A stretch of DNA of 64,000 nt from the NCBI GenBank assembly GCA_964017045.1, contig OZ024811.1, positions 15,581,312 through 15,645,311 on the forward strand. The letters run 5' to 3'. Every line of letters begins with the position of its first letter. Position 1 is the stretch's first letter. Below the pieces are notes generated by a model, which saw nothing but the letters and a program-made list of their open reading frames with translations, searched no databases and was not told the origin of the DNA. Source of the DNA: Omphiscola glabra (lineage: Eukaryota > Mollusca > Gastropoda > Lymnaeidae). The position numbers were made by a program, and so were the translations under genes. Below are positions 1 through 64,000 of this stretch, piece after piece.

Positions 1-476
1 TTTGTTAGTAATGTCGCCCTGCAACAAAAACTGAAGAATCCCTCTGATGTGCAAGTCTAACAGGTTTAGGCCAGAATGTTTTGATTAAAGAAAAGCCAAG
101 CAGGTAACAACAACAAAAAATTTCTTCGCCGGCACCTAAGAAGCTAACAGTTCTGGTGATAAGCTCCCCTTATCATTAACGTTTTCTGCACCCAAACCCT
201 TTACGCGATGGTAACTGGCACCCTTGCCCTCCATACACTTGACGAGATTACATACCTTACAAGGTGACGATCACATGAAAGGTTGATCAGAAGCTTAAGC
301 CCTGGTCCCAAGCGGTCTCACACCAAATCAAAACAGAGAACGGCAGAATTGATAGAGCAAGATTTTTTTTGTTATTCAATTTTAAAACCAAAAACTTCTT
401 GCTTGTATCATAAGAAAAACTTTTCTAAAAGTTTCGTCGTTCATAAGGCCATAGAGTGAGACACACAATTTAAATA
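1..476. other. Non-coding stretch, no gene recognised
   Basis: No convincing exon. A short open stretch at 1-57 ends in a stop and lacks a good splice donor. It may be intronic to the membrane-protein gene whose later exons start near 2.59 kb. Confidence 0.4.
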
Positions 477-813
477 GGGGCTGTCCATTAATTATGTCAA
501 CAAAATAAGGGGGGTCTGAAAATTTTTGACAATTGTTGACAAGGGGGAGGGGGGGAGGTCAAGAAAAGTTGACGTCAACAATTTTACTTTTTTAAAATAA
601 ATTTAATTTCATAATTTAGAATTTATTAAAAAAAATTTTCTAAACATTTTACTTTTATTCACTTTTTTTTTTTTTTCTTCCCATTTTATCTTTATTTTTT
701 TGGGAGGGGGGGGGTAATCAAATGTTGACGTAATTTTATAGGGGGGGTCTCTGGAAGTTTGACAAGTTGTTGACAAGGGGGAGGGGGGTAATTAATAATT
801 AATGGACAGCCCC
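477..813. repeat. MITE-like element with terminal inverted repeats
   Basis: The left end reads GGGGCTGTCCATTAATTA and the right end is its exact reverse complement, giving an 18-bp terminal inverted repeat about 337 bp apart. Sub-terminal GTTGACAAGGGGGAGGGG motifs are also mirrored. The interior is AT-rich and non-coding. This is the layout of a non-autonomous DNA transposon. I could not find a clean target-site duplication, so the superfamily is left open. Confidence 0.75.
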
Positions 814-1059
814 ATATAGGTCTAATCTAAAATATAAAGCTATAATTATGTTTGTTGATATATTATACCTGTTTAATACACCTCTTGACCTTTGACTCAT
901 CTGGCATGCAAGTTACATTTTGCACATTTACTGTATAGTCCCCCTAAAGAAGTAACGATACCCATTAAAGAAACAACTGCTGACAACTACCTTTCCTAAT
1001 ATAACCCATTTAATTTCTTATTAAATTCTAAGGCAGACTTTCAAAACTATCCTTTATAC

Positions 1060-1261
1060 CAGCGGTTCTCAACCTGTGGGTTGTGACCCCTTTGGGGGTC
1101 GAACGACCCTTTCCCAGGGGTCGCCTAAAACCATCGGAAAACACATATAGCATACTCCACAGTTATGAAGTAGCAATGGAAATAATTGTGTGGTTGGGGG
1201 TCGCCACGACACGAGGAACTATACTAAAGGGTCGCGGCATTAGAAAGGTTGAGAACCACTG
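1060..1261 (+). mobile_element. SPIN-like hAT MITE, copy 1
   Basis: A 202-bp element begins CAGCGGTTCTCAACCTGTGG and ends in the inverted form GGTTGAGAACCACTG. It is flanked by a perfect 8-bp target-site duplication CTTTATAC (1052-1059 and 1262-1269), the hallmark of hAT transposition. Terminal and sub-terminal sequence (GACCCCTTTGGGGGTCGAAC, and 'GACCATCGGAAAACACATAT' in other copies) matches what I recall of the SPIN family. It has no coding capacity, so it was mobilised in trans. Confidence 0.85.
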
Positions 1262-1269
1262 CTTTATAC

Positions 1270-2591
1270 AATTAACGTGGTCCCTAAAAGACATACACAA
1301 ATCAGGCAACAACGCTTTCACAACTACACACCAACCCACGTAGGAGGCCCTATCATTTCCAAATAGATTTTACATCATGACTTTTTAAAAAAAAATCGTA
1401 ACTTTTTCATGAAGACTCTTCCAATAACTTCAATTTCATTTTTAAGTAAGGACCTTCCGTCTCATTACCCCCCACCCCGGGCCCCCTTTTCCAGGTGTAG
1501 TCATTTTCGTCTCCATTAACTAATATCACCACGTGTTTGGCACAGTCGTATCTGGGTTGAGATGCGGGGCGGGTGGGGGGGTGGCGCATGCCATGGCGCA
1601 GGATGGTACAAAATAACAAAGTGTTACACTTCCCCCCCCCCCCCACCTCAGCGCCCGCGCATCAGACCTGAAAGTCTGGTGTCTCATTCATGTTAGCAAG
1701 GAGCGCAATTTCAGTGGTTGCCATATCGGCCAACTAACAAAGATACGCCCCTGCCTGTGACGAGTCACCTGAAGTCACATTGTAAAGCATGTTTGTCATC
1801 TCCTCTCTACTTAACCATTTTGGGTTCCCTGCCCAAATGTTTTCGCCCAAACTTTCTCTTCTAACAAGTTCCCAGACTGAAAAGACCGGTCAGGCGGTAA
1901 GCAAGAAGTTATGTCCCTTACCCTTTGTCAACCTGATTTGTGGTTCTTTTCAGTAGTGATTAGTTTTTGAATTGCTTTCACTGAAAGTTTCAGTCTGGAT
2001 TTATTCTTTAATCAAATTTATCGAGATAAACGTGTGTGTGTGTGTGTGATAGGACCTTAGATCTCTATGGACGCGTTCAGAGTTTAGTTCTTATGTCCAA
2101 AGTTATTTTAAAACTTTAATTTATTCCTACATCAAATTATAAGGTGTTATCATTTCATTATTTATGGCACTGGCGTTTGAAAACTATGGTAAGTTTCCGC
2201 TTTATTTATTTGGAATGATCTTTCATCCACCAGCTTTAAATCTGTTTGGAATTTGATAATTTATTTAAGACTATTGACCTAATAAAAGTCATGATATGTG
2301 ATGTTTTCGGTAACTGAGATTTATGAAAGGCCGTAGGCCTACTGAACTGAATGACTTTATGCGATTAAAAAAAAAATCAACAAATCAAACAATTATATAT
2401 TTTTTTTAAATAATGACTTTTTAAACGTGCTTGGTATCATTGTGTTCAATTTTTTTTCCTAAGAGGAAAATTAGAGAGATATAGATAATGGTAAAACATA
2501 TTTTTAAAAATTATTTCATTGTTAATTGATCCCCATTGTCATCACTCTTTCATTAACCTTAAAAAGTATGTCCTTTTTATCCCCCCTGCAG
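1270..2591. other. Non-coding, probably intronic
   Basis: I see no exon here. It contains homopurine and homopyrimidine runs (C run near 1632-1643) and a short (GT)n tract at 2032-2048. Confidence 0.4.
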
Positions 2592-5500
2592 ATGCCTGGG
2601 TTCTGTCCCCTTACTGCTTCTGTCCGAACAAAAATTGGCGTAAGTAAAATCATTTATGGATCAAGTCAAACGAATGAAGACTGAGAGATAACTTAAAATG
2701 ACAAAAAAAGACTCATTTATTTTTCAGGAAACTCCGTCATAAACATTACTGAGCGAACACAACTTTTCTTTCTTTTTTTTTTTTAAATTCCGATGAAAAC
2801 CAAACCTAGGGGAACCGACATATTAAACTATTTTTTGGAGGCGCACCATACTATGCACACAATTTAATTCGGCCGGGTCCTACTTTCTAAATCAGCGGTT
2901 ATCAACCTGTGGGTCGCGACCCCTTTCCCAGGGGTCGCCTAAGACCATCGGAAAACACATATACTCTACAGTTATGAAGTAGAAACGAAAATAATTTTGT
3001 GGTTGAGGGTCGCCACAGCATGAGGAGCTGTATTAAAGGGTCGCGGCATTAGGAAGGTTGAGAACCACTGTTCTAAATACATACGTTAAGCATTATTTAT
3101 TTATTTTTAAAAAAGAAGAAAAGAAAAGAGAAAAGAAAAAAAGGGAAAAGGAAAGCATTATTATTATTCTTTTAATAAAAATTTTAAGAATATGCCCAAG
3201 TCCCCAATGCTACACAACATCAGCTATCTCAATGACTGTGTCTTTCCTCACGACTTATATTTACGCGATCCTCTACTTAAAAGTTTCGGTGGACGGACTC
3301 AGCTACATTGACGGCCCCCTCATAACACAGCTGGAAGGTGACGGCCTGGCAGCTCTCCCGGGTTTGAGCAGACACGAAACGGCACTACTTGCTGCTCTGC
3401 TCATGGCCCTGGCTGTATTCCTGTTTCTACTGTACCTCCTCGTCTGCTGTTTGTGTCCGTTCGGCCTGTGCTGTGGCAAGAACGGATGGTGCTGCTCCAG
3501 GGCCGGACACAGTAGAAAAGCGTAAGCCAAATAATAGATGATAAAAAGGGGGTGGGTTGGAGAGGGTGGGGTCAAGAACTTTTACGAAAAAAATATTCTG
3601 AATTTATGTAAAGAATAAATTATAAAACTAAAAATTATTTCTATTCAAATTTTAGGAAAACGTCCTCTGGCAAGAACAGCTCTGCTGTAAACCTCACAGC
3701 CGTGTAAGTTTTATGACTTGGTTCAGTTTCTATCAGATAGAGTATAAACATTACGTCATGGTCATTTCCGTTATGCATTAATTTACAGTGTGCATATGTA
3801 CATTAGGAAATGACGTGAGCGAGCCATCGAGCTTAAAGCTCTAAATACCCTTTACAACACCCCCCCCCCCCCCGCAGATCTGAAAAGTCCCCAATCTATC
3901 AAGCCACGAAGCGGCACGTTTGAGATCTCCTCGTGTTAGGACAGCCCCCGCCCGTAACTCCATTCGACTGACTAGCTTTACAAGGGGCCATCCCAACCTA
4001 AGGATATCCGGTCGGTCGGTGATGTTGCTCTCCCAACATCAACAGTCGACGTTCTCTGGGGTCGGTATGGTATATATTTACGTCTTAATATCTCTTCCCC
4101 ACCCGCGGCTCGTCTCGGGGGGAAGCGTCGCCCTCTTGCAAGGTTTTCTACAGTCGGTTCCTACTTCGCAAATAGTTCACGTAGTAGCTGGGCTCAAACG
4201 GTTGCCTAGGAACAGCCTCCTCAATGGATGTATATATATAATATGTATGTATGTGTGCATATAAAAAGGGAGAGATCTAATAACAATGATTAAACCAATG
4301 ATGTCTCTCCCCCCCCCTCCCCCATTTAAAATTCCCCTCCCTCAATGCATGAAAAAATTTCATGTAATACGCATCAAGTATGAACCAAATAAATAAATGA
4401 ATATATATATAAAACACTGTTTTGTTCCACAGAGATATGAAGATACCAAGACCTTGGATGGACGGTTACACTGGGTAAGAAGACAGAGGACACATTCTAT
4501 TGTAAAACTAAAAAAAAAAAAGATTTGGCTGATACATTCCTCTCTCTTCATCACAGATACCTAAGATCAGTTTGAATTCTTTCCCTTAAAGTTAGCACCG
4601 AACGTTATAATTATAAGTTATAAAAATTCTTTTGTTCCCCGGTGTGTTCGAATTTACCAGCATGATGCCCCTGGCGGTCACCAAATCTGATTTTCATTGT
4701 TAACTTTTCAGATACTCGGACTCGGAGCTAGAAAAAACTAAACGTTCCACAGATTTGACCCGATGGGATGAGGATGACAACATGTGGGGCAGAGGCAGTG
4801 AGTATAAGTGACAGGTGCATGAGACAAGTCAGGTAATGAGATAGATTTTGTTGGTGGAGTTAAAGGGCATTTCTAGTTAGTGATGGGCGCCACTCACTCC
4901 CACCCCTTAGTAAAATCAGTTGGTCCCGACAGTAACCCCTAGCATCACAAAACGTGATACTATTTTACCAACAAGCTGCCTCGTCCTGACGAGTGTTCTA
5001 ATGTATACAACAAATATAGTGTATATTTTTTTTTCAATAAATTTATCCTGAAGGTACTCGAGGCTTCAGCAACAGTGCATTTCAGGGAGATAACTTAAAA
5101 AATGGAGGCTGGTTCTCAACATCAGACTTGGACAGTGTCTATGGTGGGAGAGATAGAAGTGTTAGATCTAAACAGGCTTGGATGGGCACAAGGATTGGAG
5201 ACAAGGGAGGGGAATTAATTTCAATGGATGGATACTACCGTAAGTTGTTTTTTTTTTTTTTAATTTATAGTTGGTTAACATTTTTAAAACAGAATGACCA
5301 ATGAACTAAAGATCAAAACATAGATAAATTTGACCTATATTTGACTTGATATGTCTATGAAAATTTGGGTAACTTTAGAAAATGATGATTATCAAGGTAT
5401 TGGAATTGTTTAGAAAATTAATCTGCATCCAGTAGCTTAGGAAATATTGCTCTCATTGTTTCCCTCTTAGCTACTCAGCCCACACAAACACCTTTCACAT

Positions 5501-6981
5501 TGTATTTGTATTCAGGCAATTATGGAAAGATTTAATGAGTAAAATCTAACAACTTAAAACATAAATTGATGGCAGAAACAAAGTTTCAAAGTGTAAAGTC
5601 TTTCATGATTATATTTTAAATAACACAAAACAATTTGGATCAACAAGATCTTCTGATGCAAAGATCTTGTCCGATTCACCAGAGCACTGAAAGAATATAT
5701 AAATGAATCACACATTTCTTCACGACAGTTAGCTCAGCCAACAGGAAGGATTATGGCAATGGGAACTCTTCAGTGAGAAGACGAAGGAGCTTCAGTGACT
5801 TCATAAATCAGGTGATGAGTCCGTACAGCACAGAGGACACCAGTAACAGTGTTACTAACACCAGAGACAACCAATCTGGCAACTATGGAGACACTGTTCA
5901 CAGACACGCAGAGATTTACAGCATCGTGGGGCCAGGTGGGCTTCAGAAGGGAGACAGGGGTCAAGTTGTAGAGACATCAACCTACAATAAACGGGAGGCC
6001 CTAAGGTCACTGGCTCAACCTGTTTCCATAGCTGGCAATGGTATGTACTTAGTGTATTGATTGAGTATGTCATTCTTGACTATTTCATTTAACCCAAACT
6101 GTTGAACAATTATGTGGTGTCTTACACTTTAATCTCGTACTAAAAACAAGTTAATGTAAAGTTAAGTACGTTTCATTAATTTAAATACATACACACACCA
6201 CTTATAATTTGATAATGGCCTTTTCCTTTTGAGATCCCCTCTCCCATTGAGGTGTGTAGTAGAATGCGGATACATACTGATTCACAGAGCAAAATAATCT
6301 TTAAAATAATAAAATTATTATAAAAACTTAAATAATGAACAAATCTTTATCAAGGCCAAACTTCCAGTCCCATGAACGTCATCACTGAGATATCAATGGG
6401 CAACACCACAGGAGAGTCAGACCCTTCGGGCACCCTGGTGGTCTACAACGGTGACAGCGGCAAGCCCGATGGTTACGCCCAGAGCTACAAGACTACAAGC
6501 ATGACCAGTGTTGACAATGGCAGTGACGGAAGTATGGAGAGGAACTGTCATAGGTAAACACAAAATCATATGTCCGGGTCACACCAGCTAAATGTAAATA
6601 TCTCCTACAAGTGCGGGGGGGGGGGGGGCAAGAATAAAAAAAATGATATGTGCATGGGGGCAGTTGCAAACGGAGCAAAACATACTACGATACATAAGTG
6701 TGCTGAACGAAAATGAAATTTTTAAAATTGTTTTGAGAATGATATTAAGAAGACTCTGTAGCCTTGTAGGCCAGCAAAACCATGGCACTGCAGAAGATTG
6801 AAGATGTGTTGCTATGACAATTTTTTTTGTATTACTGCTTACTTCCAAATATTCTCATATTCTCATTAAAATGTATGTGTTTTACAGAGATAGCTTTTAC
6901 CCCCAACACAACATGATCACAGAGATAACATCTTCATACAAGAAGAGGGTCATTGAGGAGACGGAGACAGTCACTATATAA
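2592..6981 (+). CDS. C-terminal exons of a single-pass membrane protein (5' partial)
   Basis: Exons read from splice sites: 2592-2639 (tentative), about 3284-3521, 3656-3703, 4433-4474, 4712-4797, 5054-5239, 5729-6040, 6355-6553 and 6888-6981, with the stop TAA at 6979. All junction phases agree and each junction has GT/AG. After a short ectodomain end (VDGLSYIDGPLITQLEGDG) comes one strong transmembrane helix (LLAALLMALAVFLFLLYLLV, coded near 3380-3450). A cysteine-rich juxtamembrane stretch follows (CCLCPFGLCCGKNGWCC), plausibly palmitoylated. The tail is a hydrophilic cytoplasmic domain of about 340 residues, rich in Ser, Asp and Arg (RRRRSFSDF). The last residues, TVTI, fit a class II PDZ ligand. 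Type I topology is inferred. The large extracellular part lies upstream of the window. I do not recognise the family; a cadherin-like or other adhesion receptor is possible. AATAAA occurs at 7005-7010. Confidence 0.75.
2893..3070 (+). mobile_element. SPIN-like hAT MITE, copy 2
   Basis: A 178-bp copy has the same CAGCGGTT...AACCACTG termini and a perfect 8-bp target duplication TTCTAAAT (2885-2892 and 3071-3078). It lacks the internal GGGGGTCGAACGACC segment seen in copy 1, so it is a shorter internal variant. It sits in the intron just before the transmembrane exon. Confidence 0.85.
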
Positions 6982-7715
6982 AAATATGTTAACAGTAATG
7001 TATCAATAAACTCACCAATGATAGAGTTATGTCATTTCCAGTGTTGTGAAAAAAACAAATTGTTGCATCTTTGTCAAAGTTTTTAAAATAAAATTCAACC
7101 CCTCATTTTGGAAATATAAATGTTAAACAAATTGGTTTTTAGAAAAGTATTCAAAAGACAAGTGTATAGATTATGGAAAGCGTATAGATTATAAAAGTAT
7201 AGAAAAAGTCATATGTAGCTACCGGGTACCTAATTCCAGTTGTCCCTAGTCTGTGCATAATTCTATTAATATATGTAAATATAAATATTTTATGCTTAAG
7301 GGTCTGTGAAACTTAACTTCAATACCTTGTAACAGAGTTGTTAAACCTTGTAACAGAGTTGTTAAACCTTGTAACAGAGTTGTTTATAAGTTTTAGCTCA
7401 AGCAAATATATATAGAGGTATTTTGAGATGGAGTTGGAATGTCAAAGAAAATGTGCTGTCATAAGCTTCAGTGCATATACATTTTTAAACCTGCATTTTT
7501 AAAGCATGTTTGTTTTCTTTGGCCATGGGTATATTGTAAACCATATCTTCTCATGTGGTGAAATACAAATTAAAGCAAAATTACTTTTTTTTCATTTGGC
7601 TGTGTAATCTTTTTTTGAGGCTTTTAACATGTAACATTGTATGATAAGCTAAGCCTCATCAGCTGAGTAATGACCTACTAAAGTTCTGATCTTAAGAGTA
7701 TTGTTACAATAAAAA
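6982..7715 (+). other. Probable 3' UTR of the membrane-protein gene
   Basis: AATAAA-type signals occur at 7005-7010, near 7088 and near 7709, suggesting alternative polyadenylation. The stretch contains a short direct repeat at 7323-7385. Confidence 0.45.
7323..7385. repeat. Three tandem copies of a 21-bp unit
   Basis: The unit ACCTTGTAACAGAGTTGTTA is repeated three times almost exactly inside the presumed 3' UTR. Confidence 0.8.
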
Positions 7716-8440
7716 GACATTTGGATTAGAAAAAAATATTCTTTGTAGCTAAATCTCCTCAGTATTACTTGTTAAGCTGAGCAAAGTAAGTAGCCACAAG
7801 CCCATCCTCTCCGTCTAATGACACAAACTTGAAGAAAAATAAGGATGACAAATAATAAAGAAAAGATCATAATGTAAAAATTTTATTGCCTTAAAATTCC
7901 TGAGATTTACAGTTTAAAAAATGTAAATGCATTGTACAGAAATGTGTGAGTATAGACAAATATATAGTGAATTCTTAAATCATGGAATGAATACAAAATC
8001 CTTTTAAAAAATTGAGCACTGATATGTGGACATTTAATAAAAATGAATTTCAAAAAATGATTCACAGCTGCTGCATTTGTTTTATCAAAAAGATCTTTAG
8101 TAAAAGTAAATTTGTAAAAAGTTCAAGCCAACGCCCTGACTGTAAAAAAATTTTCACAAGGCATTTTGTATATTAATTATATAAGAATTTATACTTTACA
8201 TATGTATACATTAAAATTAAAATACTGATAAGTGGTTCCTATTATATACAGAAAAAAATTTATACACCATCTCAAGATTAGTAATGCTGAAAGTCCATTA
8301 ACATAAGTAGGTATCAAATGTATTACAGTTACAGGTACATGTTTGGACCCATGCCAACCTAAAAGACAAATAAAATTATAAAAAAAGAATAAAAAAATAT
8401 ACATGCATCTCATGGTTTGTAAAAGTCTGTCTTGAATAAC

Positions 8441-8995
8441 TCAGTCAGTACCAGATAGAAGAGATGTCAGGTCTTGAGTGATTTGGGCCAATATGGGATC
8501 CTCATCTTGAGATGACTTATACCCCGGGCCTGAGGAGTACAAAATGTTGCATGTTGGGAACTATTCAAGCAGTCAATAGGTAAAATAACTTAGGAGTTGA
8601 TGTAACTATCACATTTTTTTTAAAAATCAAGAATTTTCAGTCCTGAACTAAAAAAAAACTTGGCCGATTCTGTATTCGACCTAGTTTAAAATTGGAGGAA
8701 AAAAAGTGGTTTTATCAAGTCTCTTTTTAAAAAATAAAAAATCAGAAAACGATTTGCAAAAAGCAAGCAAACCAAATGTCCATTTATTTGCATAAATAAA
8801 AGAACATGAGTGATGTACTCTGGGTTGAAACATCTATAGCCAGAACAAGCAACTGACCTAAACAACTGAATAATTTGCACTGGACTTACCATCTTCCAGA
8901 TTCACAGGAGAGCCTTGATTATCCAACTGTTTGCACTTTTCCTGTTTCTCCTCTGACTCTATATGAGGTTCCTGATTTGGTTCACGAGTCAAAAA
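8441..8995 (-). CDS. Two 3'-terminal coding exons, acidic/hydrophilic C-terminus
   Basis: Exon complement(8890..8995) starts after a CTCTATCAG acceptor in phase 0. It encodes 35 residues including EPHIESEEKQEKCKQLDNQG and ends in phase 1 at G|GTAAGT. Exon complement(8441..8529) follows a TTGTACTCCTCAG acceptor, continues the same frame (GPGYKSSQDEDPILAQITQD) and stops at TGA 8441-8443. A minus-strand AATAAA lies at 7882-7887. Frame, phases and signals agree, so these are real exons. They most likely form an alternative 3' end of the coiled-coil gene at 10070-13222, which would need a donor inside its large exon that I could not fix. They could instead belong to a separate short gene. Exons between 9.0 and 10.0 kb may have been missed. 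Confidence 0.7.
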
Positions 8996-10069
8996 CTGAT
9001 AGAGAAAGTGAGATTGAACATTTAAGAATGTGCACTAGAGATTAAGGAAGGAAGAGGCCTGAACACCATTAGAGTATTTGCCCAAATCCCTGCAGCGTAC
9101 TGGGTCCACAAAATTTAACCACAGTGTTTGACACTATATCAATTATATAACAATCATATGAGCAATGTTATGGACATGTCATTTACTTTAAGAAAATAAA
9201 TAGTTAAAAACAAACACTGCCAATAGCTGTATCATGCATTATGTTAACAAGAGCAGTGACACATTTTATAATCATATAATCCACAATAGACCAGATTACA
9301 CTATTACGATGTTATGGCTACTGAGGTACATAGCTCTGCAGCATCACCAGAGAAGTAAATCTACAAAGCCATCCATTTATTTTTTGTATTTTAAAAAATT
9401 GTGCATAATATTAGGATGGTCCCTGTATTTTATTTGTAGAGGGAAAATGAACAAAATCATATAATTTTAAATGGATTTTGATGTAAAACTAACAATGTTA
9501 TATCAAATGATTACAAAGAGTGAAATAAAAAAAATAAAAATTAAAAAATTAATATGTAAAGGTCAATAACTGGTATGGAATAACTAAAAAGAGCTTGCAA
9601 CCTGACTCTTTGCCTGCTATGCTTTTTCACAACTGTTGTGGTACTTATAATGATGAATCTACAGCTATAAGGTAAGCTGCAATTACTTTCTCCGGCCTCA
9701 GATTTTCTTTAAACTGCTCAGCCCAATTTTCAAACAACATTCATATCCTTCTACATCCACACTCTTAGTAATATTTATGTTATATCAAAGTTAGTAAAAT
9801 AATAACAAGGTAAGTAATATTACTTTGCCTGTGAGAAAAAACATAAAATGCCTAATAAAGTTATATTAAGGCGTTACATAATAGCATTCAATGTTAATTC
9901 AAAGAGTTAAAAATCAAACAAAACTGCAGTAACTGATGAAATAATACCTCCGTGAAATTTTATAATCCTCACTACTTGTATGTCAATAGCAGCTAAAATG
10001 AAACTTGGGATAAAAATATTTTAACAATGCTTCGACACTCAAATTTACAGCAATCCCAGTAAATATGAC
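8996..10069. other. Intron or 3' UTR, no exon fixed
   Basis: AT-rich sequence between the two terminal exons and the large exon. A 31-codon open stretch on the minus strand near 9640-9740 has no splice sites and was not called. Confidence 0.4.
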
Positions 10070-13000
10070 TTAATCATCTGTTACAGTTAACAGTGTGGTT
10101 TCATCTGCTGCAGTTAACAGTGTGATTTCATCTGCTTCAGTTGACTCTGTGGTAATGTCTGCTGTAGTTAACTGAGTGGTATCAGTAGACTCTGTTTGTA
10201 AAGAAACATCTCTAACCACTTCAGCCTCTACATCTGACAAATCTTCCATGACCAATCTAGTATCCACTTGTGCAGCTTGTTCATCTGTTTGACCATCACC
10301 TGCCAGCAAGCTGCCATCCTGTTTGCTACACTCCTCCTTTATACCATCTTCAACCATTGTGTCATCTTCTTTGGTCACTGGCTTCACATCTTTATCATGC
10401 TGCTTGATACCAGCATCTCCATCTTTGGGGCCTTCTCGAAACATGGCACCTATTTCCTGTATTTCACCAGACATACAAGAAAAACTGGCCCACAATTCTT
10501 TGAGGATGCCATCACTTTCCACCACTTTGTCTTCAAGATTGTGAACACTGACACTGGTCATGTCCATGACACCCACTAGCTCCTTGTGCAGCATCTCTGT
10601 GTCTTCAGTTCTCCCGGCCAGCAGAACCAGATCCTGTCTCAACGTGTTCATTGCCTCTGATAAACCCTGAAGCATATCTTTAACAGACTTGATCATACCA
10701 GCAAACTGCCTGTTACCAGATTCATTGCTTTCACATTTTTCCAAGGCGATTTCAATGCAAGATTTCATGTCTTTGCTCATGGCAGTCTGCGTTTCAAGAG
10801 TCTGAGAAACTGAAAGAATCTTGCTCCTCAGGGATAAGATATTCTCAGTCTGCTGATCATGAGAACATTCCAACTTGGAATATTTGGTCTCAAATTTGGT
10901 ACTCATCGTCCTGGCTGTTTGCTCTATTTGATTAAGTCGTTGAGAGAACCTGGTGAAGCCAGACAAATGGACCTGTGAAACGCTGCTCACTTCTTTTTTC
11001 AGCTTTGTAACATGTTCATTCAAAGCACCCAAAGACGCTTCTAATGTGCTCTGCATCTTGGCTAAATTTTCCACGGCATCCTTGGTGTCTTGATCAGGCT
11101 TAGAAACTGGATGAAAATCTTTCAATGACCTAAACTGTCCGATAAGCTCTTCAATTGTTTCTGAAGGCACTTCCCTGGAAATCAAACCATCTACTTGACC
11201 CTTGTAGACGGAAAATTCTTTCGTAAGTTCTTTCAGTAACCTGGTACTGCCTGAGTTTTCCTTGGACATGGTCTCAAGCTTTTTATCCAAATCCGTTTGG
11301 GTTTGAAATATCTTGCTCATATTCTTTTCAGCACTGGATCTGCACCTCTTAAGCTGAACATCTAAGTCTGATACCTTAGCTTGCATGCCTTCAAAACCCT
11401 TTTCCAGGGTTGACTGCTTACTACAGCACCCTTTGAGAGAAGCCTCAAGACCATTCAGTTTTTCAGAGTGCTGCTTCTCAATTTTTGATCTATCAGCTAC
11501 AAATGAATTCAGCTTCTTGTCAGCATTTGCGTATTCCAGCTTTAAGAAACTGATGTCTCTGTCAGACTTGCTCTGAGCCGTGTTCATGTTGACCAGACTG
11601 TCCTCCCAACGACCGTTAGACTTTTTGAGCTCTTTATCCACCTTGTCCAAATCCTTGGACAGGCTATCTATCTGCCTTCTGGTCTGGGACTGTGATTTAG
11701 CCATGTCATCAATGCGACGTTGCTGGCTGAAAACCCTACCAAGCTGCTCCCCATGCTGATCTATCCTCTCCATCACATCTTTTTTGTGCTGCTCATAATT
11801 GCCAACTATGTTATTTAAATACATTTCTAAAGACCCGTGCCTTTCATAAATAAAGTTTAATTGTGTTTGCAACTCAGAATGCATTGCCCCCACTGCTGTA
11901 AGCTCTAACTGATGGGTACATACTTGTGTTGGTTGCTGCTCCTCATTAGCGGTGCTCTGTGTTAGATTTTGCTCTGCGCTCTCTTGGGCTGCATCATGCT
12001 GTGCCTCTGGATGTCCAACTGTCCCTGTATATGTCGGTGGATGCCCAACAGCTTCTGTGGATTTTCTTGGATGTCTGACAGCTCCTGTAGATGTCCGTAG
12101 AGGTCTAGCTGCCTGGGAAGTTGACCGTTGAGGTCTAACTGTTTCTGCAAATGTCACTGTAGGTTTAACTGCTTCTGTGGATGTTGGCGGAGGCTTAACT
12201 GCTTCTGTGGATGTTGACGGAGGCATAACTGCTTCTGCAGATGCGGGTGGATGTCGAGCCATCACAGTTATAGCTTTCTTCTGAGGGGTCACTGTCTCTG
12301 CCACCTGCTCTTCACCACTTAACGGCAAAACCTCAGCTCGCTGGCTTTGGTTACTAGTTCTTGATCTATCCTCCTTTGAAAATGAGTAGAGGCCTGACAA
12401 TACATCATCAAGTACTTCATGAATTCCCTTTTCTAAGGAGACTTGTCCCTTGGCAACATCAGAAATCAATCGTGTGATATGTGGAAAGTCCCCCTTTTCA
12501 AGTCTGACCATTGTCTCCAAATCTTTAACCAAGTCTGGCCTCAATGGGGGTTGGTTTTCACAAACTTTAGGAGGTGAAGGAGGGAGGGTAATGTTTGACA
12601 ACTTGGCACGAATGCGGTCTATCATTTCAGGATCCGCTATGAAAGAGTAAATTCAAAATTTAGATATCTTATAAATATAATGGTTACTCTTAAAATTATC
12701 GTCATTGCAAATCCTTAGTTGTTATGCCTGTTAAAATTTTATATTGCATACAAAATCTTGTAATGTAGACTTAAAATAATGTTGCAAATAAATAATGAAA
12801 ACTTACCTTTCATATTCCAAATCTGAGTTGTCATAAACATGACAGTCTCTTCCAGAACTGAACTTATTTTCTGAAAGCTGGCGATGCTCCTTTCATCCAT
12901 ATTCACCCATTGTTTGCATACAGAAATGACCTAAAAATACATATAAAAGGTGGATTAGATGCATTTAAACACTGACCCACAAAAAGATGAGATTTCCACG

Positions 13001-13222
13001 ATGACATTATTTATAGCTATGAAACATGAATGATTTCAATGATCCAGATAATAAATTATATTTAAAATGTTTAACTTTCCCAAAATTTAAATAACTGCAT
13101 TGGTGGAATCTTACCTCTTTGATGTAATCATCTACAGTGCCTTGTAACTGCTCACATTGTTTCTCAAGAAAGTCCAATTTAACTTTGACATAGGTTGCAG
13201 AGGTTTCATCCACAGTTGCCAT
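10070..13222 (-). CDS. Long coiled-coil protein, 932 residues, three exons
   Basis: Exons: complement(13115..13222), complement(12807..12930) and complement(10070..12636), with canonical sites (GAG|GTAAGA, TTTTTAG|GT, AAAG|GTAAGT, TTCATAG|CG) and one continuous frame. The start MATVDETSAT lies in exon 1. The 851-residue open stretch of exon 3 alone begins at an internal Met, so it is not the true start. Residues about 195-280 hold roughly eight degenerate 10-residue repeats of the TEAVKPP type. From about residue 315 to 840 the chain is Lys/Glu/Gln/Leu-rich with heptad spacing, a long coiled coil (KKLNSFVADRSKIEKQHSEK). The end is acidic and Thr-rich (DEITLLTAADETTLLTVTDD). There is no signal peptide or membrane segment, so a cytoplasmic structural or centrosome-like role is possible, but I do not recognise the family. 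It is convergent with the membrane-protein gene. Confidence 0.85.
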
Positions 13223-13920
13223 TTCTAAGGCTTTGAAACCTACTTAAATTTTATAAAAAAGGAGGCTCAACATAAGTTATAAGTCTTAGTGATATTTTTT
13301 TCAACATGTATTTTTTGCCATAATTATATAGAACCAAGAACAAAGACAAGATAATGATATAAAATTAGGTTGCATAACTTTCTTGACCAAAAATGTTTTT
13401 TAAATAAGTATTTATACTACACCTATTCATACATTTTCTAAATATAGCATGCTAAATTCCAAATATGAAAGAAATAGCATTTTAGCTTACATAAAATTGG
13501 CTTTATTAATTTGCTAGTTTTTAATTGGATGTCTGTTTTAAATTTACAAAACAATAGTGTATATATATATATTACAGATATTTCTTCATGCATGATATTC
13601 AATTCAGCTTATCTTTCTAAAAGAGAATAATATCTTATTTAATCAAATTCAATTATTCTAAATTCATTATTTTTTCTTTTTGTAATAAATTTTGTACAAT
13701 TACATTTTGATTCATTAATTATAAGGGTAGGAAATTATTCAAATAAGTAGCTTTATAAAATGTGTTAGTTCTCATTTATAAATTGTAATTATACAGTAGG
13801 CTTACTTCCTTAAGATGTTTTTTTTGCCTTTTTAAAATCACATTTAAACAAAAAATGGAAAAAAACAGAATCCCAACAATTTAATGACAATGGCACAGGT
13901 AAAAAATAATTTATGGAATT
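13223..13920. other. Upstream region of the coiled-coil gene
   Basis: AT-rich, no exon seen. It should contain the promoter of the minus-strand gene, but I see no clear TATA box. Confidence 0.35.
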
Positions 13921-13924
13921 CTGT

Positions 13925-14180
13925 TATAGGCCTTTACTTGAAACTTTGGAGAGATAGTACCGTGTTCGCCATCTTGGTTGCCACGGCCCGCTAAATTATG
14001 TTCTAAATTTATCTCTAAACCTAACCTGAACACTAATTCTATCCCTAAACCTAACCTGAACCCTAAACTTATCTCTAACCTGGGTTTTGACCCTATCGGA
14101 ACCAGGGTTTTGACCCTATCGGAACTAGGGACAAAACACGCAAATGACCTCAGGGTGCTATCTCTCAAAATTAGGTAAGT
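13925..14180. repeat. Interspersed repeat with CCTAACCTGAACCCTAAA tracts, copy 1
   Basis: Starts near CGCCATCTTGGTTGCCACG and continues with degenerate tandem CCTAAACCTAACCTGAACCC units and a repeated TTTTGACCCTATCGGAAC. The same layout (GCCATCTTG..., AAAACG..., CCCTAACCTGAACCCTAAA) recurs at 15.5 and 31.3 kb, so this is a dispersed repeat family. The tracts resemble TTAGGG-type telomeric words but are not perfect arrays. Confidence 0.6.
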
Positions 14181-15489
14181 TAAATTTTATGATAATATGT
14201 AAGTTAAGATAAAACATGAGTATTGAGATTATTATAAAAAAACGGTAACAATAAGTGCAATTATTAGCATTACGACAGAGGTCTAAAAAAATTGTTAAAC
14301 TATCGCCTATTTTCACCACCCTAAGGCAAATATACTGGGACAATTTATTTCTCTCCGCACACTAACCAGTGTGAATTCTGTTAATGAATGTACAGAGTCC
14401 CATTCATTATTTTGCCATTCTGGCACCGCCCAGTGTTGAAAAATGATAAACATGCCATCATAAGCATGCTAATCAATTCTGTCAGTATCAAAATAATTAA
14501 TGCAAGGCCTGCATGCCTCTTCATATTTATTTAAAATATGAAAATGTTTGCATCTATAGCCTTGGCCTAAGCAATACTTAAACTTTAAAATTTAATGCCA
14601 TTTTAAAACTAGGCTGAGTAATTTTAACATTTTAAATTTATTTTAAAGTTATTAACAAGCTTTAGATCCTTTGTTAATTGCAATAAATAAGAAAGCAGGC
14701 CTAACACTTTGGCACGACTTTGGGCTTGACCTACACTTGTACTAGCCACAATAACAGCACACTGCTCAAACAGACACATTATTACTTACATATTGAATAA
14801 AATAAAAAAACAACAGTTCCAGTCTGAGTGAGAAAATTTGACTAATTCAGACTATTGGTGCCATTAGGGATACATTTAGGGCTTAATGACAGTGAATTAT
14901 AAAAGTTCACGGTTGTGGCAACCAAAATGGCAGCCGTGATTGTCATGGCACCAATAGGGCTTGTCATTTAATGGCGGAAATCTATAAATAGAACTACTGT
15001 AATCATCCAGGTAATCAGGTCGGACAAAATGTCAACACTGTTCAGCACTGCTATGCTAGCGAAGTGGCTCTTAACCTAAATCAAAACATTGTTTTCAACT
15101 ACATTTTATGAAATATTTACACCATTTTTTTAAACTGCTATTGCTATATATTCAAGGCTATACATTTTATGAAATGGGACTCCGAACACAGGTCTAAAAT
15201 TCATAACACTAGTAGTAGTAGGCCTAAATCGAATGAGAAGTTACTTTGTCAGTTTTATAATGTTTTACCATGAGTAAATGGTCAAATGTGATAAATTGCA
15301 GACTGTTTTTTATCTTTTTATTTTCAGAATAATATAATACGCCCTGTCCATTTGCAGGCATTTTTATTTTAATGATTTTTTAGATGGGGATCGAGTAGAA
15401 AGCTAAAAGAAAGACAAAAAAAGTTTGTGAACTAACATTTTGATTATCATTCCAATTTCAGTTTTGGTAATTGAACGCTACTGGTACCG

Positions 15490-15690
15490 CGTTTTTTTAA
15501 CATGGCCGCCATCTTGGTTGACACGTCCCGTAAAATTAAGAATAAAACGTTTAAAAAGTATGAAAAAACTTCCTAAATGTATCCCTCACCCTAACCTGAA
15601 CCCTAAATCTATCCCACACCCTAACCTGAACCCTAAATCTATCCCTCACCCTAAATCTATCCTACCTAACCTAATGAAATGAGGTACCAC
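15490..15690. repeat. Interspersed repeat with CCTAACCTGAACCCTAAA tracts, copy 2
   Basis: Shares with the 31.3-kb copy the order ATGGCCGC(C/T)ATCTTG, AAAATTAAGAATAAAACGTT, then CACCCTAACCTGAACCCTAA repeated two to three times. No inverted ends or coding capacity were seen. Confidence 0.6.
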
Positions 15691-16641
15691 AGATGAGCAT
15701 TAGCCTCAGTTTTTGTTTAGTGTTGGGGACTAGTCTAGTTGTAGAAAACATTCTTCGTTGTAAACCGTGTTTTCAGATCTATTTGCCCTAAAAAATAGTA
15801 ACATTACGTAGTGCGCTATGATGTTTTCCCGGTCTGAGAAATGACAAGCCCTATTTTCTGAATTTACCGAAATTTCACAATGTGGAGGTCCTACAGTCCA
15901 GTAACTTGACTTAGAAAGGAACTTGCATGTTTAAAATGAGCCCAAAAATGTAATAAAAAGATGACTTCAGCTTCTATTACAATTAGCCTAGTATTTTATT
16001 TTCATAATTTTATTAAATAGTTTTTTCAGTTTTATTTAGTTTAGAAAAATTTTGTGTTACTAAGTCTAACCTCTACCGAGTCACTTAACTATAAGTGAGT
16101 GAAGAAAGTAGCCTGACTTTATTATTATTATTTACCTTTTAAAAATAATCCACTTATCAGGCGAATGCAATGGCTCAGACTTGGAAGAAAGGTGTTCAGG
16201 GATCCTCTCTATCAAATGGTAATTGTTACTATCAGAAAGAAGTGGAAGTTATATCATGCATGACAACCACAGGCCAACTGAATTTAAATCAAATTGTATT
16301 CGTTCTTCCCGTCTTCCAGTAAGTTTTACCCTTCCGCCAGGGGAAGTCAGTCAATTCTAAAAAACGAAAACTGTAAAAACTTCACGGATATAACCATAAC
16401 CGTTTCATAATTAAAATTTAAAGAAAGAAATACACGTAAACCAAATAAATAATTCTTATTGTTTCAAATTTGATAAACATTTTATATAAATGTAATATTT
16501 CTAAAACTGTCAAATTTTTACTGATAAACACTGCAGCCAAAATTTGTATTATTTTAAAGTTAATGACCGCGACACATCAATCGGGGTAAACATACATGAT
16601 ACATTTTTAAGATAATAAAAAAGGTCTGATATAAATTTAAA
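15691..16641. other. Intergenic, upstream of microprotein gene A
   Basis: No exon or clear TATA element recognised. AT-rich. Confidence 0.35.
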
Positions 16642-19044
16642 ATGAGTGCAAGGTTAATAAAGATGACTTCCAATTCAAGAGCTTCAGCGATAATCGTTGC
16701 TTGTAAACGGTACTATGTTGCTACCACAAACCTCAACTATGCTGGCAACAAACCATCATCTCCAAGTGGTCGTGAAGGTAAAAAATAAGAAAAATAATCT
16801 TAAAATCTTAAATTAATACAAATACTAATACTATTATTACTATTACTATTACTAAATAAAATTGTAGCCAATCTATGGACTGTGGTAGCCCACCGTTCGA
16901 CTTTCGCTAAACTATTACTAATATTAGTAAATCTATCTATGGGCAGCCAGTAATTAAGGCTTAAGGCAAGGGTAAGCCAAGGAACAGAACAAAATTAGAA
17001 GATCAACAAGTCAAATGGATTTATGAGAAGTTAAGTCTAAGTTAATGTGTGTTTTACTGTAGTTTACAATTTCAAATGCTTATAATTTACACAAAATAAA
17101 TATCTATAATAATTAATATGTTACAAATTTTGAGGAATTACAACAGTAATTCAGTAATAATAACAGTTCATTAGAAGGGCTTAAATCTTAAATACTGCAC
17201 GGTAGGCCTACAAAGTTAAAGGACTAGGTGTGCCTTTATTATTTTATGAAATAAGGGGTGAGGAGGGAGCAGTGGCGTAGCGAGCTTAACTCGCACCCGG
17301 GGCACAATACCTTTTGAGCGCCTCCCAATACCTTTTTAGCGCCCCCTCCCCTATTCAAAAACCATACAAATTATAGTAAAATATACCATTTGGCGCCCCT
17401 TTGTGAGTAGCGCCCGGGGCATGATGCCCCCCCTTGCCCCCCTTACTACGCCACTGGGAGGGAGTGCCATGGAAGTTTGTGCAAAATTTAGAATTTAGGA
17501 TGAAAAGTCCATTGCTAGTAGTGGCAGTGGTCTGTAGATTTATTCTCGTATCAGAGAATGGTTAGTTAAATACTCCTGCCTAATGCTTCAAAGTTGTCAA
17601 GTTTTTCCAGTCTGCAAAAGCTGGTTAAATAATTTTCAAACAAGTGAGATTTATGAATCATGACAATTACAGATTTTATTACCGGTACATAAATTTTCTT
17701 ATTTTGTGGAAGATTATTCAGTTATTCAGTCTATTTCATAAAATATTTTTAATTATATTAAATCTTTGTTTTTTTAAGTTTAAAAAAAAAATAATTTTAA
17801 CAGGGACAAAGACAAAAGATAGTCAAACTCCTCCTAAGAGAGAAGGTGAGCAAGACAAAAAACCAAAAGTTGCAAAGAAAGAAGGTGAACAAGACAAGAA
17901 AGCACCAGTTGCAAAGCCTGAAGAGAAAGGTTTGTATTTGTGGTTTTGATTTATCAGGCTATAAAAGTGATGCAACCTGGGGCATCTACACAGGGAAAGT
18001 GGGGTGGAAGAAATAGCTGTTTTGAATCTGAGTTGAATATGGGGAGAATAAAATCTCCCCTCCCCCAACTTTTACCTTCTTTCGAATTTCTCCATGTAAA
18101 ATATGGGAAAGGGAAAAATTTAATTGTTCGATCTTTAACAATTTTTAGTGGGGGAGTAAATTTGTTAGGAGGAAAAAAAGTATTTGTTAATTGTCTGGAT
18201 TAGACTCGGCATTGAACTCCAATTCTCTTGTTAAATTGCTCCATATTTTGCCCAAAACAGCCAAACAGCCTCCCAAAATACACATTTTAAGTATTAAAAT
18301 TTAAAAAAAAATCATAGGCTGATTATATTCATTTTTTGAATAGTCACTAAATTTTATAATTTGATTTGCTGAAAAATGTGAAGAATTATGGAGCAAAATT
18401 GTAATAGTTTGTTATCAATGTTATAACTGAATAGTCAACAGTGTTCAATTTTTGTATTAGTAATATTCATAGTGAACTCCTGCATTAAAAAAACAATACC
18501 ATCACTTGCATGACCTACATACAGACCCACATACAGATTTTACCAAGTCCAGTTCTAGGGGGGAAAGAGTGGGGTTGGCTTCCACCACTTGGTTTGGGGG
18601 GGGGGGGGAGATAGACACCCCTGGGTGCAACTATTCCATCATTTCATATATAATTGAATTATAGTTACACTAAGTCACTAAGCAATAAAAATAATTACGG
18701 TTCCATGTTTTCCCTCATTTTCACAATATATTTGAGAACATAACAAATTTATTTGTATACTAACAAATAGTTATTTAATAAATTAATAATGTGTAAAAGA
18801 TTTATTTTAACACTGTTGATCCACTGCATATTAAAATACCAAGGTGGCTGTGTAATTTAAATTTAGGCATTTGTGTGCATTTGTCATTGCTGTTCAACAT
18901 TAAAACATTATTACAATGTTACTTGTACTGTGAATTATGTAAAGAAAATTCATACATTTTCTTTAAATTTACTGTTATCAACTGGTGATATATATTTATT
19001 TTTTCTTTGCAGCCTCTGGGCAAAAACGAGATGCCAAGAAATAG
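16642..19044 (+). CDS. Lysine-rich microprotein gene A (97 residues, three exons)
   Basis: Exons 16642-16777, 17804-17929 and 19013-19044, joined by two phase-1 introns (GAAG|GTAAAA, TTTTAACAG|GG, AAAG|GTTTGT, TTTGCAG|CC). The first exon (MSARLIKMTSNSRASAIIVA...) ends ...PSGREG, matching the whole first exon of gene D (MSGREG). A second in-frame ATG is at 16663, and an in-frame TGA lies just upstream. Exon 2 is Lys/Glu-rich and carries a 13-residue tandem duplication (REGEQDKKPKVAK, then KEGEQDKKAPVAK). Exon 3 ends ASGQKRDAKK. The N-terminal extension is basic and free of acidic residues, as in mitochondrial presequences, but that is only compositional. Function unknown. Exons 2 and 3 are well supported; attachment of exon 1 rests on phase and the SGREG match. 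Confidence 0.65.
17270..17456 (+). mobile_element. hAT-like MITE, CAGTGGCGTAG family, in intron 1 of gene A
   Basis: A 187-bp element has ends CAGTGGCGTAGCGAGC and TACTACGCCACTG and a perfect 8-bp target duplication GGAGGGAG (17262-17269 and 17457-17464). The interior has CCCGGGGCACAATACCTTTT and GCGCCCGGGGCATGATG motifs shared with copies at 37.2 and 53.3 kb. Confidence 0.85.
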
Positions 19045-19706
19045 TTTGCCATTATTTAAGGAATGTGCATTTGTCTTTCTCACGAATTGTGTTTTGACTA
19101 TGTGAAACAAGGACACCCTTTTTTTTTATAGAATATAGAAAGACAGAACACATTCAGACAGCTGACAGAACACATTCAGACAGCTGACAGAACACATTCA
19201 GACAGAACACATTCAGACAACTGTAGCAAGGAATTAGTGCTCCTTTTATCTCTGAGATTAAAATATTTGCATTTTCTCATTTATTAAGTCGTCCCTCCCC
19301 ATTTAAGTCATGCCGCACCCCCACTCCCCTAAGTCGTGCCCCCCCCCCCCTCTTTTTTTACACAATAGCTCAGTTCGAAAAAATTGAAGCAATATATTAT
19401 ACCCTGTAATTAGGTCTATTTTTCATTTACTTTTCTTTAGCTGAAATGTTTATTAATTGTTTTGGATGTCTATAATAATATTTATTTATATTTATTGATG
19501 TCACTAAGTATTATTTATACTGATATGAAGCTGAATATCTTTTAGATACATTTTATCTGTCACTTTTATTTATGTTCAGTGTAAAGCTAATCTTTATGTG
19601 TTTGCTTGGAATTGAAAAACTGAATTCATAGAAAAATCAAGAACTATTTTATTATACACTCCAACACTTTATTAGATCAATGTATATACCTGTATTTAGT
19701 AATAAA
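19045..19706 (+). other. Probable 3' UTR of gene A
   Basis: Follows the gene A stop. AATAAA is at 19701-19706. It contains the short tandem repeat at 19137-19220. Confidence 0.4.
19137..19220. repeat. Tandem repeat of GACAGAACACATTCAGACAG
   Basis: About four copies of a 16- to 22-bp unit, with length differences between copies. Confidence 0.75.
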
Positions 19707-20119
19707 ATAAATGTCTTTCCTTTTTTATTTGTGTAATTGAAAAGAGAAAAATTAAAAACATAACCTATAAAATAAATAGAAATTGATTGAATTTGTTTAA
19801 TTTCCTCTTCTAAATTCTTTGTTTTATTTACTGTTCAAAATGTAACAAAAAATATTTTTTTATGTTGGATATTTTAATAGTGAGTCAATGAAATAGGGGA
19901 GCGAACTTATAATTGGTAAAGCATACACAGATTTGAACTATGTCCCTTTATTTTACTTTCAAATTGTGAAAAAAAAAAAAAGGAAAAACTTTAGTGTTTA
20001 CGTTTCAACATGTGAGAGTAACTAAAGAGTTGGTTTGTTTTTTAAAAATATATATATAGCTTTTTAAATTGGTGAGTTGTGAACTCGGGTGAATGTGGAT
20101 TTAATAAGTTAATAAGACC

Positions 20120-20312
20120 ATAGTTAGTGCCGCCCGGAGCAGGCCAAGATCTTTGCCGCCCGTGGTGAACTAATATTTTTTCCGCCGCTTCCAGGAAAAA
20201 AAGACCTTTATAGTTGTCCAAACATGCCACCCCTCTTTATAAAGAAAAAAAAAAAAAGCCGCACCGGATGGACCTCGCCCCCCCCCCCTCAGTACCTCCC
20301 TTTCCACGCCAC
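20120..20312. repeat. Degenerate hAT-like MITE remnant
   Basis: Begins TTAGTGCCGCCCGGAGCAGG and ends CCACGCCACTG. Similar AGTGCC(G/A)CCCGG...GATCTTTGCC remnants lie at 38.50-38.60 and 38.89-39.07 kb. No target duplication identified. Confidence 0.45.
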
Positions 20313-20594
20313 TGTTCAGTTATATTAGTTATATTGAGCATATTCCGGGAAGTCAGTCATAAAATAAATAAAATATAAGTACAAAGGTTTTTTAAAAACG
20401 GAAACAAATTTTAAAAAACAACAAAAAACACGGGAGATCGTTCCATGTTTACCCAATAGAGATAATGAGGGGGGGGGGGGGGGGAGACTGCAATAAGGTA
20501 AAAGGAAATAATTCCTTTAGTCAGGTTTTCCCATATTTTCTTTCAGGTATTCCCCACTAATGAGCGGCGTTTTGGACAATATTTAAAACCTTTT

Positions 20595-20625
<31 letters not shown>

Positions 20626-20880
20626 TTAAAATGTAGTGCTTTGATCAATTCGGTGATGTGTTATGGAACATGTGACTTTCGTTCATTCGGTGGCTCTTAG
20701 GCCATGACCTTGAGTCGTGTCACATGACCTATAGGGCTGAGGTCACTCATCGGCGCACACGTGGCAGGAAAAGCATGAAGGAGACATCCGAAATGTGTAA
20801 TAACGTTTCTAAAATAAAGTAAAAAGGGCTTCATATTAATGTTATTTCTTGGAATTGTGATTTCTGTCGTCTTTCTGTGT

Positions 20881-21129
20881 GACGCTGTCTTGTATTTGGA
20901 CTCAAGTGACGCTGTCTTGTGTTTGGACTCAAGTGACGCTGTCTTGTGTTTGGACTCAAGTGACGCTGTCTTGTGTTTGGACTCAAGTGACGCTGTCTTG
21001 TGTTTGGACTCAAGTGACACTGTCTTATGTTTGGACTCAAGAGACGCTGTCTTGTGTTTGGACTCAAGTGACGATGTCTTGTGTTTGGACTCAAGTGACG
21101 CTGTCTTGTGTTTGGACTCAAGTGACACC
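20881..21129. repeat. 27-bp minisatellite, about 9 copies
   Basis: The unit GACGCTGTCTTGTGTTTGGA plus CTCAAGT is repeated about nine times with few substitutions. Because 27 is a multiple of three, several long spurious reading frames appear on both strands. I see no splice or promoter evidence for a gene. Confidence 0.9.
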
Positions 21130-21733
21130 TATTGACATAAACATACAAATCTCTTGACATACCCACACCTCCTATTACTCGAAGTAAGTCAAACAAGAAA
21201 TCTCATCTTACAGCTACTACACGGTGGGGAATATATATACATATGTACATTGAGAGAGAGAGGGGGGGGAGGGAGTGAGTGAGGTGATGATCTAATTTTA
21301 ATCTAATAACATTATTGATAACAACCACTCTTAACTGCTAGTTTGTACAGTTCTAACAACACGTGTTAAGTGTTATACATTAGGTTAACTAGATTGTATT
21401 AAAGATGCCCTCCGTCATCGAATATTGTTTTTAAAATTGTAGTTAGGACCTCATTATAAAGTGATTGCAACGATTTGAATCCCGTTTGATGCCATTCTTC
21501 TCTATACTATATCTTAATCTCTCCACCGCGACCGAGCATTGGTCAGCACAATGTCCGTGTCATGGTCAGTACAACGGCTAAACATTATGGAGGCACGACA
21601 TGAAGAGTACAATGAGATCAGCTTAAGGTCAAGGCCGTTGGTTCTATTTCGGGACCACAACACCTACCCTCACCCACCCCCGTTTATGTCAACAATCACG
21701 GGAACCCACCCACCGGACTTGTAGTCCTGCTTC

Positions 21734-23196
21734 CAGGGCTGCCACTCACTTTTTTAAAATTTCCCAAGATTTTGTCAACAAATTTCCCAAGATTTCCCAA
21801 GATCATATAAATATATAAGAGTTTTCTTTAAAAGGGGTTTTCTATGTAGAAATTAATGCAATAATAGCTTGAATTAATGCCCCTGAAACTCGGGGTACAG
21901 TAATTGACTGAAGTTTATTTTAAATGACATTTAAAAAAAAATCTTTATCACATATAAGAAAAAAAAAATAATTTTGAAAAAGAAAATTATTAATTTATAA
22001 TCCAAATTCTCCATACCCACTGGAGTTAGGCTACTAAATTAAATATTACCTCCAAATTTTCTGGTAAAAAATATCATCTACATGTGTTATAGAAGTCCTT
22101 TGAAACAAACCTCACAGGGCTAATCAACACAAAAGTCTCTTTACAACTATTACAAGTGCAACAGGTTCATCATCAAAACATATTTTTTTCTTATTGTAAG
22201 CCTGTAGATAAGAATTGGGGTTTGCAAAGCAATAAAGCAGAATTTAATAAGAATAAGTTTAGTTAAAATGGATTGATATTATATGAAGAAAATAAGTATT
22301 TTTTAAATTGTAGATTTACATTATAATTATAATAATTTTTTTCAAACAAAATACTGTTTAAATGAACTTTTCAGCTATAATCCTACAACGTACCGGTATA
22401 CTTTTAATATCTTAATTACCTGTGTGTAAATGCACAACTATTTTTTTTCCAATTGATGAAAATTAGGCTGGATTTTTTAACAGATGCATCTTATCATAGT
22501 TTGAACACATTGTAGAAGTAATTGAAATTCATCAAATTTTACTATAGATTCTTGATTGAACACTATCGTTCCCTCTTTGGCTTGTACTGTTTTTCGTATG
22601 GTTACTAATGTCTAATAGCCTAATGATAAAGTTTCCGAGCCTACTGCCCCCCCCCCCCCCTTTTTTTTCACTAAATTCTATAATATTAATTGTCTATATT
22701 GATTTCCTTTGAGATTTCAAGATTTATTATCAGTTTATTTATTGTTGAGACTTTTCTATGCATATGGTATACAAGGTCAATTTGATAAACTTTCAACACC
22801 TGGATGTAATTTTTAGTATTCAATGTAAAAAAAAAAATTAAAAAAAAAAAAGAGAAAATTGGATTTCTTTAATTATTAACTTTTTAGTACTAACTTCAAA
22901 ATACTAACTTTAATTACAGAAGATTTCTTATTTATTTATGAATGGTTTAAAAAATTAAAACCAGAAAAGAGTTAAAACAAAACATTTTTCCTTGTTACTT
23001 TAAAAACTATTTTGCTTTATTTTCACTTAAATTTTATCACATATGTTGTTTGCGTTTTTTCAAAATATGTAAAAAAAATCTTCCCCTGTTAATATTTCCC
23101 AAGGTTTTGCCTGATTTTCAAAATTATTCCCCAGATCCCAATGGGGGTCGTGAATTCCCAAGATCTTGGGAAATTTCCCAAGGTGTGGTAGCCCTG
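21734..23196. mobile_element. 1.46-kb non-autonomous hAT element
   Basis: The left end is CAGGGCTGCCACTCAC and the right end is GGTGTGGTAGCCCTG, an imperfect terminal inverted repeat, bounded by a perfect 8-bp target duplication CCTGCTTC (21726-21733 and 23197-23204). AAATTTCCCAAGAT motifs lie just inside both ends. The AT-rich interior shows no transposase reading frame. It is much longer than the other MITEs here, so it may be an internally decayed or rearranged parent. Confidence 0.85.
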
Positions 23197-23659
23197 CCTG
23201 CTTCACGTCCTCACGACTCCACGAGTCAGTTCGACCTCGTGAGCTGCGGCGTGAACGCGTTAAGCCCTCGCCCTCTCTTCGGCGTTGCTGTGCGTGTTTT
23301 GGTTCCAGCCTTGAAAATGTTTTCTAACGTTCATCTTGAATTGTTTAAGGCCTGTAATTGACCTAAAAACAAGCACCCACCCCCAAGCCCCCCCCACCTT
23401 CCTTTTACACTCATGGCGCATCCATTCGTATAATCGCCAGTTTGCCTGCTATTTGAAAAAAATATAAAAAATTTGTGTAGTGTATGCTATGGATTTTTTT
23501 CCTTCCCTTTTTGTTTTTTTCTACATTTAACCACATAGATTTGGGGTTTGAAAAAAAAACGTTATCACTGCACTGAATGGCAGGTGATGATCCAGTATCA
23601 AACAGAAACTCGTCAATCTCCCCCCTAGGCAGCGAAGAGGTCACGACAAACAGTTTCGA

Positions 23660-23915
23660 CTTTTAAAAACAAGAACTCAGTACAGGAGCTCCTCATTCCT
23701 GCCAAAGACAATAAGGGACTGGAATAAGCTTCCAAAAGCAACAGTTGAGGCGACTACACTTGACACATTTACGGCTCTTGCCTTCTGTCTTGCAACCAGT
23801 GGATTATCACCTTGAAAACCACGCACATTAACATCGCGAACCCCTCTGAACCATAGGAGCCATAATGACCAATCCATTGATCGTGGGCCCTCAAAACATA
23901 GAAGAAGAAGAAGGT
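23660..23915 (+). pseudogene. LINE reverse-transcriptase C-terminal fragment with 3' tail
   Basis: A + strand frame near 23665-23780 reads RTQYRSSSFLPKTIRDWNKL and then PKATVEATTLDTF, the typical 'SFFPRTIRDWN.LP' ending of CR1-like non-LTR retrotransposon ORF2 proteins. A short 3' UTR ends in GAAGAAGAAGAAGG, a simple-repeat tail. It is 5'-truncated, as is usual for dead LINE copies. Confidence 0.6.
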
Positions 23916-24628
23916 CGGGGACTGGGGGGGGGGGGGGGCAGAGATAGATAATTATGTTTGGCGTCCCGGACCATCACTCAAGCTGTGACGCGAACAATGC
24001 TGGCCACTTTAACAATGTGCAATATAATGGAATAGGAGGCAATGGCAGTTAGGCTATTAGGACATACAGAACCGTACAGTTAAAACCAAAGGCCTCCAAA
24101 TAGTACAGTCAACATTATTATTTGAAAACATGCTAAAAAAACACAACAAAACAAACACATGCTTGCCACTACTTCGCTTTGCGTATTGCGTCTGTACGCA
24201 GCACATGCGCACTTCGAGTTTGCTTCACACGAAGTGATAACCGATACGGTAACGGGGGCGTCATCATGAATCTTTACATCACAAGAATCGGGCTAGGGCG
24301 CCGACAGGACATTGGTAAGTAAAAGCTGCGCCCGGCGGAAAAAAAACACCTAAATAAAAGCGCCCTCTTATTAACATACATATTTTGGATGAAAAGGGGC
24401 GGTTTTAAGACACTCCGAAGATGGCGCCCGGACCGGGTGCTCCCTTCGCCCCCACTCCACATTTCAACGACCCAGGGACCCGGCAACAGATTATTATTGT
24501 CATCTAGGCACCACTACTTAGTGGCGTAAATAGTACCGCAGTAAAAAAAAATGTGTGTGGGGGTGTGGGTGGTTAATCTAAGAAAACCTTGGTCTAGAAA
24601 AGATTAAGTTTTGATTATAAAACATAAT
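23916..24628. other. Non-coding, no feature firmly recognised
   Basis: Contains a G run (about 23925-23938) and GGGCGCC-rich words that may be further decayed MITE sequence around 24290-24530. Confidence 0.35.
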
Positions 24629-25746
24629 GTTAACAGCTATGACACCATGAGGTGTAACATAACATATTAAATAGTGTTACAACTGTGACACCATCGGGTG
24701 TGACAACTGTGACACCATCGGGTGTAATGTAACATATTAACTAGTGTTACAACTGTGACACCATCTGGTGTGACAACTGTGACACCATCGGGTGTGACGT
24801 AACATATTAACTAGTGTTACAACTGTGACACCATCGGGTGTGACGTAACATATTAACTAGTGTTACAACTGTGACACCATCGGGTGTGACGTAACATATT
24901 AACTAGTGTTACAAATGTGACACCATCGGGTGTGACGTAACATATTAACTAGTGTTACAACTGTGACACCATCGGGTGTGACGTAACATATTAACTAGTG
25001 TTACAACTGTGACACCATCTGGTGTGGCGTAACATATTAACTAGTGTTACAACTGTGACACCATCGGGTGTGACAACTGTGACACCATCGGGTGTGACGT
25101 AACATATTAACTAGTGTTACAACTGTGACACCCTCGGGTGTGACGTAACATATTAACTAGTGTTACAAGTGTGACACCATCTGGTGTGACAACTGTGACA
25201 CCATCGGGTGTAACGTAACATATTAACTAGTGTTACAACTGTGACACCATCTGGTGTAACGTAACATATTAACTAGTGTTACAACTGTGACACCATCGGG
25301 TGTAACGTAACATATTAACTAGTGTTACAACTGTGACACCATCGGGTGTAACGTAACATATTAACTAGTGTTACAACTGTGACACCATCGGGTGTAACGT
25401 AACATATTAACTAGTGTTACAACTGTGACACCATCTGGTGTGACAACTGTGACACCATCGGGTGTGACGTAACATATTAACTAGTGTTACAACTGTGACA
25501 CCATCGGGTGTGACGTAACATATTAACTAGTGTTACAACTGTGACACCATCGGGTGTGACGTAACATATTAACTAGTGTTACAACTGTGACACCATCGGG
25601 TGTGACGTAACATATTAACTAGTGTTACAACTGTGACACCATCGGGTGTGACGTAACATATTAACTAGGGTTACAACTGTGACACCATCTGGTGTGACAA
25701 CTGTGACACCATCGGGTGTGACGTAACATATTAACTACAGTGTTAA
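24629..25746. repeat. 46-bp minisatellite array with nested sub-repeats (about 1.1 kb)
   Basis: The repeat alternates AACTGTGACACCATCGGGTG with TGACGTAACATATTAACTAG and TGTTAC, a 46-bp period. About 21 copies of the TAACATATTAA word are present. Some units carry an extra 23-bp TGACACCATC half-copy, so the array has higher-order structure. Each unit holds a small inverted repeat (ACACC-ATCG-GGTGT). About thirteen units carry TGACGTAA, a CRE/C-EBP-like palindromic half, and others carry TAACGTAA. Confidence 0.9.
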
Positions 25747-26880
25747 GTTATCCATGTCAGTGAGTTTGCAAAGCCCCCCCCCCCCCCAGTTGCATTAAAA
25801 AAATATTTTACGACAAACTCAAACGTATAAAGGAAATGAGCGAAACAAAGTATGGGAGGAGCAGGGGGGAAAAAACTGTCGTAACAAAACAACATACGTG
25901 CCAACAAGAAGCCTTCTTCTTTGAACAAACAACACTAAAAAACAATATAAAATAGAACAGAAACACTTAGCTGCAAATGTATATAAAGTAAAAAAGAAAA
26001 TGAACGAAACAAAGTATGTGAAAACATGGGAAAGTATAGAAGTTAAATTGTTCCTTCTCCCTTATAACATGATTGCATACCTCCCCCCCCCCCTCAACCA
26101 CCACCACTATTAACTTATATAAAGTAAAATTTGTTGTTTTTCAGAGGTGTAAGTTGATTCACCGTTTATTGCATCTCTTTATAACCACTCTTACGCCAAG
26201 TGTTAAGTCCATTTTTTGGCGCCCGTTTATGTTGGCGCCCCACCATCCCCTTCCTATGATCTGGTCTGTTTGACGCATTCACTGTGTATTAGTGTTAGTA
26301 CGTCCCGAATGTGTTTTTTTTTTTAACCACAACAATTGACCTTGGGTGTTTGGGTGGGAAGAGGACTTTGGGAAAAAAGGTGGGGGGGGGGGGGTTAATG
26401 AAGGACTACAAGGTTGATAGGTCACGTGACCGTCTTGGTTTGAGTAAAAACCTCTCCGTGTTGGTGTTCACGTTGTCAACAGTCAGTGTGGTGCATGATG
26501 TGTGCCGCAAGCTGGGTGGGTTGGGGGGGGGGGGGTGTTGAGGGTGGTAGGCGAGCCTGGGAGCACATGGACTCAACATTGCACATTTCAAACCTGCTTG
26601 GTGAATAAGTGGCGCGCTGATGCGAAGGTGTTCACTCGAAGTGATTCATCCAATAATGATTAAAAGGTCTGTTGATTGTCAACAAAAGTGTATTCGATTG
26701 TCAAGTGTATGACTGTTCCGTATATTTTTTTATGGTGGATCAGAGAATATTAACAACCCACCCCTCCCCCCGAAGAAAAAAAAAGGCACCAGAAAGCATC
26801 CTTAACCCCAACTCCCCCACACACAAAAAGAACAACAAACAAATTCACGCTCACACACATCAATTTACTTCCTGAATGAG
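25747..26880. other. Non-coding, homopolymer-rich
   Basis: C and G runs near 25774, 26083, 26383 and 26523. A GGCGCCC-containing stretch near 26215 may be MITE debris. No exon recognised. Confidence 0.4.
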
Positions 26881-26891
26881 GAACTCTTCAA

Positions 26892-26945
26892 ATTATTATT
26901 ATTATTATTAGTAGTAGTAGTAGTAGTAGTTTTATATAGCGCGGT
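26892..26945. repeat. ATT/TAG trinucleotide tract plus TTATATAGCGCGGTACC tail
   Basis: (ATT)n passes into (TAG)n and then TTTATATAGCGCGGTACCAC. A reverse-complement version (GGTACCACGCTATATAACAC followed by AATAATAATAAT) lies at 28457-28495, so both are ends of the same dispersed retroelement-like family. Confidence 0.55.
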
Positions 26946-27682
26946 ACCACGATGTACATGAAATTTAACAAACATAATCATGAACAAAAATTAACATACA
27001 TTGATTAAATAAAATTACTATATAGGACATTGTTTGACAGCTAGGATGAGCGACATAGCTTAATTAAGTATGTTGCCGCCGAAGGGAACAGTCATTGGTT
27101 TGACCCCCCCCCTCCCCCTGTCGCGTATGGGAGTTCATTAGTAATTGATGCGATTGAATGTCATGTTTATTTTGCGCGGTGTGTGTTAGAGATTTTAAAT
27201 TAGTTAATGAACGCTCTTCCCGCGCTTGACTGAGTGACGCACTTTTATGCTAATTTTGACGTATTGTCTTGACTGTAGTGTGACGAAAGTTTTAGTCGTG
27301 CGGCAGTCTTGAGTGGAACTCTGTGGAAGTAAGATGTGCTTCTTTTACGTCTGATGATAGCGAGCTGCGCTATATGCATGTGTCTATTGAAGTTGAAGCC
27401 TGTATTTATAATTAGTTACTAAAGTCATAATTACTATGAAAAGGACTCGAGTTTATTCAGTGATATTAAGAATAGTACGACGTGTTTAAGAACTTGACGA
27501 ATTACTCAATCCAGAAGAACATAGAGGAGTTGACACCCCACCTGCCCTCCCCATCCCCACACACAGTTTCCTCTCTAATGATTCTGGCTAGGATGTTGAA
27601 AGATACTATGTGACTGACTCGGATGTCCGTCCCAGCATTAGTTCATATTCCCTAAATGCAAAAGTGGCACTTGCACTGCTAC
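26946..27682. other. Non-coding, no feature recognised
   Basis: I see no exon or repeat structure in this interval beyond C-rich runs near 27105 and 27536. Confidence 0.35.
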
Positions 27683-27836
27683 AGTGGGACAGCACTAGCC
27701 TACTGCTACAGTGGGACAGCACTAGCCTACTGCTACAGCGGGACAGCACTAGCCTACTGCTACATTGGGACAGCACTAGCCTACTGCTACAGTGGGACAG
27801 CACTAGCCTACTGCTACAGTGGGACAGCACTAGCCT
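27683..27836. repeat. 27-bp minisatellite, 6 copies
   Basis: The unit AGTGGGACAGCACTAGCCTA plus CTGCTAC is repeated almost perfectly. It has the same period as the 20.9-kb array but unrelated sequence. Open frames across it are a by-product of the period. Confidence 0.9.
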
Positions 27837-28371
27837 TCGTCTTCTGAGCCCACAATAATATTTTATTTTACGCAAAAGGACCAACACTGCCAACGCACAG
27901 AATTATCAAGCGATAATTATTACACGTACCGTAAACAAATCTGTGATACAATGTCTGGACATCCGGATACAATGAATACAACCCACTTTGACCCAGCCAA
28001 GGAAGTCCACCTGAGAGTGACCAGACGGTGACCAAGTGCCAAGGTGTCAACTCATTTCAGCCGCTTTATGACCAGCAGGTAGACCAGCTTGTTGCCGTCT
28101 GGGTGAATTTTTGGCACCCACCCCCGGGTAAAAATAGTGTGGCGGGTCTGGACCAATATTGGGAAAATTATCCGGAAGAAGCTTTAGCAATACGCATGGC
28201 CTGTTGACCGTTGGTCAGCCGTAGATGTTGTAAATAGTTGTATTTTTTTATTATGCACTATGTAAATAGTTATTGAATAGGTGGAGTGAATATACATTTG
28301 TTGTTTTTTTTTAATATTCAATTAATGTATGTTAATTAAATTTTTTTAAAGTTCATGATTATGGTTGTTAA

Positions 28372-28463
28372 ATTGTATGTACAGCGTGGTGGTGATCCCA
28401 GCCCTAAGTTGGGGTACCTTGTATGTACAGCGTGGTGGTGATCCCAGCCCTAGGTTGGGGTAC
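28372..28463. repeat. 46-bp direct duplication
   Basis: Two near-identical copies of TTGTATGTACAGCGTGGTGG...GTTGGGGTACC lie head to tail, followed by CACGCTATATAACACC and an AATAAT tract. Confidence 0.8.
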
Positions 28464-28571
28464 CACGCTATATAACACCACTAATAATAATAATAATGTT
28501 GACCGTATGGTATCTTCCAAGTCAAGTGCTTCTCAACCTTTTCAGTAAGACGGAACATCACCCCCCCTTCC

Positions 28572-29120
28572 CAGTGCCGTCTTAAGGCATGGGCCCAGTG
28601 GGCACTGGCCCATGGCTCCGCGCTTGTAGGGGCCCCACGTTTATAGGAGACTCACTCTTATAGAGGCATCATGCTTTACATATTTTCAATGAATATTGAA
28701 AGATTTTGACAATTCAATTGGATTTAAAATTCCAAATTTACCAATTTTCAAACCACAATATATATCAGCACATTCCAAAATTAATATTATAAATGCGAAT
28801 GAAAGTTGGACAATTTTAAAACTTTTAAAGGGGAATAACTCTCGTCAACAAGTTTTGCTTTTCCCACATATGAATCGAAATAAAATAAGGTAAGAATCAG
28901 CTTAGCAGAACAGTGGGACAAAAACGTTTGAACTGGCTTTCGCTTATGTGCATGGAAAAGACCATTGACTTTAAACCAATAATACCCCCCCCCCCACACA
29001 CACTGTTTGAGTATGGGGCTAGTACCCCGTTCGCCCCCTCCTCACGGCCCAGGTATGTGTGTTGCTAGGGGCTCCCATTGCATTGATGTGCCCAGGGCCT
29101 CCTATGCTAAGACGGCCCTG
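28572..29120. mobile_element. hAT-like element with CAGTGCCGTCTTA ends
   Basis: The left end is CAGTGCCGTCTTAAGGCATG and the right end is CTATGCTAAGACGGCCCTG, its near-perfect inverse, 549 bp apart. It is inserted into a C-rich run (CCCCTTCC versus CCCCCCCC), which obscures the 8-bp duplication. The outer sequence (GCTTCTCAACCTTTTCAGTA at 28531) looks like an older hAT-like repeat, so the insertion is nested. Confidence 0.7.
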
Positions 29121-30978
29121 CCCCCCCCCCCCCCTCTTCCCCGTTGCAACAGAAACTGTCGCCAAAGTTACTGACTGTTGTAAGTTTAGAAGAATAGAAA
29201 AATATTCTGAATGGACTCCTTAAGGAGCCCGGTAAATTCAATTTAGATGATTTAAACTAAATCAAAATCCACAAAGAATGAAAGACAGAATGGTACCCAA
29301 AAAAAAATAAAAAAATTACAAATGATTAATAATTGCCCTTTATGTTAAAAACGATTTTTTTAAAAACCGAGTCGTTGAAGTGGGGTACACAAGGAATAAT
29401 ACTTACAATGATAAAGGAGAAACTATTTAAAGGATATAATATGCTAAAATATGCAGGTATTATAAATGCTACACACAAAAGGAATTACCCCCCCCCCTTT
29501 CCTCTCCCCCGGGGCTCTTTGATCTGCCTCTTATCATTATACATACACGCCTGTAAATCTGAAAGTTCAGGGGTTTATTATTATTATTTTGTTGTTTCTA
29601 CATGTAGAGAGGATTGTTTATCTTCGACCGATACACGCCCTGAGAACACGATCAAATCTGGGGCAAGTCGCAGTCAAGTTGTTTTTTGTTGTCTTCACGG
29701 CCGGTAAGTGGCAGTAGAGCAGTCGAAAAGTTATTGAAGCTACAATATTTCGGCGCACCTTGTTGAGTGTCACGGATCTATGCTGTGGACATCGTCACAG
29801 ATCTTCACGGATCTATACAGATCTTTATATGCATGCTGTTGCGTAGCCAGTGGGGTGGAGAGTTGGCGGCCACTCCCCGGGATACCATTTTTTTTAAATA
29901 CTGGGGACCCTCGTATAAGGGGAGTGAAGTCTCGCCGAAGCAAAATGGACGAGCAAAATAAGGGCCAGGGTCAAGGTGAATAACCTTCCAATAAACATAA
30001 GGCTGTGTCCTTGTCCACGACCCGTCCTGCTCCTGTGTATTAATAGTAATAATAAAAATCTTTTCTACACCTGCTGAGGGCGTGGGGAGGGGTTTCTGAA
30101 TCGATCCCCTGGTAAGGAAGCGAAATCTCGCTGGGCAGTTTCGGCTAGATGTGGCCAACTGGGCGAAGAAACGCCATTAATTCAAAACCCCATTCTCCAC
30201 CAGCTCTACCAGTATCTAGCGTCTCCTATTCAGGCGCATACGTTAAAGCGCATGCGTGACGTTTACTGTAGCTTGCATGGCGATTTCATCACCAAATATT
30301 AATAAGCACAGCAGTGAAAAAATCGTACTATGGGTAGTTCCGGGCCACGTTACAGACATCACAGTTTTGTTTGAACGACACACAGCAATTTCGTGATAAA
30401 TTATTACTTTTTTTAAAAGGTTGGGTTGGGGGGGGGGGGGGGGGGAAGTAATAATGTTAAAAAAAGAAAATGTTTTTAATTTTTTTTTAATGAAACGCAA
30501 CTAGATTTTTCTAAACATCTTGTGGTGCAAGGCGTCAGATGCATGGAAAGGGCTACCTAAAGGAAAAAGTGCAAGGGCAGCGACCTGGCACGATCATGGT
30601 GAGTGGAAAACAAAAGTCACAGGAAAAAAGTCACGGAAAAAAGTCACAGGAAAAAAAAAGTCACGGAAAAAAGTCACAAATTTTGCTAGGAAAAAAGTTA
30701 CAGGAACATTCAACCATCAGATATAAATAAATTCTGAAAAAAGATTTGGGAACAAATGAATTTGTATATCTTTCGGTCCGAGCACACTCCCTTGGTGACA
30801 ATAACTAGTTTTAGTGTGGTTACAGGTATGTGCTTGTACAACAACTGGAGCGGGAGGAGCACCTTGGTTAAGTCTGACAAGATTAGGGAACAAACTATTT
30901 TTTTTTTAAATCTTGCTCTCCAAAGCCGCACTGACCACATCGAGGCCATTGATGCTTTGTCTGAATAGTTATCAGGAA
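29121..30978. other. Mostly non-coding, with weak coding hints
   Basis: A possible tiny first exon at 29945-29977 is listed separately. A short AAAAAAGTCACGG tandem lies at 30610-30700. A strong GTGAGT donor-like site occurs at 30598-30605 with no supporting exon partner found. Confidence 0.35.
29945..29977 (+). CDS. Weak candidate microprotein first exon (MDEQNKGQGQ...)
   Basis: AAAATGG gives a good start context. Ten codons follow (MDEQNKGQGQ), ending in phase 1 at CAAG|GTGAAT, as in the lysine-rich microprotein family. No partner exon was found, and the donor is weak. Read without splicing it stops four codons later. This may be chance. Confidence 0.15.
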
Positions 30979-31142
30979 CAGAGGCGTAACTGGGTCTTTG
31001 ACGCCCTTGGCTAATTTATTTTTGGCGCCCTTGATATTCAAATAAAAATATAAAAATTAGAGATTTAACGGCGCCCTTTTGAACTGGCGCAGGCCGGCGC
31101 CCTTGGCAACTGCCCCAATGCCAAGCCGTTGTTACGCCTCTG
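30979..31142 (+). mobile_element. hAT-like MITE, CAGAGGCGTAACTGGG variant
   Basis: Ends are CAGAGGCGTAACTGGGTC and GTTGTTACGCCTCTG. Flanks ATCAGGAA and ATCAAGAC agree at 6 of 8 positions, a decayed target duplication. It is close to the 35.8-kb copy. Confidence 0.7.
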
Positions 31143-31284
31143 ATCAAGACACTTATAGTGTACAATGCAATGTCCCTTGCTTTCGTTTTGATTTCTTTAC
31201 TATGTGAAATGGGTCGGTGAGATCAGACGCAAGATACTAATCTTAATCCGGTAAATTCGCACAAGAAGTACCTCACATTTTAAT

Positions 31285-31460
31285 ATGGCCGCTATCTTGA
31301 CGTAAAATTAAGAATAAAACGTTTAAAAATAATGAAAAAAATTCCTAAATCAGTAAATGTATCCCCCACCCTAACCTGAACCCTAAATTTGTAAATATAT
31401 CCCTAAAGCTATAAACACGCACATGACATGAATTCAAGGTACTCCTTGTATGAAATAGCC
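31285..31460. repeat. Interspersed repeat with CCTAACCTGAACCCTAAA tracts, copy 3
   Basis: Carries ATGGCCGCTATCTTGACG, AAAATTAAGAATAAAACGTT and CACCCTAACCTGAACCCTAA in the same order as the copy at 15.5 kb, with an ATAAACACGCACATGACATG end. Confidence 0.6.
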
Positions 31461-32047
31461 CTTAATCCTTTTGGACGAGAGCTTAATCTCTATACCCAAT
31501 TTTATTATTATACCATTTATTGTTATTCAATCTGTGATATTCCTGTTTATTGGCTTCATGCGTAATGTAAATAGTTTTGAATAAATCGTAGAATTATACA
31601 AATAACAGTTTACAAATATATATATAGGGACTTACACATATAATTTCATAAACACTGATTATTAGGAGTTTATATGAAACATATTTTGTGACTTTTTTCA
31701 TACAATCACGATCAAACCACTATAGAGGAGTAGCCGATGTTAAAACGTTCTAACGTTTAAATTGTAGGATGCAGTGGTTCGCAACCCGCAACTCCGGGGC
31801 GACATGTGGCTCTTTTGGAGAAATAGACGCCCCTGTTATTTTTATATACTATAATCTATAACAGCATACGGCTCCCAAAATATTTTCTTATCAGATGTAA
31901 TATATATATATATATATATATATATATCATATATCATTACACACAAAATGTGTGTGCGGCCCCTGCGCGAGATGATCTAAATTGCTGAAATTAACAAAAG
32001 TCCTATATGTCAATGAAGCCGGGTGTAGACCAGAAATCGTCTGTAGC
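31461..32047. other. Non-coding with hAT remnant and TA repeat
   Basis: GCAGTGGTTCGCAACCCGCA at 31771 looks like one terminus of an old hAT-like element. A (TA)n tract lies at about 31900-31926. Confidence 0.4.
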
Positions 32048-32240
32048 CAGGGCCGACCCTAACAATTGCGGGGCCCTATGCGAAACGGGCTGCGCGGGGG
32101 CCCATTCGGCATGGGTAGAGGATAAAGATAATAAGTCAAAATTAAAATTTTGTATTAGAAAATAAATTTGGGGCGGGGCCTATGAAAGTGCGGGGGCCCA
32201 TTGCGGCCGCATAGGTTGCAATGGCCTAAGGCCGGCCCTG
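32048..32240. mobile_element. hAT-like MITE with CAGGGCCGACCCTA ends
   Basis: Ends CAGGGCCGACCCTA and AAGGCCGGCCCTG form an inverted repeat 193 bp apart. The flanking 8-mers TCTGTAGC and TATGTAGC agree at 7 of 8 positions. The interior is GC-rich with GGGGCCC words and no coding capacity. Confidence 0.75.
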
Positions 32241-32843
32241 TATGTAGCTATCAAAGATCGTTACATGATGAATAACGAACACCCTAGTTATGACGCTGGG
32301 AGATGGTCATTCAGAGATGAGCCGTGACCAGCAGTGTGCAATGATTATAAGTGACGCCAAGATTATAACGTGCAAGTACAGCGCTGAATGAGCATTTTTG
32401 TGTGTGTAAGGAAACGCAGTAGGAAAGGAATACTATATACTTTAACTAAGTGTGGGTTTAATTTCATGGGCGTCGGAAATGTGAATAGTTAGGAGAATAG
32501 CCCCCCACCCACCCCCCTTTTTGTGTGTGTGTGTGTGCCACACTGGAGTTTATGATGAGATTGTCAAAATTTAAACTGAATTTAACAAACAAATTAATTT
32601 ATCCATACATGACTATTTTTAATGGACGATCAAACAAATTAATTTCAGTTTATTGCTTCTGCCTATCCTATTCATTAGGCCCGCATTTATATTTTGGTGA
32701 AGACGCCCATGTTTAATATTCTTTTTGCGTACTACTATCGGGAAAGATTAGGAGAGTATGCCACAATGTTATGTAGTCCAGTGTTTACTGTACACATGTT
32801 GCTCATTAGCTGATACTTTCACTGCAACAAGAAAACAGCTAAC
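32241..32843. other. Non-coding, no feature recognised
   Basis: A short (GT)n tract at about 32523-32537 is the only structure seen. Confidence 0.35.
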
Positions 32844-32905
32844 CTTTGGTAAACAGTTGACAAACAGTTGACGCATAAACAGTTGACTTAAAAACAGGTG
32901 ACTTA
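32844..32905. repeat. Short tandem AAACAGTTGAC repeat
   Basis: Four imperfect copies immediately precede the 33-bp minisatellite. Confidence 0.6.
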
Positions 32906-32994
32906 GAAAAACACCTATGTCGTCAAGCGGAATAGTTTTTTGTTTTTTTCGCGATTCATGGGTCAGGCCTGCAATTGGAACCATTTTCCTTAAA

Positions 32995-33905
32995 CATGGA
33001 CGAAAGAGTCACGTCCCTTTTCTCAAACCTGTACAAACGAGTCGCGTCCCTTTCCTCATACCTGGACGAACGAGTCACGCCCCTTTCCTCAAACGTAGGC
33101 TAACGAGTCACGTCCCTTTCCTCAAATCTGGACCAACGAGTCACGTCCCTTTCCTCAAACGTAGACTAACGAGTCACGTCCCTTTCCTCAAAATTAGACT
33201 AGCAAGTTATGTCCCTTTCCTCAAACCTGGACTAACGAGTCACGTCCCTTTCCTCAAACCGGGACCAACGAGTCACGTCCCTTTCCTCAAACCTGGGCTA
33301 ACGAGTCACGTCCCTTTCCTCAAACCTGGACCAACGAGTCACGTCCCTTTCCTCAAACCTGGACCAACGAGTCACGTCCCTTTCCTCAAACATGGGCTAA
33401 CCAGTCACGTCCCTTTCCTCAAACCTGGACCAACGAGTCTTGTCCCTTTCCTCAAACATGGGCTAACGAGTCACGTCCCTTTCCACAAACATGGGCTAAC
33501 CAGTCACGTCCCTTTCCTCAAACCTGGACCAACGAGTCATGTCCCTTTCCTCAAACATGGGCTAACGAGTCACGTCCCTTTCCTCAAACATGGGCTAACG
33601 AGTCACGTCGCTTCCTCAAACTTAGACTAACGAGTCACGTCCCTTCCTCAAACCTAGACTAACGAGTCGCGTCCCTTTCCACAAACATGGGCTAACCAGT
33701 CACGTCCCTTCCTCAAACTTAGACTAACGAGTCACGTCCCTTTCCACAAGCCTGGACAAAAGAGTTATGTCCCTTTACTTAAACCTGGACTAACGCGTCG
33801 CGTCCCTTTCCACAAACCTTGACTAACGAGTCATGTCCCTTTCCTCAAACCTGGACGATCGAGGCACGCCCCTTTCTTAAAATCTGCGCTAACGAATCAC
33901 GTCCC
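32995..33905. repeat. 33-bp minisatellite, about 27 copies
   Basis: Units of ACGAGTCACGTCCCTTTCCT plus CAAACCTGGACTA. The 33-bp period keeps one + strand frame open from 32917 to 33630 (237 codons, repeating SHVPFLKPGLT). Downstream units lose one T (CCCTTCC) and break the frame. There is no start context, splice signal or codon pattern beyond the repeat, so I treat it as a non-coding array. Confidence 0.9.
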
Positions 33906-35831
33906 CCTTTTCTTTTAAATAGATTAATTAGACATGAACAAGTCGTGTCAAAATAAAATTATATGTTAAACTTTAATAATACTTATACATAACACACACG
34001 TAGACGTTACGGCACGTGCCTTCATCTGTATAACAACAAAACATTTAAATAAGAATAAATTAAATTTACATTATATATATATATATATATATATATCCTA
34101 CCTAAAAAGAGAAAAAAAAGGAGTGGGCGAAAAAAACCATACGGAAAAAAACCTAGACTGACGAATCGCTTCCATTTTCTTTAAACAAGGGCTACCCACC
34201 AAGAGGAACCGGGGCGGAACGGCAAGGAACATAAGACAACCGTCACTATATATATTTCACTATAAGCTATTTCTAGATCTTTCTGACAACAATGATCTAG
34301 GTCATGTTCAACCCACACCACGGGGTTGTGCAAAGGTTGTGGTGAAGGAGAGGGCATTTTACGACGTGGGTTGAGTTCACAAACGAATTAACCGAAACGT
34401 TATAGTCTCGGTTCAGTGATTCATGAACATTTGTGACGGAACTTACAGTAGGATGTAAGTAAATACAACTGGTAGAGTAAAGGGGAGCCTGCCCCCCCCC
34501 CCCCCACGAAGCCAACTCCTGTTTCCAGTAAGTCAAGCTGCTTTGTGGCCCACCGTGCCAAAAATGTTTACTATTTACCACTTACCAAAAAAAAATTTGT
34601 CAACCCCTGCTTAAGGTATAGGAATAAAATAAATTATTTTTAAAAAATGCAAATGTTAAAAATACCTCTGGTTTTATTTTTTTATTTTTTTTTAAAATAT
34701 GAATTGGCCAACTGGCAACAACAATTATTTTTTTTTTAAATCTAGAAGGTAACATTTATTTCAGAGACGTAAATTTCAATAAATAAATATACCCGTAGTT
34801 TCAAATTAAAAGAAAAAATAATAGCTAGTATATTATTTTATTAACATGTTGAAAATTGTTTAAACACATATTTGTTTTTGTTTAGGCCTACTCCTTGGAA
34901 GTCTTGATAATATGAGCATTCATAAGCCTTGCACATTATGGCCAGGTTAAACCAGATCTTTGGATTATAATAGAGGTTCGGGTGTTAGATTTCATCCTAC
35001 AAAATCTTACATTAAAAGCCAATGTCATATTATTGCTTTTGAATTGGCAGGGGTATATGAACACGGCGTCTCAAACAGTGTCAGAGCTAGACTACAGACA
35101 CGTCACATTTCAGAGCCTTTAGAATTTATATTAAATGTCAGTTGGCAAACTTTAGCAACCAGATTTTTCTTAAATATAAATACGTCAGTACTGTGTTTAA
35201 AGACAGTATAGTTTTAAAAGAAAAGAATTAAAAAAAACAAAACAACAACAACATTTACTTAAACCTAATAAATAAATAAATGTTTTTAACTATAGAAAGA
35301 AAATTATTGTTCATTTCGTTACATAGCTCAGTGTCACAAATGTGAGCCCAAATCAAGCTGTTTCTGGGGGATATGACCGAGTAGGTACGCCAGCAGCTGT
35401 CGGTGAGTGTGTCATGAGCACAACAATTGATGTACTCGATTACTTGTATTCAGTTGCCCTGAGTTTTTTCTCCTGGAAGGGGGCGGCAAAAAGCTTGACA
35501 TCTCCCCCCCCCCCACATCCAACACCACAAGGCGGCACCAAACCCTAAGCTTCGTCACCCACTGCTTGTATTTAATGCCCCAAAATTGATTATTTATTTC
35601 AGGAGATTTAAACATAATTAAAAGGTTGTGTTTAGAGTTAAATTAATAAGACACAAACAATTTGTGTACATAAAACAGGGTATTGCATAAGCTATACAAA
35701 AAAAGTACAAGTGCAAACGCTTCGGCCGTCATGCATTCATCAGTCCAACTCATTGACGTTTAAGTTAACGTAAATTTATTTAATTAAAGTAATATATTTA
35801 TACCCAACCTTTCATCACAGATAGCTAAGAA
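33906..35831. other. Non-coding, no gene recognised
   Basis: Contains an (AT)n tract at about 34072-34095 and C runs near 34491 and 35505. An 83-codon frame at 34960-35211 lacks splice or family evidence. Confidence 0.4.
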
Positions 35832-35983
35832 AAGAGGCGTAAATGGGTTTTTGGCGTCCTTGGCTAATTTATTTTTTAAAAAATAAAAATTAAAAAATTT
35901 GAGATTTAGCGGCGCCCTTTTGAACTGGCGCAGGTCGGCGCCTTTGGCAACTGCCCAAATGCCAAGCCGTTGTTACGCCTCTG
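35832..35983 (+). mobile_element. hAT-like MITE, (C)AGAGGCGTAA variant
   Basis: AAGAGGCGTAAATGGG...TTGTTACGCCTCTG, with flanks GCTAAGAA and GCTAAGAT (7 of 8). The interior is closely similar to the element at 30979-31142. Confidence 0.7.
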
Positions 35984-36976
35984 GCTAAGATCAGCTCGAT
36001 CATGTCGAATTCTTTCCATAAAAGTAAGGACCTAAAGGCACAAACATTTATTTGTTCGCCTATATATAAGAATTTACCAGAGTGCTCTCACCAGGCTGTA
36101 AAAAAACAAAAAAAACCAAAAAACAACTTAATATTAACTCTTAAAGTCAACCTTGTCCTTATTTGAGTGAAGTTCCATTGCAAATGGTGGTTGATTTTTG
36201 TGCTGGAGAAATACTTTTAGATTTGAAAGTGAATATGTACAGTGTAAAAAAACAAAAAAAAACAGTTCCATTAATTTGAAAGAGAGTGAGCACAAATCCC
36301 TCGTGAAAACAAAATCAGAAAAACGTGTAAGGAGGGATGTGAGTGAGTTGAAGGGAAGGTGAGGAGGACATAGCTAGAGAGAAAGAGAGAGAGAGAGGGG
36401 GGGGAAACAAGGGGAGGGAGGAAGAGGGAGTGAGAGAGAGATTAAACATCTTTTATCGTTTTTAATTAAAATAAATAATAATCAAATAATGTGCTTCAAG
36501 TTCAAGCTGTGAATATAAAATTAGATTGAAATAAGACGAGAATCGTTGGCTCAGAATGCTCAAATGAGTAAAGGCTTATGACCTTCTCAACGACATATTT
36601 AGATAACAATATGGACACGAGATCCGTAATGTTGACGGGCATCGGGTTCTAATAGAAAACTTGCTGAAGGCGACAAAAACTGGTTTGGTAGTCGATTACT
36701 TTAAAAAACGACTAGCACCGCGATACTCAGGATAATTTAAATCTTTGGAAATTTACGTTTAAAACATTCTTGGCTTAAAAGTTGTGACTTTACTTTAAAT
36801 GAAGAATTCGATTATTTGTAAACCCATTTATTTTCCTTCACATTATTTGACACCAGCTTAAAGACATCATTTTTAAGTCAGTATTCGTGTTCGATTTTTA
36901 ATAAGATATCGTCATAGCGATACCAGCACAAATGGCTGGAGATTATCCCCCCCCCCCCCCCAAGTATGCCCCAAAC
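35984..36976. other. Upstream region of microprotein gene B
   Basis: Holds a purine-rich GA tract at about 36370-36440 and a C run at 36949-36961 just ahead of the TATA box. No exon recognised. Confidence 0.4.
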
Positions 36977-36984
36977 TATAAAAG
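36977..36984 (+). promoter_or_regulatory. TATA box of gene B
   Basis: TATAAAAG lies 90 bp upstream of the gene B start codon. Gene C has the same octamer 87 bp upstream of its ATG. Confidence 0.65.
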
Positions 36985-37066
36985 GACTAAACATGTTTCG
37001 TATTTCGTTACCAACTTTTGCTTTCCAAGGAGTGTTTCGTAAATTGTTCAGAAGCCAAATACGAAA

Positions 37067-37415
37067 ATGAACAAGAAAGAAGGTAGGTTTTTGAAACTTA
37101 CTACAGACAGCTCATTATTATTTCATTGTATACCAAAGAGATTTGTGATAACTTTTGCGATATCCTAAATAAACTTATAAAAATATATTTTAAATCTAAA
37201 ACATGTACAGTGGCGTAGCGAGCTTAACTCGCGCCCGGGGCACAATACCTTTTTAGCGCCCCCAATACATTTTTAGCGCCCCCCCCCATTCGAAAACCAT
37301 ACAATATTATGGTAAAATATACCATTTGGCGACCCTTTGTGAGTAGCGCCCGGGGCATGATGTCCCACCCCTTGCCTCCCTCACTACGCCACTGAACATG
37401 TAGCTTAAGAATAAG

Positions 37416-37455
<40 letters not shown>

Positions 37456-40400
37456 CAACTTAATTCAAACGTGTGGCGTATTCTTCGGAGAAAAATCTCC
37501 ACGCCTTTACAACACAATTATATGTAGGCTTTTTAAAAAAAAAAAAAAAATTTATCCTTCATTGAACGTGCTGGTCGTCAGACAGAGCAAGCGACTTCAC
37601 TGATGGCTGAATCTGTTTAAAAACACATAACCTCGCTGCTGACATTCATATGCTAAAAAAAAAAGTTACTTTCAGAAAATGCTATCCTGTAAAAGTATGC
37701 ACTGTAGAGAGCTTATCACACTAGTGGGCAGTGGGGGTGGCTGGGGCTTATCACACTGGTGGGCAGTGGGGGTGGCTGGGGCTTATCACACTAGTGTGCG
37801 CAGTGGGGTGGCTGGAGCTTATCATACTGGTGGGCAGTGGGGGAAGCTGGAGCTTATCACACTAGTGTGCGCAGTGGGGTGGCTGGAGCTTATCACACTG
37901 GTGGGCAGTGGGGGTAGCTGGAGCTTATCACACTAGTGTGCGCAGTGGGGTGGCTGGGGCTTATCACACTGGTGGGCAGTGGGGGTGGCTGGGGCTTATC
38001 ACACTAGTGTGCGCAGTGGGGTGGCTGGAGCTTATCACACTGGTGGGCAGTGGGGGTAGCTGGAGCTTATCACACTAGTGTGCGCAGTGGGGGTAGCTGG
38101 AGCTTATCACACTGGTGGGCAGTGGGGGTAGCTGGAGCTAATCACACTAGTGTGCGCAGTGGGGGTAGCTGGAGCTTATCACACTGGTGGCCAGTGGGGG
38201 TAGCTGGAGCTTATCACACTAGTGTGCGCAGTGGGGTGGCTGGAGCTTATGGTGCGCGGGGCGGCCCTTGATTCAAACGCCCCCCCCCCCCCAAAGTAAT
38301 AAAAACTAAAATGAATTGAGAATACTCATACAAGCAATCGATATAATGTGTATAAAAAGGACGTAAAATGCCGCCCCAAAGTAAGCGCCACCCGGCGCCC
38401 GATGCCCCATGCCATTCTCTTCTTACGCCTGTGTTATTTAGGCTCGTCAAATTAATTGCTAACGTTACCCCAAATCTTGAGGTGGGGAGGGGGGGAGTGG
38501 CTAACCTAGAGTTAGTGCCACCCGGGTCGGTCAAGATTTTTGCCCCCCCACCCCTAAAAAAAAAACAACAACCTGAAGATGGCAAAAAATGCCGCCCCTG
38601 TATATAAAGAAAAAATTCTCCCCCGTGCTACACATCCTACGGTTGGGGGGGGGGGGGGAGAGGGTAATCCAAGCAAACTTCTATTTCCTAGGTAAGTGAA
38701 AGAAGGTGTCTGGTGTAACGGTAACGAAGGTAGGTAACAGCACCTGACAAGTAATCGGCAGAAGCGGCACTGAGCACGAAACTCTTGGCCGGTAACAGCA
38801 CCAGGCGTGGCCGCTCATGGAGAGCTGGACTGGCGCATCGGATTTCACTGGGTCCACCCCAAATCGTGACGGGTGGGGGCATTGACGTGGTTAGATTTAG
38901 TGCTCTCTAGTGCCCTCTGAGGAGGGCAAAGATTTTTGCCGCCCCCATTTACGAAATAGAACTCTGGTGTTTTCCGAAAATGTTACCCCCTCGATGTAAA
39001 GCAAAAAAAAAAAAACTTGCCAACCGGAGGTGGATCGCCTCTCCATTTACCACCCACCCTTGCAACGCCACTGCACTTACCGATCTTTGAGCAGAGAAAG
39101 GGCGTGCTTCATTGCCCTCTAAACCCCATCCATGCCCTTTGCGTGACATTGTGAAGATTTTTTTTTAAAAACCAAACAAATAAGAAAAGGGAATCGTGGT
39201 CTCGGGTAAGTAATGATAAGCAGTACACGCCCTTTCTACACTAACTGGAACTATTCAAACAGGGTCAAGGACGATAGAAAATGTTGATGAATTTAGTGGA
39301 TAAATGTGACCAGGCTTTCTGCGTATAGGGCGTACGTTGTTTTATGGCAGCGAAGTGGTGTGTTCGTTTGCACCGTAACGCAGTGTACATATGGATAGCA
39401 ATATCTTTACATCCCATTACTCCACTGTTGCAATGAAACGTATATGTATTATTACTGATGTTTCAAGAAAAAATCCTATGTTTTTTTTATTACCTCTGAT
39501 GTTTCAAATAGACGTGTTGTTTATTACCTCTGGTGTTTCAACAAAAAACGGTGCTGTTTATTACCTGTTGTGTTTCAACAAAATCCTATGTTGTTTATTA
39601 CCTCTGGTGTTTCAACTAAACATATGTTGTTTTTTGTCCACAGCCCAGACCAAAGCTCCCCCTAAAGGTGATGATAAGAAGCCAGCAGCTGCACCACAAG
39701 AAAAGGGTCAGTACCTTTTTTGTGTGTGTACATTGCGGTTTCACGGGCGGAGCTGCTACTATGATGACAATGGGTTCAGTCATGGGCGGAGCTGCTACTA
39801 TGATAATGGGTTCAGTCATGGGCGGAGCTGCTACTATGATGACAATGGGTTCAGTCATGGGCGGAGCTGCTACTATGATGACAATGGTTTCAGTCATGGG
39901 CGGAGCTGCTACTATGATGACAATGGGTTCAGTCATGGGCGGAGCTGCTACTATGATGACAATGGGTTCAGTCATGGGCAGATCTTGGATTTATCTTTTT
40001 TTTTTTTAAATGAGGGGGGTAGATTAATATCTATTAAAGATTTTACTACAATGTAGGGGAGAGTGAGTTAATGATAGCTAATCCGGGGACATTCTGAGCG
40101 TCGTGGGACAAGGGACGAAACTCGACGGGAACACGTGCCTAGTGCAGTTGTAGTCCGCATCTTAATATCCCAGCGCGCCGCCAGCCTGGTGCAATGACCG
40201 GTTTGGGGGGGGGGGGGGGGGTTGCAGAAGACGGGGACGTTTAATTTATATAACTTAACTAGGGCTTGACCGGGTGCAGTTGTTTTGTTTTTTTTTACAC
40301 CGGGTCCAGCTATTTTGAGAAAAACCCGGCGGATCCAAGTGTTAAAAGAGTTTAAGTTCTAATTTTTTTCTAAAATATGCAACGAAATCTGCTGCCCCGT

Positions 40401-41407
40401 GTCGTACGGAGATCGCATCGCCTTCGTCAACCGTCGTGTCAAGAAATAACTAACGGATCCCGGAATAGAGATGACGTTGTACAAAAAAATCCGTTGAGAG
40501 CGAAGATACTGTCGTTTATTTTACAGCAAAGCCTTAAGAAACAGCAGTCTCAATGCAACGAAAATAGCAACCTATTTACCGGAGTTCAGACATTACTCAT
40601 GATGTTCGCTCTGTGGTAGAAGTACACGAACAATATTAACACTGATTAATAGTCACCCCCCCCCCTGAAGAAAAATATATGCTTACCGGAGGTAATTGCA
40701 CGCTACTGGACCCTCTGTCGCTCACCCTAAATCTATCATAAACAAAGGGAAGTGACTCCCAATAAGGGGACCACAGAAGCACATTAGCCTTACCGGAGTT
40801 CAGAGGTCACGCATGAAGCTCGCTGCGTGACATACTTTTTTTTCAATTAGTACTATATAAGATAAAACATGTGGATTTGAGGAGGGGGTGGCGGAGGTTT
40901 TGAAGAGGAAACAGGGCGCACCAGAAGCAAAATATATATAAGAGACACGGCCAAACATACGTTAGCGTAGACTTAGACGGCACACTTACTTGTTAGTCTA
41001 GTTCGGGGGTGGGAAAACTATTGCTCACGAACCCATTGTGGCTTGCGTCTCCGTTTTGAATGGCTATTTGAACATAATAAAAGAATTAAAAGAATTTTTT
41101 AAAATGAAAAAGTAAAAAAAAAAAGGAACCTATAATTTAAATCTTCGATTGCAGATGTCACTTCTGTATGGTGTTCTTTCTCTTTTCCGGCGAAATCCCA
41201 ATTTTCTGGGGGTAGACATGATCCAATGCCTGTTACCTCTCGAATCTGGATTGCACCTACAAAAGTGTGTCCGCCCCTGGTTTAGTTAGTAATCCAAAAC
41301 AAAAACAATAAGATCATAAAAACTTTCAATTTGTATATTTTTTTATTTAATTTCTTTTTTTTATTGTTGTTGTTGCAGGTGGCAAGCAACCAGCAAAGGG
41401 AAAGTAG
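37067..41407 (+). CDS. Lysine-rich microprotein gene B (35 residues, three exons)
   Basis: Exons 37067-37082 (ATG plus four codons, MNKKE), 39644-39706 and 41379-41407, with two phase-1 introns (GAAG|GTAGGT, TCCACAG|CC, AAGG|GTCAGT, TTGTTGCAG|GT). The product starts MNKKEAQTKAPPKG, continues DDKKPAAAPQEK and ends GGKQPAKGK. Ten of 35 residues are Lys, with no Cys, Trp, Tyr or Phe, so it should be disordered and strongly basic. Exon 1 is exactly 16 nt, as in C and D. Intron 1 holds a hAT-like MITE and a 71-bp repeat array; intron 2 begins with a 39-bp minisatellite. AATAAA is at 41788-41793. Function unknown. Confidence rests on the match of phases and residues with A and C. Confidence 0.75.
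37208..37394 (+). mobile_element. hAT-like MITE, CAGTGGCGTAG family, in intron 1 of gene B
   Basis: A 187-bp copy, nearly identical to the one at 17270, with a perfect 8-bp target duplication AACATGTA (37200-37207 and 37395-37402). Confidence 0.85.
37418..37452. repeat. (AT)n microsatellite
   Basis: An uninterrupted AT dinucleotide tract in intron 1 of gene B. Confidence 0.85.
37711..38250. repeat. 71-bp higher-order minisatellite
   Basis: Two related monomers alternate: one with CACACTAGTGTGCGCAGTGG, the other with CACACTGGTGGGCAGTGGGG, each followed by GGCTGGAGCTTAT or GTAGCTGGAGCTTAT. The dimer is about 71 bp and repeats roughly seven times. The first monomer contains the perfect 12-bp palindrome CACACTAGTGTG. 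Confidence 0.85.
38500..39075. repeat. Cluster of decayed hAT-like MITE remnants
   Basis: TTAGTGCCACCCGGGTCGG at 38513 and TTTAGTGCTCTCTAGTGCCC at 38895 open two GATTTTTGCC-containing remnants. The second ends CAACGCCACTG near 39072. They resemble the 20.1-kb remnant. Confidence 0.4.
39742..39980. repeat. 39-bp minisatellite, 6 copies, in intron 2 of gene B
   Basis: The unit CATGGGCGGAGCTGCTACTA plus TGATGACAATGGGTTCAGT starts 36 bp after the exon 2 donor. One unit lacks three bases (36 bp). The 3n period leaves frames open on both strands. Intron retention of gene B would read straight through it. Confidence 0.9.
39981..41378. other. Rest of intron 2 of gene B
   Basis: A CACCCTAAATCTATC stretch near 40725 is a short trace of the CCTAACCTGAA repeat family. 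GGGGGTGGGAAAACTATTGC near 41002 resembles an old hAT-like terminus. No further exon recognised. Confidence 0.4.
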
Positions 41408-42238
41408 ATTGACGTCATTTCCGCCAGTTTCTAAATCTGTCCATATTTTATTCAAGCTTATGACGATGTTGTCTCTCATCACTCATCATGGCTGACGATG
41501 TTGACCCTCACTACTCATCATGGCTGATGGTGTTTTCTTATAATATGTAACAATGTTGCAATTTTTTATACTCTCTATTAAATTAATATTATAGTTCAAA
41601 TTTGCTTTGTTATTTTTAAATTCTTTCTTATATTCACTTCGCTTTTGTTCATGGCTGGTAAAATCTTCGGACGGCCAATTGACCCAGTTCACTTCCACTT
41701 ATCGATCTGAAAGTTGGCACATAGACTCACGGCTGACGACAAAACATTCTAACAAATTGTCATATTTTATTAAGATAAAGTTTACAAAATAAATAATTTA
41801 TACCAAGGATTTTAACTGCATAAACCGGACTTCTGATATATATATATATATATATTACTTAATTACACTGTAAAACTTAGAAAACGAACGTATTATATAT
41901 TACATAAGGTAAATTATTAATAAACAAAATAAACATGTGTAATCATTTAAACTATCACTTTTCATCGCATCCCAGGTGAGTGTCAGTGGGGAAACCCCAG
42001 GTTTCCAAACCCTGCTTTATGTGTTTTGGGGAATTAACCAAATTTACGTGAAAATGTTTTGCTTGGTAATGTACACCTTTCCACCTCTAGAAAAAAAAAC
42101 ATTCACTCAGACAAAAGTGTTTGCCATCATTTGCTTGTGGGTGGTTGAATGACACCAATAAATTGACATGAAAAATCCCTTAAACCTGTGTTAGCGCCAT
42201 AGCATTATAACTTCGTTAAAAAAAACTAAACTGCTTAG
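41408..42238. other. 3' flank of gene B
   Basis: A small duplication of CTCATCATGGCTGA lies at 41480-41530 and an (AT)n tract at about 41838-41856. No exon. Confidence 0.4.
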
Positions 42239-42432
42239 CAGAGGCGTAGCTAGTGTTTGGCGCCCGGGGACAAGATTCATTTTAAAGCGCCTCACTTTAT
42301 TTTTTCATCTCTCAAAACCCATTATTTTCATCAATAAAATTATATCAAAGCACATTTTGGCGCCCCTAGCTAGTCCGGCGCCCGAGGACATCTGCCAACA
42401 ACCCCCCCCCCTTTTTTCAAGTTACGCACCTG
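42239..42432 (+). mobile_element. hAT-like MITE, CAGAGGCGTAGCTAG variant
   Basis: CAGAGGCGTAGCTAGTGTTT...AGTTACGCACCTG, with flanks CTGCTTAG and CTGCTTTA (7 of 8). The interior carries GGCGCCCGGGGACAAG words related to the other copies. Confidence 0.7.
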
Positions 42433-44631
42433 CTGCTTTACTGCTTAGGCATTTAGACTTACAATATGTGACCATAGACATATATATCTCTATGTCTATG
42501 TATGTGACAGCTGTTCCGTCCACAAAACAGTAAATACATGCACTTGTGATTTCATGGTGAGTTGAACCAAAAACCCGTACCTCATCTATCCCTCCAGTGC
42601 CCATTTGATTTACATAAAATGGAGAACATTAGTACATATATTTTAAAAAAACCAGAAATCTTAAAAATTATACTTTTAACTTTAATACCCCCCCCCCCCC
42701 CCTCAGGCTATAATATGTGTGAGTCACCACCGTGAATGGTTTCTGGATCCGACACGAACATGTAGGCTTACAGTAACCTACACACATTGTTATCAGAGAC
42801 ATGATTTTTTTCCTTCTTTCTGACCTTAAAAAATAATGTGACCAGCCTTTGTCACGAGTCTCAAGTAATGAAAAGTGCGATTTTTCTGAGGAGGGCAAGA
42901 GGTTTTACTATGTCATAAACCTTACATGTCATTGATACTATACAGGTTTATTAAGAAAAGAGAGACCATGCAATTAGGCAACATACATGTCATTGAAGAA
43001 AATCATGTTTTTTTGTGTGGAGTATAAAAATCAACACACCATGGTAACGGTCATTTCGTAATACTCCTGTAGTGAAAGTAGTCATTGAAAACTGCATTCT
43101 CTCTTTTTTTAAATCCAACAATATTACATATTTAAAATAGCAATACTTTTGTTTCTTCTTTAAATCAAGTGAATTGCCAATACAGCTAATACAAGAAATA
43201 ACACAAAACACCAATGGTTGAGAGTCAAATCAGTTTATTTCTCATGTCACACTAACCTAATATGTGACTCCCCAAAGAAACAAAACAAAAGCAACAGCAT
43301 GGAATTAACACATCAACTATTTGTCTGTGGGCTTCTGGACACCAGTGGCTGGAATAAAAGTAAAGTAAATACTATTAGCTTAAGTTCATCAATTTTTTTA
43401 AATTTTCTTATTTTAATTTAATATTTAAAGTTGGACAGAAGAATAAAAAAAGTCATCAAATTTTAGGTCCAGCTAATTTATTTTAAAAAAGAACGATTTT
43501 TGTGAATTTATTTAAATTTAAATTTAGTAAATATTGAATAATGAAAGCACTGGTAAAAACCTGGTTCACAATAACTGGATTTAATTAGCTATTAGTTCAT
43601 TGGGACATTCATTCATGTGGAGTTAAAATCAATAAAATTACCACAATTAGTTTTTCTTTTTAAACACCTTTGAATTGGTTTTTAGCAATATGTTCAAGTT
43701 GTTGTTTTACTGATTCTAAAATATAATTTTTCTAAATATCCAGTCTTAACAAAGTGGAAAAAGATGATAGTTAAAATTAAAGACATCTGCAAAGCTGAAT
43801 CTGTTCTAACTTGACATCACCTGCAAATTTCAATTTTTCAATGAAAATTTAAAAAAAATTGTAATGAACTGGAATTTGAACAAGATACAAACAAAAGATG
43901 GCCAGGAAATTCATCTGTTTTTACAATCAATTAAGTACCAAAATTACATTCCTCAAAAAAATGTATTCCTTAATTATTATGGTACAGGTACAAGAAATTG
44001 GTTTGATATTTTTAAAAAAATGGCGTGAGTTTCGAGAATGTATATTTAAAATATGTAGCACTTTGACGCAAAGTTTTGAAAACCACTGCCTGTTCATTGT
44101 CAGTTCAAATGATGGCATTGAAGGTAATAAATTAAATACAATTTTTAACATACCGGTATTCAATTAGTCTGCTTAGATGGTTTAATATTTTATCTGATAA
44201 ATTATTTTTGTTTTAATATTCTTTTGTATTATTGTTATGTTTTTTTAAAATTTATGACAATACCACCTCCACCCTATTTTTGTTATATACAGTATCTTTT
44301 TGTGTGACTATTTTATTTGAATTCCACATAACGTGGGAAGCTGCTTGACAGAGCCAAATGCTGTAGCGCCAGCACTGAAACTTCTATTCAACATTTTATA
44401 CAGACCTCTCCTAAAATAGATTGATAACCTGACAGTTCAAAATGGGTAATTAATAAAGCCAATGACAGGAAAGTTTTTTGAAATTTTGACATGTTCTTTA
44501 ATACTCTGTGGTTTTATTTTGCAATTGAAATTTTGTTATCTTATCCTGCACATGTGTATGAAAGTGAGATGTCTAAAATATTTTGAGATGAATAAAATAA
44601 AACAAAAAATGGTAGAAATGGAAGAGTGCTA
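42433..44631. other. Non-coding region between genes B and D
   Basis: AT-rich with a C run near 42690. Short frames here lack splice support. Confidence 0.4.
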
Positions 44632-47600
44632 TTAAATAAATTTCTGAACTGATTTGCCTTTCTTTTCGGCTCCATCGGGTGGTGTTTTCTTCTCATGAGT
44701 CCCTCCATGTCCACCACAACATCCTCCTTTCTGGGCACAACCTGAGGGGCAATCCAAATTTTAAGTGATATGAAGTGATAATTTATGCAAACCGGTTTGG
44801 AATAATGTCAGTTATGAAACTACTTATTGTGACACAAGAGTTTATATTTAATATTAAGAGTTGTAAAAAAAAATAATAATAAGCCACTACATTTTTTTGG
44901 AAGTATTCACTGAAGGGGCTATTTTAAAACAAACCATTAAAGAAAAGCAACATCACTGTGAAGTACATATTATAACAAAGTGTGTTGGTGATCTAAAAAA
45001 AAATTATTCTGTGAACAGACCTGAGCTAGCATGATCTTTTTTTAAAGAAGACAAAAGATTACAACTTTTTCAAACATATATTGAAAATTAATTACTTTTA
45101 CTTTTTAAAAAATATTTTATTTTAATTTTAGTATCATTCATATAGCCTCATTTAAGGAAATCAATCAATGGTAAAAATAATATCACTTTGATTTACTGTC
45201 TCTTTTAACCCTTAGTTAAATAAAACAGCTAAACAACTGGGCACTCTGGCAGAAAAAAATGACATGAAGGTGAATCAAATTAGCTGATTTATCTGCTAAA
45301 AAGGATTTGCTGGAAAATAAGTGAAAACTCAAATTTTCCTTTCACCACTTTCCAAACTAAAAGGCAAAAAGGCAGAGGTTGAGTGTTTTGTTGAACATTT
45401 CCTTAATTAAGTTTTAAGCCTAAGCCTATCTCCCCCACCTCCAATTGCTCCTAACACTATTCCCCCACTCCCCATCCCCCCAAATTACCATCCAGTGCCA
45501 GCATTTGAAAAAAAAAGGTATCCACTATTATACTATTGTTACTATGTACCAAATTATTAATAGTTTGATGGAAATGAAATAGGAAGCTTTCGTTAATTTT
45601 AATTATTTTGTCATAAGATTTTTTGCATATTATTTGTTGTTTTCTTAAAAAAGTAGAATAGAATTAGCGATTTTATTTTTTTTAATTTAAAAGGCAAATT
45701 TAAGTTTAGGTACTTTGACACAAAATTTAAATATGGTCCGATTGCCATGAATGATACATCATTTTAAAGGGCTAGCTATAAGCTTTATAACAACACCAAT
45801 TTCATCTTTCTATCTTTTATAGAACTGGAGTTATTATTTTTTTTGTCGAATTTTTTATGCCCCTTATATAAGCTATATATTTGACCCAAAAAACTTGTGA
45901 CCCACTTTTGAATTTTTTCACTTTTTGACCCATAACTTTTTTAATTTCAAAGATAATGGAACCAAATTTTCAGTAGATATTCTCAATACAATATACAACA
46001 CAATGAACAACAAACGTTTGACATTATATCATAAATATTTATTTTGAAAAATGTTTTTGCAGAGAAATTGAAAAAAAATTATGTAAAAAAAATATTTTTT
46101 TTGTAAAATTATTATTTTTTACGTGAAAAAAAAAATGCAGGTCTATTACATTTTAAAGTAGCATCAAATCAAATTTATATTTTAATTATAGTCATTTTAT
46201 GTTCTGTAGGGAATTTGAAAATACCTGAAAAGAAAAATAATTAAAATGTTAAATTAATTTTTTTTAAATCAAAGGTCCATACAATTAACTAATTACATGA
46301 AATAAATCAGTGCTACTACTTTATTGATGGGACTCTGAAAAGAAATATAGAAATGTTATTAATAAATTATTCAAATATAACACCCTGAAAATAATAATAT
46401 TAATATCATTTGCCAGTATGAAATGAAGAATTTAAAATATTATGACTTAAAAAGAAAAAAACGGGGTACAAATATTATTTTTTTAAATGTACCGGTATTC
46501 TTTTATTCCAAATGAAAAAGTTAGAGGTTCATAAACTTAAAGTAATGATACCCAAGAAATATTAAATCAATGCTGTGTTAATTATAACATTGATTACATC
46601 TTGAGTCCCTGGAGTTGCCTGGTGCTCATTTACCTGTGGAAGGAAACAATCATTGTGTGTTACAATAGTTGTAGCATCAATATTGTTGGAAGGCAACAGG
46701 TTCTTGTTCTTGTTAACAGGCACTACAACTGGCTGCAACAAAAGATTTGGCTTCTATTCCAATTAGTTTCAATTCATTTCTAAAAAATAGAAAGCTTTTT
46801 TATATAATCTTGACACATATACTACAGACATGTTTACTCTTACAATTTTGGCGTACAATGAATGATTTTGAGATGTATACATTTATACCCGGTATACTGT
46901 ATGTTTATTTTTTACTATTAATTAAGATAATGTATTGAACGATTTTGTGATGGTGTTATGCGATTTTAAGAGTTTGAGGGTAAACAGGTCTGCATATAAT
47001 TTCATATATATGTATTGCAACCTTGTAAGAAACATAGTTGCTATCCTCTTGTTGGAAGGCCTCATCAAGAGCAGAAATGGCCACTTTCATGCCCTCTGTC
47101 TTGTACGGTATGCTACTATACAGATAGATAGCATAGCCATTCTTTTCACAAATGCGGCTGCATCCTGGGCAAAGTTTGCCAGATACAGGTTATAATCCTC
47201 ATTGTCACTGAAATTTCTAGAAATTACAAAGTCGAACTGAAAAGAAAAAAACAAAATAAAATTAACAAATTTGAAGACCATTTTTATTTATTAATTATTA
47301 ACTAGTCCTAGTCTTTTTAACTATAACTCTGTCTATATATAGTTTATAGTATAATTATAATTTATAATATATTTCAATTTTATAATAATTTATATTACAT
47401 TTCAATTAGCCTATACTTATACTATATTTATAACAATTTATATGATTGTTTATTTTGTTAATTTATTTACAAATTCAATAACATTAACAATCCTAGTAAT
47501 AAAATTAAAATAATAAACAATAAATGAATATAATAATATTAATTAAACGTAGAATAAATGACAAACCTACAAAAAAAAGTATTTTTATTATTAACTAATT

Positions 47601-48741
47601 AATACTAGTACTATTACTAGTATAATTACTATTACTTAGTCTAATTCTTAGTAGTATTACTATTACTAATACTAATATTAAGTATTTATTAATATTAGTA
47701 GCATTAGTATTACCTTAGTCTTAGTTAGTGTCCATAGTGAATTGAAGTCTGAAGAACTAATTTTATGAAATTAATTTTAATTCACAAATGACAGTAAATT
47801 AAATGCTTATGAAATTTTAGATTTACATTTGAATAGATACTTCAAATTTTGCTTTGATTTGATACAATTAACTGTTTAAAGTATTGAATAATACTAATAA
47901 CAAATACAGGTATTTCCGAAATATTCATTATATAGTGTCCGTCACTATCGATAACTGCACCGCCATCCCGAGGCGGGAAAATGGGCAAAAAGAGAATTTG
48001 GAGTTTTGGTCACCAATTTAGGGGATTTTTAGCGGTTACTTGAGCGCAGCCTCGTTAATTATAATAAGCTATAAAAATCAATTAATATATTCGAATATGG
48101 TACAGTATGTTCTTTTAGTGGTATCGTTTCTACAAAAAAAGTATTTAAGCTTTTATTCACCTACCGGTCGCTTTTTGTCAACAGCGTAGTGTAGCAGTAT
48201 AAAACTGTAATTAAACTTATAGTGTCGTGTGCAGAAACCAATCAGCGCAATAATGGTGACGTAAAACACAGCTTTTTTATGCAAATTTTGATGCTCGAAT
48301 TTATTAACCGATGTCAACAAAAGCATTCTTCAAAAAGTAGGTCAAAGGCTTATGCCTCATTTTGAGACATGCGCAGAACCATGCGCCGGCATGTATTGTT
48401 CTCCCATTAAGTTGAAATGACTCAACACCATTCTTTCATTGGCTTCTAATCTATGTAGAACATTTTCCACTAGGCCTACTCTGAGACTGTTTTTTTTTTT
48501 AAACTAACACATAATTTACATTATTATATTGATATTATGCGTAAATAAATTACAGCAAATAATTTCTAAGTAAAAAATCACACCCTACTCATAATAATAA
48601 TTAGTTAGTGATATTTTCAAATAAACTGACAACTATCAAAATCAAGTCATTTTTCAAGTACGGAAGCACATAAATGAATCTCATAAAATAACTGAGGTAA
48701 AAAAAAAATAACTACAGAACATTACCTTCTCTTCCTGACAT
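44632..48741 (-). CDS. Microprotein gene D, Cys/Gly/Lys-rich (41 residues, at least two exons)
   Basis: The first exon complement(48726..48741) is ATG plus four codons (MSGRE) and a phase-1 donor G|GTAATG. It is 16 nt long, as in genes B and C. The last exon complement(44632..44741) follows a CCCCTCAG acceptor and opens only in phase 1 (GCAQKGGCCGGHGGTHEKK). It ends PPDGAEKKGKSVQKFI before TAA. The CCGGHGG core offers three Cys and two His in a short span and could bind metal; genes A-C lack Cys. The intron of about 4 kb contains the exons of another, damaged gene, so the join is inferred. A middle exon may have been missed. TATA-like CTATATTTAG lies at 48791-48800. Confidence 0.55.
46192..47236 (-). 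pseudogene. Frameshifted or decayed gene inside the intron of gene D
   Basis: Three splice-bounded segments in consistent phase 0: complement(47022..47236), complement(46634..46732) and complement(46192..46224). Acceptors are strong (CTTTTCAG, TTTTGTTGCAG, TTTTCTTTTCAG). The first starts FDFVISRNFSDNEDYNLYLA in one frame and ends NGYAIYLYSSIPYKTEG...SNYVSYK in another. It is 215 nt long, one short of a multiple of three, with the shift near an AAAA run at about 47140. The second encodes VVVPVNKNKNLLPSNNIDAT and more, and the third VFSNSLQNIK then a stop. No start exon was found, so it is 5'-truncated or incomplete. Family not recognised. A one-base assembly error in a live gene is the alternative. 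Confidence 0.6.
47300..48725. other. Rest of the gene D intron, AT-rich
   Basis: A stretch rich in TACTATTA words runs from about 47580 to 47720. No exon of gene D or of the nested gene was recognised here. Confidence 0.4.
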
Positions 48742-49100
48742 AATGTGGTAGGTTGAAATAATGTGATAGAGTGAGTGGCCTAACGTTTAACTAAATATAG
48801 CTTAAAGCCTAAAATACGAATCGATCGTTGAAGACAGCAGCTGTTAACAGTTTTCTTTGAACCAGGTCATCATCGTCTGCTATTTGTAATCGACTACACG
48901 AAGTATCAAGAAATCGGGATTCGAGATAATCGCGAATATTGTCTTGCAATATTGTAGAAAGGATCGTAATAAAATTAATAATTATTACCCCTGTGAATTC
49001 TCAATCATGCTTAAATTAATTAAAGAAACTAACTGGGAAAGACTTGATTTTAAACACATCTCACTTATACTTCATACGTTAATTTAGGGATATTGAGTCT

Positions 49101-49360
49101 AATGGTACCCGGGTGCGAATGGCGGCGCTGCGTGTCTGGGTCATATCTCTATGTCTATGGTCTGGGTCCATTTTGACTAATGCCAATGCTATTCGGATGT
49201 CATTTGTGGTAGTTTCTTTTAGTCTTAGTTAAACTGAAGAATTAAGTTTACAAACTTAATTATCTTTCATTTGATACCTCAATTTGTCTTACAAGCCCAA
49301 CAATAATATTTTAAATAGTTTTTTAATCCCAACCTCTCACTTCTGGTACCCGGGTACCAA
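49101..49360 (+). repeat. Dispersed repeat with TGGTACCCGGGT ends, copy 1
   Basis: TGGTACCCGGGTGCGAATGG on the left and CTGGTACCCGGGTACCAATA on the right form a short inverted repeat. The interior ATTTGTGGTAGTTTCTTTTA...ATCTTTCATTTGATACCTCA recurs at 60.15 kb (+) and, inverted, at 55.7 kb. Confidence 0.6.
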
Positions 49361-51007
49361 TAGCCACTTCGTTTTAAAATACAATCTACCGGTATTAAGA
49401 ACAAGACGTATGGCAAGTTCTACCGGCGGTATACATAATACACAAATTTTCCCGCTTAATTACTGCTGATGGGCTATCTACTATAAATACTAAAATACTT
49501 TATCAATAGCAATACCAAATTATTCTTCTTTTTTTTAAAAAAAATTGTAATAAATGGAAATTTGTTTTGTTAACAAGTAACATTTTATACATTCACTTCC
49601 AGTAAGTAGAGCCTATTTTTTTAAATACAGAAACTATCCATATTGTCACAACTATATTGTAAATAGTAGTGATTTATCAAATAGGAGGGGAAGAACGCAT
49701 ATAAATTATATGATATAAAGGGGAAAAAAATTAATCACTATCGATCCTCTGGGTGATTTCGGTTGGGTGGGATTTAATTGATTTATCCAGGCAATGTGGA
49801 AAAAACAAGAATGTGGGGGCCACCATCATATTTGATGCAAAATAATTAATATTACATCGGGCTCCACTTTTGCTTGCGACGGCCCTGGATGCATGGTGCA
49901 TCCTGCAACATTTTTATTTAAAAAATGCCTTATTTCTGTATATCACAAAAGAGCAGTAGTAGAAGTACGTTTATTTGCGTTACTCTACCGGTAGCTTAAC
50001 TTAAGCTTTCTCGTTAAGTATTTAGATAGGCTTTTGATTATTGATGAGAAATAATTCCCACAATAGTTATATATATTATAATTTATAGTGATACTAAAGC
50101 TAATTAGGGGTTCCAAATGTTGCACACCATTAGAATATTTTCATTAAAGTTTACCGGCTATTTGAAGAAAACATTTTCGAGCTTCAAATAAATTTAACAG
50201 TAGTGTCATTCTTAAGATCCTATTGGGTGGAAGTGCTGCTGGCTATATATTTGTGCATCACTACAAGTTACAAGATCAGCGCATGCGGGTAGTCTTCATT
50301 AACAAGGGGGCACCCACCCCGGTACATTATACCGTACTATGTAAATCTAATTAACATGGCAGTGGATACAAATCTTCCAAAATTTCAGCTACGGGGGAGG
50401 TATATTTTCTTAAGATGGTTAACATCAATCAAATACCCATTAATTTTCAAATACAAATAGTTCTCTCAAGTGCTATAACCATTGTTATATTTAAATGATC
50501 AACAAATTGATTATGCTTTTTAATATAAGTGATTTGCCAAATTCACTGATGATAATTCCAATAGGCTTAGGTCGTGTCTAAGCACGTCCAGTGTTATCTA
50601 AATAAAGTCTGGATGTCACCACAGATGACCATCTATGCTTATCTAAAAAAAATAATATGCTATCAGCAATCCACAGGCTGAGTAAGCTGTTCTTAGAATT
50701 TATTGTAAGAATAGTGCAGCAGCTTCCAGGCTAATAGGGGATAGCTAGGTAACTGTTCTGCAACATAACATAAGAATTTACACACATAACATACAAAATG
50801 AAACATAAAAAGGATTACATTACAACATCATTTTAATGTCAATTTTTTTTTTAAAAAAAAAGTTTTAAAAAAAAGTTAAATTAATGTGCTGACTGCACAA
50901 CATTGATCGAGGTAAAGTAGTGTCAGCATACGATCAATGACCATGGACGCAACTGACTATGAGTCATGAACAAGATGAGAGATGAAGTGTCCATCAGGGG
51001 CGTCTAG
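49361..51007. other. Non-coding, 3' flank of gene C
   Basis: No exon recognised. A minus-strand AATAAA near 50699-50704 could end gene C. Confidence 0.4.
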
Positions 51008-52266
51008 CTATTTCTTGGAGTCTTTCTTGCCACCTGCAATCAAATAAAATGGTTAGAGATACACTAATAAATTCTATTCAATTTTAATTTGCTGCCAATA
51101 ACCTGTAAATTTCAACATTTTAATTAATGCACTTGTAAAAAATATATACATTTCTCAAGGACATGGACTGGTACTCAAAGTTTGTGTTAGGTAATGTCAT
51201 GTATTAAAAAATGAGGACAGGGACAGTTACAGCATGCAGATTTTAAAGGATATCTGTCTGCATTTTAATAATTACCTTTCTCTCCAGCTTTAGAGCCCTC
51301 CGTTTTTTTGTCATCTTTCTTGGGCTGTGAACCCTTCTTGTTTCCTGTGGAACAAAAATGAATATGCCTTACTAATTATGGCTAGGAAACATCCATGAGG
51401 CTTTTCTTATCTTGAAACTAAATTTCAAACCTCATGTCATAATTGTGAAGTCACGTCTAAGTCCATTAGACCAAAGGGAGTTAACAGTTAGTTAAAACAT
51501 ACTTTTATAGCAGTTGAGAAGGTTCTGATAACTCTACCAGAACCAAACAATTTCTTGAATTAGAACTTAAAAGGCAACTGAAACTGAATAAGTTCCGTAT
51601 TCTGACATTTCTAGAGTTGGCAGCAAGATATTTTTTAAATTGGAAGCCAGGAGGCGGTTACATGTATTTTGTAGCAGTTGCAGAATATAACCCGAACGGC
51701 GATGATAAATACATATCAGTTGTTGAATTAACGGTCTCTCTATTTAGAAGTGTCACACTTATAAGTTTACTGTTTAGTTGTTTTTGCCAAGACACATTCA
51801 GAAAATGTGAGAAATGCAGAACACACTACTAATGATCCTGAACAATTAGATGGCTACATTAAAAAGGTATTACAACTGCAATAGTAAGTCTTCATGACAT
51901 GCGCAGACCTAACCTTTCTCGGGCAACTGAAGGGGGGGGGGGGGAAGATGTTTCAGACATAAAAAAAACGGATGCCATCTTAAAATTGCATTTAGGCAAC
52001 GTTTGATAAACTAAGCAACATTTAAATACAAGTTTAACGTTCATTTATTTCAAAATGATGCATTTATCAAATTTGTACAGCGGCATTGGCCACACTACAG
52101 CGGCATATTTTCAGCGTTAATTTTCCTATCTTTTATAAGAGACGAGACGCGCTCTCCTACCCCGAAACACGCACCGCAGTGTTTTAAAAATCTTATGCAA
52201 GGATAAGCGCAATATCTGTTAAAGCGTGCATAAAAATAAATTACACTTACCGTCTTTACCAGACAT
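51008..52266 (-). CDS. Lysine-rich microprotein gene C (36 residues, three exons)
   Basis: Exons complement(52251..52266), complement(51276..51344) and complement(51008..51033). The junctions are GACG|GTAAGT, TTCCACAG|GA, AAAG|GTAATT and GATTGCAG|GT, all phase 1. Exon 1 is 16 nt (MSGKD). Exon 2 reads NKKGSQPKKDDKKTEGSKAG then EK, and exon 3 reads GGKKDSKK before TAG. Thirteen of 36 residues are Lys; there are no aromatic residues and no Cys. The layout, the DDKK core, the EK-G junction and the GGK...K end match gene B (DDKKPAAAPQEK, GGKQPAKGK). A TATAAAAG box lies 87 bp upstream. A short, highly charged, probably disordered protein; nucleic-acid or chaperone-like roles are only guesses. Confidence 0.8.
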
Positions 52267-52352
52267 TATGGAATTTTGATAAGAGAACTTTGATAAACTT
52301 GCTTCGTAGACTTTATTGTGAGCAGAAATCGGTGCGGCGGCTGGGTTTTCAG

Positions 52353-52360
52353 CTTTTATA
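52353..52360 (-). promoter_or_regulatory. TATA box of gene C
   Basis: On the minus strand the sequence is GACTATAAAAGCTG, 87 bp upstream of the gene C ATG. It is the same octamer and nearly the same spacing as in gene B. Confidence 0.7.
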
Positions 52361-52924
52361 GTCAGCGAGCCCGAGCCTTGTTCTTGTAAATCGATTAGAA
52401 GAATCTGGAATAGTGCGCACTGAGTATTTTGATTTCAAGAATATCACTATTTCTGTGTCAGTTTATATCAACAATGATAATTATATATTCATAAACTTAA
52501 CAATTTATTAATAAAAGCTATCTTAATTTTAAATATAATTTGAAATGTAAATTTTAAACGCATTTACAATTTAAAGTATCGAGAAATTTCAAAAGTAGTC
52601 GAACATATGTAAATAAATATATTCTCCGACTACAGCCGCTATACGCTAATAAACCCGTCCAGAACCGGTTTAGGGCAGTCAATACGAATCGTGCATCGCA
52701 GTGACCAGATTTAGTAGCCGAATCTAAAATTTTGAACGTTTTAGTGGAATTTTTGAATAACGAGCTCTAAAAATGAGTTAAATTAGGATTTCTCCACCGG
52801 AAAGCAATTAAAAATAAAAAAATAATTTACTTTCACATTCAAATATAAAAATAAATATTTTATTAAAATATAATTTTATACATAACTTGAATTTAATTTT
52901 TCTTATATATTTTTACATTTAAGT

Positions 52925-54775
52925 TAAATCCATCCAGGGCTTTGACCTGCCTCACCACTGCCTTCCACTCATACCTAAATGATGTTTTCTTTTCCATGCT
53001 TGGATTCCCGCTTGCTGTATATCTTTTTCCACATTGCTTTTCCATCTAAGCCTAGGTATGCCTTTGAGCCATTTTCCCCTGAGCTTCACGTGGTGCATCA
53101 TTTTCACTCCTCTGTCATTTAATTATGCTTTTTTTCTAAGTGTCCCGCCATTCGCAGTATGTCCTTTTTAATTTCTACTACTAGCGTGGGATCCTGGCAT
53201 AGTTCATTAAAAATTATATAATTCCTGGTAGGTTCGTATTCTCCACCCCTTATCATCCTTAGTTGATATTTTCCGGAGAACGTTTATCTCCCACAGTGGC
53301 GTAGTGAGGGGGGAGCAAGGGGGGCATCATGCCCCGGGCGCTACTCACAAAGGGGAGCCAAATCGTATATTTTACTATATATTGTATGGTTTTCAAATAA
53401 AGGGGCGCTAAAAAGCTATTGGGGGGCGCTAAAAAGGTATTGTGCCCCGGGCGCGAGTTAAGCTCGCTACGCCACTGATCTCCCACGTGTTTAATAGATC
53501 TTCTGTTTTTGTTAGGGTCCAAGTTTCACTTGCATAAAATACTAATAATATCATTACAGTTTAATATATAATTTTCTTTATTTTATAGTAATATTTTTAA
53601 TTTTTAGCATTTTGTGTTTACTAAATATAAAATTCTTTGTTTTATTTCTGTTAGTAATTCTTTTGTTTCATTTAAACAGGATTCATAACATTTGAATTGA
53701 TTTACTTTTTCAAAAGTGTTTTTCTAATAATTAGAATATTTGAACGCGATTATCTCAAAATGTGTATTTTGTGACTTAAGTACTTTTAGCACTAGGGTCT
53801 TCAATTTTAAAAGATTTCACCTGTCTATTTTTCTTTGAACATAGTCATCTATCAGTATTTTGTGTTTTTGGTTGTTAACTTACAGCCCTGCTTGCAGTGA
53901 TGCGTTTTTTAATTCAATAAAATCCTTTGATATGTCTTTACTACTTTTCCCTAACAGTGGTATGTCATGGCATATGCAAGGTACTGCAGGGGTTGGTTGT
54001 AGAGATTGCATATTGGTTGTGGGTCTTGGGGTTTCACTAAAAAAAGTATCAATATGTATGCTTCTTATAAATCTCTCTAATATTAGGCTAAATAACATAC
54101 AAGAAAGGGAGTCTCCTTGGCTTAGGCAACATATAATTTGTCATTTCCTTGAATATTCATACTGAATCTTGATTGTGCTTTTTGAGTTGTTTAATGTTAT
54201 ATTCACCAGTCTTGTAATTTTGTTGGATATGCCAAGCTCCTGCAGAGTCTCGTATAGATATTTCCTTGGGAAACTGTCCACAAAGAGTTGGTGCACTGGG
54301 AAATTATATTTGTAACATTTCTCTAAAAGGCATCAGTCGTTGATCTCTTTTTATCTGAATCCACATTGGAAGTCACCTAGTACTTGTTCAGTGTAAGTAA
54401 TGTAGGGAAATTCCCATGTAGTTTGTGCATTGAAGTTTGGAACCTTTTTTCACCTCCATTTTTCATATTGGTGTTATTAATGTTGTTTCACAGTCTGCTG
54501 GAATTTTCTCCTCTTGCCACCAAGTTTTAGTGATAATGTAGGCTATTTCTCTGAATGTGTAGTTGTCTTCCCTCACATGTAATAAGTTCTACTGTGATGA
54601 GGTCTTCTCCGGGCTCTTTGTCGTTTTTCACAGAGTTGATTACATCTGTCGTTTCTGACGAAGTTTTGGAGTTTATTAAGGGGTCTTTTTCTACAAGTGG
54701 TGGTTCGTAATCTTCATCTTGTCCATTGCTAATGCTACATTTAGTATTCTCTTAAAATATTCCACCACTTCTCCA
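52925..54775 (-). pseudogene. Degenerate non-LTR retrotransposon reverse transcriptase
   Basis: Minus-strand fragments in several frames follow the order of a LINE-type reverse transcriptase. These are NDKEPGEDLITVELI (about 54.6 kb), KLQCTNYMGISLH (54.4), HQLFVDSFPRKYLYETLQEL (54.25), ICCLSQGDSLSCMLFSLILE (54.1), ICHDIPLLGKSSKDISKDFI (53.95), YASETWTLTKTEDLL (53.53), and GIPRLRWKSNVEKDIQQAGI (53.03). The catalytic YADD position reads CHDI, and many stops and frameshifts intervene, so it is dead. No endonuclease domain was recognised. A hAT-like MITE is inserted within it at 53294-53477. The clade is not assigned. Confidence 0.75.
53294..53477 (-). mobile_element. hAT-like MITE, CAGTGGCGTAG family, inserted in the LINE remnant
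   Basis: A 184-bp inverted copy with ends CAGTGGCGTAGTGAGG and GCTCGCTACGCCACTG and a perfect 8-bp target duplication ATCTCCCA (53286-53293 and 53478-53485). Confidence 0.85.
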
Positions 54776-55689
54776 GTACTTTACTGTTTTCCATAATTAA
54801 TTCTCTATCTTTGCTCTCATGGCAAATTTAATTTAATATTAAAATTATAGGCCCACATTTTCTTGGACCAACATTTTTAAATTGAATTATGGGGATTTAT
54901 TATGATTTACCAAAGAATTAACATCACTTTTGCATTCACAATACTCACCCCATTATCAAATTCTATAAAACGTTCCTCTACCTTTGAAGTTCATTTTAAA
55001 CAATAAGATCATACACATACATTTAAGATTTACTGCTAACCTCATTTGCAAGTCCTTAAATCTACTCATTTAATTAAAAACTATGCCTCACACATCACTC
55101 CACTAATCTTCTCTCTCCCCCCCCCTCTCTCTCTCTCTTTCTTAAATCACAATTGATGCATTATTGAAAAATTTTAGAATTGTGCTTGTAAAAAGAGATA
55201 CATAAAAAGGCTATGTTTGTGTAAATTGTTTCTGTATTGGAGCAAATAAATATGCTCTCATCGAAAGTACGTTCAAAGAGCCGGTTATCTAGGAAAACAG
55301 AGGGAGCGAACCAATCATAAAATGTTCACTGGAATTTAAATTGGATGGTTTTGCCCCTTTTTTCTTTTAAACTGACAGGACATAAAAATCTGGGAAGTCG
55401 GTTAGAAAATAATTTTTATATCCTTTAACTGACTGACTGTAAACACATCTTCTTACAAAAAGATTAGAAAAATAAACATACTATGAAACATTAAAAACTA
55501 AATCTCATATATTTAAATATAAATTAAATAGTCTAATGTAAATCGATAATGATTTATGGTACATTAAACTAGATAGACTAAAAGTATTTTTTTTTTTCAC
55601 ATTATAGACTAAGATTATAGGCCATGGCCATTCCGTACATTTGACAATAATAATAATATCATATGGGCTGCGGTTATTTAGACCAAGGA

Positions 55690-55895
55690 TTCAGACCCGG
55701 AAAAGAGCGAGAGGTTTGGGTTTATTATTATTAAAAAGATATTTAAAATATTATTTTTGGGTTTGTAAGACAAAATTTGGTATCAAATGAAAGATAATTG
55801 AATGGACTATATCTATTATGTACTATTACTATGTATAATGTATACTTACTTCTTCAGTTTAAATAAAATAAACTACCACAAATGATATCCGAAGC
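55690..55895 (-). repeat. Dispersed repeat of the 49.1-kb family, inverted copy
   Basis: GGTTTGTAAGACAAAATTTG and TATCAAATGAAAGATAATTG are the reverse complement of the interior of the 49.1- and 60.2-kb copies. It is interrupted by about 30 bp of TACTATTA-like sequence. Confidence 0.55.
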
Positions 55896-56581
55896 ATTTA
55901 ATTTTAGTTTAAAGTACTCTAAAGTTAAAGTAAGTAAACTAAATAAAAATAGCCGTAATTTGTAATTAATAAATAATGTCCTACATGCTCTTTAATTATT
56001 TGATGAGAGACGAAAAATGAATATGAAAATGACTACCACTATACTATGTCATGTCAGTATTAGTATTATTAGCACTTATGGTGATGATGTATAGTGTAGT
56101 AGATCAGTATACTTATGAGTTTGGCAGACTGGTGGACATGTTTTCATTTTTATTTGACCATTAAAAAAAACATCAAATGATAAATATTAAAGTTGTGCGC
56201 ACTGACAATGTAAAGTTCATGGACTGGTGCTGGTCTGCAGACCACCATTTGTGGAATGCTGATGTAGACATCATTGTAGTATAAGTATTACAAAAAATAA
56301 TAATGTTTTAAAAAGTTAGAAATAAAATTTCCATGGCCTTGCAAATGCAATGAAGACCACCTACCTAATTTACCATAGTCTATAGCCATAATCTAATCAT
56401 ATAAATAAGGTAAAAATGGCCACAACAATTTTTGCGTCATTTTCTGATATGTGCAGAAGGTGCGAGCGACTGAGTTTCACGGTACCTATAATACCTGAGG
56501 AAATTTTGACCTCAAATTAATATTTTTAAAACTAATTGAATAAAGATTTTTAAAATTAAAAAAATTTAGAGTTAAAAAAAA

Positions 56582-56685
56582 AAAGTGTGACGTCACAAAT
56601 TTTTGACTTCCATCCCCCTGTCACAAAGTCTCAAGCCCCCCCCCCCCCCCAGAGTGTGACGTAATTTGTGAACGACCCCTTATTG
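56582..56685. repeat. DNA-transposon end fragment (GTGACGTAATTTGTGAACGA)
   Basis: GTGTGACGTCACAAATTTTT on the left and AGTGTGACGTAATTTGTGAA then CGACCCCTTA on the right flank a C run. This resembles one terminus of an old element related in style to the 477-813 MITE. Boundaries are uncertain. Confidence 0.4.
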
Positions 56686-57241
56686 GAAACTGAAACTTTT
56701 CTTGTTTTTAATTGCTATAATACATTTGTCTGACTCAAGGTTTGAATAAAATATTACAGTTTATCTATTACTATTATTATTATCAATAAAATTTAGAATG
56801 AGATTAGAAGGGATTAGTTGCAAATTAAAATACCTTTTCTTCTTGTCCCACATTTATTTATCATCATGCCTCATTACTTCTAACTGACCAATCCCAATAG
56901 CACACTAAATTTTCATCAAATCGATTTTTTGACTCCTGCAGTGAGAACAGTCTGTGTAAAACTATTATTTATTTTTTACAAATATTTTAATTATCCCCTA
57001 AATAATTCATTTAATAGTCCTCTTTGCTGTCCAGCATGTCAGAAATACATGGTAGTTCTACACCAGTTAGTGATTTAACAAAAAAATAACAACTAGATAT
57101 AGAATTTTCACTTACTTAAGATAAACTTGACAAAGTCTTGACACAGCCATAAATTTGTTTACTTTTACTTTCAGGCCTCTTTTGAAGCTCAAGTTGAAGA
57201 AATAATATAAATAATTTGTATGAATGTGAACTTAATTTTTA

Positions 57242-58224
57242 ATGGCTGCCAATGAAGATGCCCTACTGACACCCGACAATAACCATGGTGTGCCAGTGCA
57301 CGAAACTAGTCAAAGAGAATTTACTAAACCAAACAGTGTGGTTGAACTGATAATGGTAATATTTTTAAACATGCCGGTATATTTTGTTTCTAAAGATGAC
57401 TTTTCAAATGCTGTGACATGATTCTGAGGGTAATTCTTGACTGTGCAGTAATATATGTAGACTTAACCTGCATAAATCAGTCTATGATCCTTATCAAAAA
57501 GATTTACTGTATTTAAGGAAGCTTGAGATTTGAAACATTTGGATTGAATCATAAAACGGCTTTTAAATGCGCCCAAATTAGGGACGTCCACTCTAAATGG
57601 TCTTGATTTTAACCATAGCTTATACACTTAAGTTTATAATTAATGACATCTACTCAGTTTAGTGCATATATGTTTACAGATGAGTAGATTTAAATATGGT
57701 TATCAGAAGTCACCAAATATTGGCACTTAAGGTCTTCACAGTACATCAAATAATACTGCTAAAGCCTGAGCTCGTTGAAACTTACAACTGAAACAATTTT
57801 AGCTTATTTTTTAATATCTAGCTAATTAATTAAACCCCACCAAACTAAAAGCTTAAAATATTTACTGTAAGATAATGTAAGAGTAGTGATGATGTGTGAC
57901 TTTGGTCTCAGCTTTCATCCTAAGTACCCCTTCTGAAAATTTGCTTTCTAATAACACATTCCCATCTCTACCTCTGTCTTTTATGGAAAATCCTATTTGC
58001 GATAACTGAAACAAAGATGGGGAGGTGGGGTGTGATACTGGACCAATTATTTCAAATTTTAAAATTAAAATGATTATTTTGTAAAAAGTTTTTCGCTTAT
58101 AAGATTTGTAATAATGTTTCTTTTTAAAAAAAATGATATCACTCCTCTGTTTCGGTTTCAGTCTATAAATGCCACATCACTACATGCCAAAACCAGGGGC
58201 ACCGAATTCGGGCATGTGCCTTGA
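57242..58224 (+). CDS. Small two-exon gene E (58 residues predicted)
   Basis: A TTACTTTTACTTTCAG acceptor at 57174 opens an exon with a 5' UTR, then ATG at 57242. It gives 38 codons (MAANEDALLTPDNNHGVPVH...) to a phase-0 donor ATG|GTAATA at 57355. The next acceptor in phase, CGGTTTCAG at 58161, opens SINATSLHAKTRGTEFGHVP and stops at 58222-58224. AATAAA follows at 58226-58231. The first exon looks genuinely coding. The second is short, so the true 3' part could lie elsewhere. It is hydrophilic, with no signal peptide, and I do not recognise the family. Confidence 0.5.
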
Positions 58225-59072
58225 AAATAAACTCAAGCAGGCCATATAAATGATAGAGAACAGCAGCATCCCAAAGAAAAGTAAGCCATGATTGGGACAT
58301 AGCCATAAGCAATCTTCACAATAAGCTGAAGAGAAGTCTCACGCTGCAGGCTGTTGGCCACACTGCAGGCTGTTGGCCATGCTGCAGGCTGTTGGTCACA
58401 CTGCCACCGTTACAAATGATACCAATAATGTATCTGCTTACTCACCAATCTGAATCTGACTCATTCTTGACCCATCTGCAAGGCATGTGTTCAGGCGAAG
58501 AGGAGACTGGATGTGGAGCTAGGAAGAAGTTATGATGGGCCTCGTGTTTCTCACAGCGAGACATTAAACAATAGATACTGTCATACCACCAGTGGTCAAA
58601 CCATCTTTTGCTACACCGTTCATCATGCTAGTGTACACACCAATATACACTCACCAAAGCCTGCCTCTGGGCATCAACATGAAGCTGTACCATTAGAAGT
58701 GACTCTTCTCTTAAATCTCAGATGGTCATTCCACTCTTGGAGTAGGATTCTACCAATCATTGCAACAGCATCCCCTCACATACACACAAAAAAAAAAGCT
58801 GTTTGAAGCCAGCAATGAAATTTAGATCTTTACTATTTTTCTCAGTTGTTAACATCAGTTTGTTGCAGCGTTTGACCACAAATTTTCCTAAATTTGTTTC
58901 TGTTCGTTTTTATAATTGTTACCCAAAGTATCCCTCTCTGAGTGCATCCAATTTCACCTTATAAAACTTAATAAAACTATCCTCCTCAAAATAAATGTTT
59001 ATTAAATGTGTGTGCTTTAGCTTCATTTATGTGTTGTTGTTGCCACTGGTTTTCAGTATTAATTAACTAACT
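58225..59072. other. Non-coding 3' flank of gene E
   Basis: A 97-codon open frame at 58513-58806 has no supporting signals. A three-copy CAGGCTGTTGGCCACACTG tandem lies at about 58347-58400. Confidence 0.4.
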
Positions 59073-59124
59073 GTAGTAGTAGTAGTAGTAGTAGTAGTAG
59101 CAGTAGTAGTAGCAGTAGTAGTAG
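59073..59124. repeat. (GTA)n microsatellite
   Basis: TAG/GTA triplets with two GCA interruptions. Confidence 0.9.
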
Positions 59125-59212
59125 AGTTGAATTGTTATTTGTATTGAATTTTATAATGACACCTTTTTACGCGTTTGAGTTTTTCAAAGATTTCTTTTGT
59201 GTTAAATTTTAA

Positions 59213-59779
59213 AGACAAAGTAATCTGATGGTGTTTAATTAGAACAACACAGGAACAGGTTGGGCAACTGCTGTTGAACTCCTGCCCCATCAAAGAGAAA
59301 TTAATCTGCCGGTGTTTAATTAGAACAACACAGGAACAGGTTGGGCAACTGCTGTTGAACTCCTGCCCCATCAAAGAGAAATTAATCTGCCGGTGTTTAA
59401 TTAGAACAACACAGGAACAGGTTGTGCAACTGTTGTTGAACTCCTGCCCCATTAAAGAGAAATTAATCTGCCGGTGTTTAATTAGAATAACACAGGAACA
59501 GGTTGGGCAACTGCTGTTGAACTCCTGGCCCATCAAAGAGAAATTAATCTGCCTGTGTTTAATTAGAATAACACAGGAACAGGTTGGGCAACTGCTGTTG
59601 AACTCCTGCCCCATCAAAGAGAAATTAATCTGCCGGTGTTTAATTAGAATAACACAGGAACAGGTTGGGCAACTGCTGTTGAACTCCTGTCCCATCAAAG
59701 AGAAATTAATCTGCCGGTGTTTAATTAGAATAACACAGGAACAGGTTGGGCAACTGCTGTTGAACTCCTGGCCCATCAA
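59213..59779. repeat. 81-bp minisatellite, 7 copies
   Basis: Each unit contains AATCTGCCGGTGTTTAATTA, ACACAGGAACAGGTTGGGCA and ACTGCTGTTGAACTCCTGCC. Divergence between copies is only a few percent. The period is 3n, so open frames of 171 and 214 codons run on opposite strands. I see no independent evidence of translation. Confidence 0.9.
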
Positions 59780-59964
59780 ATTTCTGTGATTGCATCAGTC
59801 ATTCTTATAGTAGCATTAGGTCGTTAATGATGGGTTTGAATATAAATTATAAATGAAAACAAATATGTGGGCCTATGAAATCTACACGAATTTAAATTTG
59901 AATGTGTAAATAATAAAATATATCATTTGAATTATGATTAGCATGAGGCCTTGAAGAGAATTTA

Positions 59965-60150
59965 TTGGAATATGAATGCCTGTCCTAGATCAGAGCTTCT
60001 ACGCCACTGCTCTTCAACACATTGCATACTGAGACTACTGAGAGTTCCCAGTGTGGATGGACACAGAAAGAACTTCAAAAGAAGTCATACGCAGTGCGCT
60101 CCTTTAAAGCCATTGGGCCTAACTTGTGGAACGGTTTGCGGAACGCTGTC
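59965..60150 (+). pseudogene. LINE reverse-transcriptase C-terminal fragment
   Basis: One + strand frame reads SYAVRSFKAIGPNLWNGLRN, the 'R.F...GP.LWN.LP' ending typical of CR1-like ORF2 proteins. Upstream the frame shifts. It is directly followed by the 60.15-kb dispersed repeat. Confidence 0.5.
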
Positions 60151-60318
60151 ATTTGTGGTAGTTTATTTTAGTTAAAATGAAGAATTAAGTTTACAAACGT
60201 TTAGTACATTCAATTATCTTTCATTTGATACCTCATTTTGTCTTACAAACCCAACAATATTATTTTAAATAGTTTTTTAATCCCAACCTCTCAATTCTGG
60301 TACCCGTGTGCCAATAGG
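60148..60318 (+). repeat. Dispersed repeat of the 49.1-kb family, copy 3
   Basis: TCATTTGTGGTAGTTTATTT to TCTGGTACCCGTGTGCCAAT, about 90 percent identical by eye to 49198-49360. Confidence 0.65.
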
Positions 60319-60814
60319 TGCAGCCTTATTGAATAGTCAACGATGTTTTAACAATTTTCTTAACTGTATATTTTCGTATCACTAGAATACGCACAACTCT
60401 CGAATCAGATCCGATGCACGACTACCAGAATTGACAATGGTCCAGGGGAGTGGGGGGAAGGGGGGGTCGCTTCAACCCTTTCAAGGGGGGGTGGGTGGGA
60501 TAGACGCCCCTGAGCCAGTCAGCATATGAAATTAAATACTAAGTGTAAATAGAGAGTGTCATGGTCATAACCAAAGATATGCTTCTTGTTAAGCGTCAGT
60601 TCACACGATCAAATTTTCTATCATTTATTTGATGCAATTTTTGTATGAAGCCTTGTCACAACTTGCAAATTTCTGTTTGATAAAATTCATATTTCTGTCC
60701 AAAAAATGCGAGATTTGAAAGCTAATTTGACCGTGTGAACTGACGCTAAGACAAATAATTTCACAAATTTGCAACAAGTAGATAATTATTTCCAGAGCTC
60801 AGCTTCCTTTAGCT
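60319..60814. other. Non-coding, no gene recognised
   Basis: A GGGGGG-rich stretch near 60445-60500, ending GATAGACGCCCCTG, resembles a decayed MITE end. Confidence 0.35.
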
Positions 60815-61004
60815 CAGCTGTTCTCAACCTATGGGTCGCGACCCCTTTGGGGGTCGAAGGACCCTTTCTCGCCTAAGACCATCGGAAAACACATATAATC
60901 TACAGCTATGTAGTAGAGAGAAAAATAATTTTGTGGTCGGGGGTCGCCACAAAATGAGGAACTGTATTAGAGGGTCACGACATTAGGAAGGTTGAGAACC
61001 ACTG
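60815..61004 (+). mobile_element. SPIN-like hAT MITE, copy 3
   Basis: CAGCTGTTCTCAACCTATGG...GGTTGAGAACCACTG, 190 bp, with a perfect 8-bp target duplication CTTTAGCT (60807-60814 and 61005-61012). Confidence 0.85.
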
Positions 61005-61389
61005 CTTTAGCTTACATTTAAGTTTAAGTTTCGCACCAATCGCTGGTCAGTTTTCAATTATTTATTTAATTTAGGTAAAATGCGCACACAAATCATGTAC
61101 AGAAGATTTGCCGGTTCTATGTTTCTCTCTAATGAGTGGAACGCATTATAGAAAGTATTTTTTTAAAACACCCGTATCCGTTTTATCCTGGGCCAGGGTA
61201 AGTTCCGGGTATGCTAATACTCGGAATTTCCGGGTATCCGGGTCAGTACCTTGCTCAGCCCTATTAATGACATTTCTATCCCGCGGTTGGTTCCTATCGA
61301 TTATCTTCACTTACAACCTTTATAGCAATTGATTATTGATCACTGAACTATAACTTGGCCAAGTTTTCGCTTCGCGTCATTGAATACGA

Positions 61390-61715
61390 GTAGGGTTTCC
61401 TGTGCAATTTTATACTGATGTGGAAGTGTTGATAATATAGGTATGGTTTACTGTTCAATTTTATACTGATGTGGAAGTGTAGATAATATAGGTATGGTTT
61501 ACTGTTCAATTTTATACTGGTGTCGTATTGTTGATAATATAGGTTTGCTTTACTGTGCATCTCGGTAGGCTACTGATGTGGAATTGTTGATAATATAGGT
61601 ATAATGGTTTACTTTCCAAAATGAGAAGGCTACAGATGTGGTATTGTTTATAATATAGGTATGGTTTACTGGGCAATTCGACAGGTTACTGATGTGCTAT
61701 TGTCGATAGATTCCC
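61390..61715. repeat. 51-bp degenerate tandem repeat, about 6 copies
   Basis: Units with TTGATAATATAGGTATGGTT, TACTG(T/G)(T/G)CAATT and ACTGATGTGGAA, diverged and with small indels toward the right. Confidence 0.8.
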
Positions 61716-61967
61716 CACTGTAAGTGTGTGTCTACTATACAAGTTAACAGGCTGTCGTGGCTCATATGAGGCTGTCATATTGTTGTAGCTAATGCTACTG
61801 AATGTTTTGGTTATTTGATCGACCAGTAAGTCTGTAGTCGAGTGTGATGGTCTTTAAGTTATATCAGCCAGCGTAAAAAAAAACCCCAACAACCTATGAC
61901 AACCAAAGTTGGGTTGGGAAAACTTACCCCCTCCCTAGATAGCCACATATGCATCATTATGTTATTG

Positions 61968-62156
61968 CAGCGGTTCTCAATCTGTGGGTAACGACCCCTT
62001 TGGGGGGGGGGGGCGAACTACCCTTACACAAAGGTCGCCTAAGACCATCGGAAAACACATATTTATGAAGTAGCAACGAATATGATTTTATAGTTGAGGG
62101 GTCACCGCAGCATGAGGAATTGAGGGTCACGGGCTTAGGAAGGTTGAGAACCACTG
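61968..62156 (+). mobile_element. SPIN-like hAT MITE, copy 4
   Basis: CAGCGGTTCTCAATCTGTGG...GGTTGAGAACCACTG, 189 bp. The flanks TGTTATTG and CTGTAAAG do not match, so the target duplication has been lost or the copy has been rearranged. Confidence 0.75.
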
Positions 62157-62834
62157 CTGTAAAGTCACTAGAGGGCCACACGTGACAAAAATCTAAATCA
62201 GTTACATTCATCAAAAAGTCAACTTTTAGCGTAAAAGACAAACATTTACACTTGTAACATTATAAAGGGGCTGTAATATGTGGTACTATAAACAGGTTTG
62301 TTAATTTCAAAAGACGTTTAAAAAAACAATGTCTATAGTTACTGTAAAATTTAATGTGTGATGTTGTTTAATTAAAAAAAAAAAAGCATCGCTTTATAAC
62401 GTTACTGCGGGCCAAACATGTTCACACATAGGGCAGTAAGTTGCCCGCCACTTCACGCTAACACATACCAGTATTTAAATTTTATTACATACGATGCGTG
62501 TGCTCAATTGTGTGGTGAAAACATGGCAGCATAACTGGTCATTACACCCCCGGCCTTTACACAGTGGACCATCGTAATTATAAAATAGATCAAAGCAGGG
62601 TTTCCCAACCTTTTCAATGGTGTTGCACCACTACGAAATTATTTACAAATTCTAGCAGCCCTTAAAAAAAGAAATTGTTTAAATTGGGGGGGGGGGGGGG
62701 GAGTGACGATTATAAAACCCCTTTTCATTGAATTATAAACAAAATTGTAGAACTTAAATATTGACTAAGTATAAAAAAAAAAGTCCTAGCCCTACAACTT
62801 TTGGTCTGTCATCAGACTCTCTTAGCTTACCCAT
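62157..62834. other. Non-coding with an old hAT-like terminus
   Basis: GCAGGGTTTCCCAACCTTTT at 62596 resembles the end of another hAT-like family. A G run follows at about 62687-62701. Confidence 0.4.
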
Positions 62835-63011
62835 CAGAGGTGTAGCGAAAGGGTGCAGATGCCCTTGGGTGCCAGTCTAGTTAGGGGCGCCAAATTGGGC
62901 TTTGATACTATTTTATTGATGAAAAACAATGGGTTTGGGGAGTTGAAAAAAAAATAAAGGGAAGCTCCTTAAAATGAATGTTGTCCCCGGGTGCCAAAAA
63001 CAACGCCCCTG
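62835..63011 (+). mobile_element. hAT-like MITE, CAGAGGTGTAGCG variant
   Basis: CAGAGGTGTAGCGAAAGGGT...ACAACGCCCCTG, 177 bp, with flanks TTACCCAT and TCACCCAT (7 of 8). Confidence 0.65.
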
Positions 63012-63215
63012 TCACCCATATTAAAAGTTGTTTAAATTAGAAATATACAACGCAAAGTATTATTACTTAGACTAATTCCCAATTATTATGTCTATTTAGC
63101 GGGTTCATTCCAGAGAGATGGGAGATAACTATAACCTACACTCATTATTTTGACATGTTGACACCCAAGTGACAGACGAAGCAGAGAAAAAAAAAAAAAG
63201 TCAAAATATTTCCAG

Positions 63216-63246
63216 ATGGCGCTGTTGCAATGCAAAACGAAAGAAG
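63216..63246 (+). CDS. Weak candidate fifth microprotein first exon
   Basis: ATG plus nine codons (MALLQCKTKE) end in phase 1 at GAAG|GTAAAT, resembling MNKKE|G of gene B. The following exons would lie beyond 63.4 kb or outside the window and were not found. AGATGGCGCTGTTGCAATG could equally be part of a repeat. Confidence 0.2.
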
Positions 63247-63369
63247 GTAAATATCATTTAAATTCTTTAACGAAGTAATGTCTAATTGTTTTGTTATAAT
63301 CGTTTCTCTGCTTCTGGCCCATCTCTCTGGTTTTCAATTATCTTAACTTAAAATTTTGTTCTGACGTTT

Positions 63370-63800
63370 GAATAGTATTATTCACGATTCTATCATCTTT
63401 GGTGTGTTTGAATAATCAATGTATGATCTGTTCTGAGAGTCTAAATAGTCATTATCTGTTCTAATGTTTGAATAGTCAATATGATCCGCCCCAATCTGTG
63501 AATAGTCAATGTAGTATCTGTTTTAATGTTTGATTAGTCCAGTGGTTCTCAACCTTCCTAACGCCGCGACATTTTGATACAGTTTCTCGTGTTGTGGCGA
63601 CCCCCAACCGCACAATTATTTTCGTTGCTGCTTCCTAACCGTAGAGTGTATGTGTTTTCCGATGGTCTTAGGCGACTGTGGGGCTCGCAACCCACAGGTT
63701 GAGAACCGCTGGATTAGTCACCATGATATGATCTAATGTGTGAATAGCCAATGTATGATCTGCTCTAATGTTTGAATAGTCAACGTATGCTACATTCATG
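63370..63800. repeat. Degenerate ~31-bp tandem repeat carrying a SPIN insertion
   Basis: Units of TGTTTGAATAGTCAATGTAT plus GATCTGTTCTAA diverge along the array. The array is split by the SPIN copy at 63540-63711, whose target duplication GATTAGTC is part of a unit. Confidence 0.7.
63540..63711 (-). mobile_element. SPIN-like hAT MITE, copy 5 (inverted)
   Basis: CAGTGGTTCTCAACCTTCCT...CAGGTTGAGAACCGCTG, 172 bp, with a perfect 8-bp target duplication GATTAGTC (63532-63539 and 63712-63719). Confidence 0.85.
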
Positions 63801-64000
63801 GTGTTTACTCAGTCAATCTATTCTGATGTACGAAAAGTAAACACGTGAGATGCTCTGGGGTTTTAACAGACAACTTTGTTTATATTTTGACATGTTATGT
63901 GTCCCGTTATTGAAGGTCTTGAAAGTCAGGCCTAAACAAAGCTGTGATAAGTAAATAAAAAAAGGGTGGGAAACGACCAAGTTTGCTTGTACCTATCTAT

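Follow-up and report, generated by a model that had tools for sequence, protein, structure and literature searches.

Structure of the four genes

Four candidate microprotein genes, herein referred to as A, B, C, and D, were found in the window, a 64,000-nucleotide stretch of the genome of the pond snail Omphiscola glabra. Genes A and B are located on the forward strand, and genes C and D on the reverse strand. The open-frame anatomy of the sequence gives three coding exons per gene, with all eight introns in phase 1 (Table 1). The predicted proteins contain 35 (B), 36 (C), 43 (D), and 97 (A) amino acids; the masses calculated for the unmodified chains are 3,659 for B, 3,793 for C, and 4,326 for D. 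The exon joins were worked out in the present analysis; the original prediction had given the outer ends and the first-exon peptides. Its 16-nt first coding exons in B, C, and D were borne out, and the DDKK motif, EK-G junction, and GGK...K terminus that it had ascribed to B and C are present in both spliced translations. The assignment of A to the same phase-1 plan also held, with a longer exon 1 ending in SGRE-G in the same phase.

Table 1. Features of genes A–D and their positions in the window
Feature	Positions	Strand	Details
Gene A exon 1, 136 nt	16642..16777	+	16765–16777 (13 nt) encode SGRE plus the leading base of the G codon; phase 1; donor gtaaaa
Gene A exon 2, 126 nt	17804..17929	+	GEQDKK core present twice; phase 1 at both ends
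Gene A exon 3, 32 nt	19013..19044	+	(A)SGQKRDAKK*
AATAAA, possible polyadenylation signal of A	19701..19706	+	
TATAAAAG, TATA-type	36977..36984	+	90 nt upstream of the ATG of B
Gene B exon 1, 16 nt	37067..37082	+	MNKKE
Gene B exon 2, 63 nt	39644..39706	+	(A)QTKAPPKGDDKKPAAAPQEK
Gene B exon 3, 29 nt	41379..41407	+	(G)GKQPAKGK*
TATAAAAG, TATA-type	52353..52360	-	94 nt upstream of the ATG of C; ACTATAAAAG common to B and C promoters
Gene C exon 1, 16 nt	52251..52266	-	MSGKD; donor gtaagt
Gene C exon 2, 69 nt	51276..51344	-	(G)NKKGSQPKKDDKKTEGSKAGEK
Gene C exon 3, 26 nt	51008..51033	-	(G)GKKDSKK*
AATAAA, possible polyadenylation signal of C	50699..50704	-	
Gene D exon 1, 16 nt	48726..48741	-	MSGRE; 14/16 bases identical to snail TMA7 exon 1
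Gene D exon 2, 84 nt	44658..44741	-	(G)CAQKGGCCGGHGGTHEKKTPPDGAEKK; GC donor
Gene D exon 3, 32 nt	43317..43348	-	(A)TGVQKPTDK*
AATAAA	43234..43239	-	77 nt past the stop of D

The N-terminal extension of A is basic and contains no acidic residue ahead of SGRE; the residue directly before SGREG is Pro, not Met. Exon 2 of this gene contains a tandem repeat at positions 17836–17916. No heat-shock elements were found in the 500-nt promoter stretches using one simple pattern.

Chance agreement had been judged unlikely in the original prediction, and the first-exon pattern bears this out. This pattern, drawn up after inspection of the four first exons, had four matches in 264 kb, all of them in A–D, against a mean of 0.037 and a maximum of 1 in 300 second-order simulations. 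Its strict form, MSG[KR][DE]G, was matched twice in the 264 kb and never in 300 simulations. Judged from the sequence, A–D are probably genuine genes of three exons each that encode disordered microproteins rich in lysine. Each of them is single-copy in its own genome at the sensitivity of the protein searches used. In these searches, B, C, and D retrieved only their own middle exons, and A retrieved its exons 1 and 2 plus a weak place on C14 (E 5.5). The first-pass candidates were few (eight for A and one each for B, C, and D); therefore, distant paralogs could be missed.

Relatedness and integrity of the genes

The predicted relatedness of genes sharing a phase-1 plan was supported, although the strength of this support differs between pairs. 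In shuffle tests, likeness was found between the middle exons of B and D (p 0.008), A and B (0.037), and B and C (0.059), as well as between the last exons of A and C (0.006), B and C (0.007), and A and D (0.0095), all p values being uncorrected. No likeness beyond composition was found by shuffling between the middle exons of C and D (p 0.69), A and C (0.55), and A and D (0.21), or between the last exons of A and B (0.37), B and D (0.17), and C and D (0.09).

The middle exons were also ranked against 476 window segments bounded by phase-1 sites on both sides; exon 2 of A served as a query and was itself absent from these candidates. Exon 2 of B is the best non-self match for exon 2 of A, C, and D, and its own top two matches are exon 2 of D and exon 2 of C. 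One unrelated segment ranks above C and D for the A query, and unrelated segments rank above C for the D query. When exon 2 of A or D was searched in the 264 kb, unrelated low-complexity places scored above the family members.

The quality of the individual splice sites and promoters bears on the possibility that only C, and perhaps B, are real genes, whereas A and D are degenerate copies or exon-like pieces that join by chance. The second intron of D is of the GC-AG type, and its donor scores 2.6 bits on a donor matrix versus 5.6 to 10.3 bits in the other seven introns; an alternative for D is read-through of this weak donor to an early stop. The first intron of D, 4 kb long, contains other coding-like debris. 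In A, the acceptor of exon 2 is purine-rich and the exon-2 donor is weaker. In the 500 nt scanned before each ATG, D has no TATA box, and those of A are found at −12 and −157/−159. These features speak for this possibility. They are countered by the open frames and in-phase stops of all four genes, by the last exons of C and D, which rank second and third of 1,908 candidates when that of A is the reference, and by a tblastn search of the window with B, in which the first three non-self matches are exon 2 of A, C, and D. We regard such a mixture of working and non-working genes as improbable. Splicing of D exon 1 to the coding-like debris at position 47236 was ruled out, the reading frame meeting a stop after six codons.

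Resemblance to TMA7

TMA7 (CCDC72; translation machinery associated 7, Pfam: PF09072) is among the most conserved small eukaryotic proteins and is linked to translation. In the O. glabra genome, the TMA7 gene is located on C7 and has coding exons of 16, 56, 88, and 35 nt, with introns in phases 1, 0, and 1. Exon 1 sits 7.7 kb ahead of exon 2, and we infer the joining of the two. The spliced protein has 64 amino acids, matches PF09072 in a Pfam search (E 7.7e-29, 100.7 bits), and shares 100% identity with a protein of Lymnaea stagnalis in the protein collection. The same length is found in 98 of the 120 best-scoring relatives, of 938 found.

The first coding exon of TMA7 ends in phase 1 and begins the protein with MSGRE-G. 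The statement in the original prediction that no known family fits has to be revised: this start is matched exactly in D, conservatively in C (MSGKDG), and in A as SGREG closing a longer exon, and the phase of the last intron is that of TMA7. The start is absent in B (MNKKE). The phase and residues of the TMA7 first exon are shared by D, C, and A, and its 16-nt length along with them by D and C only. A pattern combining this exon with its donor had three matches in the 745 Mb genome, namely TMA7, C, and D, and none in the reversed control; under a base-composition model, the chance expectation is 0.61 genome-wide and 0.00005 in the window. Given the exon-1 matches in D and C, A–D may therefore be shrunken and altered cousins of TMA7. 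The possibility that D exon 1 belongs to a genuine TMA7 copy within the window was ruled out because the TMA7 core exon was not found there.

Like TMA7, A–D are small and lysine-rich (pI 9.9 for TMA7 against 9.0 to 10.0), and in all four genes the last intron is in phase 1 and is followed by a short tail, the resemblance of which to the basic TMA7 tail varies by gene. In contrast to TMA7, they have three exons rather than four and lack the conserved core (KKKPLKQPKK ... FKQKQKEEQK), with neither GKKKPLKQPKK nor EDMAFKQKQKEEQKALKEAAVKAAGKGPL present; B, C, and D are also shorter, with 35 to 43 amino acids versus 64. When 1,908 candidate phase-1 last exons from the 264 kb were compared with the TMA7 last exon, the most similar was that of A, with C joint third, D joint fifth, and B 42nd, which places A, C, and D within the seven most TMA7-like, ties counted. 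Shuffles against the TMA7 exon, with its SGGIKKSGKK-like tail, gave p 0.0018 for A, 0.021 for D, 0.10 for C, and 0.54 for B. In global shuffles against TMA7 with exon 1 left out, under three gap settings, p ranged from 0.005 to 0.046 for A and from 0.016 to 0.074 for C, and no likeness was found for B and D (p 0.24 to 0.82). A TMA7 query in 264 kb gave four unrelated low-complexity places scoring at least as high as exon 2 of A.

No Pfam families were found for A–D at E up to 10, and their scores stayed below the PF09072 cut-off (27 bits); because of this score, A–D are not counted as TMA7 members. No relative of D was found in the protein collection, though TMA7 of Lymnaea and Bulinus is present there, and an alignment of the four sequences gave eight candidates, of which none reached the E threshold of 10. 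A PDB search with human TMA7 gave no match at E up to 0.01, and none of 87 TMA7 stretches in viral contigs was confirmed. In the literature, no papers were found for six peptide strings, for TMA7 in snails, or for gastropod lysine-rich microproteins, and little was found on the role of TMA7.

The missing Pfam match would also be expected if A–D were lineage-restricted, lysine-rich disordered microproteins of their own origin. Their TMA7-like ends would then be convergent, being short, basic, and rich in S, G, and K, or exon 1 alone would have been captured from TMA7 by exon shuffling, and they would serve an unrelated function, such as binding to chromatin, RNA, or membranes or shielding in the manner of chaperones. 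Consistent with this origin, the middle exons show no likeness to TMA7 beyond composition (shuffle p 0.18 to 0.96), the start of B is not TMA7-like, and alanine is the only aliphatic or aromatic residue besides Met1 in B and C. However, the only other genome matches to the TMA7-type first exon lie 3.5 kb apart in C and D, the first and last introns both have the TMA7 phases, and the high ranks of the A, C, and D last exons point to TMA7 as well. We consider an independent origin on the whole rather unlikely.

Gastropod metallothioneins start with MSGKG or MSGRG. Descent of the cluster from such a protein, as a metal-response family, would agree with the three Cys and two His of D exon 2, where a C..CC..H..H stretch would bind metal, and with a single metal-element core, the palindrome TGCGCAC, at −153 of C. 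In Biomphalaria metallothionein, a palindromic element is described at −127 (PMC5578137). However, A–D are not cysteine-rich (no Cys in B or C, one in the 97 residues of A, and three in the 43 of D), the single element core is near the background of 0.19 per 500 nt, and the first six residues of D are those of TMA7. We consider a metallothionein origin very improbable.

Possible origin and role of the cluster

In our reading, A–D probably form a genuine cluster of microproteins, each encoded in single copy, and we lean slightly towards their being eroded TMA7 paralogs. They would most likely derive from one or more TMA7 gene copies that became shorter and were rewritten in the conserved middle, while the 16-nt opening exon (MSGREG) and the short, basic final exon persisted. 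If transcribed, B and C would be under TATA-type promoters. Like TMA7, the proteins may use a basic, disordered chain to contact ribosomes or RNA. Since A–D lack the charged central core of TMA7, they would be partial ligands, tuning or competing with TMA7 occupancy; perhaps they modulate TMA7 as peptides associated with ribosomes or RNA.

MicroProteins are small proteins derived from larger ones, which they regulate (PMC7534434). Shortened TMA7 relatives with the predicted modulating role would fit this description, but an interaction domain was not identified in A–D. A bolder version, which we consider doubtful, is that in a pond-snail lineage TMA7 gave rise to clustered microproteins that are inducible and fully disordered, retain nothing of TMA7 but its two ends, and compete with or modulate TMA7 on the ribosome, D having gained a Cys/His stretch and A a targeting-like basic N-terminal extension. 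If A–D are such relatives, having the ends of TMA7 but not its middle, they would reveal which part of the protein carries its function. The genes also suggest how annotation can overlook proteins of 35 to 43 amino acids whose first exon is 16 nt long.

Exon structure and relatedness of the four genes

When rebuilt from re-read regions on their own strands, the lysine-rich microprotein genes of the window, herein referred to as A, B, C, and D, contain three coding exons and two introns each, and every intron is placed after the first codon base (phase 1). The four-gene cluster with a shared phase-1 plan, as stated in the original prediction, was confirmed. Genes A and B are located on the forward strand and C and D on the reverse strand, so the genes form a cluster rather than a one-direction tandem array. 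This cluster is probably real. The last exon of D was picked out of many candidates; the second intron of this gene starts with GC, and exon 2, if read through instead of spliced, leads to an early stop. An AATAAA motif lies ~300 bases downstream of the C stop codon. The N-terminal extension of A, MSARLIKMTSNSRASAIIVACKRYYVATTNLNYAGNKPSSP, is basic and has zero acidic residues, with an in-frame stop immediately upstream. Mitochondrial presequences are likewise basic and lack acidic residues.

Coordinates of the features in and around the four genes
Feature	Position	Strand	Remarks
860-codon open frame	10070-12652	-	Coiled-coil-rich in appearance
Gene A, exon 1	starts 16642	+	136 bases; final 13 bases encode SGRE-G, phase as in MSGRE-G of D
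Gene A, N-terminal extension	16642-16764	+	
B promoter 10-mer	36977	+	At -92
Gene D, last exon	43348-43317	-	Pyrimidine-rich acceptor; AATAAA 77 bases past stop
Coding-like debris	47236-46600	-	Within first intron of D
C promoter 10-mer	52360	-	At -96
C promoter palindrome	52420-52413	-	About -154
Minisatellites	20879-21126, 32985-33905, 39741-39979, 59211-59780		Units of 27, 33, 39, and 81 bases

A degenerate first-exon pattern, drawn up after the first exons of A-D were seen, matched exactly these four exons in 264 kb of the window and flanking DNA; 300 second-order simulations of equal length yielded a mean of 0.037 matches and a maximum of 1. The stricter form, MSG[KR][DE]G, matched only C and D in the 264 kb and was found in 0 of 300 simulations.

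The window contains 476 open segments with phase-1 splice sites at both ends, a candidate set that lacks the middle exon of A. Among these segments, the middle exon of B was the top non-self match for the middle exons of C, A, and D, and its own two best matches were those of D and C; when A or D was the query, some unrelated segments scored above other family members. In tblastn searches of the window, run without low-complexity filter or composition correction, the first three non-self matches of B were the middle exons of A, C, and D, and the top one of C was an unrelated lysine-rich place. In the 264 kb, B matched A, one unrelated place, D, and C, in this order, and the top non-self matches of A and D were unrelated low-complexity places. 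Composition-keeping shuffles (uncorrected p) supported the pairs B-D (0.008), A-B (0.037), and B-C (0.059) for middle exons and A-C (0.006), B-C (0.007), and A-D (0.0095) for last exons. No support was found for middle exons of C-D (0.69), A-C (0.55), and A-D (0.21) or last exons of A-B (0.37), B-D (0.17), and C-D (0.09). By these comparisons, A-D look related as a group, with a relationship demonstrable for some pairs and not for every pair.

Likeness to TMA7

The protein TMA7 (translation machinery associated 7, Pfam: PF09072) starts with MSGREG; therefore, the TMA7 first exon of the same genome was compared. The gene was located on C7 of the 745-Mb genome. Its exon 2 begins with GTGGCAAAAAG directly after the acceptor, so the first intron is in phase 1. 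Upstream, a single MSGREG exon was detected, ATGTCCGGTAGAGAAG, followed by a GT donor; it has 16 coding bases, lies 7.7 kb from exon 2, and is presumably joined to it. The last intron, also in phase 1, is followed by (T)SGGIKKSGKK. The spliced protein (64 aa) matches the Pfam TMA7 family with an E-value of 7.7e-29 and is identical to a Lymnaea stagnalis protein.

A pattern of the TMA7-type first exon and donor, built to take in TMA7, C, and D and omitting AGY serine and CGN arginine, had three matches genome-wide, namely these three genes; the reversed control had none. Because the composition model predicts 0.61 matches by chance in the whole genome and 0.00005 in the window alone, the weight of this result lies in the C and D matches being only 3.5 kb apart within the cluster.

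Among 1,908 candidate phase-1 last exons in the 264 kb, likeness to that of TMA7 ranked A first, C joint third (with one other), D joint fifth (with two others), and B 42nd. In shuffles, A (0.0018) and D (0.021) reached significance for this likeness, whereas C (0.10) and B (0.54) did not. When exon 1 was left out, the alignment of the entire remainder with TMA7 outscored most shuffles for A (p 0.005-0.046) and C (0.016-0.074), but not for B (0.24-0.31) or D (0.53-0.82). Middle exons were no more similar to TMA7 than composition gives (p 0.18 to 0.96). The ties of B to the family are its middle exon and the last exon of C, not TMA7. Moreover, TMA7 has a phase-0 internal intron, whereas A-D have none.

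Pfam gave no match for A, B, C, or D. The earlier assignment to no known family gives way to a specific proposal that can be tested, descent from TMA7, suggested by the first-exon matches and the terminal likeness of A, C, and D. We slightly favor such descent; any function for A-D is held with less confidence.

Proposed mode of action, promoters, and copy number

In B and C, alanine is the only aliphatic or aromatic residue besides the initiator Met, and the pI is about 10. Judged by composition, a folded core is improbable, and both proteins should act as disordered basic chains. The link between TMA7 and the ribosome was first made in yeast. In the proposed model, microproteins A-D are probable eroded TMA7 paralogs that, if expressed, would still contact ribosomes or RNA and tune TMA7. 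One report names TMA7, by mass, as a translation-machinery-associated protein (PMC11847360), and a human study describes its interaction with UBA2 and effect on autophagy (PMC10086756).

The promoters of B and C share the 10-mer ACTATAAAAG, ~90 bases upstream of the start codon. No TATA[AT]A was found in the 500 nt examined upstream of D. The C promoter also contains the palindromic GTGCGCAC, with a metal-response core on both strands (background, 0.19 cores per 500 nt).

Own-genome searches, in which few candidates were passed on for comparison, returned only the genes themselves for C, D, and B, and A itself plus one weak place for A. A large protein collection contains Lymnaea and Bulinus TMA7, yet searches of it with D and with the four-sequence alignment (A shortened, Met added) yielded no relative. 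This is expected if small multi-exon genes go unannotated and is thus not evidence of missing orthologs. The literature search, limited to one library, found nothing on six peptide strings or on TMA7 protein in snails.

Other features of the window

The 860-codon open frame has only sub-threshold Pfam matches and may resemble the QRICH2/C16orf96 type of protein. The debris, on the strand of D, includes NLYLANFAQDAAAFVKR..., IPYKTEGMKVAISALDEAFQQEDSNYVSYK, and LLPSNNIDATTIVTHNDCFLPQ; the reading frame breaks between pieces, and the edges look like splice sites. No Pfam family reached the cut-off for this stretch, which could represent another gene or a pseudogene. All minisatellite units are multiples of 3, and the long open frames in these repeats are probably spurious. 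The third minisatellite begins about 35 bases downstream of B exon 2.
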